IMG/VR virus record: IMGVR_UViG_3300042549_002645
Location: 1 to 33,978 of that record
Reading direction: 5' to 3' (one strand)
Source: a virus
Length of the DNA: 33,978 nt
Below are positions 1 through 33,978 of the stretch, in pieces. The number at the start of each line of letters is the position of its first letter. Positions within the stretch are counted from its first letter, which is position 1. The notes beneath the pieces are model-generated. The model worked only from the letters and a program-made list of their open reading frames with translations. It was not told the DNA's origin and did no database searches. The position numbers were made by a program, and so were the translations under genes.

Positions 1-81
1 CAAAATTTTGAGTTTGAGGTTTACGATACTAACGACAATTTACTTTACAGAGGTAAAGCATACGCAACCACAACGATATGA
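1..81 (+). CDS. Partial CDS: C-terminus of the small gene preceding the portal gene
   Basis: These 26 codons plus TGA duplicate the end of the gene at 33669-33932 because of the terminal overlap. The stop overlaps the portal start as ATGA. It is not an additional gene; the full copy is described at the right end. Confidence 0.9.
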   Translation, partial: QNFEFEVYDTNDNLLYRGKAYATTTI

Positions 82-127
82 GTATAGAAATTTTACAATT
101 AGCAAACTATAACCGACCAGAAATAAA
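1..127. repeat. Terminal direct repeat, left copy (circular assembly overlap)
   Basis: Bases 1-127 are identical to 33852-33978. The repeat runs through the end of one gene and the start of the portal gene, and both are intact across the junction, so it closes a circle of 33,851 bp. A 127-base overlap equals the largest default k-mer of common metagenome assemblers (established knowledge), so this is probably an assembly overlap and not a packaged terminal repeat. A true 127-bp repeat cannot be excluded without reads. Confidence 0.95.
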
Positions 128-1799
128 AGAAAGCGCTTCTAAAGACTTTGTTTTGAATGGCGACAAAAATAGTTTTTACCAAGAGATTATTGATAGGTAT
201 AACGGAAGCGCAACAAATAGAACTATTATAGACGCTTATGCACAGTATATCTATGGTAAGGGTTTAACTTCAAACCAAAAGAGTACAAAGGCTATCCAAT
301 TTGCAGATATTTTAAGAATATTATCTAAAAAAGATTTAAAAAATGTTTGTCAGGATTACTCTTTATTTGGCGAGGCAAGTATGGAGATAATTTTTAAAGG
401 TGGTAATATTGCACAAATTAAACACACTCCAAAAAATTGTATTGTACCTAATAAAATGGATGAAAACGGTGACGTAAAAAGTTATTGGTATTCACGTGAT
501 TTTTCACAGCCAAGAAAATACGAGCCTTTACAAATACCTGCCTTTGGTTTTGATACAATTAAAAATGGTTCAGCAATTTATATAATTTCAGATTATCAAG
601 TAGGTAAAACATATTTCAGTGACCCTACATACTTGAGCGGTATGCCATACGCTGTCTTTGAAGAAGAATACGCAAACTTTGTTGTTAACCATATTAAAAA
701 CGGTTTATCGTTCGGTCATATCATTAATTTTAACGATGGTGCGGATAAAACAGAAGAACAAAAGAATGCAATCTTTGATTCATTTAGACAAAATTTAGCA
801 GGTAGCACAAACGCTGGTAAATTCGTTTTAGCTTATAACGACAACAAAGAAAATAGCGTAACTATTGAAGCGTTAACTGTAAGTGATGCTCATAAACAAT
901 ATGAGTTTTTGACCGCTGACGCTATGCAGAAAATAATGCTATCGCACCGAGTTACTTCTCCGATTCTTTTCGGTATTAAAGACGCTACAGGTTTTGGAAA
1001 CAATGCGGACGAAATGCAAGTGGCTTTTGACGAATTAATGTTAAATGTAATTCAACCAAAACAAGAGGTTATTTTAGACGCTTTAATGTTTGTTTTAAAC
1101 CAAAACGGATTTAATATTGACTTGGATTTTATACCGTTAAGACCTAAAACAACAACCGTGCAACCTACTCAACTATCAAAGCAAATACAAGAGCGTAGTT
1201 TTGAGGATATTGAATTGGATTTGGCTAATTATGGCGAAACTTTAGACGAAAATGAATGGGAGTTAGTAAGTTCTAATCCTTTAGACTTTGAAAAAGAAAG
1301 TGAATTAGATGCAGAGGTTGAAAGTTTAAATAAAATGTCTTTAAATTTAGCTGAAATTACTTTAGCAGCAGTTTCAACAGGAACGGCAAGAACTAAAAGC
1401 GTTTCTGAATTAGATACAAAATTATATATTACTCGTTATAGATATAGCGGAAATCCTAATCCTGAAAGAGCATTTTGCAAGGCTATGATGAGAGCAAATA
1501 AACTTTACAGAAAAGAGGATATTGATGCTATGAGTCAAAGAAATGTAAACCCTGGTTTTGGTATGCACCCTAACCCTAACCAACCCTACGATATACTATT
1601 ATGGAAGGGCGGTGGCTTACTTTCAGACGCTTTTCCGCACGGAACTTGTAAGCATACATGGATGCGTGAAATGTATAGAAAAATCGGGACAGGTAAAAAT
1701 ACCGCTGCACAACCTTCAACACCTGCTGAAGTTCGTAAAAATGGAGAAATTGCTCCGACTATTAACCCTAAAGCGTATATTGCGCCACATGATATGTAA
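78..1799 (+). CDS. Portal protein with C-terminal MuF-like extension
   Basis: 573 residues. The protein probably forms the dodecameric portal ring through which DNA enters and leaves the capsid. Residues 1-370 have the look of Bacteroidota phage portal proteins: an early conserved block with AYAQYIYGKGL, a region with LSHRVTSPILFGI typical of the portal stem, and a tail ending near DLDFIPLRP. From about residue 430 a second part begins, with RYSGNPNPERAFC, a glycine-rich stretch and CKHTWMR. This C/H pattern recalls the C-terminal motif of MuF/SPP1 gp7 minor head proteins and suggests a natural fusion. The start overlaps the upstream stop as ATGA, and the stop overlaps the next start by one base. 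The portal call rests on family memory plus position (capsid protein upstream, connector downstream). The MuF part is inference. Confidence 0.82.
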   Translation: MSIEILQLANYNRPEIKESASKDFVLNGDKNSFYQEIIDRYNGSATNRTIIDAYAQYIYGKGLTSNQKSTKAIQFADILRILSKKDLKNVCQDYSLFGEASMEIIFKGGNIAQIKHTPKNCIVPNKMDENGDVKSYWYSRDFSQPRKYEPLQIPAFGFDTIKNGSAIYIISDYQVGKTYFSDPTYLSGMPYAVFEEEYANFVVNHIKNGLSFGHIINFNDGADKTEEQKNAIFDSFRQNLAGSTNAGKFVLAYNDNKENSVTIEALTVSDAHKQYEFLTADAMQKIMLSHRVTSPILFGIKDATGFGNNADEMQVAFDELMLNVIQPKQEVILDALMFVLNQNGFNIDLDFIPLRPKTTTVQPTQLSKQIQERSFEDIELDLANYGETLDENEWELVSSNPLDFEKESELDAEVESLNKMSLNLAEITLAAVSTGTARTKSVSELDTKLYITRYRYSGNPNPERAFCKAMMRANKLYRKEDIDAMSQRNVNPGFGMHPNPNQPYDILLWKGGGLLSDAFPHGTCKHTWMREMYRKIGTGKNTAAQPSTPAEVRKNGEIAPTINPKAYIAPHDM

Positions 1800-2359
1800 T
1801 GGAAACAATTTTATTAAACGATAACGAGATTACAGAAAGCACTTTATTAGGTGGGAATATTGATGTAGATAGATATAAATTCTGTATTATCGACGCTCAA
1901 ATATCTAAACTTGAAGAATGTTTAGGGGAAACGCTTTACGAGAAAATAAAAGATGAATTCGATGCGGGTACTTTAGCGGGCAATTATTTGATATTGCATA
2001 CAAAGTATATAAAACCTTTTTTAATCCATCAGAGCGCATTAGAATACCTTAAAATTGGAGCGTACCACGTTAGCAATGGAGGTATTTATAAACATACACC
2101 AAGTAATGGTACCGCAATAGATAAAAACGAGGTGGATTTTTTAGTAGAAAATCAAAGGTCAAAGGCTGAAATGTATTTGCAAAGAATGGAAAAGTGGCTT
2201 GCGGTTAATACAATACCCGAATATTATTCTTATGTATCGGGAACGGTAACACCTGCAAGAAAGTCAAGTATTGGAAATTGGTATTATGATGGTATGGATT
2301 ATACAAACAAGCGAAATAAAAGCGATAATGACAACGATATTGACTTCGGATACTGGTAA
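1799..2359 (+). CDS. Head-tail connector (gp6-like adaptor)
   Basis: 186 residues starting in the last base of the portal stop (TAATG). The N-terminal half has the helical pattern of phage connector proteins in this phylum: a short leader, then YKFCIIDAQISKLEECLGET LYEKI, matching the block usually written as a first helix followed by 'LG..LY..I'. The C-terminus is Asn/Asp rich (KSDNDNDIDFGYW). Position right after the portal gene is where head-completion adaptors normally lie. I assign the role from this pattern and the neighbours; no catalytic residues are expected. It could also be called a head completion protein. Confidence 0.65.
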   Translation: METILLNDNEITESTLLGGNIDVDRYKFCIIDAQISKLEECLGETLYEKIKDEFDAGTLAGNYLILHTKYIKPFLIHQSALEYLKIGAYHVSNGGIYKHTPSNGTAIDKNEVDFLVENQRSKAEMYLQRMEKWLAVNTIPEYYSYVSGTVTPARKSSIGNWYYDGMDYTNKRNKSDNDNDIDFGYW

Positions 2360-2453
2360 AAAAGAGCGTGAGGCTAAAAAAACTATTGAGAAACTGCAAA
2401 TCTATTTAAAGAAAAATGAGTCAACAAATAATAAACGTAGGGGCGACCGCTAA
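2328..2453 (+). CDS. Possible small overlapping ORF
   Basis: A 41-codon frame starts inside the connector gene and ends inside the fibre gene, bridging the 56-base gap between them. Residues about 11-30 (KKEREAKKTIEKLQIYLKKN) are Lys/Glu rich and could form an amphipathic helix. Nothing else supports it, and low-complexity AT-rich DNA gives such frames by chance. It is listed because the gap would otherwise be empty. Confidence 0.22.
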   Translation: MTTILTSDTGKKEREAKKTIEKLQIYLKKNESTNNKRRGDR

Positions 2454-3783
2454 CGATGGAACAGGCGATACTTTAAGACTATCCCAACAAAAGGCGAATC
2501 TTAATTTTACAGAATTATACGGAAGTAAATTGGATTCAGTTGTGGCGGGTACAAACGTAACAATTGATAATACCGACCCTTTAAATCCAATTATATCAAG
2601 TACTGGTGGAGGTGGAACTTTAGATTTGCAAGATGTTACTGATAATGGCGCAACAACTACAAACGCTTTAAATGTTCAAGTATTAGATGAATATAGTATT
2701 GTAAATAAGGATAATATTTATACTGCAGATGATACAACTACATCTTATTCTTATATTGATAACACTGGAAGACTTGGAATAAATAGCGGAGATTTTGAGG
2801 GTACAATTCAAGCTAATAATTTAACGGCAAATAATGTTAATTTAGAATTTCCACAGAAAGCAGTTGGTAGTTATACAATTGCTACGACTTCTGATTTAAC
2901 TGGATTTGGCGATATGCTTAAATCGGTTTACGATACAGACGACGACGGAATAGTTGACTCGGCTAAAAAAGAGATTGTACAATTCATAAATAAATCAGGC
3001 GCAACCATTACAAAGGGTACAATTGTTTATTTAAAATCGAGTTCATCAAGTTCTACTTATCCTGAAGTCTTAAAAGCTAACGCAAGTACGGAGGCTACAA
3101 GTTCAAAAACAATCGGGGCAGTATTTGAGGACGTTGCAAATGATGCAACAGGATATTTGGTAACGAGTGGAGAGGTTAGAAATTTAAATACTTCATCCTA
3201 TGTAATTGGCGACAAACTTTGGCTTTCAACTACTGATGGATTAGTTACTACAACCGTACCAACGCAACCAAATCACGCAGTATTTATCGGAACGGTAACA
3301 CGCGCGCAAAGTGTTAACGGTCGTATTTTATACGCTATCCAAAACGGCTATGAGTTAAACGAGCTGCATAATTGCCTAATAACTACACCCGCAAATAATG
3401 ATGTATTGACTTATGAAAGTTCGACTTCATTATGGAAAAATAAAACGCTTTCAGGAGGTGGCGGTGGTTCTTCTTTAGTAGTTACAAATAGACAAACGGC
3501 TTCTTATACTTTGGTTTTGACCGATCTTGATAAATTAGTTGAAATGAATGTAGCAACGGCTAACAATTTAACAATTCCTTTGAATAGTTCAGTTGCTTTT
3601 GCAATAGGTACTAAAATAGATGTTGTTCAATATGGAGCTGGTCAAACTACATTTGTACCTATATCAGGTGTTACTATTAGAACTGCCAATAGTTGGCTAA
3701 AAATGAATGCAAGATATGGAGCCGCAACGCTTACCAAGATAGCGACTGATGAATGGTATTTATGGGGTAACTTAAATGCGTAA
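2416..3783 (+). CDS. Tail fibre / receptor-binding structural protein
   Basis: 455 residues. The N-terminus INVGATANDGTGDTLR followed by KANLNFTELY is a motif shared by many phage fibre and appendage proteins. The middle has low-complexity Ser/Thr/Gly and beta-repeat character, and a GDMLKSVYDTDDDGIVDSAK block seen in fibres and collars. A glycine linker near residue 347 separates a C-terminal domain ending in WYLWGNLNA, probably the tip. Trimeric beta-structure is expected from this composition. It is followed after 2 bases by a LamG-type protein, so the two probably form the host-adsorption apparatus. The exact partner and receptor are unknown. Confidence 0.75.
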   Translation: MSQQIINVGATANDGTGDTLRLSQQKANLNFTELYGSKLDSVVAGTNVTIDNTDPLNPIISSTGGGGTLDLQDVTDNGATTTNALNVQVLDEYSIVNKDNIYTADDTTTSYSYIDNTGRLGINSGDFEGTIQANNLTANNVNLEFPQKAVGSYTIATTSDLTGFGDMLKSVYDTDDDGIVDSAKKEIVQFINKSGATITKGTIVYLKSSSSSSTYPEVLKANASTEATSSKTIGAVFEDVANDATGYLVTSGEVRNLNTSSYVIGDKLWLSTTDGLVTTTVPTQPNHAVFIGTVTRAQSVNGRILYAIQNGYELNELHNCLITTPANNDVLTYESSTSLWKNKTLSGGGGGSSLVVTNRQTASYTLVLTDLDKLVEMNVATANNLTIPLNSSVAFAIGTKIDVVQYGAGQTTFVPISGVTIRTANSWLKMNARYGAATLTKIATDEWYLWGNLNA

Positions 3784-3785
3784 TT

Positions 3786-4478
3786 ATGACAAATGGAATC
3801 TTAGATAGCAGCCAAAAGATAGTTACAGATGCACTTGTTTTAAATTATGATATAGCACAATTGAGAAGCTATCCAACTACAGGGACAGCGGTAACGGATT
3901 TAAGCGGAAGCGGAACTACGGGGACGTTGATTAATGGCGTGGCATTTAATAGCGGTAATGGAGGTACTTTACTTTTTGACGGTGTTAATGATTACATGGA
4001 TTTAGGTAGTGTTTTAAACTATACATCTGGTAATTTTTCATTTTCTTACTGGATTTATTTTATATCTTTAGTAGGTAACGGAGCAACTACATGCTGGAAA
4101 GGCTCATACGGAACTGTTGGATATTATGACCAAATTACACCAAGTGGTATTATTGGATTTCAAACGAATCAATCTGGAGTAGTTCAATCATCATCAGCGC
4201 CAACAGGCACAATAGTTATTAATAATTGGTATAACATATGTTATGTTAGAAATGGTCCATCAATAAGGATTTACGTTAATGGCATTGATAAAACAGGCAC
4301 TGCGGGAACTCACGTTGACCCAGCGACTTCTACTAATAGTTTTAGAATATCTAATTATAATAACGGTCAGTTTTATGGTAACTATTATCTTTCGCAATTT
4401 GCAAATTATAATAAAGCACTTTCATCAACAGAAATAACACAAAATTTTAACGCAAACAGATTAAGATATGGATTATAG
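3786..4478 (+). CDS. LamG/concanavalin A-like lectin domain protein
   Basis: 230 residues, almost entirely one LamG/ConA-like jelly roll. The diagnostic succession is visible: DLSGSGTTGTLINGVAF, then LLFDGVNDYMDLG (strand with a putative Ca/sugar site), FSFSYWIYF, NNWYNICYVRNG, IRIYVNGIDK and the final ANYNKALSSTEITQNFN. Such domains bind carbohydrate and often sit on virion tips. There is no signal peptide, which fits a virion protein. It begins 2 bases after the fibre stop and overlaps the next gene by 11 bases. The sugar specificity cannot be read from sequence. Confidence 0.85.
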   Translation: MTNGILDSSQKIVTDALVLNYDIAQLRSYPTTGTAVTDLSGSGTTGTLINGVAFNSGNGGTLLFDGVNDYMDLGSVLNYTSGNFSFSYWIYFISLVGNGATTCWKGSYGTVGYYDQITPSGIIGFQTNQSGVVQSSSAPTGTIVINNWYNICYVRNGPSIRIYVNGIDKTGTAGTHVDPATSTNSFRISNYNNGQFYGNYYLSQFANYNKALSSTEITQNFNANRLRYGL

Positions 4479-4716
4479 ATTATATGCAATTTTGACAGTT
4501 TTAGAGGCTGAAAAAATAGACTTCGCGCAAGTTAAAGAAACATCATTTGAAACATTAAGAAAGTCAAATGATGGATTATTAACATTTCTTGAATTTGATT
4601 GTAATGATATAGCGTCTTTTTTATCGTCTTTAGATATTATAAAAGTTGTTACTTATAATGAATTAATAATTATTTTAGAAACAATAGAATGGAAATCTTT
4701 AAATTTTGCATTATGA
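4468..4716 (+). CDS. Hypothetical protein between LamG protein and holin
   Basis: 82 residues, unrecognised. It starts within the end of the LamG gene and its stop overlaps the next start (ATGA), so it is translationally coupled in the fibre-lysis operon. The sequence is acidic with alternating hydrophobic residues (SFLSSLDIIKVVTYNELIIILETIEW) and no clear membrane segment. Genes in this position can be fibre-assembly chaperones, but that is only a guess from context. Confidence 0.65.
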   Translation: MDYRLYAILTVLEAEKIDFAQVKETSFETLRKSNDGLLTFLEFDCNDIASFLSSLDIIKVVTYNELIIILETIEWKSLNFAL

Positions 4717-5165
4717 CCATTCCAATTAAGAAAATAGAGCCGATTACATTTATCGGAATAGCTTTAGCTTTTATTGCACCAATATACCCTTTAATGGCTA
4801 CCGTTTGCACGTTTATCGTAGCTGATGCTTTACTTGAAATTATCAATTCATTTAAGAATAAGCAATTTTGCCCTACGTTTGTAAAGAGATTAATATTAAA
4901 ATTCCTATCTTATAACATTTGTTTGATAATTATTTACGTTTTAGAGGTCAATTTATTAGGGGAGTTTATAAAAATGATAATGAATGTACCACTATTATTG
5001 ACTAAGATACTAAGTGTTGGTTTAATATGGTTAGAACTTAATTCAATAGACGAAAACTTTTATAAAATTACGGGTAAAAGATTCGTAAAAGAGTTCAAAA
5101 AATTGATTATATTTGGTAAAGAAATCAGAAACGAAATACAAGAAAATGGACAAAATAACAGTTGA
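4713..5165 (+). CDS. Probable holin (small membrane protein)
   Basis: 150 residues from the ATG that overlaps the preceding stop. A start 24 bases earlier is possible but breaks the ATGA coupling. Three or four hydrophobic segments are visible, at about residues 10-36 (FIGIALAFIAPIYPLMATVC), 60-80 (NICLIIIYVLEV) and 88-108 (VPLLLTKILSVGLIWLEL), followed by a charged Lys/Glu tail. This layout and the neighbouring endolysin fit the Bacteroidota phage holin family, in which holins permeabilise the inner membrane to release endolysin. The last 20 bases overlap the endolysin gene. The function is inferred from topology and context. Confidence 0.7.
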   Translation: MTIPIKKIEPITFIGIALAFIAPIYPLMATVCTFIVADALLEIINSFKNKQFCPTFVKRLILKFLSYNICLIIIYVLEVNLLGEFIKMIMNVPLLLTKILSVGLIWLELNSIDENFYKITGKRFVKEFKKLIIFGKEIRNEIQENGQNNS

Positions 5166-5622
5166 AAGAATTGAAAAGGCGCATCCTAAGATTAGAGAGG
5201 AATTAAGCGTATATTATAAGGAATGTAATAACTTACTACCTAAACACGTAAGGCTCCGTTTTAGCCACGTTTTTAGAAGCCCAGCAGAACAACACGCGTT
5301 GTATTTACAAAAGCCTAAAGTAACTAACGCTGATTCGTGGCAATCGATTCACAATTACGGTTTAGCATTTGATATAGTACTTTTATATGATAAAAATGCA
5401 GACGGAACTTTTGAAACTGCAAGCTGGACTATTGATGAGCATTGGGATAGAGTAGTAAGTTATTTTAAAAGCAAAGGTTATGAGTGGGGCGGAGATTTTA
5501 AATCATTTAAAGATAAACCACACTTTGAGAAAAACTTCGGCTTTGATTGGAAAACATTAAAAAGTAGATTTGATAAAGGAATAACTTTAAACGATAATGG
5601 TATCGTTTATGTAAAAATATAA
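5146..5622 (+). CDS. Endolysin, peptidase M15 family
   Basis: 158 residues. It is probably a zinc L-alanyl-D-glutamate or D,D-peptidase that cleaves peptidoglycan stem peptides at lysis. The metal site of the M15 fold is visible: H and D in SIHNYGLAFDIV (the SxHxxGxAxD motif) and the later H in DKPHFE, preceded by WGGDF. FRSPAEQHALY is the usual N-terminal block of the fold. I chose the ATG at 5146 because the upstream alternative lies wholly within the holin tail. There is no signal peptide, so export depends on the holin. It is the strongest functional call in the lysis cassette. Confidence 0.9.
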   Translation: MDKITVERIEKAHPKIREELSVYYKECNNLLPKHVRLRFSHVFRSPAEQHALYLQKPKVTNADSWQSIHNYGLAFDIVLLYDKNADGTFETASWTIDEHWDRVVSYFKSKGYEWGGDFKSFKDKPHFEKNFGFDWKTLKSRFDKGITLNDNGIVYVKI

Positions 5623-5625
5623 ACA

Positions 5626-5769
5626 ATGGTAAAAAGATTATACAAAAAAATTATTCCTATTTTCTTTTATATTGGGGTTAATACAATCGGAATTCCTGAT
5701 TTATTTAGAATTGATTTAATAGAATTTAGAAAAGAATTAAACGTACTTCAAAGATATTCATATAATTAA
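5626..5769 (+). CDS. Small hypothetical protein with one hydrophobic segment
   Basis: 47 residues, starting 3 bases after the endolysin stop. A basic start (MVKRLYKK) is followed by a hydrophobic stretch IIPIFFYIGVNTIGIP and a charged tail. It could be a small membrane protein supporting lysis. There is no lipobox, so it is not an obvious spanin. Confidence 0.55.
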   Translation: MVKRLYKKIIPIFFYIGVNTIGIPDLFRIDLIEFRKELNVLQRYSYN

Positions 5770-5780
5770 AATATAAAACA

Positions 5781-5942
5781 ATGGAAAAAAAAGAATTGAT
5801 TAATTTGGCGCTAAAAGATATTGCGATCAAATACAGTGAAAGTCCAGCAACAACAAACGCTGGAAGATGGTTGAGGTTAATTGTTAAGTACATTCCGACC
5901 GATTTAATTATTAAAGCGTTTGCGCATAAGTTAACAAGATAA
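5781..5942 (+). CDS. Small hypothetical protein
   Basis: 53 residues, unrecognised. It is preceded by an A-rich stretch (AAACA before ATG), the usual start context in this genome. The C-terminal half (WLRLIVKYIPTDLIIKAFAH) could be an amphipathic helix that associates with membrane. It lies 11 bases after the previous gene in the same orientation. Confidence 0.5.
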   Translation: MEKKELINLALKDIAIKYSESPATTNAGRWLRLIVKYIPTDLIIKAFAHKLTR

Positions 5943-5967
5943 CTAACAACTTTAAAAAATATAAAAA

Positions 5968-6141
5968 ATGGAAAAAGAACAAGAAAAAATGGATTTAGAG
6001 TTTAAAGAAGCGGTAGAGCCTGCTATAAGATACTTATTGAAAAATCATAACCCTCACACTAAAATATATATTGATTATTCAAGCGCTGAATTACTTTTTG
6101 GTGAAAAATGTCATAATTTAAACAACGAAGTAACTGATTAA
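5968..6141 (+). CDS. Small hypothetical protein (common Bacteroidota phage type)
   Basis: 57 residues. The core EAVEPAIRYLLKNHNPHTKI and the following strand YIDYSSAELLFGE resemble short proteins I have seen in many Bacteroidota phages, with the pattern 'EPLIKYLAENHHPHT...V..T..AELLEG'. No function is known. It closes the lysis-side gene run before the tRNA region. Confidence 0.6.
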   Translation: MEKEQEKMDLEFKEAVEPAIRYLLKNHNPHTKIYIDYSSAELLFGEKCHNLNNEVTD

Positions 6142-6154
6142 CAAGATAATTTAG

Positions 6155-6162
6155 TATATTTG
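6155..6162 (+). promoter_or_regulatory. Candidate Bacteroidota -7 box
   Basis: TATATTTG matches the TAnnTTTG -7 element, although the -33 box at the expected distance is weak. Transcription from here would produce the hairpin and tRNA and then the gene at 6353. Confidence 0.45.
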
Positions 6163-6206
6163 TTCAAGGCTTTCGGAGGTAAATAATTAATTGCGGGAAA
6201 AACGGT

Positions 6207-6236
6207 TTAAAGTGGTCAAATTCGACCACTTTAAAA
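6207..6236. other. Long perfect hairpin upstream of tRNA
   Basis: TTTAAAGTGGTC, a 6-base loop, then GACCACTTTAAA give a perfect 12-bp stem. It is followed on + by AAAAGGG, not by T residues, and on - there is no T-run directly after the stem, so it is not a standard terminator in either direction. It may be a processing or stability element for the tRNA transcript. The 6142-6266 interval holds only this hairpin and the candidate promoter. Confidence 0.6.
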
Positions 6237-6266
6237 AAAGGGATTGAGGTGTCCTTGGTCGGGTTA

Positions 6267-6339
6267 GTCAGGTGGCGGAATTGGAAACGCACCTATGAAA
6301 AACGTGGGAGATTACAGGTTCGATTCCTGTCCTGACTAC
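6267..6339 (+). tRNA. tRNA-like gene with atypical anticodon loop (anticodon uncertain: AAA or GAA)
   Basis: 73 nt. Acceptor AGTCAGG pairs perfectly with CCTGACT, followed by discriminator A and no encoded CCA. The D arm GCG/CGC has a GG in the loop. The T arm ACAGG/CCTGT has the canonical TTCGATT loop, and the 5-nt variable loop is normal. In this register the anticodon stem is CCTAT/GTGGG with two wobbles, and the loop GAAAAAC lacks the near-universal U33. Shifting the anticodon stem by two bases gives loop ATGAAAA with U33 and anticodon GAA (Phe), but with a C-C mismatch and a shared base in the D arm. It is either a decayed tRNA-Phe or an unusual phage tRNA. Confidence 0.75.
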
Positions 6340-6352
6340 AAAATTTAAGATT

Positions 6353-6553
6353 ATGAAAGAAAAAGTATTTAATCCACAACCACATTATGATAATACAAAA
6401 GGCAGTTTATATAAAGTAGGTAGTGAAAGAAATTGGAATCCGTATTTATTCGATGTGGTAAAGAGATTAGAACGAGGAGGTAAAAAAGACCCTCTTAAAC
6501 AAGAAATAGAAAAAAGTATTGACGTTTTAAAGATTTGGCTTTCAGAAATTTAG
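6353..6553 (+). CDS. Small phage protein, weakly DUF3310-like
   Basis: 66 residues. The pattern NPQPHYDNTKGSLY then YLFDVVKRLERGGKKDPLKQ then a helix ending WLSEI resembles the layout of DUF3310 (HY near the start, a 'KYl.R...KD...ei.KA...L' helix pair), but the match is by eye only. It starts 13 bases after the tRNA and is followed by a strong terminator, so the tRNA and this gene probably form one short transcript. Confidence 0.6.
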   Translation: MKEKVFNPQPHYDNTKGSLYKVGSERNWNPYLFDVVKRLERGGKKDPLKQEIEKSIDVLKIWLSEI

Positions 6554-6577
6554 TGTTTTATTTTGTTTTGTTTTAAG

Positions 6578-6607
6578 ACCGTTAATTAATTTTAGCGGTT
6601 TTTTTTT
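6578..6607 (+). terminator. Rho-independent terminator
   Basis: ACCGTTAA, loop TTAATT, TTAGCGGT (8 bp with one G-T), followed by eight further T residues. It ends the transcript carrying the tRNA and the 66-residue gene. Confidence 0.9.
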
Positions 6608-6616
6608 GCTTAATAG

Positions 6617-6647
6617 TTTGGTAATTAAAAATAATTACTATATTTGC
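6617..6647 (+). promoter_or_regulatory. Promoter with palindromic operator (site 1)
   Basis: -33 box TTTG (6617-6620), then GTAATTAAAAATAATTAC (6621-6638), then -7 box TATATTTGC (6639-6647). The 18-bp element fills the spacer and is the same palindrome, with a changed centre, as at 7740 and 12475. It drives the gene at 6685 and probably the HTH and C5 methyltransferase genes. Confidence 0.8.
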
Positions 6648-6684
6648 ATATAATTATTAACGAAAACAAAAAACAAAAAACATT

Positions 6685-6882
6685 ATGAAACCAAAAGAAA
6701 AGGCGGAAGAACTTGTTAAAAAATATACAGACATGAGTATATTTAAATTTGCAGCTAAGAAATGCGCATTAATTGCAGTTGATGAAATATTAAAAAACTA
6801 TTATAAAAATCATTTTCAAACAGGAAAAAAAATTGATTATTGGATAGAAGTAAAAGAAGAAATAGAAAATTTACAATCTTAA
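6685..6882 (+). CDS. EKAKEL-family small protein, paralogue 1
   Basis: 65 residues. It has the pattern KPKEKAEELVKK, AAKKCALIAVDEI and YWIEVKEEI, shared with two clear relatives here (17079 and 17565) and a more divergent one (17374). All look like short two- or three-helix proteins. The family is common in phages of this phylum; no function is known to me. It is the first gene behind operator promoter 1, followed 13 bases later by the small HTH gene. Confidence 0.75.
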   Translation: MKPKEKAEELVKKYTDMSIFKFAAKKCALIAVDEILKNYYKNHFQTGKKIDYWIEVKEEIENLQS

Positions 6883-6895
6883 ATAACTAAACATA

Positions 6896-7063
6896 ATGAA
6901 CGAAAAATTTATTCAACTATTCGAAAAATCTAAAATGACAAAAGCAGAGTTTTGCCGAGTTATTGGATTAAAAAAACAAAATGCAAATGTATATTTTAAC
7001 AACAAAAGCGAGATGAAAATAAGCACTTTTGAAAAATTTAAAAGAAACTATTATGCAAAATAA
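6896..7063 (+). CDS. Small HTH (Cro-like) DNA-binding protein
   Basis: 55 residues. MTKAEFCRVIGLKKQNANVY followed by FNNKSEMKISTFEKF has the spacing of a helix-turn-helix of the XRE/Cro kind: 'mtk.eFc..iGl..qn...yl..k..i....le'. It lacks any other domain. It overlaps the methyltransferase start by 11 bases and lies in the operon controlled by operator promoter 1. That makes it a natural candidate for the protein binding the 18-bp palindrome found in three promoters. Binding is inference; the HTH is a by-eye call. Confidence 0.65.
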   Translation: MNEKFIQLFEKSKMTKAEFCRVIGLKKQNANVYFNNKSEMKISTFEKFKRNYYAK

Positions 7064-7718
7064 AATTAAGGTTTTAAATTTATATGCTTGTTTAGGCGGT
7101 AACCGTTATAAATGGGATGAGGTTGCAAATATAGAAGTAACAGCGGTTGAATTGGATGAGGAACTAGCAAAATTATACAAAGAGCGTTTTCCAAATGATA
7201 CAGTAATTATAGCAGACGCACACCAATATTTATTAGAGCATTTTAAAGAATTTGATTTTATTTGGAGTTCCCCACCTTGTCCGAGTCATAGTAAAATTAG
7301 AGTTACTCAAAAAACAAGAGAAAAATTTAATTTTATTTATCCTGACATGAAATTATATGAAGAAATTATTTTTTTAGATAATTTTTTTGATGGAAAATAT
7401 GTAGTTGAAAATGTAACTCCTTATTATGAGCCATTAATACAAGCTAAAAAAAGAGGTCGGCACTTATATTGGACTAACTTTAATTTGCCTAATGATTTAA
7501 AAGAAAGAAAATTAGGAGGTATTTTATGCTCAATGGAAAACGAAATTAATACTCTTTCTGAATTTCACGATTATGATTTTTATAAATATAAAGGCGAACA
7601 AAGACGAGATAAGATAGCGAGAAATCTAGTAGACTACGAAGCGGGAAGAACTATTTTTGAAACTGCTTTAGGAATAGAAAACAAATCAATTATTAACCAG
7701 GTTTCAATTTTTGATTAA
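7053..7718 (+). CDS. DNA (cytosine-5) methyltransferase, orphan
   Basis: 221 residues. It transfers methyl from SAM to cytosine C5 in DNA. Visible motifs are a variant motif I VLNLYACLGGNRYKW, motif IV SSPPCPSHS with the catalytic Cys, motif VI VVENVTPYY (ENV), and QRRDKIARNLVD late in the protein. It is shorter than bacterial Dcm enzymes (about 400 residues) and lacks a long target-recognition region, as in many phage versions. The ATG at 7053 is chosen because the earlier in-frame ATG lies deep in the HTH gene. No restriction partner is nearby, which fits protection against host restriction. Confidence 0.85.
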   Translation: MQNKIKVLNLYACLGGNRYKWDEVANIEVTAVELDEELAKLYKERFPNDTVIIADAHQYLLEHFKEFDFIWSSPPCPSHSKIRVTQKTREKFNFIYPDMKLYEEIIFLDNFFDGKYVVENVTPYYEPLIQAKKRGRHLYWTNFNLPNDLKERKLGGILCSMENEINTLSEFHDYDFYKYKGEQRRDKIARNLVDYEAGRTIFETALGIENKSIINQVSIFD

Positions 7719-7734
7719 TTATTTTTATTATTTA

Positions 7735-7766
7735 TTTGCGTAATTAAATTTAATTACTATCTTTGC
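7735..7766 (+). promoter_or_regulatory. Promoter with palindromic operator (site 2)
   Basis: -33 TTTG (7735-7738), perfect palindrome GTAATTAAATTTAATTAC (7740-7757), -7 TATCTTTGC (7758-7766), spacing 19. It drives the recombination operon starting at 7796. It also shows that an in-frame ATG at 7763 is inside the promoter and cannot be the start. Confidence 0.87.
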
Positions 7767-7795
7767 TAAACAATAACGCTAAAACAAAAAACAAA

Positions 7796-8044
7796 ATGAA
7801 TTTAGACGACTACAAAACAGGACAATTTGACTCAGCGAGTCCGATTAACCAAATTGAAACAGAAGCTGAAATAGTTAACGGTTATGAAAACTTAACTGAA
7901 TCTTATAACAGCGGTCACGAATACGCATTTCAATACGTTCAAAGAGAAATTTTAAGGGAGTTAGATATATTGTTAGAAATAGCAAAATCAAGCGGAACAG
8001 GAACAAAAAGCAGATTAGAAGGATTAATAAATAAATGTAAATAA
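7796..8044 (+). CDS. Hypothetical protein, first gene of recombination operon
   Basis: 82 residues, unrecognised. It is acidic and polar in the first half, with a C-terminal helix (YVQREILRELDILLEIAKSS). The start is fixed by the promoter just upstream; ATG 7796 is preceded by ACAAA. It is followed 2 bases later by the gene at 8047. A role in the recombination module is suggested only by position. Confidence 0.65.
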   Translation: MNLDDYKTGQFDSASPINQIETEAEIVNGYENLTESYNSGHEYAFQYVQREILRELDILLEIAKSSGTGTKSRLEGLINKCK

Positions 8045-8046
8045 TT

Positions 8047-8553
8047 ATGCAAACAGACTGGAGACAATTTAGAAAATCAACGCATTTAGCTTCGGCAGAT
8101 TTGGATGCAATGGAAACAAGCGGAAAGGCTTTAATCTTTACGATTAAGGAGGTAAAATACGAAACAGGTGTTGATGTATCAGGAACTAAAATGGATGGCG
8201 TATTTTGTCATTTTATTGAAGATATTAAACCACTAAAACTAAATTCAACTAATAACAAGATTTTAGCAGGATTTGCAAAAAAAGATGGTTTAATAGGTAG
8301 AGAATGTCATATTATTGAGAATTGGAAAGGTATGCGTATTGAGTTATACGTAGATAGAAACGTTAAAATGATGGGTGCAATTACCGATGGAGTTCGTATT
8401 AAACCAATACAACCAAAGGCAAAAGAAAAAAAGGAATTCACGGAAGCTAATTTCGAAGCTGCTTTTAAAGCTAAAGCAACTACTGAACAAATCGAAAAGA
8501 GTTACACTATAACTGAAGAAATAAAAACTAAATATTTAAATTATGGAAAATAG
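8047..8553 (+). CDS. Recombination-module protein of unknown function
   Basis: 168 residues. I recognise the pattern KSTHLASADLDAM, KMDGVFCHF, LKLNSTNNKILAGF and IELYVDRNVKMMGAITDGVR from genes placed next to YqaJ-type exonucleases in Bacteroidota phages. The beta-rich core could be an OB-like fold, and the linker after about residue 120 is Lys/Glu rich. It overlaps the exonuclease gene by 11 bases. An ssDNA-annealing or exonuclease-partner role is plausible from context but not shown by motifs. Confidence 0.7.
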   Translation: MQTDWRQFRKSTHLASADLDAMETSGKALIFTIKEVKYETGVDVSGTKMDGVFCHFIEDIKPLKLNSTNNKILAGFAKKDGLIGRECHIIENWKGMRIELYVDRNVKMMGAITDGVRIKPIQPKAKEKKEFTEANFEAAFKAKATTEQIEKSYTITEEIKTKYLNYGK

Positions 8554-9166
8554 TATTTTACAAAGGTCAGACGAATGGCACGAACAACGTAAAGGTAAAT
8601 TTACCGCAAGTGAGGTTTACAAATTAATGGGTATTAAAGCACTTGGAGAAACTGGCAAAGGGTACGCTTTTGACAAAGCAATAGAAGAACTTTACGGAGA
8701 AACTGAAGAAACTTTTGTATCTTACGATATGCAAAGAGGGATTGAGTTAGAACCTTTAGCTTTTGCAAAGTTTCAGGAGTTAAAAGAGTCTGAATTTTTA
8801 CAAGTTGAAACGTGCGGTTTCTTTAACTTTGGAGAAAGTGCAGGTGCAAGTCCTGATGGAATCGTGGGCGAAGATGCAATTTTAGAAATAAAATGTCCAA
8901 AACCATCTACTTTTTTTAAGTTAGTTGCTACAAATGAGATAAAAGACCAATATCTTTACCAAATGCAATTGCAAATGATGTCAACGAATCGAAATAAGGC
9001 GCATTTCTTTAACTATTGTATCATAGACGGCATAGAATATTGGCACGAGATAATTGTAACAAAAGATGACGTTATTTGTGACAAAATGGAAGCAAGAATA
9101 AAAGAAGCGAGTGAATTAAAACAAGAATATATTAACAACTTAAATAACAACAAACAATGGCTTTAG
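8543..9166 (+). CDS. YqaJ/lambda-exonuclease family recombination nuclease
   Basis: 207 residues. It probably degrades dsDNA ends to give 3' single strands for annealing-type recombination. The nuclease core is visible: QRSDEWHEQRKGKFTASEV at the start (YqaJ block), GIELEP, ASPDGIV with the metal-binding Asp, the ILEIKCPKP strand with the ExK motif, then YLYQMQLQM. It overlaps both neighbours and lies between the 8047 gene and the ssDNA-binding protein, an exonuclease-SSB module. Confidence 0.9.
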   Translation: MENSILQRSDEWHEQRKGKFTASEVYKLMGIKALGETGKGYAFDKAIEELYGETEETFVSYDMQRGIELEPLAFAKFQELKESEFLQVETCGFFNFGESAGASPDGIVGEDAILEIKCPKPSTFFKLVATNEIKDQYLYQMQLQMMSTNRNKAHFFNYCIIDGIEYWHEIIVTKDDVICDKMEARIKEASELKQEYINNLNNNKQWL

Positions 9167-9492
9167 AAGTAACAGGAGTAATCGAAAACATTTTACCATT
9201 AGAAAAAGGACAAACTAAAGACGGTAAAGAATGGAAAAAACAAAGTTTCTTATTGAAAACAGATGAACAATACAGCAACCTTTATTGCTTTGAGATTTTC
9301 GGAGATGAGAAAGTAGAAAACTTTATTAAATTTAATAAAGTTGGTCAATCTGTAAAAGTAGATTTTAATGTAGGTTGTAACGAATGGAACGGAAAATACT
9401 TTACTAAATTACAAGCGTGGAAAATCTTTAAAGCTGACTCAAAAGAAGAAGAAATTGCAGTTGAAGATGAAGGCGATGGGCTACCGTTTTAA
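9157..9492 (+). CDS. DUF3127-type single-stranded DNA-binding protein
   Basis: 111 residues. An OB-fold pattern is visible: EVTGVIENILPLEKGQTKDG, WKKQSFLLKT, LYCFEIFGD, VGQSVKVDFNV and WNGKYFTKLQAWKI. These match the DUF3127 family of Bacteroidota. The C-terminus is acidic and ends DEGDGLPF, like the SSB tail that docks partner proteins. It overlaps the exonuclease gene by 10 bases. A small hairpin (CTACC/GGTAG) spans its stop codon. Confidence 0.85.
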   Translation: MALEVTGVIENILPLEKGQTKDGKEWKKQSFLLKTDEQYSNLYCFEIFGDEKVENFIKFNKVGQSVKVDFNVGCNEWNGKYFTKLQAWKIFKADSKEEEIAVEDEGDGLPF

Positions 9493-9538
9493 AAAGGTAG
9501 TATAAAAATTAATTATTACCATTCTAACATTAACAAAA

Positions 9539-9558
9539 TCCCCCTATTAATTTAGGGG
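9539..9558. terminator. Hairpin, weak terminator
   Basis: CCCCCTA, loop TTAATT, TAGGGGG: a perfect 7-bp GC-rich stem followed on + by only TAATTAAAAC. It may attenuate transcription after the ssDNA-binding gene; the T-run is poor. Confidence 0.5.
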
Positions 9559-9579
9559 GTAATTAAAACAAAAAACAAA

Positions 9580-9792
9580 ATGACACTAAAAGAAAAGTTT
9601 GAAGGATGGTGGCTTAGTCCATCAGATAAAAGTACAGAATTAGAATTATTAGAACTTGAAAAAGTAGCAGATGATTTTGCTATTGGATTTGCGGAGTGGA
9701 TATTAGAACATAGAGCAAAAAATATTTTATTAAGAAACAATCCAACCACAAAAGAACTATTAGAAATCTATAAAAAGGAAAAAGGGTTATGA
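9580..9792 (+). CDS. Hypothetical protein
   Basis: 70 residues, unrecognised, probably all helical: MTLKEKFEGWW, ELEKVADDFAIGFAEWILEH, then a Lys/Glu-rich end. The outline (N-terminal LKEKFE, later acidic helix with a Trp) loosely recalls the EKAKEL family, but key positions differ. The stop overlaps the next start (ATGA). Confidence 0.6.
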   Translation: MTLKEKFEGWWLSPSDKSTELELLELEKVADDFAIGFAEWILEHRAKNILLRNNPTTKELLEIYKKEKGL

Positions 9793-10130
9793 TACCAGAA
9801 TCAAACAGAATTAATCATATAGTTATAAGTTCACAGGTTTTAAGTTACTACATTGCCGGAATGAAATCTGATAACTACTTTAAAAAAGTTTTATTAAAAT
9901 TTACTAATAATTTTATTGATCAACTAAAAACGGTTGAATGGAAATATTTTGATAAAATGTTTAAAAGCGAAGAAGAAGCCAGTGTAATTGTTTACGAAAC
10001 TTATGATGAATTTATAAAAACAATTGCATCAGTCCCAATTTGGGAAATGCAGAACGTGAGCAAAATTTTAGAAGCGTACAATAAAGATCCTAAAAGTATC
10101 GAAGGATTAGTAAAAAAAATATTAAAATGA
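9789..10130 (+). CDS. Hypothetical protein
   Basis: 113 residues, unrecognised. It is mixed polar and helical with several aromatic residues and no cysteines, signal peptide or membrane segment. It is coupled to both neighbours by ATGA overlaps, so it belongs to the 9580-10547 gene run that ends with the MazG-like enzyme. Confidence 0.65.
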   Translation: MIPESNRINHIVISSQVLSYYIAGMKSDNYFKKVLLKFTNNFIDQLKTVEWKYFDKMFKSEEEASVIVYETYDEFIKTIASVPIWEMQNVSKILEAYNKDPKSIEGLVKKILK

Positions 10131-10312
10131 AAACAAAGAAAATATCTAAATTATTAGAATTCATAAGAACCGAGCCAAGACTGGAGCAAATACAAGATGG
10201 CTTTTTATATCACGGTTTATATTTTACAAACGAACAATTAATACAAATGTTTTATGAGAGAATTAATAGCATTAACAATAGCGTGGGCAGCACAGAAAGA
10301 AATTTTAACTAA
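10127..10312 (+). CDS. Small hypothetical protein
   Basis: 61 residues. It is Lys-rich at the start and has FLYHGLYFTNEQLIQMFYERI in the middle. It overlaps the MazG-like gene by 59 bases, an unusually long overlap here, so the true start of one of the two could differ. No recognised domain. Confidence 0.5.
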   Translation: MKTKKISKLLEFIRTEPRLEQIQDGFLYHGLYFTNEQLIQMFYERINSINNSVGSTERNFN

Positions 10313-10547
10313 AGGAACTGTTGAAAAGCAAAGCTTAAAGACTTTAGAAGAAGCTGGAGAGTTAGTTCTGGCAGTAGGCCAAAAGAACATAGAAGAAATA
10401 AAAGACGCTATCGGAGATATAATTGTAACTGTTATAATCCAAGCTGAAATGCAAGGTTTAAAACTTGAGGACTGTTTACAAAGTGCCTATGACGTAATTA
10501 GTAAGCGTAAAGGAGTTATGAATAACGGAACTTTTATTAAAAATTAA
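10254..10547 (+). CDS. MazG-like nucleotide pyrophosphohydrolase
   Basis: 97 residues. It probably hydrolyses nucleoside triphosphates or alarmones to monophosphates. The four-helix MazG pattern is seen: LKTLEEAGELVLAV gives the EExxE metal site, and EIKDAIGDIIVT gives the second ExxD-like site. The length fits single-domain phage MazG proteins. It is followed by a terminator. Established roles of phage MazG include lowering (p)ppGpp or dNTP pools; which applies here is unknown. Confidence 0.8.
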   Translation: MRELIALTIAWAAQKEILTKGTVEKQSLKTLEEAGELVLAVGQKNIEEIKDAIGDIIVTVIIQAEMQGLKLEDCLQSAYDVISKRKGVMNNGTFIKN

Positions 10548-10557
10548 TACTATATTT

Positions 10558-10583
10558 ATGCGACTTTAATCGGTCGCATTTTT
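10558..10583 (+). terminator. Rho-independent terminator
   Basis: ATGCGAC, 8-base loop, GTCGCAT then TTTT: a perfect 7-bp stem 10 bases after the MazG-like stop. It ends the recombination/MazG operon. Confidence 0.85.
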
Positions 10584-10606
10584 ATTAACTAAAAACAAAA
10601 CAAAAA

Positions 10607-11275
10607 ATGCTTACAATTACAAACGAAGATAATATGGCTTTAATGGCAAGATATCCTGACAACTATTTTGATTTGGCAATAGTTGACCCTCCTTATGGAA
10701 TTGGATTTGATGGCAATACTACAGTATTGGCAAAAAGCGGAAAGAAAAAAGGATTTGCTATGAAACAACACCACGAAAAAAAAGGATGGGACAACGAAAG
10801 ACCAAGTGAAGATTATTTTATAGAACTTAAAAGAGTCTCAAAAAATCAGATTATTTGGGGTGGAAATTATTTTGCTGATTTATTACAACCTACAAAAGGT
10901 TGGATATTTTGGGATAAAAAAATAACCAATGCAAACAATCCAAATTTTTCAGATGGAGAGTTGGCTTGGACTTCTTTTCATTGTGTTTTAAGGAGATTTA
11001 CTTATGATTGGATAGGATTTGGATATTTAAACAATCCGCAAAAAGAAAAGAAAACGCACCCAACCCAAAAGCCTGTACAATTGTATAAATGGTTGCTTGA
11101 AAACTACGCAAAAGAAAACGACAAAATACTTGATACGCATTTAGGTTCAGGAAGTATAGCGATAGCCTGTCACGATTATGGCTTTGACCTTACAGCGTGT
11201 GAATTAGACAAAGAATATTTTGATAAAGCAATGCAAAGAATTAATAACCACGTTTCACAACAAAAATTATTTTAA
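10607..11275 (+). CDS. DNA N6-adenine or N4-cytosine methyltransferase (beta class)
   Basis: 222 residues. Motif IV VDPPYGIGFDG comes first (DPPY), and HPTQKPVQLYKWLL leads into motif I LDTHLGSGSIAIACHDYG near the C-terminus. This is the beta-class order of the N6_N4_Mtase family. DPPY favours adenine N6, but N4-cytosine cannot be excluded. There is no restriction gene beside it, so it is an orphan that probably protects phage DNA or modifies it for regulation. It starts after an A-rich leader 24 bases past the terminator, so its promoter is not obvious. Confidence 0.9.
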   Translation: MLTITNEDNMALMARYPDNYFDLAIVDPPYGIGFDGNTTVLAKSGKKKGFAMKQHHEKKGWDNERPSEDYFIELKRVSKNQIIWGGNYFADLLQPTKGWIFWDKKITNANNPNFSDGELAWTSFHCVLRRFTYDWIGFGYLNNPQKEKKTHPTQKPVQLYKWLLENYAKENDKILDTHLGSGSIAIACHDYGFDLTACELDKEYFDKAMQRINNHVSQQKLF

Positions 11276-11293
11276 TTAAAAAACAAAACAATA

Positions 11294-12412
11294 ATGAGCA
11301 ATTATTCAAAGTATAATGAAGAAATTTTAAAACTATTATTAACTGGTTTAAGCAATAGAGAAATAGCCAAACAGATTTTACCTAACAATGCCGAATCTTT
11401 TCGTAAATATGTCGGTAAACTAAAAAATAATACAGGTATTTTAAACGCTTGTAATAGCGTTGGAGTTGACCCTAAAACAGTTCCTATGTTATGGTTAAAA
11501 AATAAGAATGAGAGCGTAAGAGTAACGAATCCACTATTTGAGAAAGCAGACGAAAAACAATTTCAAGACCTTACAGCGACTTTAATAAAAGATTTACAAA
11601 ACTATTCTCCTAACTTTGTAAAATTAGAAAGAATCGAAAATAAAGACTCTTATTTGCTTGTTTTAGACCCTGCAGATTTACATATCGGGAAGCTATCTAA
11701 ACACTTTGAAACTGGAGAAGATTATAACAACCAAATAGCGGTCCATAGAGCATTGGCAGGAGTCAAAGGAATATTACAAAAGGTTAGTTCATTTAATATT
11801 GATAAGATTTTGTTTATTGGTGGTAATGATATTTTGCATATCGACAACCCAAAAAGAACAACTACAAGCGGAACGCCACAAGATACCGACGGGATGTGGT
11901 TTGAAAACTTTATAATAGCTAAAAATTTATATATTGATATTTTAGAAATACTTTTACCCGTAGCAGACGTTCACTTTTGCTTTAATCCTTCAAACCACGA
12001 TTATACAAATGGATTCTTTTTAGCACAAGTTATTGAAGCGTATTTTAAGAACTGCAAAAACATAACATTCGATAATTCAATAGCACACCGTAAAGGATTT
12101 CAATATTATAACAACCTAATTGGCACAACTCACGGTGATGGAGCAAAACAAGAACTACTACCACTATTAATGGCGCAAGAATTTCCTATTGAATGGAGTC
12201 AAACTAAACACAGATACGTATATACTCATCATGTACACCACAAAACAAGTAAAGACTACATAGGTATTACGGTTGAATCTTTAAGAAGTCCTTCAAGTGC
12301 TGACGGATGGCATCACAGAAACGGATATCAGCATTCGCCAAAAGCCGTAGAGGGGTTTTTGCATTGTAAAGAAAACGGACAAATAGCACGAATAACGCAT
12401 ATTTTTAAATAA
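11294..12412 (+). CDS. Calcineurin-like phosphoesterase with N-terminal HTH
   Basis: 372 residues. An N-terminal helix-turn-helix-like block, LKLLLTGLSNREIAKQI (about residues 11-28), is followed by a metallophosphoesterase domain. The metal ligands appear in order: DPADLHIG, IGGNDILH, PSNHDY, THGDGAK and THHVHH. This set is typical of the calcineurin-like fold and recalls SbcD/Mre11-like phage nucleases, although substrate cannot be read from sequence. The HTH suggests DNA as substrate. It lies between two methyltransferase genes and ends at a terminator. Phosphodiesterase or nuclease roles in DNA metabolism are the best guesses. Confidence 0.82.
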   Translation: MSNYSKYNEEILKLLLTGLSNREIAKQILPNNAESFRKYVGKLKNNTGILNACNSVGVDPKTVPMLWLKNKNESVRVTNPLFEKADEKQFQDLTATLIKDLQNYSPNFVKLERIENKDSYLLVLDPADLHIGKLSKHFETGEDYNNQIAVHRALAGVKGILQKVSSFNIDKILFIGGNDILHIDNPKRTTTSGTPQDTDGMWFENFIIAKNLYIDILEILLPVADVHFCFNPSNHDYTNGFFLAQVIEAYFKNCKNITFDNSIAHRKGFQYYNNLIGTTHGDGAKQELLPLLMAQEFPIEWSQTKHRYVYTHHVHHKTSKDYIGITVESLRSPSSADGWHHRNGYQHSPKAVEGFLHCKENGQIARITHIFK

Positions 12413-12417
12413 CATTT

Positions 12418-12444
12418 AAACCCTGATTAATTTCGGGGTTTTTT
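12418..12444 (+). terminator. Rho-independent terminator
   Basis: AAACCC, 12-base loop, GGGTTT followed by TTT, 6 bases after the phosphoesterase stop. Confidence 0.8.
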
Positions 12445-12469
12445 ATTTTATAAAAAATATACTTTTTTA

Positions 12470-12501
12470 TTTGTGTAATTAAATTTAATTACGATATTTG
12501 C
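12470..12501 (+). promoter_or_regulatory. Promoter with palindromic operator (site 3)
   Basis: -33 TTTG (12470-12473), perfect palindrome GTAATTAAATTTAATTAC (12475-12492, identical to site 2), -7 GATATTTGC (12493-12501; first base differs from the consensus T). Spacing is 19. It drives the DUF4942 methyltransferase gene. Confidence 0.85.
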
Positions 12502-12527
12502 AATCTAATCTTAAAAACAAAAACAAA

Positions 12528-13916
12528 ATGTTTCACAACGAACTTTATCCAACACCACCAGAAGCAATTGAATTAATGCAATTAGATTGCTTAGATAAAA
12601 TTATTTTAGAACCGTCAGCAGGATTTGGACACATAGTCGAATACTGCAAAAATAATGGGGCAAAAGATGTTTTAGCAATTGAAATAAATGAGAATTGCAG
12701 AGCGATTTTAAGAGATAAGTGTAATATTATAGGCGATGACTTTTTCGAGTGTAAACCAGAGCAAATAAGCCATATAAACGCTATTTATATGAATCCTCCA
12801 TTTAGCAATGCGGATCGTCATATTATGCACGCTTGGAATATTGCACCAGAGGGATGCGAAATAGTCGCTTTATGTAACTATCAAACGATTGAGAACACGA
12901 ACACGCACCGCCAACTAAGTAGTTTAATTAGAGATTATGGAAGCGGAACAAATATAGGCGATTGCTTTTCAACTGCCGAACGCAAAACAGGTATTGATAT
13001 AGGTTTAATTCGTCTTTTTAAGCCTATTATATCTACTGATTTTGAATTTGATGGCTTCTTTATGGAAGAAGATGAAGAAGAAGAACAAGGAGAAGGAATG
13101 ATGCAATATAATGAAGTTAGAGCATTGGTAAATAGATATGTTGGAACTATGAAATTATTTGATAATATGAAAGCGTCAATTGATTCGGTTAATGCTATGA
13201 CTTTACAAATTGGAATGAGTGCAATATCTTTGAGTTTAGGTTACGATAAAACGGTTACAGATAAAAAAGATTTTGGTAAATTAATACAAAAGCAATCGTG
13301 GAATCACATATTTAAAAAAATGAATATGGATAAATATGTAACATCTGGAGTAATGAAAGATATAAATAAATTTGTTGAGAATCAGGAAAAAATTCCTTTT
13401 ACCATGAAAAATATTTATAAAATGCTTCAAATAATTGTAGGCACAAGACAACAAACTTTTGATAGAGCATTAGAAGAAGCAATTGATAATTTCACAAGAC
13501 ATACTCACGAAAATAGATTTGGAGTAGAAGGATGGAAAACAAATAGCGGCTATATGCTGAATAAAAAGTTTATTATTGAAGGTATAGTTGAAATGAATTT
13601 TAGCGGTGGTATTAGTGTGAAATATGATTCTTATGGAGGTAGAAAAATTGATGATTTAACAAAAGTTTTATGTAATATTACAGCTAAAAATTATAATGAA
13701 ATAGGCACTTTACATAAATTCAATTATGGTAAAAATAATTATGATATTACGTTTCCTGTAGAATCAAATAAATGGTACGAATGGGGATTTTTTGAAATAA
13801 AATTCTTTAAAAAAGGAACGATGCACATAAAATTTAATGATTTAAATGACTGGTATTTACTGAATAAAGCTTATGGAGAATTAAAAGGATTTACATTAAC
13901 AGAAAATTATAAATAA
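12528..13916 (+). CDS. SAM-dependent methyltransferase with DUF4942 domain
   Basis: 462 residues. The N-terminal domain starts LYPTPPEAIELM, then IILEPSAGFGHIVEYC (SAM-binding motif I), VLAIEINENCRAIL (motif II) and IYMNPPFSNADRH (catalytic NPPF), so it is an N6-adenine-type DNA methyltransferase. An acidic linker (EEDEEEEQGEG, near residue 190) leads into a C-terminal half. GWKTNSGYMLNKKFI and FFEIKFFKKGTMHIKF there match the DUF4942 domain often fused to such enzymes. The ATG at 12528 is used because the earlier ATG overlaps the -7 box. It is the third methyltransferase of this phage and lacks a restriction partner. Confidence 0.88.
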   Translation: MFHNELYPTPPEAIELMQLDCLDKIILEPSAGFGHIVEYCKNNGAKDVLAIEINENCRAILRDKCNIIGDDFFECKPEQISHINAIYMNPPFSNADRHIMHAWNIAPEGCEIVALCNYQTIENTNTHRQLSSLIRDYGSGTNIGDCFSTAERKTGIDIGLIRLFKPIISTDFEFDGFFMEEDEEEEQGEGMMQYNEVRALVNRYVGTMKLFDNMKASIDSVNAMTLQIGMSAISLSLGYDKTVTDKKDFGKLIQKQSWNHIFKKMNMDKYVTSGVMKDINKFVENQEKIPFTMKNIYKMLQIIVGTRQQTFDRALEEAIDNFTRHTHENRFGVEGWKTNSGYMLNKKFIIEGIVEMNFSGGISVKYDSYGGRKIDDLTKVLCNITAKNYNEIGTLHKFNYGKNNYDITFPVESNKWYEWGFFEIKFFKKGTMHIKFNDLNDWYLLNKAYGELKGFTLTENYK

Positions 13917-13943
13917 AAATGTTATTTATATTAAAATAAATGC

Positions 13944-13951
13944 TATATTTG
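13944..13951 (+). promoter_or_regulatory. Promoter -7 box for the pseudoknotted leader
   Basis: TATATTTG, followed by TACTTG; the -33 box at the expected distance is poor. Transcription would begin near 13957, a few bases before the first pseudoknot strand at 13965. Confidence 0.6.
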
Positions 13952-13964
13952 TACTTGTAATTTA

Positions 13965-14048
13965 GTGAGATTTATTACGAAACCGAAAATATTATAAGAA
14001 TCCGATATGGAAAAGCCAAATCTCACAATAGGCTGACCGTATCGGATT
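13965..14048 (+). ncRNA. Pseudoknotted 5' leader RNA, element A
   Basis: GTGAGATTT (13965-13973) is complementary to AAATCTCAC (14018-14026), which lies in the loop of a hairpin. The outer stem of that hairpin is AATCCGATATGG/CCGTATCGGATT (13999-14010 with 14037-14048, 12 bp with one G-T), and its inner stem is AGCC/GGCT (14014-14017 with 14031-14034). Loop-to-upstream pairing makes an H-type pseudoknot. It starts about 8 nt after the probable RNA 5' end and ends 55 nt before the ATG of the next gene. The sequence matches no riboswitch or ribozyme I know. The 187-base gap 13917-14103 holds only this element, its promoter and an A/T-rich stretch. Confidence 0.75.
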
Positions 14049-14103
14049 TTACTTTTTAAAACTAAAGTTTTGTTTGTTTTAGTTAAAAAACATTCACAAA
14101 ATT

Positions 14104-14340
14104 ATGGCAAATGTCAAATTAATTTTTCAGGGAACTGAAGAATCTTCAACAAATGAAATAGGATTGCAATGCTATTCTAATTCCAACAACAATATTTATA
14201 TATCAATTAAAGATTATGAATGTGACCACGATTATTCTATTCAACATATTTGTTTAGATAGAGAAACAGCTATAAAACTACATCGTGAGCTTAAAAAACA
14301 TATTTCTTTTTTAGAAAATGAAGGAGGTCAAAATGGCTAA
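14104..14340 (+). CDS. Hypothetical protein behind the pseudoknotted leader
   Basis: 78 residues, unrecognised. A beta-rich first half (VKLIFQGTEE, NNIYISIKDYECDHDYS) is followed by a helix, DRETAIKLHRELKKHISFLE. It is the first gene after leader element A and overlaps the replication initiator gene by 8 bases. Its last codons also form that gene's Shine-Dalgarno site. Confidence 0.7.
   Translation: MANVKLIFQGTEESSTNEIGLQCYSNSNNNIYISIKDYECDHDYSIQHICLDRETAIKLHRELKKHISFLENEGGQNG
14321..14328 (+). promoter_or_regulatory. Unusual strong Shine-Dalgarno site
   Basis: AAGGAGGT lies 4 bases before the ATG at 14333. Almost no other gene in this window has a Shine-Dalgarno site, so this one is notable and fixes the start of the replication initiator. 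Confidence 0.7.
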
Positions 14341-15067
14341 AGAATTACCATATTTTAAATTCTTTTGCTCCGAATGGAGTGATGGAGATATAACTTTAGA
14401 ATCATACGAAATTCAAGGTTTATTTATAAATATTTGCTCTTATTATTGGAGTAATAATTGCGAAATGACTATTATTAAGCTAAAAAAGAAGTTTAAAGGC
14501 AACGATAATTTAATTAATGAGCTTATAGATTCTGAAATAATAAAAATAGTTTATGACAATGTTTATATTAACTTTTTAGATGAGCAACTAATTGAGAGAG
14601 AGGATAGTTCTGTTAAGAAAAGTTTAGCTGGTAAAGCATCAGCAGAGGCAAGAAGATTAGCAAAATTAGAACAACAAGTCAACACAAGTTCAACAGAAAG
14701 TCAACAGGTGTTAAATTCCTGTTCAACAGAAAGTCAACTATTAAGAGAAGAGAAGAGAAGAGAAGAGAAGATAAAAGATATTAACCTATCGGTTAATTGG
14801 GACGCACTTCTTTCTCAATTCAATTTAATAACAGGAAAGAAAATAAGAGTTATTGATGACAAAACTAAAAGACAAGTTAATGCAAGGTTAAAAGATGGCT
14901 ATTCTAAACAAGATATTGTTAACGCTATTACTAATTGTTTTAATGATGACTATCACAAAGAGAATCCGCATTACCTTACTTTAGAATTTATCACAAGGTC
15001 AGACAAAATGCAAAAGTACTCTCAGGAAATTATAAAGCCAAAAGCTAAACAACAAGACCGACTATGA
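14333..15067 (+). CDS. Replication initiator (DUF4373-like N-terminus)
   Basis: 244 residues. The N-terminal winged-helix-type domain begins KELPYFKFFCSEWSDGDITL and contains ESYEIQGLFINICSYYW, the usual opening of Lin1244/DUF4373 and DUF1376-like replication proteins. A Ser/Thr/Gln linker follows with two repeats of STESQ, then a run of LREEKRREEK, then a C-terminal domain (about 155-235) like those on phage replisome organisers. It probably recognises the origin and loads the helicase, as O-type initiators do. The linker DNA contains direct repeats (see separate entry). It is followed by an ATGA overlap with the next gene. Confidence 0.78.
   Translation: MAKELPYFKFFCSEWSDGDITLESYEIQGLFINICSYYWSNNCEMTIIKLKKKFKGNDNLINELIDSEIIKIVYDNVYINFLDEQLIEREDSSVKKSLAGKASAEARRLAKLEQQVNTSSTESQQVLNSCSTESQLLREEKRREEKIKDINLSVNWDALLSQFNLITGKKIRVIDDKTKRQVNARLKDGYSKQDIVNAITNCFNDDYHKENPHYLTLEFITRSDKMQKYSQEIIKPKAKQQDRL
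14678..14770 (+). repeat. Iteron-like repeats and pentamer repeat inside the initiator gene (candidate origin)
   Basis: GTTCAACAGAAAGTCAAC occurs exactly twice (14688-14705 and 14721-14738, 33 bases apart), with a fifth GT(T)CAAC unit at 14678. Between the copies an ACAGG/CCTGT inverted repeat occurs. Then the 5-bp unit AGAGA repeats about five times (14743-14770), purine-only on this strand. An origin with iterons and an A-rich side inside an initiator gene is the known layout of phage lambda. The origin call here is inference. Confidence 0.55.
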
Positions 15068-15576
15068 GTAAACCAAATTTAAAAAAGTCTTTTGAATGGT
15101 TGTTTGAAAGATTTACAAAGGATAATTTAAAACCTTGTCAATTTGATTTGGATTGTTTAGTAAGCATTGCAGAAAAAACAAATGAAATAAATAAAGAAGC
15201 GTTTCAGGAAAATACTATTTTTGCAAAAATGTATGTTTATTGCTTAATGCATGAATTAGAATTTTATAAGGATATTAATTTTGCCACTAAAAAATTGAAT
15301 GAAGTTTTAGATTCTCCTTTAGAAAAAACTTGCGACGACTTTTTAAATAGATTAAATCATTTGGAATTAAATAAATATTTACATTCAATCGGAATTAATA
15401 CAGACCACTTAAAACAATTGACAGAAAAAGAAGAAATAAAACAGGGCGTTTTAATGAATGAAAATAAAAAAACTATACAAACATATGTTTTAGGTAAATT
15501 CACAAAGGAAAACGTATTTAAATCGCTAAATAATGCAATTACAAACTGTATTATTAATTTCAAAAACAAAAACTAA
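15064..15576 (+). CDS. Hypothetical replication-module protein
   Basis: 170 residues, unrecognised. It is helical, with FEWLFERFTKDNLKPCQFDL at the start and a Cys/His-poor body, and no membrane segment. Its position between the initiator (ATGA overlap) and the ATPase suggests a helicase loader or partner, but no motif shows this. Confidence 0.65.
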   Translation: MSKPNLKKSFEWLFERFTKDNLKPCQFDLDCLVSIAEKTNEINKEAFQENTIFAKMYVYCLMHELEFYKDINFATKKLNEVLDSPLEKTCDDFLNRLNHLELNKYLHSIGINTDHLKQLTEKEEIKQGVLMNENKKTIQTYVLGKFTKENVFKSLNNAITNCIINFKNKN

Positions 15577-15584
15577 AAGATAAA

Positions 15585-16466
15585 ATGGAAATTAACATAC
15601 CAAAAATAGAAATAGGTAAACAAAACGAAATAATAAAAGGCATAGATTTTTTAGATATTTTTAAAAATAGTTATGTAGACCCATCGGAAGAAATTAAACC
15701 GCAACCAGTTGCAATAAGTATTGGAAGTTCTGAATATAAAGGCACTAATTATCCTATTCCTTTCGGCTCTTATGGAGATTTTTCTTGTATAGTAGGAGCG
15801 TCAAAAAGTAGAAAAACATTTTTTAAATCTATGATTGAGGCGGCTTATATTGGAGGTTCTTCTAATATTTACAATCCTTCAATTAAAGGGCATAATACTA
15901 AAGACAAATTGATAATATCAATTGATACTGAACAATCAAAGCACCACACTCAAAGAGTAGTTAGGCGTGTTTTAGACTTAGTAGGTTCTAACTACGATTT
16001 ATACAAAACATTTTCTTTGCGTACATATTCCCCTAAAGAGCGTTTTGATTTCATTAATTGGTTGGTTTATGAAAGTGATTATAAAAAAGATATTGGATTG
16101 ATGTCTATTGATGGTTATGTAGACTTGGTAACTGATTTTAATAGTTTAGAACAGGCTACAGGATTAACCGAAAAGCTACTTGAATGGACTGCAAGAAAAG
16201 AAGTAAAAGAGCAAATGCATATCACTGGAATTTTGCACAAAAATTTTGGTACTGCTAAACCTGTAGGCCACGTTGGATCAAGTGTTTTAAAGAAAGCTGA
16301 AACAGTTGTATTTATAGACAAAGAAGAAGAAATTTCTAATGTAAAATGCGAGTATAGTCGTAACATGGAATTTAAGCCGTTAATGTTTGGAATAAATAAA
16401 GATTGGTTGCCGTACGAAATTGAACAGGGAGTAGTAGTTAATAATAAAAAAGAACCCGTATTCTAA
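15585..16466 (+). CDS. RecA-fold ATPase / RepA-like helicase
   Basis: 293 residues. The Walker A region is FSCIVGASKSRKTFFKSMI, where the usual Gly before Lys is replaced by Arg (SRKT). Similar forms occur in this Bacteroidota phage family. Walker B-like strands are KLIISIDTEQSKHH and IGLMSIDGYVDL. The later block HITGILHKNFGTAKPVGHVGSS fits the motif 3/4 region of AAA_25/RepA-type hexameric ATPases. It probably unwinds DNA at the fork. It shares its last base with the RusA gene. Confidence 0.75.
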   Translation: MEINIPKIEIGKQNEIIKGIDFLDIFKNSYVDPSEEIKPQPVAISIGSSEYKGTNYPIPFGSYGDFSCIVGASKSRKTFFKSMIEAAYIGGSSNIYNPSIKGHNTKDKLIISIDTEQSKHHTQRVVRRVLDLVGSNYDLYKTFSLRTYSPKERFDFINWLVYESDYKKDIGLMSIDGYVDLVTDFNSLEQATGLTEKLLEWTARKEVKEQMHITGILHKNFGTAKPVGHVGSSVLKKAETVVFIDKEEEISNVKCEYSRNMEFKPLMFGINKDWLPYEIEQGVVVNNKKEPVF

Positions 16467-16792
16467 TGGAAATAAAACTACAGATTAAACCGATGTCGAT
16501 TAATGCTGCTTTTAAAGGTCGAAAGTTTAGAACGCAGGAATACGATATTTTTATTATAAAGTGTTTACGTTTACTTCCTGATAAAATAGAAATACCAAAT
16601 AAAGACCATATTAAATTGGCTTTAGAGTTCGGCTTTAGTTCTAAAGCAAGTGATATTGATAATTGCGTTAAAACTTTCATAGATTGCCTGGTTAAAAAGT
16701 ATAAAGTAGATGACCGATTTATATACGAACTTCACACGTTTAAAACCATAGTAAAAAAAGGCGATGAGTTTATAAGGTTTAAAATATACTAA
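16466..16792 (+). CDS. RusA-family Holliday junction resolvase
   Basis: 108 residues. It cleaves four-way DNA junctions, needed after recombination and before packaging. The core SKASDIDNCVKTFIDCLVKKY has the conserved acidic residues of RusA (D..DN..K...D.L), and the KPMSINAAFKGRKFRT block near the start is also typical. The length is normal for RusA. The start is TAATG, one base shared with the upstream stop. Confidence 0.88.
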   Translation: MEIKLQIKPMSINAAFKGRKFRTQEYDIFIIKCLRLLPDKIEIPNKDHIKLALEFGFSSKASDIDNCVKTFIDCLVKKYKVDDRFIYELHTFKTIVKKGDEFIRFKIY

Positions 16793-16793
16793 A

Positions 16794-17000
16794 ATGAAAT
16801 TAGCGGATAAAATAGAATTATTTAAAAAGAACAATCCTGACAGATTAGAACATACCTTTAAAAATGGGTTAATCTTTAAAGGATTAGGAAAACAAAAAGT
16901 ATATTGGTTTATTGATAGCATTTATAAAGATGCTGTAAATGAATGGGTTAGTGATAAAACAAAAAATAATGTATCTTTTTTAGAAAAAATATTGAAATAA
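16794..17000 (+). CDS. Hypothetical protein
   Basis: 68 residues, unrecognised, starting 1 base after the resolvase stop. It is Lys-rich, with KLADKIELFKKNNPDRLEHT and a Trp/Phe core. It is the last gene of the replication operon before a promoter at about 17.0 kb. Confidence 0.6.
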   Translation: MKLADKIELFKKNNPDRLEHTFKNGLIFKGLGKQKVYWFIDSIYKDAVNEWVSDKTKNNVSFLEKILK

Positions 17001-17002
17001 AT

Positions 17003-17033
17003 TTTGTAATAATAAAACATGACTATATATTTG
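17003..17033 (+). promoter_or_regulatory. Promoter for the small-gene cluster
   Basis: -33 TTTG (17003-17006), 19-base spacer, -7 TATATTTG (17026-17033). It lacks the palindromic operator of the three early promoters. A 6-bp AGATAA/TTATCT hairpin lies at the expected RNA 5' end. Confidence 0.75.
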
Positions 17034-17078
17034 TACTCAGATAACAACAACGAAGTTTTTATCTTAATATTTTTAATT

Positions 17079-17267
17079 ATGACACCAAAAGAAAAAGCAA
17101 AAGAGTTATTTAAAAAAATATATTTGTCAGATGGTAAAGTTTGGCAAGAAACGGCAAAGCAATGTTGTTTAATGGTAGTAGATGAGATTGTTGAATTACA
17201 AAAATTTGATTTTGGTTTTGATTCAAATTACTGGAAAGAAGTTAAACAGGAAATAAATAATATTTAA
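17079..17267 (+). CDS. EKAKEL-family small protein, paralogue 2
   Basis: 62 residues. The pattern TPKEKAKELFKK, TAKQCCLMVVDEI, YWKEVKQEI aligns end to end with the proteins at 6685 and 17565. The start at 17079 matches the paralogues; an upstream in-frame ATG would add a hydrophobic extension not found in them. First gene of the small-gene cluster. Function unknown. Confidence 0.78.
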   Translation: MTPKEKAKELFKKIYLSDGKVWQETAKQCCLMVVDEIVELQKFDFGFDSNYWKEVKQEINNI

Positions 17268-17277
17268 AAAAACAATT

Positions 17278-17367
17278 ATGATAGCAAAATTTTTCCAGCA
17301 AAAAAAGTATCAATATTACTTTTGCGTAGTAGTAGCAGTATGGTTTTTAACTCAATTTTTAAGATAA
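17278..17367 (+). CDS. Very small membrane protein
   Basis: 29 residues: a basic, Gln-rich start, then a hydrophobic segment YYFCVVVAVWFLTQFL. This is one possible membrane helix. It sits in tight line between two EKAKEL-type genes. Small and unconfirmed. Confidence 0.4.
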   Translation: MIAKFFQQKKYQYYFCVVVAVWFLTQFLR

Positions 17368-17373
17368 ATAATT

Positions 17374-17568
17374 ATGAAAACAGCAATAGAATTTGTAGAC
17401 CAATTTGCAACTTATGACACTTACGAAGCGGTAAGAGATTCAAAGAAGTTCGCATTAAGAGCAATAGACGAAATAATAACAGCTTTAGAAAACCACGAAT
17501 GGCAGAATAAAGAAATTATTATGGAATATAAAAAATTACAAAACGAGATAATAAAATTAGAATTATGA
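17374..17568 (+). CDS. Small protein, divergent EKAKEL relative
   Basis: 64 residues. It keeps the middle and final blocks of the family (SKKFALRAIDEIITALE and YKKLQNEIIKL) but not the EKAKEL start, so it is probably a drifted paralogue. The stop overlaps the next start by 4 bases (ATGA). Function unknown. Confidence 0.65.
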   Translation: MKTAIEFVDQFATYDTYEAVRDSKKFALRAIDEIITALENHEWQNKEIIMEYKKLQNEIIKLEL

Positions 17569-17756
17569 AAACACCACAGGAAAAAGCTAAAGAGTTATTT
17601 AGAAAAGTATATTTATTAGATCATAAAATTTGGCAAGATACTGCAAAACAAATAGCACTTATAATGGTTGATGAAATGATAAACGAGTTTGATTCATTAG
17701 AACATTATAGAATCGATTATTGGTATGAAGTAAAAGAAGAAATAAATAAATTATAA
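17565..17756 (+). CDS. EKAKEL-family small protein, paralogue 3
   Basis: 63 residues. TPQEKAKELFRKVYLLDHKI is nearly the same as in the copy at 17079, followed by TAKQIALIMVDEM and YWYEVKEEI. The two copies are separated by the divergent relative and the 29-residue membrane protein, suggesting a local duplication. Function unknown. Confidence 0.78.
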   Translation: MKTPQEKAKELFRKVYLLDHKIWQDTAKQIALIMVDEMINEFDSLEHYRIDYWYEVKEEINKL

Positions 17757-17760
17757 CACT

Positions 17761-18237
17761 ATGACACTACAAGAAATTAAAGACTTATTTAAAGTCGATT
17801 TAACAGAGAAAAACAGAAAACCGCACTTAGTTTATCTTAGAGGTCATTATATCGATAAGGAGTACAAAAAAGGGCGTACATATCTATCGATTTGCAATGA
17901 ATTAAAATGCAACCACGCTACAGGATATCATTATACAAAAGTTAAAAAATTCTATATTAACATAAAAGAATATAATGAAATGAAAATAGTATTTGACACT
18001 AAAAATGTAGATCTGTTTAATGAGATTGATTTTAGACTTAAAAATAAAAAGTATATTTATTACGATAACTTTGATAAAAAGCCAAAGAAAAAGGACAAGA
18101 TGCCGGAAGTAAGATGGCATTATTTAAGGATCATTGAAGCATTAAGAAAAGATAATAAAAATCAACTTTGGGATAAAGAAATGAAGTTATTTACTAAAAA
18201 GGATTATAAAGTTTTGGAAGCTTTGGAAAATAAATAA
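17761..18237 (+). CDS. Hypothetical basic protein
   Basis: 158 residues, very Lys/Tyr rich. YLSICNELKCNHATGYHYTKVKKFY (about 47-71) could be a helix-turn-helix, but this is weak. The linker FDKKPKKKDK is strongly basic. It may bind nucleic acid; I do not recognise the family. Last of the four-gene run after promoter 17.0 kb. Confidence 0.65.
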   Translation: MTLQEIKDLFKVDLTEKNRKPHLVYLRGHYIDKEYKKGRTYLSICNELKCNHATGYHYTKVKKFYINIKEYNEMKIVFDTKNVDLFNEIDFRLKNKKYIYYDNFDKKPKKKDKMPEVRWHYLRIIEALRKDNKNQLWDKEMKLFTKKDYKVLEALENK

Positions 18238-18262
18238 TTTTAATTTACATTATTTTTACATA

Positions 18263-18279
18263 ACGGCGATTAACGCCGT
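18263..18279. other. Short GC-rich hairpin
   Basis: ACGGCG, loop ATTAA, CGCCGT. A 6-bp stem in an otherwise AT-only gap (18238-18302), followed by AATAACTT, not by a T-run. It may be a weak terminator or processing site. Confidence 0.45.
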
Positions 18280-18302
18280 AATAACTTAAAAATTTAAATA
18301 AA

Positions 18303-18482
18303 ATGACAAAACAAAAACAACATCTTATTGATATGATTAAAGCTGATGAAGAGTTAGGGTTGTATGAAGAACCTACAAAAATAGAACGGATTGAAGTAGT
18401 AATTAAGTATTACTACGATAGGGGAACAAATCGAGAAAGAGTAAATCAAATAAAAAGAAAACTATTAAAAAATGGAAAATAA
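18303..18482 (+). CDS. Small hypothetical protein
   Basis: 59 residues, charged: MTKQKQHLIDMIKADEELGL, then PTKIERIEVVIKYYYDRG and a basic end. Probably helical. It overlaps the next small gene by 11 bases. No known family. Confidence 0.55.
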   Translation: MTKQKQHLIDMIKADEELGLYEEPTKIERIEVVIKYYYDRGTNRERVNQIKRKLLKNGK

Positions 18483-18573
18483 AATTAAATTTAACGAATG
18501 GATGCAAAAGATAAAAAACATTTATTTTGCTGATAATGAACAAATGTGTGAAGCATATCAAAGAATAAAATAA
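18472..18573 (+). CDS. Very small hypothetical protein
   Basis: 33 residues. FNEWMQKIKNIYFADNEQM suggests one amphipathic helix. Kept because it is tightly packed between two other small genes in the same strand; could be spurious. Confidence 0.35.
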   Translation: MENKIKFNEWMQKIKNIYFADNEQMCEAYQRIK

Positions 18574-18574
18574 A

Positions 18575-18751
18575 ATGAGAATAGTTTTTGAAACAGACGA
18601 AAGAAAAGTTACAGTCCGAACTCCTGATGATGACTTGGATATAAGCGAATTAATGCAGATTATTTATGATTCGTTAAAAGGTTTGACTTTTAGTGATACT
18701 ACAATTTTAAACGGATTAAAAGAATTAATAGAAACAATAGAAGAAAAATGA
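18575..18751 (+). CDS. Small hypothetical protein (common Bacteroidota phage type)
   Basis: 58 residues. RIVFETDERKVTVRTPDDDL followed by the ELMQIIYDSLKGL helix is a pattern I have met in other Bacteroidota phage genomes, without assigned function. A beta-beta-helix arrangement is likely. Its stop overlaps the next ATG (ATGA). Confidence 0.6.
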   Translation: MRIVFETDERKVTVRTPDDDLDISELMQIIYDSLKGLTFSDTTILNGLKELIETIEEK

Positions 18752-18888
18752 GAATAATCTGTAACTTATTTATATTAAATTTGTTACGGATTAAAAATAA
18801 AGTTATGATAGAATTTGCAACAGGAATCACAATAGGGTTTATAATTGGTATATTTTTTGTGTTAGCTATTAGCTTAATTAGAAAATAA
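18748..18888 (+). CDS. Small membrane protein
   Basis: 46 residues from the ATGA start, or 27 residues from an internal ATG at 18805. The C-terminal half is one membrane helix (FATGITIGFIIGIFFVLAIS) ending in IRK. The upstream DNA contains a possible -7 box (TAAATTTG) with a GTAAC/GTTAC inverted repeat, so the shorter form behind its own promoter is possible. Confidence 0.5.
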   Translation: MRIICNLFILNLLRIKNKVMIEFATGITIGFIIGIFFVLAISLIRK

Positions 18889-18928
18889 TTTTGTATGTTT
18901 GATATCTAAATAATATCAATTTAAAATA

Positions 18929-19099
18929 ATGAGTGAAATAGAAGAAATAAGACAAGAATTTAGATGTATAGATGATACATTAAATAAAGTAAGAATTTAT
19001 ATGTCTGATTTAGGAGAGGAAATTTACAATCAAAGGCAATTATTAGAACAACAAAATGAAACAATACAATATTTAATTCAAGTTATAATTAATAAATAA
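18929..19099 (+). CDS. Small coiled-coil-like protein
   Basis: 56 residues, Glu/Gln rich: IEEIRQEFRCIDDTLNK, EEIYNQRQLLEQQNETIQ. Heptad-like spacing suggests a short coiled coil. It is preceded by an AT-rich gap with TATGTTTG (possible -7) and followed at once by the ribbon-helix-helix gene. Confidence 0.55.
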   Translation: MSEIEEIRQEFRCIDDTLNKVRIYMSDLGEEIYNQRQLLEQQNETIQYLIQVIINK

Positions 19100-19102
19100 A
19101 AT

Positions 19103-19414
19103 ATGAAAAAAGATGTAATAATATTTAGGGTAAATCCAGAGTTAAAAAATGAATTAAAGAAAAAAGCGAAAAATGAAAATAGAAGTCTTAATAATTATTT
19201 AGAAAATCTATTGTCAAAACAACTGCCTAATGTTGATAATAAAGAAAATCTATTTCCTATTTATTATAGAGGAAAAAATTATTATAAAGAAGATTGTGAT
19301 GAAACATTTTTATCTATTTATGACGATATGCGTATTTTAAATACAGATAAAGGAATATACATTTCAGGTGGAGAATCAATTTATCCTGATGGAGAAATTA
19401 ACGAATATTTTTAA
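19103..19414 (+). CDS. Ribbon-helix-helix (Arc-like) protein with extension
   Basis: 103 residues. VIIFRVNPELKNELKKKA followed by RSLNNYLENLLSK is the strand-helix-helix order of Arc/MetJ DNA-binding proteins (about residues 5-40). The C-terminal 60 residues (YYRGKNYYKEDCDETFLSIY and on) are a separate, unrecognised domain. RHH proteins bind palindromes as dimers, so this is a possible regulator in this genome. It is followed by a second, shorter RHH gene. Confidence 0.75.
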   Translation: MKKDVIIFRVNPELKNELKKKAKNENRSLNNYLENLLSKQLPNVDNKENLFPIYYRGKNYYKEDCDETFLSIYDDMRILNTDKGIYISGGESIYPDGEINEYF

Positions 19415-19421
19415 ATAAATT

Positions 19422-19553
19422 ATGAAAACAAAACCAAAACAAGTTCCGTTAAGAATCAGTATTGAATTATACGAAAAAATAAAAGCTAACGCAGAAAAAG
19501 AGCAAAGGTCTTTTAATAATTATTTAGTAAACTTATTAACAAAGCATACTTAA
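19422..19553 (+). CDS. Ribbon-helix-helix (Arc-like) small protein
   Basis: 43 residues: QVPLRISIELYEKIKANAEK then RSFNNYLVNLLTK. It consists of a bare RHH domain (PLRIS strand, two helices) close to that of the gene before it. Probably a DNA-binding dimer; target unknown. It lies directly before the sigma factor gene. Confidence 0.75.
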   Translation: MKTKPKQVPLRISIELYEKIKANAEKEQRSFNNYLVNLLTKHT

Positions 19554-19565
19554 ATTATTTTTTCA

Positions 19566-19573
19566 TATATTTG
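19566..19573 (+). promoter_or_regulatory. Candidate -7 box at the sigma factor start
   Basis: TATATTTG lies only 4 bases before the ATG of the sigma gene. If used, the mRNA would start at or near the ATG (leaderless). The -33 box is weak. Confidence 0.4.
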
Positions 19574-19577
19574 ATGT

Positions 19578-20033
19578 ATGATTGAAAAGTTAGCACAACA
19601 TCACGACGAATGGGTAAAGTTTGCATTAAAGATTTGCGGAAATCGTGATGACGCTAACGACCTTGTACAGGAAATGTATTTAAAAATGCACGATAGCCAA
19701 AAGGAAGTAAATAATTCTTATATCTATTGCGTTATTAAAAATCTTTATCTCGACCAATACCGAAAGAATAAGGTAAAAGAAAAAACGGTATACTACCAAG
19801 AAGAATATACAGAACAAAACGAAGAAATTGATTTCACTGCAGCCTACGAGGAATCACTAAAAGAACTAAAGACCTATAAGCAATTGATTGTAAACTTTTC
19901 AACTAAAGAAGGAGTTAACAACTTCGCAAGACAAAGTGGAATATCTAAAGCCACAATTATAAGAATAAGAAACGAATTTAAAAAGATACTATGTCAGAAA
20001 GTAAAGGACTTGGAGATTCAATCGCAAAGATAA
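19578..20033 (+). CDS. Phage ECF-like RNA polymerase sigma factor
   Basis: 151 residues. The sigma region 2 core is seen in ALKICGNRDDANDLVQEMYL and VIKNLYLDQYRKN (about 16-65). A region 4-like HTH near the end is NFARQSGISKATIIRIRNEF. The length fits small phage sigma factors of the ECF class. It lies at the junction between early small genes and the terminase/virion genes, so a late-gene switch is the natural role. The next gene starts inside its end, overlapping by 43 bases. Target promoters are unknown. Confidence 0.8.
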   Translation: MIEKLAQHHDEWVKFALKICGNRDDANDLVQEMYLKMHDSQKEVNNSYIYCVIKNLYLDQYRKNKVKEKTVYYQEEYTEQNEEIDFTAAYEESLKELKTYKQLIVNFSTKEGVNNFARQSGISKATIIRIRNEFKKILCQKVKDLEIQSQR

Positions 20034-20296
20034 CTAAAGCAGTCGGAATAAAGCCTTGCAAGAGTTGTGAGAAACGGAAGAATATTTTGAATAAGTTATT
20101 TCCGTTTAAGAGTGTTAACGTCTTAAATGATGCTCAAATGAAGTTATTAGCTAAATTAGATAGTTTATCCGATACAGAAATAATTGAAATTTATAATAAT
20201 GTTTTCAATACCAATTTGGCTATTGATACGTTTAATATAAATATACGTAATGCGGTTATAAATGATTTAAATAGTTTGTATGCCAATTCCAAATAA
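19991..20296 (+). CDS. Hypothetical protein (terminase-adjacent, CxxC)
   Basis: 101 residues. GLGDSIAKITKAVGIKPCKS with CEKRKNILNKLFPF is a pattern seen beside terminase genes in many Bacteroidota phages, often with two to three Cys (here C, C). The Cys pair suggests metal or a small zinc knuckle. The rest is polar and helical. It overlaps the sigma gene by 43 bases and the next small gene by 17. Function unknown. Confidence 0.65.
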   Translation: MSESKGLGDSIAKITKAVGIKPCKSCEKRKNILNKLFPFKSVNVLNDAQMKLLAKLDSLSDTEIIEIYNNVFNTNLAIDTFNINIRNAVINDLNSLYANSK

Positions 20297-20411
20297 AAGA
20301 ACATCAAAAAGCATAAACAAACTTCTTTTAAAATATATGGAAAAGATAAAAGAAGATATTCCTAACGAAAAGCAAAGATTTGATTTTTGCGTAAAACAAT
20401 TAACAAAATGA
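20280..20411 (+). CDS. Very small basic protein
   Basis: 43 residues: IPNKRTSKSINKLLLKYMEK then DIPNEKQRFDF. It is basic and helical, coupled to the lipoprotein gene by ATGA. Unrecognised. Confidence 0.5.
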   Translation: MPIPNKRTSKSINKLLLKYMEKIKEDIPNEKQRFDFCVKQLTK

Positions 20412-20638
20412 AAAAATATATTTTAATATTATTAGCGGTTATAGTTTCGAGTTGTACATTAAGCAAAGAAGATGAATTGCCTAAAGATTGTGGATGTAAT
20501 AGAATAGTAGAAGTAAGTTCTTTTTATATGCCTGATAGAAGCGTTTTCGGAACATTTGTAACAATTAACGATTGTACTGGAGTGCAAAGAAATTACCAAT
20601 GGCAAAATAATAAACCACAAAAAGGTAGTTGTTATTAA
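20408..20638 (+). CDS. Phage-encoded lipoprotein
   Basis: 76 residues. A signal peptide KKYILILLAVIVSSC ends in a lipobox (VSSC), so Cys at position 16 would be lipidated and the protein anchored at the envelope. The mature part has five more Cys (CGC, NDC, GSC and others), suggesting disulfides and an extracytoplasmic site. The ATG at 20408 is chosen because the signal peptide begins there and because it overlaps the preceding stop (ATGA). Phage lipoproteins may block superinfection; here that is inference. Confidence 0.75.
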   Translation: MKKYILILLAVIVSSCTLSKEDELPKDCGCNRIVEVSSFYMPDRSVFGTFVTINDCTGVQRNYQWQNNKPQKGSCY

Positions 20639-20661
20639 TTGGACTCAATTTATTTCAATTT

Positions 20662-20943
20662 ATGGAAGATAAAAGAAAAAATAATGGCGGTCATTCTAAC
20701 GGTGGTCGTAAAAGTAAAGCAGAAGAACAAAATTTAATTGAGAAGCTAAGCCCTTTAGAGGACTTGGCTTTTACTGCTTTAACTAATGCAATAAAAGATA
20801 ATAGAGATTGGGCGGTTAAAATGTATTTCGAGTATATGTATGGTAAGCCTAAACAACAAACTGACATAACTACAATGGGAGAGAAAATCCAAAACGTTAT
20901 TAATTTAGGTACAGGAATCAATCCAAATGAAACTATTAGTTAA
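20662..20943 (+). CDS. Terminase small subunit-like protein
   Basis: 93 residues from the ATG at 20662 (an earlier in-frame ATG adds unlikely residues). KNNGGHSNGGRKSKAEE at the start and ALTNAIKDNRDWAVKMYFEY then YGKPKQQTD resemble the small terminases of this phylum, which recognise phage DNA for packaging. It overlaps the large subunit by 17 bases. No clear HTH is seen, so the call rests on pattern and position. Confidence 0.75.
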   Translation: MEDKRKNNGGHSNGGRKSKAEEQNLIEKLSPLEDLAFTALTNAIKDNRDWAVKMYFEYMYGKPKQQTDITTMGEKIQNVINLGTGINPNETIS

Positions 20944-22222
20944 ACAAGAACACGCAACATATTATTTAAACGATAGCGATACAGAAGAGGTTCTTTATGG
21001 TGGAGCAGCTGGAGGTGGTAAGTCCGCCTTCGGTTGTTTATGGCTTATATCTATGTGTCAAAAATATCCTGGTACTCGTTGGTTAATGGGTAGAGCAAAG
21101 TTAAAAACATTAAAAGAAACTACTTTAAATTCATTCTTTGAATTGTCAGGTAAATTAAATATAAGTGATGAGTTTAATTATAACGCACAATCAAATATAA
21201 TTTACTTTCATAACGGAAGCGAGATAATTTTAAAAGATTTATTCTTATATCCTTCCGACCCTAACTACGATAGTTTAGGTTCGTTAGAAATCACAGGGGC
21301 TTTTATAGATGAGTGTAACCAAGTAGTTTATAAAGCGTGGCAAATTGTAAAGTCAAGGATTAGATACAAATTAACTGAATATGATTTGATGCCTAAAATG
21401 TTAGGTACTTTAAACCCTGCAAAGAATTGGACTTATAAAGAGTTTTACCAACCTTCAAGAAACGGAACTTTAAAATCTTATAGAAAGTTTATACAAGCTT
21501 TACCACAAGACAACCCGCATTTACATCCAAGCTATTTAAAATCATTATTACAATTAGATAATAATTCTAAGCAAAGACTTTATTTTGGTAATTGGGAATA
21601 CGACGACGACCCGAGTACCTTAATTGATATGGATGCAATTATAGATTATTTTAATCCAGTACATTTAAATAAAGAAAACAAATTTTATCTTACAATTGAC
21701 GTTGCGAGAAAAGGAAAAGATACAACCGTTTTTAGAGTTTGGAATGGTTGGGTATGTATTGACGTTGTAGTATTTGCAAAGAATACAATAGTAGAAGCGT
21801 TTGAAGAAGCAAGGAAACTGCAATTAAAATATAATATACCAAACAGTCAAACTATTGCAGATGAGGACGGAATCGGGGGCGGTTTGGTCGATATGCTAAG
21901 ATGTGAAGGTTTTATAAATAATAGCCGAGCATTAAAGGGAGAAAACTACGAAAATTTAAAAAGCCAATGTAGTATTTTAATGGCTAAGAAAATACAAAGT
22001 AGAGAATGCGGAGAAGAAAATAACAACGGTTCTATTCGTGATTTAGTTAGCGAAGAAATGGAGCAAATAAAGCAAAAAGAGATTGACAAAGATACTCGTT
22101 TAGGTATTATTCCAAAGGATGCAATTAAAGCGAATATAGGGCGTTCTCCTGACCATTGGGATAGTATTATGATGAGATATTACTTTGAATTAAAGAAAAA
22201 GAATCAAACCATTTTAGGCTAA
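20927..22222 (+). CDS. terL: Terminase large subunit
   Basis: 431 residues. This is the packaging motor and headful/cos nuclease. The Walker A LYGGAAGGGKSAFGC (about 22-36) and Walker B TGAFIDECNQ (ATPase) are clear. The nuclease domain has YLTIDVARKGKD (first Asp), TIADEDGIGGG (second acidic pair) and SPDHWDSIMM (final Asp). The protein is full length and uninterrupted. Its position, with the small subunit just before and tail genes after it, instead of the portal, is unusual. Confidence 0.97.
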   Translation: MKLLVKQEHATYYLNDSDTEEVLYGGAAGGGKSAFGCLWLISMCQKYPGTRWLMGRAKLKTLKETTLNSFFELSGKLNISDEFNYNAQSNIIYFHNGSEIILKDLFLYPSDPNYDSLGSLEITGAFIDECNQVVYKAWQIVKSRIRYKLTEYDLMPKMLGTLNPAKNWTYKEFYQPSRNGTLKSYRKFIQALPQDNPHLHPSYLKSLLQLDNNSKQRLYFGNWEYDDDPSTLIDMDAIIDYFNPVHLNKENKFYLTIDVARKGKDTTVFRVWNGWVCIDVVVFAKNTIVEAFEEARKLQLKYNIPNSQTIADEDGIGGGLVDMLRCEGFINNSRALKGENYENLKSQCSILMAKKIQSRECGEENNNGSIRDLVSEEMEQIKQKEIDKDTRLGIIPKDAIKANIGRSPDHWDSIMMRYYFELKKKNQTILG

Positions 22223-22237
22223 ATACGTTATATAATT

Positions 22238-22894
22238 ATGAAGATTAAAATACCAACAAGTTTATCGGATATAAGATTAGAACAATTTGTTTTGTTCAAT
22301 AAGTTAATGAAAGAAAGCCAAGACGAAAACTTTATTCAGTTGGCAATGGTTACTATATTTTGTGATGTATCGGTAGAAGATGCAAAGAATATAATTGCTA
22401 AAGACTTTACAGAAATTGTTAACGATATTACAAAGGTTTTATCTCAACAACCGAGATTTATTCAGCGTTTTATTCACGATGGCAAAGAGTATGGATTTAT
22501 TCCGAACCTTGACGAGATAACAGCTGGAGAGTATATTGATTTAGAATCGTTTTTACGCGATGAGGATAGCTATAATAAAGCTATGAGTGTACTTTATAGA
22601 CCTATTTTAAACAAGCGTAAAGACTTATATAATATCGAGGAGTACAAAGGTTCACACGCCGAATTTAACACGCTTAATTTAGATATAGTTTTGGGTTCTA
22701 TGCTTTTTTTTTGGAATTTAAGCAACGAATTATTGACAGCTATGAAGGGTTATTTAGCACAACCGAAAAACAAGATACTTTTGGAAGCGGCTTTAGCTCA
22801 AAATGGGGTTGGTATCAATCAATTTTTACAGTCGCTGGAGGATGTATCTTCGATTTTGAAAGAGCAACTAAACTCAAGATACACGAATTTTTAA
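22238..22894 (+). CDS. Tail assembly chaperone (G-like), zero-frame product
   Basis: 218 residues. The gene stands where G/GT chaperones lie, upstream of the neck and tail genes and tape measure. The body shows DIRLEQFVLFNKL, AMVTIFCDVSVEDAKNI, and VLYRPILNKRKDLYNIEEY with the LYRPI pattern found in this family. Downstream of a nine-T run (22704-22712) the frame continues to a 60-residue tail including AALAQNGVGINQFLQSLEDV, which still looks protein-like. A second protein is made if ribosomes slip (next entry). The name rests on context and the dual frame, not on a motif. Confidence 0.72.
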   Translation: MKIKIPTSLSDIRLEQFVLFNKLMKESQDENFIQLAMVTIFCDVSVEDAKNIIAKDFTEIVNDITKVLSQQPRFIQRFIHDGKEYGFIPNLDEITAGEYIDLESFLRDEDSYNKAMSVLYRPILNKRKDLYNIEEYKGSHAEFNTLNLDIVLGSMLFFWNLSNELLTAMKGYLAQPKNKILLEAALAQNGVGINQFLQSLEDVSSILKEQLNSRYTNF

Positions 22895-22959
22895 TGTTTT
22901 TAGAATTTAAAGTGGATTTGGCTAACGAGGAACAAAAATCAATTAAAAAATATGAATAG
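22238..22959 (+). CDS. Tail assembly chaperone GT-like product by -1 frameshift
   Basis: If ribosomes slip back one base at T TTT TTT (22705-22711), the first 158 codons are fused to 82 codons in the -1 frame, giving 240 residues. The -1 tail has SSKWGWYQSIFTVAGGCIFD followed by KLKIHEFLMFLEFK, matching the pattern 'GWY.....LA.G....F..VT.LP.H..L.FL' that I know from tail chaperones of this phylum. The tail stop overlaps the next gene. Either a programmed -1 shift, as in lambda G/GT, or a homopolymer sequencing error explains this. Both tails look coding, which favours the shift. Confidence 0.62.
22705..22711 (+). promoter_or_regulatory. Candidate -1 ribosomal slippery site
   Basis: T TTT TTT in the frame of the chaperone gene, within a T9 run. 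It is a standard X XXY YYZ heptamer, and both tRNAs can re-pair after the slip. No strong downstream hairpin was seen by eye. Confidence 0.6.
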
Positions 22960-23395
22960 TTTTTATAAAGTTATAGGATATTTGAAAGACCAATTAGCAT
23001 TAGATATTGATGTTAATACAATTATTCACGGAGAAGCACCTGAAAACAAAAAGGACATATTTCCTATGGCACATTTAATGGTAACAAATGGCGCATTAGG
23101 TCAAGGGGTTTCTATTTTTACTTTTACGGTTCAGGTTTTAGATATTCGTAACGTATCTAAGAAAATGAGTACCGATAAATTCCTAAAGAATGATAACGAA
23201 TTAGATAATTTAAATACATGCTTTGCTGTTTTAAATAGATTGATTACAGAATTAAAATTGCAACGTAATGACTTAGATATTGAGTTATTAAATGAGCCTT
23301 CTTTAGTTCCTGTAATTTATGAGTTTAAAGATACTTTGGACGGTTGGTCAACTGAATTGCAATTGAGTATTACAAATACTATTTCGATATGTTAA
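22952..23395 (+). CDS. Probable tail completion/terminator-like protein
   Basis: 147 residues. It resembles a class of Bacteroidota phage proteins with an N-terminal helix (SFYKVIGYLKDQLALD), a beta-rich core (VSIFTFTVQVLDIRNV), then DNELDNLNTCFAVLNRLI. Position between the chaperone and the gp10-like gene suggests tail completion or terminator. It overlaps the chaperone -1 frame by 8 bases and the next gene by 7. Confidence 0.6.
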   Translation: MNSFYKVIGYLKDQLALDIDVNTIIHGEAPENKKDIFPMAHLMVTNGALGQGVSIFTFTVQVLDIRNVSKKMSTDKFLKNDNELDNLNTCFAVLNRLITELKLQRNDLDIELLNEPSLVPVIYEFKDTLDGWSTELQLSITNTISIC

Positions 23396-23919
23396 ACAAT
23401 ACCGAAACATTAAACACACTACAAGCGTTTAATAAGTACGTTATACAACAGGCACGAACTAACTTAACCAAAGGAAATAAAAATGTAACTAAGGAGCTTT
23501 ATGATTCATTAAAAGCTACATCAAAAGTAAACCCTAACTCTATCGAGAATTATATCGAGATGGCGGATCACGGTAAGTTTTTAGACTTAGGAGTAAAAGG
23601 TAAAGTAAGTAGTCAAAGAGCGCCAAATAGTCCGTTTAAATATGGTAGCGGTACAGGTAAAAAAGGCGGATTAACTGAAGGGATTAGAGGTTGGGTTAAG
23701 GCTCGACGGTTTCAGTTTAGAAATAGAGATACGGGTAAGTTTATGAGTTACGAACAAACCGCACAATTAATAACAAGGTCAATCTATTTGAAAGGTACAA
23801 AACCAACTTTATTTTTTAGCAAACCATTTGCGAAAGGTTTTGAAAGTTTACCTGATGAATTGATTAAAGCATACGGATTAGATATCGAATCATTTTTAAA
23901 ATTTACACTAAATAAATAA
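23389..23919 (+). CDS. Neck/tail protein, HK97 gp10-like
   Basis: 176 residues. A helical start is followed by YIEMADHGKFLDLGVKGKVS, then a positively charged block (GIRGWVKARRFQFRNRDTGK) and FFSKPFAKGF. The block 'ADHG.F.D.G..G.....', and Phe/Pro near the end, are typical of gp10-like and minor head-tail joining proteins. It overlaps the flanking genes by 7 and 1 bases. The assignment is moderately certain from pattern and order. Confidence 0.6.
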   Translation: MLNNTETLNTLQAFNKYVIQQARTNLTKGNKNVTKELYDSLKATSKVNPNSIENYIEMADHGKFLDLGVKGKVSSQRAPNSPFKYGSGTGKKGGLTEGIRGWVKARRFQFRNRDTGKFMSYEQTAQLITRSIYLKGTKPTLFFSKPFAKGFESLPDELIKAYGLDIESFLKFTLNK

Positions 23920-25457
23920 TGGCACAAAAAATAACATTTACTTTTCCGACGAGTACAATAATAGGAACTAATTACAGAGTACTTAGGCTTACTTCAAATG
24001 GCACTACCGTTTTTGATAGTGAGCCTATTTTTGTTAATTCTTCAATAACAGGAAACGACCCTTATACATTCACACCTCCTGATAATACTTCTTACGTTAA
24101 TAATATAATCATAAAAGGTGCAAGTATTAATAACTTTGCAAATAATTTTAAATTATGGTTAGATGCTCAATTAAGTTTTAACGGTTCAATATATTATGAA
24201 ACCACAATAACAGGCAATATAGTTGAGCTAATTTGGGGTTCTAATTCAGAAACAAACGACGCTTTATTTGTAGATTTATCAGAAGATGCTCACGATGAGC
24301 CTTGGTTATTATTAGCATTTGAAAGTTATACGATAATTACACCGATAGTCCCTGAGGTATTACCGCAAAAAATAATATTATCAAGAAGTCCGTTTCATTT
24401 TAAAGTATCGCCGGGTATTACATTCGACGAAATTACGGCTGAAATATTTATATATCGAGGTCATAAAATAGATGACAGACCTTTAGTGTCTACTTATAAT
24501 ATAAGTAAATCAGTAGTGCAAGTTGGTCAAAGTGCTATTAACTTTGATATTCATAAACTCGTTAATGATTATGTGAAAAATGTTTATTCAGGTGTAGGAC
24601 TTTCTGGGGCGTTTACCACTTCTTTATTAGATAGTGTATGGGTTTATATAGATGCTAAGATTAATTTAGCAGGGGTTGAACAGTACCAAGCTAATCAAGT
24701 GTTATTAGCTATTGATGGTTTTGGGTATCATACAGACTTAGCAAATCCTGAAATATCTACTTTGCCTAATATTATTTATAGAAGACAAAAAGTATTAACA
24801 AGTATAGACAATCATATAATTTATAATGATAGCGACTATCCTTTATATTTTATTACTAATGGTTTAGTTTCTTTAACTGTTAACGGAACAAATATACCTT
24901 TTACATTTAGTCAGGATTATTCTAATCAAAATATTGGGTATGTTAATATAAAAAACTATATAGGTTCTTCAACTTCATTTAGTGTATTATTCTTTTACGA
25001 TGGTTCAGAAACGCCAAGCGTTACAATTAATTTTACAATTAAAGACGAATGTAAATTTCCGTTAATGAATTGTATTTTTAAGAATAAGTTTGGAGTTTGG
25101 CAAACAATACCGTTTAATAAATTGAGTAAGAAATCGCAGGACTTTACTAACGAAAGTTATAATGGTTTAATTTCTAATTATGGCAATTACGCCTTAAATA
25201 AACATGTTAAACAGACTTTTAATGTTAACGGAAAAGAGAAAATAACAGTTAATACAGACTTCATACCTGAGGAGTATAATCTTTTATTTACCGAGTTAAT
25301 GCTAAGTGAGTTTATTTATCTTGAAGAAAACGGAACAGTATTACCAGTTAATTTAATGAAAAATACTTTTGAAAAGAAAACTAAATTAAATAATAAATTA
25401 ATTCAGTACTCAATGGATTTTGAATATAGCTTTAACCTTTTAAACAACATTATCTAA
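23919..25457 (+). CDS. Large tail structural protein
   Basis: 512 residues, rich in Asn, Ser, Thr and beta-type sequence throughout, with no transmembrane or enzymatic motif. Repeated blocks such as FTFPTSTIIGTNYRVLRLT and LFFYDGSETPSVTINFTI suggest stacked beta domains. It lies between the neck gene and the 783-residue tail protein, upstream of the tape measure. It is probably part of the tail tube or tip; I do not recognise the exact family. Confidence 0.7.
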   Translation: MAQKITFTFPTSTIIGTNYRVLRLTSNGTTVFDSEPIFVNSSITGNDPYTFTPPDNTSYVNNIIIKGASINNFANNFKLWLDAQLSFNGSIYYETTITGNIVELIWGSNSETNDALFVDLSEDAHDEPWLLLAFESYTIITPIVPEVLPQKIILSRSPFHFKVSPGITFDEITAEIFIYRGHKIDDRPLVSTYNISKSVVQVGQSAINFDIHKLVNDYVKNVYSGVGLSGAFTTSLLDSVWVYIDAKINLAGVEQYQANQVLLAIDGFGYHTDLANPEISTLPNIIYRRQKVLTSIDNHIIYNDSDYPLYFITNGLVSLTVNGTNIPFTFSQDYSNQNIGYVNIKNYIGSSTSFSVLFFYDGSETPSVTINFTIKDECKFPLMNCIFKNKFGVWQTIPFNKLSKKSQDFTNESYNGLISNYGNYALNKHVKQTFNVNGKEKITVNTDFIPEEYNLLFTELMLSEFIYLEENGTVLPVNLMKNTFEKKTKLNNKLIQYSMDFEYSFNLLNNII

Positions 25458-27809
25458 ATGGACATAGCTTTATATATTTCAGATGTAGCCGAAGTAAATT
25501 ACCAAAGATTAGATTTATTTAAAGATGAGGATATAAGTATAAACTTAACATCTAAAAATATTTCAGATATTTCTAAAGTCTTTGCTGAATTTACTCAAGG
25601 GTTTTCAGTTCCTGCAAGTCCAAACAATAACGCTATATTTTCACATTGGTATGATGCAACTGTAGACGGTTTATTTAATGCTAATAAAAGAGTATTGGCT
25701 TATATTGAAATAAATACTTTGCCGTTTAAATACGGTGTTATTCAGTTGGATAGTTGTAAGTTAAAAGGCGGTCAAATTTCTTCTTATGAATTGACTTTTT
25801 TTAATAAAGTAGTTAATTTATCGGATTCAATGGGCGACCTTGAATTGAAAGATTTGACTTTGACAGCTTACGACCATTCATATAACAAAACGAATGTAAC
25901 GAGCGCAATGTATAGCGATTCAATCCATAGCGGTGATGTATATTATCCTATGATTACAAGTACAAAGGATATTAATTACGGGGACAGTTCAGTAAATGAT
26001 ATAAAATACGCGAGTAATACAATAAAATTTACAGATTTTAAACCCGCTATAAGATTAATAAGAATTATTGAAGCAATTGAAACGGATTTAAACGTAACTT
26101 TTTCACGTGACTTTTTTGGTCGTTCGGTATTTCATAATCTTTTTATGTGGTTACATAAAGACGCAAAAGGAGTTAATAACGAGGGACAGCGTGAGCAAAT
26201 AGACTTCACAAGTAAAGGCGATTTAGAGGATTATTCTGGCATATTAGTTGACTTAACAGATAATTCTTTAATAACAAATTATCCATCTACAACTGTAAAG
26301 GTTTTTACAAATATAAAAATAACTCCGTCGGCAGGTTATGAGAATGTACCTTATATTTTAGAACGTGAATTAGATGGCGAGCCATTTGGTAAATCACCAG
26401 AAAAAAAGGGGACTACTTGGACTGAATTCAGAACAGATAACGACACTAAAAAACATACTTTTTTTATAAATGTTACTCAGGAATTTAAATTTACAACTGA
26501 ATTAAGATTAACGATAATAGGTTTAAGCTATAAATTCGCAACATTTACAGAACAAACTGTTGTAGGTAATATTTCAATATCTAACAATATGCCTACATTA
26601 AAGCTAAAAGACTTTTTTGGTAGTTTGATAAACCAATTTAACCTTATAATAGTTCCAACAAGCGCTAACGATTATTATATTGATACGTTAGACAATTGGT
26701 ATTCTAAAGGCGATACATTCGACATAACGCATTTAATTAATATTGATGACATTACAATTAAAAAGCCTGATATTAAAAAGTTAATTGAGTTTAAATATCA
26801 AAGTGCGGGCGCGATTTTAGGTAAACGTTTTTTAGATACTTACGGAACTGGCTATGGCGATTTAAAATCAAAGTATGATGACATCGCTGGGAGTGATTTA
26901 AAAATAGAAAGCCAATTTGAAAACTTACTATTCGAAAGGTTACAAGATATAACAATAGTCCCTAACATTACAAGCAATTTACATTTAGGTTCTTCTATCG
27001 ATTTAAAATTAGAACCTTATAGCGGAAAGCCGTATATGTTCTATAAAAACGGCTTAATAAATTTAGGTACAAATATTTATGTTGATGGGATTGCCTTTGA
27101 GAATGTATTTTTAACAGCAACGGAAGATAATACAGATTTTAATCAAATAACAAATAGTTTAAATTTTGGCGCTGAAGTATCGACGTACTTTTTAACAATT
27201 GTTAACAAGTCTTTATATTCTAACTTTTGGCAAACTTATGTTTCTGATTTATATAACCTAAAAACAAGGGTATTAAATTTAAAATGTAAGTTACCAATAT
27301 CTATATTAAGCCGATTATCTTTAAATGATAAATTGATAATTAATAAAAATAAATATAAAATATCTAACTTAAAAGTAAACCTAATTAATTCCGATGCAGA
27401 CCTTGAAATATTTACTGATTATTCTATGCCAGCTGACACTATTGCTAATGAAATTCCTTTAACTGTTGATAGAACGGATATAACCGTAGATGCTGATAAT
27501 TTAACAGTTGACCGTATAAGCACTTACGACGCTTTATATTCATTTATAGTTAACGGAATAAGCCGAACAACTTACACGAGTACAAACGCTAAAGAGTTTT
27601 TTGAAGTTAAAGTAAATGCCAATACCAATTGGTCAGTAGTTAAAATAAATACAGGCGACGGGGTTAGTTGGTTTAGTTGTGATAAAACAATAGGCGATAA
27701 GTCAGATTATACTATGGTTACGGTAAATGCTAATGTAGGAGCATCCAGAACGGGTACTTTACGTTATATTATTGGAGGGGTTAATTTTGATTTAATAATA
27801 ACACAATGA
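25458..27809 (+). CDS. Large tail protein with C-terminal BACON-like domain
   Basis: 783 residues. The main part (1-680) begins YISDVAEVNYQRLDLFKDED and includes NISDISKVFAEFTQGFSVPAS and KLKDFFGSLINQFNLIIVPT, typical of large tail or baseplate proteins in this phylum. The final 80 residues (from about 700) have FFEVKVNANTNWSV, DGVSWFSCDKT, YTMVTVNAN and SRTGTLRY ending in a 'F.L.I.Q' strand. This is the BACON pattern, a Bacteroidota-associated domain thought to bind carbohydrate. It probably sits at the tail tip. It is followed by an ATGA overlap with a small gene. Confidence 0.75.
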   Translation: MDIALYISDVAEVNYQRLDLFKDEDISINLTSKNISDISKVFAEFTQGFSVPASPNNNAIFSHWYDATVDGLFNANKRVLAYIEINTLPFKYGVIQLDSCKLKGGQISSYELTFFNKVVNLSDSMGDLELKDLTLTAYDHSYNKTNVTSAMYSDSIHSGDVYYPMITSTKDINYGDSSVNDIKYASNTIKFTDFKPAIRLIRIIEAIETDLNVTFSRDFFGRSVFHNLFMWLHKDAKGVNNEGQREQIDFTSKGDLEDYSGILVDLTDNSLITNYPSTTVKVFTNIKITPSAGYENVPYILERELDGEPFGKSPEKKGTTWTEFRTDNDTKKHTFFINVTQEFKFTTELRLTIIGLSYKFATFTEQTVVGNISISNNMPTLKLKDFFGSLINQFNLIIVPTSANDYYIDTLDNWYSKGDTFDITHLINIDDITIKKPDIKKLIEFKYQSAGAILGKRFLDTYGTGYGDLKSKYDDIAGSDLKIESQFENLLFERLQDITIVPNITSNLHLGSSIDLKLEPYSGKPYMFYKNGLINLGTNIYVDGIAFENVFLTATEDNTDFNQITNSLNFGAEVSTYFLTIVNKSLYSNFWQTYVSDLYNLKTRVLNLKCKLPISILSRLSLNDKLIINKNKYKISNLKVNLINSDADLEIFTDYSMPADTIANEIPLTVDRTDITVDADNLTVDRISTYDALYSFIVNGISRTTYTSTNAKEFFEVKVNANTNWSVVKINTGDGVSWFSCDKTIGDKSDYTMVTVNANVGASRTGTLRYIIGGVNFDLIITQ

Positions 27810-27955
27810 TAAGACAAGTTATACAATTACTACAAATGGATGATTGGCTTAATTCAGGCGAATGTACCGAAATAGCAAAAGGAAAATATCAATTACCAAC
27901 AACGCTCAAAGGAGCAACTAAAAAAATAAAGAGATTATGGCAATCGAAAAGGTAG
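27806..27955 (+). CDS. Small protein before the tape measure
   Basis: 49 residues. It starts at the preceding stop (ATGA) and overlaps the tape measure start by 19 bases. RQVIQLLQMDDWLNSGECTE then GATKKIKRLWQSKR suggests a charged helical protein. Unrecognised; probably a tail-assembly accessory by position. Confidence 0.55.
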   Translation: MIRQVIQLLQMDDWLNSGECTEIAKGKYQLPTTLKGATKKIKRLWQSKR

Positions 27956-29973
27956 TTAATTTAAAAGTAACGGATAACGTAGATAAAACTACAAAGAGCG
28001 TTAGTAATCTTAAAACGCAATTAAGAGAAGCCCAAAACGAGGTTAATGAATTAAGCGCAAAGTTCGGAGCAACTTCGAGAGAAGCAGTAGAAGCTGCAAA
28101 ACGAGCTTCTGATTTAAAAGACGCAATAGGCGATGCTAAAGCCTTAACCGATGCCTTTAATCCTGATGCAAAATTTAAAGCTTTGACCTCGACTCTTGGA
28201 GGTGTTGCAGGTGGATTTGCAGCGGTTCAAGGTGCTGTTGGTTTATTAGGTACAGAAAGTCAGGATGTTGAAAAAATGATTCTTAAAGTTCAGTCAGCAA
28301 TGGCTATAACTCAAGGAATCCAAGCAGTAGGAGAAAGCGTCGACAACTTTAAACAATTATTAGCAGTTGTAAAAGACAATTTATTTTATCAAAAAGCACT
28401 TGCTGCAGCGATAGCCATACAAACTTTTGTAATGAACGGAGCAACTTTAGCGGCTAAAGCGTTAAGAGGTGCTTTAGTAGCCACGGGTATTGGTGCTTTA
28501 GTAGTTGGTATAGGTTTATTAGTGGCTAATTTTGACAAATTAAAATCAATTATTTTTAGTAGTGCTAATAATGTAAAGGTATTAAATGACAAATTAAAAG
28601 AAACCATTGCCATAAATGACGATTTAATTTCGCAAGATGAAAGAAGATTAACTTTGTTAGAAGCACAAGGAGCAAATGAGGAAAAAATATTTGCAACTAA
28701 ACAACAAAACCTAACAAAAGAAATAGCGAGAATTTTAGAAAAAATGGACGCTACCGAAGCAGTTTACAAAGCTGAATTAGAGGCGGGAGATTTAACTAAT
28801 GAAAGAAAAAAAGAGTTAGAAGATGAATATGATGCTTTTAAAAAACAAGCAGTAGAAAAAAGAGCTGAATTTGAAATAAACAAAAACGCTCAAGTAGTTA
28901 AAGAGGTTAATGATGCTTTAAACGACCAAATAAAAAGAGACGACGAAATACAAGCGTCTAAAGATAAGAAAGAAGAAAAAGCAAAAGAAAGAAGGGAAAA
29001 AGCTAATGAAGAGGCAAAAAGATTAAGAGAAGAAGCATACGAACACGAAAGACTATTTGTAGAACAACAACTAACAGACTCTAAAGATTCAATAGATAAA
29101 AAAAGAGAAATTGTTATTGCTGATATGGATTTGTCTAAAAAAGACAGACAAAAATTCCTTTATGATTTACATTTAGAAGAACAAAAAAGCGAACAAGAAC
29201 ACGCTGAAAAATTAAAGGATATTAATAAAAGATATGATGAAGAAAAAGAGAATAGACTTGCCGATACCAATGTAAAAAAAGAAGAATTAGACTATCAAAG
29301 AAGAAAGTTAGAAATTGAAAGCATCGCTCAAACTGAATCAGAAAAACTTAATTTAATTGCAAAGTTAAATGAGGAGCATAATGCTAAAATGATTGATGCT
29401 AAAAAAGCTGATGCGGATAAACAACTTGAAATTGAACAAGCCGTTGCCGCCGCTAAATTAGCTATTCAAAATTCTCAATTAGATAATATATCAAACGGTA
29501 TAGCAGTAATTCAAAATTTAGGTATTAAAAGTAAAGCACTACAAAAAGGTTTAATGATTGCGGAAAGTGCGGCTGGTATAGCTAAAATCGTAATTAATAC
29601 CCAAGCTGCAAACTCGGCAGCAGCTTTAAAATATGCACTTTTACCAGGTGGTCAAGCATTAGCAGCAGCCGAAATAACAGCTAATAAAGTAGGAGCAGGT
29701 ATAGGAATAGCAGCCAATTTAGTTTCTACATCAAAAGCATTATCGGCTTTAGGTGGTGGCGGTTCAGCGGGTGGAGGTTCACAAGGTACAGGAGGTTCAG
29801 CACCAACACCCCCGCAATTTAACATAGTAGGTCAAAGCGGAACTAACCAATTAGCACAAACTATAGCGGGTCAACAAAATAAACCGATAGAGGCGTTCGT
29901 AGTTAGTTCCGCCGTGACGAGTAGCCAAGCATTAGACCGCAATCGTGTACGCACAGCGACCTTCGGCGGGTAA
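27937..29973 (+). CDS. Tail tape measure protein
   Basis: 678 residues. An N-terminal coiled-coil region (KTTKSVSNLKTQLREAQNEV) is followed by hydrophobic membrane-like segments at about 160-200 (ALRGALVATGIGALVVGIGL) and long charged coiled coils (about 250-510). A Gly/Ser/Ala-rich end follows. This is the usual architecture of tape measure proteins, which set tail length. By the usual proportionality of about 0.15 nm per residue, the tail would be near 100 nm. It is followed by a bidirectional terminator. Confidence 0.87.
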   Translation: MAIEKVVNLKVTDNVDKTTKSVSNLKTQLREAQNEVNELSAKFGATSREAVEAAKRASDLKDAIGDAKALTDAFNPDAKFKALTSTLGGVAGGFAAVQGAVGLLGTESQDVEKMILKVQSAMAITQGIQAVGESVDNFKQLLAVVKDNLFYQKALAAAIAIQTFVMNGATLAAKALRGALVATGIGALVVGIGLLVANFDKLKSIIFSSANNVKVLNDKLKETIAINDDLISQDERRLTLLEAQGANEEKIFATKQQNLTKEIARILEKMDATEAVYKAELEAGDLTNERKKELEDEYDAFKKQAVEKRAEFEINKNAQVVKEVNDALNDQIKRDDEIQASKDKKEEKAKERREKANEEAKRLREEAYEHERLFVEQQLTDSKDSIDKKREIVIADMDLSKKDRQKFLYDLHLEEQKSEQEHAEKLKDINKRYDEEKENRLADTNVKKEELDYQRRKLEIESIAQTESEKLNLIAKLNEEHNAKMIDAKKADADKQLEIEQAVAAAKLAIQNSQLDNISNGIAVIQNLGIKSKALQKGLMIAESAAGIAKIVINTQAANSAAALKYALLPGGQALAAAEITANKVGAGIGIAANLVSTSKALSALGGGGSAGGGSQGTGGSAPTPPQFNIVGQSGTNQLAQTIAGQQNKPIEAFVVSSAVTSSQALDRNRVRTATFGG

Positions 29974-29980
29974 AATTAAA

Positions 29981-30015
29981 AAACCCTCGTTAGTTATAGC
30001 GAGGGTTTGTTTTTA
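29981..30015. terminator. Bidirectional terminator
   Basis: AAACCCTCG, 10-base loop, CGAGGGTTT, followed by GTTTTT on + and by TTTTTTAATTTT on -. It ends both the tape measure transcript and the minus-strand GIY-YIG gene. Confidence 0.9.
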
Positions 30016-30729
30016 TACGTAGATAAATGGAGTTGTGTTTTTTCTATTTAAATAGTTATATAATTTTATTCTTGTTATATTTATAGTTATTGCGGCTTCC
30101 TCACATCCTAAATAAAAAATACCTGTTTCAGTGTTTAGTATTATTTTATTGTTTGATTCACTCATTTTTCTTTTACTTTCTTCGGAATGTTTTTTACCTG
30201 TATTAAATTCACTAATTTTTCTTTTAGTTTCTTCAGATAATTTAATTCCTTTACGAGCTTTACTCATTTTTCTTTTACTTTCTTCAGATAATTTAATTCC
30301 TTTACGAGCTTTACTCATTTTTCTTTTACTTTCTTCGGAATGTTTTTTACCTGTATTAAATTCACTAATTTTTTTTTTAGTTTCTTCAGACATATTTAAT
30401 TTAGCTTCACTCATTTTTCTTTTACTTTCTTCAGATAATTTACCACTTCTATCACTTGACTTTGTCAATCTACAATTTAAACCAGCTTTACCAATAGCAC
30501 TAAAAACTTCCTGATAATACCTTTCTTTATCGTTTAGTTCGTTTGCTTCACATTCACATAAAACTTCAAATTTATGTTTGTTTGCTCCATATTTTAAAAG
30601 TGAATTATAAAGTATTGTTTGCGTTTTACAACTTAATCTTTTATATTGATTAAATCTTTTTTCAATATCAATACTTTGACCTATGTAAACTTTCTTTGTT
30701 GGACTTGTAATCTTATAAATTCCTATCAT
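30013..30729 (-). CDS. GIY-YIG endonuclease with NUMOD3-like repeats (free-standing homing type)
   Basis: 238 residues. The GIY-YIG core is complete: [19 protein letters not shown] (GIY...YIG), then an Arg in IEKRFNQYK, and a Glu in [11 protein letters not shown]. After it come about seven tandem repeats of 17 residues ([17 protein letters not shown] and variants), like NUMOD3 DNA-binding modules of homing endonucleases. The C-terminus ([20 protein letters not shown]) looks like a small HTH (NUMOD1-type). It is the only minus-strand gene, with its own promoter and structured leader. Probably a mobile endonuclease that moved between virion genes without disrupting one. Confidence 0.9.
30178..30393 (-). 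repeat. 51-bp tandem repeats inside the endonuclease gene
   Basis: Identical or nearly identical 51-base units (17 codons each) code for the NUMOD3-like motifs. Exact adjacent copies lie at 30241-30291 and 30292-30342, and a longer block near 30178 recurs at 30331, 153 bases (three units) away. The copies are recent duplications; they are coding and not CRISPR. Confidence 0.85.
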
Positions 30730-30739
30730 AATAAAAACA

Positions 30740-30806
30740 ACCCTCTAAATAGTACCGCCAAGTAAACTATAAAGAGGGTGTTAATTAATTTTATAAATCT
30801 TGGCGG
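30740..30806 (-). ncRNA. Pseudoknotted 5' leader RNA, element B
   Basis: On the minus strand, CCGCCAAG (30806-30799) pairs with CTTGGCGG (30762-30755), which lies in the loop of a hairpin. Its outer stem is ACCCTCT/AGAGGGT (30779-30773 with 30746-30740) and its inner stem is ATAG/CTAT. The design (upstream strand, spacer, hairpin whose loop pairs upstream) is that of element A. It starts about 5 nt after the expected RNA 5' end and ends 10 nt before the endonuclease ATG. Confidence 0.75.
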
Positions 30807-30816
30807 ATTTCTAATA

Positions 30817-30824
30817 CAAATATA
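30817..30824 (-). promoter_or_regulatory. Minus-strand promoter -7 box for GIY-YIG gene
   Basis: TATATTTG read on the minus strand, followed by TATTAG. RNA would begin near 30811. The -33 box is weak. The endonuclease thus seems to have its own promoter, leader and terminator. Confidence 0.6.
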
Positions 30825-30886
30825 CAATTTTATTTTCTAAATGACACCATTATAAAAATAAAACGTATTATAAGAAACAAAAGACA

Positions 30887-31978
30887 ATGTTAGAAACTTA
30901 TACAGTACTTTTTAAAAAGGATGAAACGGAAGGTGTTTTTGGAATCTCTCTTGTGGAATCTCCTGCGATGGAATCTAATTTTATTGCTTTGAGTAAAGAA
31001 GATAATTTAGTTCAGTTAAAAGCTATTGATAGCGAAAAACGTATTTTGTTAGGAGCAGTTTTAGTACCTGATAAAAAAATATATAGAAACCAAAACGGCA
31101 AAGAGTTTAACATCGTTTTTCCTGCTGAAACTATTCGGCTATCAATGGAAAACTTTTTTGAACAAGGTTATCAAAATGCATCGACTTTAGAACACGACGA
31201 AAAACAAAAACTTAAGGATGTTACTTTTGTTGAAAGTTGGATAAAAGAAGATGAGATAAACGATAAGTCTGTTAAATACGGAATGACAGAACCTGTTGGA
31301 ACTTGGTTCGCTGCTATGAAAGTAAATAACGATGAGATTTGGAATGACTTTGTAAAGACTGGCAAAGTAAAAGGATTCAGTATTGATGGATTCTTTGATT
31401 TAGAACGTATTAATTTAAAAACCGAGAATATGAATGTAGATTTAATTTTAAGCGCTATAAAGGATGGTTTCGCTTCTTTGATTAAGAAAGAAGAAATCGT
31501 TTTAGGTAGCGTTATGACTCAAGACCAATCTTTAACGATTGACTTTGAGGGCGATACTTTAGCAGTAGGTTTACCGCTAACTATCCAAAATGAGAATGGC
31601 GATGTTATGCCGTTACCTGATGGGGAATATATCCTTGAAAATGGTATGGTATTAACTGTAGCAGGTGGTTTAGTTTCTGAATTGTCAGAAGGACAAGCCG
31701 AAGCTGCAGAAGCCGAAGAAGAAATGCCTGCTGAATTGGAAAAAGAAAGCCCAAGCGTAGTGAAATCAGAGAAACACACGCAAGAGATTTTCTATCAATT
31801 GGCTCAGGAATTTGGTAAACAATTAGAAACTTTAAAAGCTGAATTAAAAGCAGATTTTGAAGCTAAAATTGAAGAACAAAAAGAAGTTATCTCATTAACA
31901 AAAAACAAACCCGCTAAAGAAAAATCATTTGAAGAAATGACTGCTTTGGAAAAATTTAGACTAACAAAAAATAAATAA
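30887..31978 (+). CDS. Prohead protease (XkdF-like) fused to scaffold
   Basis: 363 residues. The N-terminal part (1-185) has the XkdF/S78-like pattern: ETEGVFGISLVESPAMESNF, then LEHD and GTWFAAMKVNNDEIWNDF and VKGFSIDGFF near the end. His and Ser in HDEK and GFSIDG may serve in catalysis. The C-terminal half has an acidic linker (AEAAEAEEEMPAE) and a coiled coil (QLETLKAELKADFEAKIEEQ), as in protease-scaffold fusions that mature the capsid. It lies just before the major capsid gene. Confidence 0.82.
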   Translation: MLETYTVLFKKDETEGVFGISLVESPAMESNFIALSKEDNLVQLKAIDSEKRILLGAVLVPDKKIYRNQNGKEFNIVFPAETIRLSMENFFEQGYQNASTLEHDEKQKLKDVTFVESWIKEDEINDKSVKYGMTEPVGTWFAAMKVNNDEIWNDFVKTGKVKGFSIDGFFDLERINLKTENMNVDLILSAIKDGFASLIKKEEIVLGSVMTQDQSLTIDFEGDTLAVGLPLTIQNENGDVMPLPDGEYILENGMVLTVAGGLVSELSEGQAEAAEAEEEMPAELEKESPSVVKSEKHTQEIFYQLAQEFGKQLETLKAELKADFEAKIEEQKEVISLTKNKPAKEKSFEEMTALEKFRLTKNK

Positions 31979-31983
31979 AAATT

Positions 31984-33006
31984 ATGGCAATTACTTACAA
32001 TTCAGTTAACTATCGTGGAAAGGCAGCAGAGCCAATCGTTGAGGAATTATTATTCGAAAATGCAACTATCGCTAAAGCTTTAGTAACATTCGAAGAAGAT
32101 GTTAAAGCAGAAACTATTTTTACGGAAGCTACTGCTACTGCAACTTTACAAGCTTACACTTCAGGAGTACCAACTTCAGCAGGTTCTTTAACTGCTTTTG
32201 ATGTAGCGGTAACTCCTACAAAAGTTCAATTTTACCAAGAGTTTGACCCTAATACCTTGCGTTTTTCTCGTTTTAAAAGAGATATGAAACCAGGAGCGTG
32301 GGAAATTATGTCAAGCGAATTTGAGCAACTTGTTATCGGTGGTTTATACGCTAAACAAATTTCAAACGCTTTTGAAAATGAGTTTTGGAATGGTGCAACA
32401 TCTGCAACTAAAACGGCTGTAGCTGCTTTAACTGCAGGAACTGCTAACACTTCGGTTGGTGCTGCTGAAAAAACTAAAGTTGCTGCTTTGGCTACAAGTC
32501 AAATCGACGGTATCTTGGTTAAAATGATTTATAACGATTCTAACGCTTCAGCTACTGCAGGAGTAGGTACAAGAATTAAAGTTGCAGGTACTACTTTAAC
32601 TGCTGCTGTATTGAAAGTTGAATTAGACAAAGTTTATGCTGCTATTCCTGCTGCTACTTTGAACGCTGCCGAAAAACCATCTTTGTACTTGCCGCGTTCG
32701 GTTAAACAAATGATTGTTCAAGCTAACAATGTAACAACTGACTATACTAAACCATTTGATGCAGATGCAGCTTATGAGAATATTTACTTTAATGGTTTGA
32801 AATGTGAGTTCGTTCCACTTCCTGAAAACGTTGTTATCGCTGCTTTGAAATCACACCTTATTTGGGCTACTGATTTAGCTTCAGATGTTAACGTTATGCA
32901 ATTGGACAAAATCGCTCTTAATAGAGAAGATATGTTCTTAAAAAACAATATGACACTTGCTGCTCACGTTGTTAACCAAAAATTCAACGTACTTTACGTA
33001 GGATAG
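31984..33006 (+). CDS. Major capsid protein
   Basis: 340 residues. The gene stands after the protease/scaffold and before structural genes, and its codons are less AT-rich and more uniform, as expected for the most expressed protein. KVQFYQEFDPNTLRFSRFKR in the first third and FENEFWNGATSATKTAV near the middle resemble HK97-fold capsid proteins of this phylum, and the C-terminus has VNVMQLDKIALNREDMFL typical of the P-domain region. It ends before a terminator. Confidence 0.85.
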   Translation: MAITYNSVNYRGKAAEPIVEELLFENATIAKALVTFEEDVKAETIFTEATATATLQAYTSGVPTSAGSLTAFDVAVTPTKVQFYQEFDPNTLRFSRFKRDMKPGAWEIMSSEFEQLVIGGLYAKQISNAFENEFWNGATSATKTAVAALTAGTANTSVGAAEKTKVAALATSQIDGILVKMIYNDSNASATAGVGTRIKVAGTTLTAAVLKVELDKVYAAIPAATLNAAEKPSLYLPRSVKQMIVQANNVTTDYTKPFDADAAYENIYFNGLKCEFVPLPENVVIAALKSHLIWATDLASDVNVMQLDKIALNREDMFLKNNMTLAAHVVNQKFNVLYVG

Positions 33007-33016
33007 TCAATAACTT

Positions 33017-33043
33017 AACCGCTCTTTAATTAGGGCGGTTTTT
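33017..33043 (+). terminator. Rho-independent terminator after the capsid gene
   Basis: AACCGCTCT, loop TTAATT, AGGGCGGTT (9 bp, one wobble) then TTT. It probably limits the abundance of downstream transcripts relative to the capsid mRNA. Confidence 0.85.
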
Positions 33044-33059
33044 AATAAAATATATACAA

Positions 33060-33578
33060 ATGGCGTGCGATATTTTAAAAGGCCGTAGTCTTTCTTGTAA
33101 AGACTCGAGAACGGGAATCAGATATGTAGATTTTGGAATCTACGATGGCGATACTTATACAGTATCAGCTCAAGAAATTGCTTCTTTGCCTGCTGGATTA
33201 ACGGAAGTTTTTCGTTATGAGGTAAAAGGTGCTGGAAATTCATTAATTGAAACGGCTACTGTAAACAACGATAACAGAACTATTGAAATCGTTCAAGCTT
33301 TAGCTTTAACTTTGCCTAAATTAGGTAAAGATACAGAAGTAGAATTGCAGTCTTTACTTTATGGTAGAGTTGTAGCATTTATTCACGATTATAACGGAAA
33401 TGTAAAAGCCGTAGGTATCGATTCAGGATTGGAAGCTACTACAGGAGTTATGAGTACAGAAACAAGCGGTTATACTATTGCATTAGAGGCAAGAGATAAT
33501 AACTTCGCTCCATTCCTTGCTTCAGCTGCTAAAACTGCCTTATTAGCTTTAGTTTCTGCTCAAGTGATTAACCCTTAA
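33060..33578 (+). CDS. Virion structural protein, candidate major tail tube protein
   Basis: 172 residues. The opening ACDILKGRSLSCKDSRTGIR (with two Cys), then YVDFGIYDGDTYTVS, is a pattern I know from structural proteins next to capsid genes in Bacteroidota phages. Beta-rich, with a hydrophobic Ala-rich end. Codon use is like that of the capsid gene, so high expression is likely. Tail tube is the best guess; a capsid decoration role is possible. Confidence 0.62.
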   Translation: MACDILKGRSLSCKDSRTGIRYVDFGIYDGDTYTVSAQEIASLPAGLTEVFRYEVKGAGNSLIETATVNNDNRTIEIVQALALTLPKLGKDTEVELQSLLYGRVVAFIHDYNGNVKAVGIDSGLEATTGVMSTETSGYTIALEARDNNFAPFLASAAKTALLALVSAQVINP

Positions 33579-33604
33579 AAGAAAGGAGAAACTTTAATCT
33601 TATT

Positions 33605-33631
33605 AAACCCACTTTAAACGGTGGGTTTTTT
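33605..33631 (+). terminator. Rho-independent terminator
   Basis: AAACCCAC, 8-base loop, GTGGGTTT followed by TTT, after the probable tail tube gene. Confidence 0.88.
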
Positions 33632-33668
33632 ATTTGATACCAAATGACTAAAAAAACGTTTTATAATT

Positions 33669-33932
33669 ATGAAGATATTCGACCCTACAGACACGATCCA
33701 TACATTAAAAATCATACCGCGCGACTATGTTACAACGGCTACTATGGTTTTAAGAAATGAATTAAGACAAACCGAAACTACTCATAATTTAACTTGTACG
33801 AATACAGATGGATATTTAACCGCTGAATTTACGCAAACGATGACAGAGGGGCAAAATTTTGAGTTTGAGGTTTACGATACTAACGACAATTTACTTTACA
33901 GAGGTAAAGCATACGCAACCACAACGATATGA
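33669..33932 (+). CDS. Small structural-module protein before the portal gene
   Basis: 87 residues, beta-rich: IFDPTDTIHTLKIIPRDYVT, then ATMVLRNELRQTETTHNL and FEFEVYDTNDNLLYRGKAY. I do not recognise a named family, but small beta proteins of this kind stand between capsid and portal genes in related phages. Its stop overlaps the portal start (ATGA, across the terminal overlap). Confidence 0.7.
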   Translation: MKIFDPTDTIHTLKIIPRDYVTTATMVLRNELRQTETTHNLTCTNTDGYLTAEFTQTMTEGQNFEFEVYDTNDNLLYRGKAYATTTI

Positions 33933-33978
33933 GTATAGAAATTTTACAATTAGCAAACTATAACCGACCAGAAATAAA
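33852..33978. repeat. Terminal direct repeat, right copy
   Basis: Identical to bases 1-127 (see left copy); it closes the circle in the portal gene. Confidence 0.95.
33929..33978 (+). CDS. Partial CDS: N-terminus of the portal gene
   Basis: The first 16 codons of the portal gene, repeated because of the terminal overlap. The full gene is at 78-1799. Confidence 0.9.
   Translation, partial: MSIEILQLANYNRPEI

Follow-up and report, generated by a model that had tools for sequence, protein, structure and literature searches.

Two elements of one phage genome, A on the plus strand and B on the minus strand, carry unrelated letters in what appears to be the same order of parts, and the question is whether this order defines an RNA and what such an RNA might do. 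The source was a 34-kb virus record (33,978 nt, analysed whole and called the window below). Its genes include those of flavobacterial phages; for example, its exonuclease shares 75% identity with the one in Flavobacterium phages. A sequence-only reading of the window had noted that A and B share one layout without sequence similarity, and had suggested that the structure is what is kept and may mark an undescribed class of 5'-terminal phage RNA. Both elements were found as that reading described them, apart from some distances.

Layout of the two elements

Element A begins with a promoter -7 box of the class TAnnTTTG, TATATTTG (13944–13951, +). Three nucleotides past the box, near the expected +1, lies a 5' hairpin that we call HP1 (TTGTAAT/ATTACGA, 7 bp; 13955–13980), and within its loop is a strand U, GTGAGATTT (13965–13973), identified by scans and by covariation in alignment A6 (see below). 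A second hairpin, HP2 (13997–14050), was supported by folding (z = -5.1), by scans, and by 100% pairing in A6. It is made up of a 14-bp outer stem, an internal loop and a 4-bp inner stem (AGCC/GGCT) that is capped by a 13-nt loop (14018–14030) containing the kissing partner of U, which we call U', AAATCTCAC (14018–14026; layout scans and loop complementarity). HP2 is followed by a T-run, TTTTACTTTTT (14047–14057), that was kept in homologues. Downstream on the same strand are a small ORF (14104–14340) and a replication initiator-like protein (14318–15067; phrog_428, phrog_18020), and the small ORF has the same place between element and replication gene in phages snork6-1 and elemoB. Immediately 5' of element A the window encodes a 472-aa protein (12498–13916) whose N-terminus resembles a methyltransferase and whose C-terminus is DUF4942.

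Element B, on the minus strand, has the same TATATTTG box by sequence inspection (30817–30824). Its HP1 begins 6 nt past the box and is weak, with 4-bp arms AAAT and ATTT (30795–30810) that enclose the kissing strand U, CCGCCAAG (30799–30806, from the layout scan); the copy in phage Freya has an HP1 of 8 bp. Folding and layout scans placed HP2 (ACCCTC..TAGT[loop]ACTA..GAGGGT) at 30740–30779; its inner stem is TAGT/ACTA, and in its 12-nt loop the layout scan located U', CTTGGCGG (30755–30762). The T profile marked a T-run (30730–30740) that continues up to the ATG of a free-standing homing endonuclease of GIY-YIG/NUMOD3 type (30013–30729, from domain matches). A boxA-like CTCTTT within B's HP2 was considered as a functional motif and dropped, as A has no such motif.

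These measurements changed several details of the sequence-only reading. It had put 5–8 nt between box and upstream strand, and we measured 13 nt in A and 10 nt in B. The spacer of 19–25 nt became a strand-to-stem distance of 18–25 nt, and the loop of 13–14 nt was right for A alone. The proposed pairing of a plain upstream strand with the loop was half right: the complementarity is real, but the upstream strand usually lies enclosed by a stem of its own, HP1. Because the strand sits in the HP1 loop, the predicted interaction is an intramolecular kissing-loop and not simple strand/loop pairing. HP1, the terminator-like T-run, a TTG element at -33, and the link to replication and homing genes were all absent from that reading. 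In general, the HP1 loop pairs over 7–11 bp with the large loop of the longer HP2, and the distance from the HP1 start to the HP2 base is about 70–90 nt.

We compared the layout with chance in two scans. The first descriptor (box, strand, hairpin and complement, scored by energy) ranked A (-33.2 kcal/mol) and B (-29.5 kcal/mol) first and second in the window; the next match scored -22.2, and the best in 20 dinucleotide shuffles of the window -26.9. The second scan left the promoter free and required both hairpins with complementary loops, and a TAnnTTTG box lay upstream in 29 of 52 real matches versus 1 of 85 in five shuffles. Scanning 1.64 Mb gave 85 boxed matches versus 3 in two shuffles, counts that do not measure prevalence since many of these loci were fetched with element-derived patterns. 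Box and HP1 in this set were mostly 2–6 nt apart (mode 4). An equal rate in shuffled sequence, or absence from relatives, had been named beforehand as evidence against a recurring structure; shuffles yielded almost no matches, and relatives yielded many, with unrelated letters.

Some members (L003:2617–2643, L022, L180 and L018) form a subtype in which the spacer folds into a small third hairpin, whose arms differ yet match (TTAGAC/GTCTAA, TTAGTA/TACTAA, TTAGTC/GACTAA). Elsewhere in the window, ARAGORN reported a tRNA-Phe (6266–6339) with the anticodon AAA instead of GAA, and just 5' of it are a strong hairpin of 12 bp and, at 6155, a TATATTTG box.

Covariation of the loops

Two independent alignments were used to examine the kissing helix. 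Alignment A6 held 11 sequences of A type. Of the 8 pairs in its kissing helix, 4 were invariant and 4 had changed on both sides; no one-sided change was seen, and pairing stood at 96.6%. In the same alignment, pairing reached 100% in the outer stem of HP2 and 97% in HP1. Alignment A8 held 10 sequences from initiator relatives, with 7 pairs, 3 invariant, 4 changed on both sides and none on one side (100% paired). Together the alignments gave 8 compensated kissing pairs and no pair changed on one side only, and when the kissing alignment was slid as a control, pairing fell to 31–46%.

A covariance model built from HP1 and HP2, with the kissing pairs left out, found 33 matches, 24 of them distinct, and all 24 had loop complementarity of 7–11 nt. 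Mean complementarity among the 24 was 8.35, compared with 5.0 for permuted loops, and none of 19,999 permutations reached as high a value. We concluded that the element is, as predicted from these alignments, an intramolecular kissing-loop RNA: two hairpins with complementary, covarying loops. Outside the promoter and T-run, almost no base was conserved across types.

U and U' are also inverted repeats adjoining a promoter, and they could in principle be paired DNA operators of a regulator instead of RNA. We rejected this scarcely credible reading because the HP2 stems covary, and do so independently; moreover, U is not the same between members of one genome.

Promoter and transcript start

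The sequence TAnnTTTG is the -7 consensus of the sigma-A/ABfr promoter of Bacteroidota (PMC7366714, PMC9723704), which has a -33 TTTG about 19 nt upstream of it (PMC7366714). Our descriptor required the -7 box, and the promoter test found TTG enriched at -26 to -22 from the box, that is, at the -33 spacing (19–20 of 60 versus 1–7 elsewhere). Element promoters match the sigma-A/ABfr type in having both the -7 box and the -33 TTG. The -7 box of F. psychrophilum spans -12 to -5 (PMC9723704), and with this spacing in Flavobacterium HP1 begins at about +1. A promoter of host type (-33 TTG, -7 TAnnTTTG) is thus predicted to set the transcript start at HP1.

With HP1 placed at about +1, protection of the 5' end is a serious rival to the reading favoured below, and we regard it as possible. 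HP1, locked to HP2 by kissing, would keep pyrophosphohydrolase and 5'-end-dependent nucleases away from the 5' end and so prolong the life of the mRNA. The letters of stems and loops vary freely, as a purely structural role predicts. Nevertheless, HP1 is not uniformly strong. It was recognised by side-by-side reading of relatives, is clear among A-type members, has only 4 bp in B type, and reaches at least 5 bp in 58% of members versus 27% by chance (shuffled flanks). Protection also leaves the T-run directly after HP2 unexplained.

Distribution among phages and downstream genes

Less biased evidence came from loci picked by a protein, from whole phage records and from chromosome. All nine relatives of the window's replication gene, picked by the replication protein alone, have the element, with differing sequence. 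Of 66 relatives of the snork6-1 initiator, 23 have a copy in the 1.2 kb upstream, against none in the downstream control, and it was found in none of four relatives of the Freya-type initiator. One copy precedes the replication initiator region in each of snork6-1, elemoB, Freya and the window. Named complete or nearly complete phage records contained two copies (Freya, elemoB, snork6-1, as in the window) or one (11b), and the named carriers include phages of Flavobacterium and Polaribacter. No element was found in the records of FCL-2, 6H and phi10:1, and the single weak match in B124-14 is probably due to chance.

By inspection, about 15 of 28 loci selected by homing endonucleases have the element directly before the ATG, and at least five types follow it (GIY-YIG/NUMOD3, SegE-like GIY-YIG, NUMOD4-HNH, HNH and EndoVII-like). 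The link is not general for the EndoVII-type family, since only 3 of 79 loci in that set had the element upstream and 1 of 79 downstream. Three close homing-endonuclease relatives (L016, L017, L031) have a TAnnTTT-type promoter-like box directly before the ATG and no leader element, and form a natural comparison for the leader's effect. Terminase-selected loci had the element in 4 of 27 cases, 3 of them distinct. Loci L303, L319 and L320 have it near terminase genes, and in L303 and L319 the start of the ORF after it resembles GIY-YIG homing genes. Other genes in this position encode replication initiators, primosomal proteins, BT4734/PriCT primase, ResIII helicase, an N6/N4 methyltransferase and a VRR-NUC protein. 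The following ORFs belong to many unrelated families, in the orientation of the element.

We rejected a bacterial origin. Nine boxed matches occurred in 393 kb of phage and none in 400 kb of Flavobacterium chromosome; 150 Flavobacterium genomes gave 1 borderline match to the A-type model, and the only match to the B-type pattern in 200 family genomes was the seed metagenome-assembled genome itself.

The leader of element B was 85–92% identical in the elemo phages and Freya (window 30720–30850, minus strand, against H28–H43), which belong to other phage groups. The gene after it is an EndoVII-like endonuclease in the elemo phages and a metallo-beta-lactamase-fold protein in Freya. A B-like leader before genes of unrelated families indicates that the leader moves between unrelated genes, and promoter and leader are best read as a cassette that travels between homing endonucleases and other genes. 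Homing endonucleases probably took the leader from replication genes, or the reverse, for the same expression schedule.

A promoter and a terminator-like end would also suit a trans-acting small RNA, terminated at about 90 nt. We consider this very unlikely: the element nearly always lies directly 5' of an ORF in its own orientation, and loops that are free to vary imply no shared target. Most likely, judging by this placement, the element is a cis-acting leader.

The terminator-like end and possible function

After the last G–C pair of HP2, T made up 66–90% of positions 1–5, compared with a background of 33%; at positions 8–11 T was still about 70%, and C plus G were near zero. The ATG lies 7–19 nt past HP2 in most members and about 50 nt in A type, and the T-run persists in these A-type members. 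The T-run therefore belongs to the hairpin and not to the start codon. A stable stem with an immediate U-tract is the trait of an intrinsic terminator, and HP2 with its T-run shows it. The sequence-only reading had suggested a role in mRNA stability or translation; we consider such a role less likely, given a T-run that is present even at this distance from the ATG.

We scored HP2 alone, with no term for the kissing, by the classic terminator d-score. The median was -20, far above the -68 obtained when random tails were put on these hairpins, and 15% of HP2s scored above 0. On this score, A (-34) and B (-14) were below the phage's ordinary terminator at 29981 (+18.5), a point against the attenuation reading that follows.

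The reading we favour over 5'-end protection, with a probability of roughly 0.4, is that transcription is attenuated at HP2 as a terminator-like hairpin assisted by the kissing. HP1 would fold first and then kiss the HP2 loop as HP2 emerges. Kissing would stabilise HP2, which alone, with its large loop and internal loop, is a mediocre intrinsic terminator; that is, it would supply the stability that HP2 is short of. The element would then be an attenuator or pause that sets the amount of early transcription entering the gene. Against attenuation, we found no excess of alternative antiterminator pairing between HP2 arms and upstream sequence, and no enrichment of antisense promoters over the element (a box in 9 of 61; background 14.7%). 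A single-gene unit behind a strong terminator would also be silent unless read through.

Translational control, of the kind known for T4-type homing genes with sequestered start regions, seems unlikely for the gene that follows. Most ATGs are within the ribosome footprint at their 7–19 nt from HP2, and homing genes of T4 and Aeh1 do use RNA structures against translation (PMC3014915), but here the start codon is unpaired and the A-type ATG is well removed.

Tentatively, the element may be a phage-specific, widespread RNA regulator of transcription, in which a ligand-free kissing-loop without a conserved recognition sequence sets terminator strength and so links the expression of replication genes and homing endonucleases in Bacteroidota phages. 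Phage gene regulation in Bacteroidota is little known. If true, a large group of environmental phages has one leader RNA in common, which family databases would miss because its sequence is not conserved, and homing endonucleases would seem to borrow the regulatory leader of their host phage's replication genes. The element would also offer a system, short and open to design, in which to test how kissing loops control transcription or mRNA life in Bacteroidota.

Comparison with known systems

The suggestion of an undescribed class agrees with Rfam 15, in which the window and 18 loci matched no family at the gathering threshold other than a tRNA in the window; at lax thresholds the best sub-threshold matches (E 0.1–8) were implausible. 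We found no description of such an element in the open-access literature.

The put RNAs of phage HK022 (putL, putR) are similar in size and have two stem-loops near an early promoter; putL is about 70 nt long and lies immediately downstream of that promoter (PMC9378689). This likeness in size and position suggests put-like processive antitermination or anti-pausing, in which the nascent two-hairpin RNA binds and modifies RNA polymerase. We judge that improbable, as put needs specific bases and here almost none are conserved outside promoter and T-run. Specific put bases contact RNA polymerase, and the passages cited report neither loop-loop kissing nor a terminal U-run (PMC9378689); in our elements the loop sequence is free and the kissing is kept.

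The hairpins of T4-type homing genes (I-TevI, mobE, segB) are likewise structured RNAs just 5' of free-standing phage homing genes (PMC3014915). They sequester the ribosome-binding site, whereas here no start region is paired inside a hairpin, the element has a promoter on its 5' side, and it is found before replication genes too. The rep attenuators of pT181 type have a terminator-like hairpin in the rep leader and need a countertranscript; our elements are like them in the hairpin and unlike them in that no countertranscript is indicated. The leaders of IncI-alpha repZ, IncB and IncL-M (work cited in PMC10724649) need both an antisense RNA and a leader peptide. Their pseudoknots are comparable in pairing loops over a long range within the leader of a replication-initiator mRNA; they differ from the present elements, at which antisense promoters were not enriched.

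In phage T4, the leader of gene 32, a gene of DNA metabolism, folds into a 5' pseudoknot (PMC3014915). The present elements resemble it in placing a 5' structure before such a gene, and differ in that the gene 32 pseudoknot is H-type and autoregulated via gp32 binding. We know of no U-run after that pseudoknot. Known kinds include structured leaders, kissing loops and put-like RNAs; what appears to be new, from the predicted structures compared here, is a kissing-loop leader without conserved sequence that is common to phage replication and homing genes.

Follow-up and report, generated by a model that had tools for sequence, protein, structure and literature searches.

Genomic context and layout of the leader

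The window, that is the whole stretch of 33,978 nt of the virus record IMGVR_UViG_3300042549_002645 that was analysed, carries an operon whose first gene is a 78-aa ORF of unassigned family (14104–14340, + strand), followed by a gene for a replication initiator-like protein (phrog_428/O-like; 14318–15067, +). An earlier note, made from the sequence alone, had described a structured leader just behind a promoter and ahead of this replication-initiator operon, and both placements were borne out. The −7 promoter box, TATATTTG (13944–13951, +), is of the Bacteroidetes sigma-A type TAnnTTTG. Transcription is predicted to start at 13956 (+), 5 nt past the box, on the basis of the −12 to −5 box placement in PMC9723704.

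The first hairpin, P1 (13957–13978, +), pairs GTAAT (13957–13961) with ATTAC (13974–13978), can be extended to TTGTAAT/ATTACGA and holds in its loop the first kissing strand, K (GTGAGATTT, 13965–13973, +). An A-rich linker (13979–13996, +; consensus approximately AAAATATTATA) lies between P1 and the second, terminator-like hairpin P2 (13997–14050, +; AGAATCCGATATGG/CCGTATCGGATTTT). The P2 core is a 12-bp stem of AATCCGATATGG (13999–14010) and CCGTATCGGATT (14037–14048), which flanking pairs lengthen to 14 bp. It encloses an internal loop and the stem P3 (14011–14036, +). The internal loop is AAA/GA in the window, the family consensus being UGA or GGA opposite UGA; P3 pairs AGCC (14014–14017) with GGCT (14031–14034) around a 13-nt loop (14018–14030) that contains the second kissing strand, K' (AAATCTCAC, 14018–14026, +). 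K and K' form nine Watson-Crick pairs. A U-run, TTTTACTTTTT (14047–14057, +), lies directly 3' of P2, and the element is at least 50 nt from the start codon.

The 12-bp hairpin, the inner 4-bp stem, the 13-nt loop and the nine loop bases complementary to an upstream sequence are all present where the earlier note had seen them. Its reading of the leader as a pseudoknot stands for the long-range pairing and fails for the topology, P1 having been overlooked; the U-run was also absent from it. Since GTAAT and ATTAC enclose GTGAGATTT, it lies in a hairpin loop, and the contact between K and K' is thus a loop-loop kiss. The element is, as predicted from its sequence, an intramolecular kissing-loop complex of two hairpins, and not a single strand folding back.

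Conservation of the kissing-loop fold

Folding of the 166-nt leader, with the long-range pairing left out, gave −38.5 kcal/mol (z = −4.32), and none of 200 shuffled sequences folded as well. The 78-aa ORF has 21 relatives in IMG/VR, and its alignment yielded 34 loci. Among named phages it has a single match, in Cellulophaga phage phi18:3; Flavobacterium phage morran9-1 gave a weak DNA match that spans the leader. No relatives of the 78-aa family were found in scans for prophages in the contigs of GTDB species genomes. Using a scanner that required P1, a kiss of at least seven Watson-Crick pairs and P2, we found the full architecture in 25 of the 34 homologous leaders, whereas 340 leaders with shuffled dinucleotides gave no instance of it. 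The order in the relatives is P1, A-rich linker, P2, internal loop with UGA or GGA on both sides, P3, loop and U-run. Two layouts occur: in type 1, that of the window, the kissing strand adjoins P1 at its 3' arm and P3 at its 5' arm, and in type 2 it adjoins the opposite arms, 5' in P1 and 3' in P3.

Strand K has 27 different sequences among 31 curated elements, and the kiss is kept in all 31 of those tabulated, each K being complementary to its own K' over 6–11 Watson-Crick pairs (mean 7.9). Swapped K/K' pairs, used as a control, give 4 nt or fewer in 85% of cases. Two near-identical leaders differ in just this contact, L009 having CTTCGAC/GTCGAAG and L010 CATGCAC/GTGCATG. The earlier note had named uncompensated variation at paired positions as an outcome that would count against the fold; in the homologous leaders the pairs are instead maintained through compensatory changes. 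In a nine-sequence alignment of close relatives (A4), 97.7% of the cells pair, a value that is also given for the P1 cells. The kiss helix is 100% paired in this alignment, with double changes in four of its eight pairs; double changes were also seen in all four pairs of P3 and in three of the 13 pairs of P2. The observed covariation score was reached by none of 500 shuffles, and sliding the alignment by one column cut the pairing to about 40%. The MAFFT alignment of the type 2 elements (A5) was not aligned by structure and is left out of these counts. As a free duplex the kiss helix amounts to approximately −8 to −16 kcal/mol.

P1 is less strongly supported than the other helices. A P1 score of at least 13 was reached by 67% of 43 elements versus 20% with shuffled flanks, a difference that is partly selected because the scanner required P1.

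Selection on the transcribed strand and promoter register

In order to distinguish the two strands, we exchanged the pairing rules of the scanner, replacing G-U by A-C, which is how a G-U pair appears from the other strand. With G-U allowed, 35 of the 43 elements had a P2 of 10 bp or longer; with Watson-Crick pairs alone this held for three, and with A-C in place of G-U for four. As G-U extends the stem and A-C does not, it is the + strand RNA that is under selection.

Of 40 elements, 31 have the motif TANNTTTG no more than 40 nt ahead of K, where 0.05 occurrences are expected per 40 nt, and in 30 of these 31 elements K begins 8–14 nt past the box. The sigma-A box of consensus TAnnTTTG sits at −12 to −5 (PMC9723704). 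From this box position P1 would begin at about −1 to +3, so that the hairpin would lie at the very start of the transcript.

Distribution among phages and downstream genes

A scan of 1.54 Mb of phage records on both strands gave 14 elements with scores of at least 58 in the real sequences and none in the shuffled ones; with scores of at least 52 and a promoter the numbers were 27 and two. The carriers are named Flavobacterium, Cellulophaga and Polaribacter phages, among them lillamy9-1, filifjonk9-1, phi10:1, phi19:1, 11b, FCL-2 and P12002L, and many IMG/VR contigs. Phages phi18:3, phi19:3 and phi46:3 have two elements each, on opposite strands and at separate operons.

Mostly the element lies ahead of replication operons, but it is also found ahead of unrelated first genes, the same genomes included. 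In FCL-2, P12002L and phi19:3 it precedes replication genes without the 78-aa ORF, and four loci with relatives of the FCL-2 and P12002L replication proteins (L162, L164, L165 and L198) have it directly upstream, with new loop pairs. That the same fold recurs with wholly different letters at operon starts in many phages of bacteria of the Flavobacterium type indicates a real control element.

On one contig (G003, 32998–33094; L114, 313–1288) there are two initiator-type operons, and a kissing element precedes each: one element lies before a 67-aa ORF and an initiator-like 219-aa ORF and the other before an operon of the 78-aa type, which suggests duplicated replication modules. In morran9-1, gp042 (L001, 3011–3154; 14157–14300 of the record), annotated as a hypothetical gene, overlies the kissing element; this annotation is probably wrong.

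A small hairpin predicted by folding, element B (14066–14101, +), lies beside the start codon of the 78-aa ORF. It occurs in homologues of this ORF and is separable from the kissing element: in one relative (L002) the latter stays with the promoter, and an inserted ORF separates it from element B. The stem of element B varies and its loop is similar in many relatives (AATCTTAA, ATCCTAAA), a pattern that fits, as would be expected, a putative protein-binding translational operator.

Terminator anatomy

The eight nucleotides after P2 hold on average 6.0 T compared to a background of 3.0, and no matching enrichment of A was seen before P2. From the base of the P2 stem upward, the GC content is 1.00, 0.88 and 0.82, then 0.45 and 0.18, which amounts to a three-pair GC clamp. 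P2 and the U-run together have the make-up of an intrinsic terminator, namely a GC-clamped hairpin with a U-run directly behind it, although the U-run is weak in a few elements (L015, L006). In the window, P2 with its T-run (dG approximately −19.8) is the strongest terminator-like hairpin on the + strand. The element was the first terminator-like hairpin in all 16 downstream stretches of 2.3–9 kb and the only one in 11 of them. This agrees with the element itself being the relevant terminator, and speaks against a processive antiterminator, for which other terminators would have to be present downstream.

A classical attenuator with an antiterminator fold was rejected, as no conserved mutually exclusive pairing emerged when four candidates were compared across 40 leaders (mean z approximately 0). 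A leader peptide was likewise rejected: 17 of 40 elements lack an internal ATG ORF of at least five codons, and the peptides of the others are mostly unrelated. The window has an ATG GAA AAG ... TGA frame (MEKPNLTIG) inside P2, which is not conserved. With neither an exclusive pairing nor a leader peptide, control would come from the tertiary fold or from a bound factor. The kiss, being stable and compatible with P2, should favour the terminated fold.

A proposed promoter-proximal attenuator

We propose that the element is a promoter-proximal transcription attenuator whose terminator is built into the kissing-loop fold, a proposal that we consider slightly more likely than not. Host RNA polymerase would initiate at the TATATTTG promoter, and P1 would fold at the extreme 5' end and expose K in its loop. 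After roughly another 50 nt, K' would emerge and pair with K. P3 and P2 would then close around the kiss, and P2 with the U-run would bring about intrinsic termination. A considerable fraction of the transcripts, perhaps most, would be released at a length of about 100 nt as a stable and compact RNA, with read-through feeding the operon. The tertiary fold, made up of the kiss, the G-A internal loop and the A-rich linker, could set the efficiency of termination or let a host or phage factor change it.

The computed basis of this proposal consists of the fold and its conservation at the RNA level, its position at +1, its terminator anatomy, and the finding that most of the downstream stretches tested have no other strong terminator. 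Termination itself, its partial or regulated character and the regulator are what the sequence leads us to infer. A terminator directly behind a phage's own promoter makes sense only if it is leaky or relieved.

Alternative explanations

An element acting at the level of DNA, as an origin, a cruciform or operator repeats, would agree with a place ahead of replication genes in many phages. Against it stand the keeping of G-U and not of A-C, the strand-specific U-run and promoter register, and the copies ahead of non-replication operons; a cruciform or origin was rejected on the asymmetry between G-U and A-C, and the DNA-level reading is extremely improbable. A leader of the T4 gene 32 type would let a protein, encoded by the phage or its host, recognise the fold and repress the translation or transcription of the operon. 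The 5' pseudoknot of T4 gene 32 precedes the gene for the single-stranded DNA-binding protein (SSB) itself and nucleates SSB binding. The element resembles it as a structured phage leader with a pseudoknot-type contact near replication genes, and keeps its shape without its sequence, save for the G-A internal loop and the A-rich linker, which suits recognition of shape by a protein. However, we identified no gene that all carriers encode. The SSB-like gene of the window (DUF3127, 9157–9492) lies elsewhere and has no such leader, its homologue was undetected at the cut-off used in the carriers phi18:3, FCL-2 and P12002L, and Panino and LoVEphage have the homologue and no convincing element. The 78-aa protein is missing behind the elements of FCL-2, P12002L and phi19:3. 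Dependence on either protein was rejected, as each is missing or undetected in some carriers. The distance to the start codon in the window and a U-run that translational control would not need also speak against such a leader, which we judge very unlikely; the analogy to T4 gene 32 and SSB autoregulation, drawn in the earlier note, is not supported, though some other protein may bind the fold.

The sharp limits of the element, with P1 at about +1, the terminator at about +95 and the whole body structured, would also suit a stand-alone small RNA gene, whose terminated kissing RNA of about 100 nt would act in trans or titrate a protein, read-through into the operon being incidental. The 27 K sequences leave no conserved trans target visible, and the element is always directly ahead of an operon with no other obvious promoter between, so that we regard a small RNA gene as quite unlikely. 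A further candidate is a processive antiterminator, a folded RNA that would attach in cis to RNA polymerase during elongation and render it resistant to terminators further along. Its precedent is putL and putR of phage HK022, cis-acting RNAs of two stem-loops at the starts of the early transcripts of two operons (PMC9378689). The likeness is one of anatomy and lies in the position at the very start of early-type transcripts, in the two-hairpin build and in the two copies at separate operons of one genome that some carriers have, with no obvious shared trans factor. Yet put RNAs act through the zinc-binding domain of the RNA polymerase beta' subunit on distant terminators, and few or no other terminators were found within 2–9 kb downstream of the element, which leaves little to antiterminate. 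P2 and the U-run of the element form the strongest terminator, and PMC9378689 ascribes no such feature to put RNAs; kissing loops are not described for put, and the sequences of the family, moreover, are unconserved. A put-like function is unlikely.

An attenuator next to the promoter remains the reading that we prefer. A wider form of it is doubtful: a new class of phage RNA device, a kissing-loop fold, terminator included, that starts at +1 and tunes entry into early operons through host RNA polymerase without a dedicated protein, across many groups of Bacteroidetes phages and with a freely diversifying loop pair. RNA-level gene control in the phages of Flavobacteriia and their relatives is almost unexplored, and this element is compact, has strong compensatory evidence and a precise promoter register. 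It has cultivable named carriers (morran9-1, lillamy9-1, phi18:3, phi10:1, FCL-2 and 11b) in which one can test the gating of a replication operon, and whether a kissing-loop fold without alternative pairing can run a terminator. It would also provide an RNA signature with which operon starts could be searched for in Bacteroidetes phages from metagenomes.

Relation to known systems

In the repC leader of pT181 and the repR leader of pIP501, an antisense RNA triggers an alternative fold of an attenuator, and loop-loop contacts matter. These leaders share with the element a terminator ahead of a replication gene and loop-loop contacts, but the kiss is here formed within one molecule, and conservation of an alternative pairing is lacking; inspection of a set of leaders by eye showed no conserved antisense promoter. 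Type III toxin-antitoxin loci of the ToxI type consist of a promoter, a pseudoknotted RNA, a terminator and then a gene. The same order is found here, whereas tandem repeats and a ToxN-like gene are absent and the downstream genes vary; no toxin family was found for the downstream proteins, and the RNA is single copy.

A covariance-model search of the window and 20 homologous loci against Rfam 15, which the earlier note had proposed for excluding a known family, gave no match on the element that reached the gathering threshold; two sub-threshold hits fell far below the cut-off. In the open-access literature, part of the survey PMC8040213 included, we found no paper that could be recognised as an account of an element of this kind. 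Within that open-access scope the element is apparently undescribed.

Other features nearby and in relatives

Cellulophaga phage Nekkels_1 (L135, 13530–13740) has GTCCACTACCTTACTTGAGGTAAGTGGACTTTTT and then GTAGTGGACGA directly behind TATATTTG, before the portal gene. This site, a hairpin with a T-run and a competing downstream complement, resembles a classical attenuator and is of a different design. In morran9-1, a DUF805b RNA (RF02914, 52.1 bits; L001, 1692–1726) lies upstream of gp040.

At 30006–30729, within the structural gene block of the window, a strong + strand terminator-like hairpin (CCCTCGTTAGTTATAGCGAGGG then TTTGTTTT) adjoins an ORF on the opposite strand that resembles a GIY-YIG homing endonuclease with NUMOD-type repeats. 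A second terminator-like hairpin of this block (CCGCTCTTTAATTAGGGCGG then TTTTTAAT, at 33039) lies closely behind a 340-aa ORF (31984–33006). A tRNA gene (RF00005, 48.8 bits; 6266–6338) is found among small early ORFs. The ORF at 19578–20033 has a sigma-70 region 2 domain (PF04542), and this phage sigma-like factor could switch promoters later in infection.
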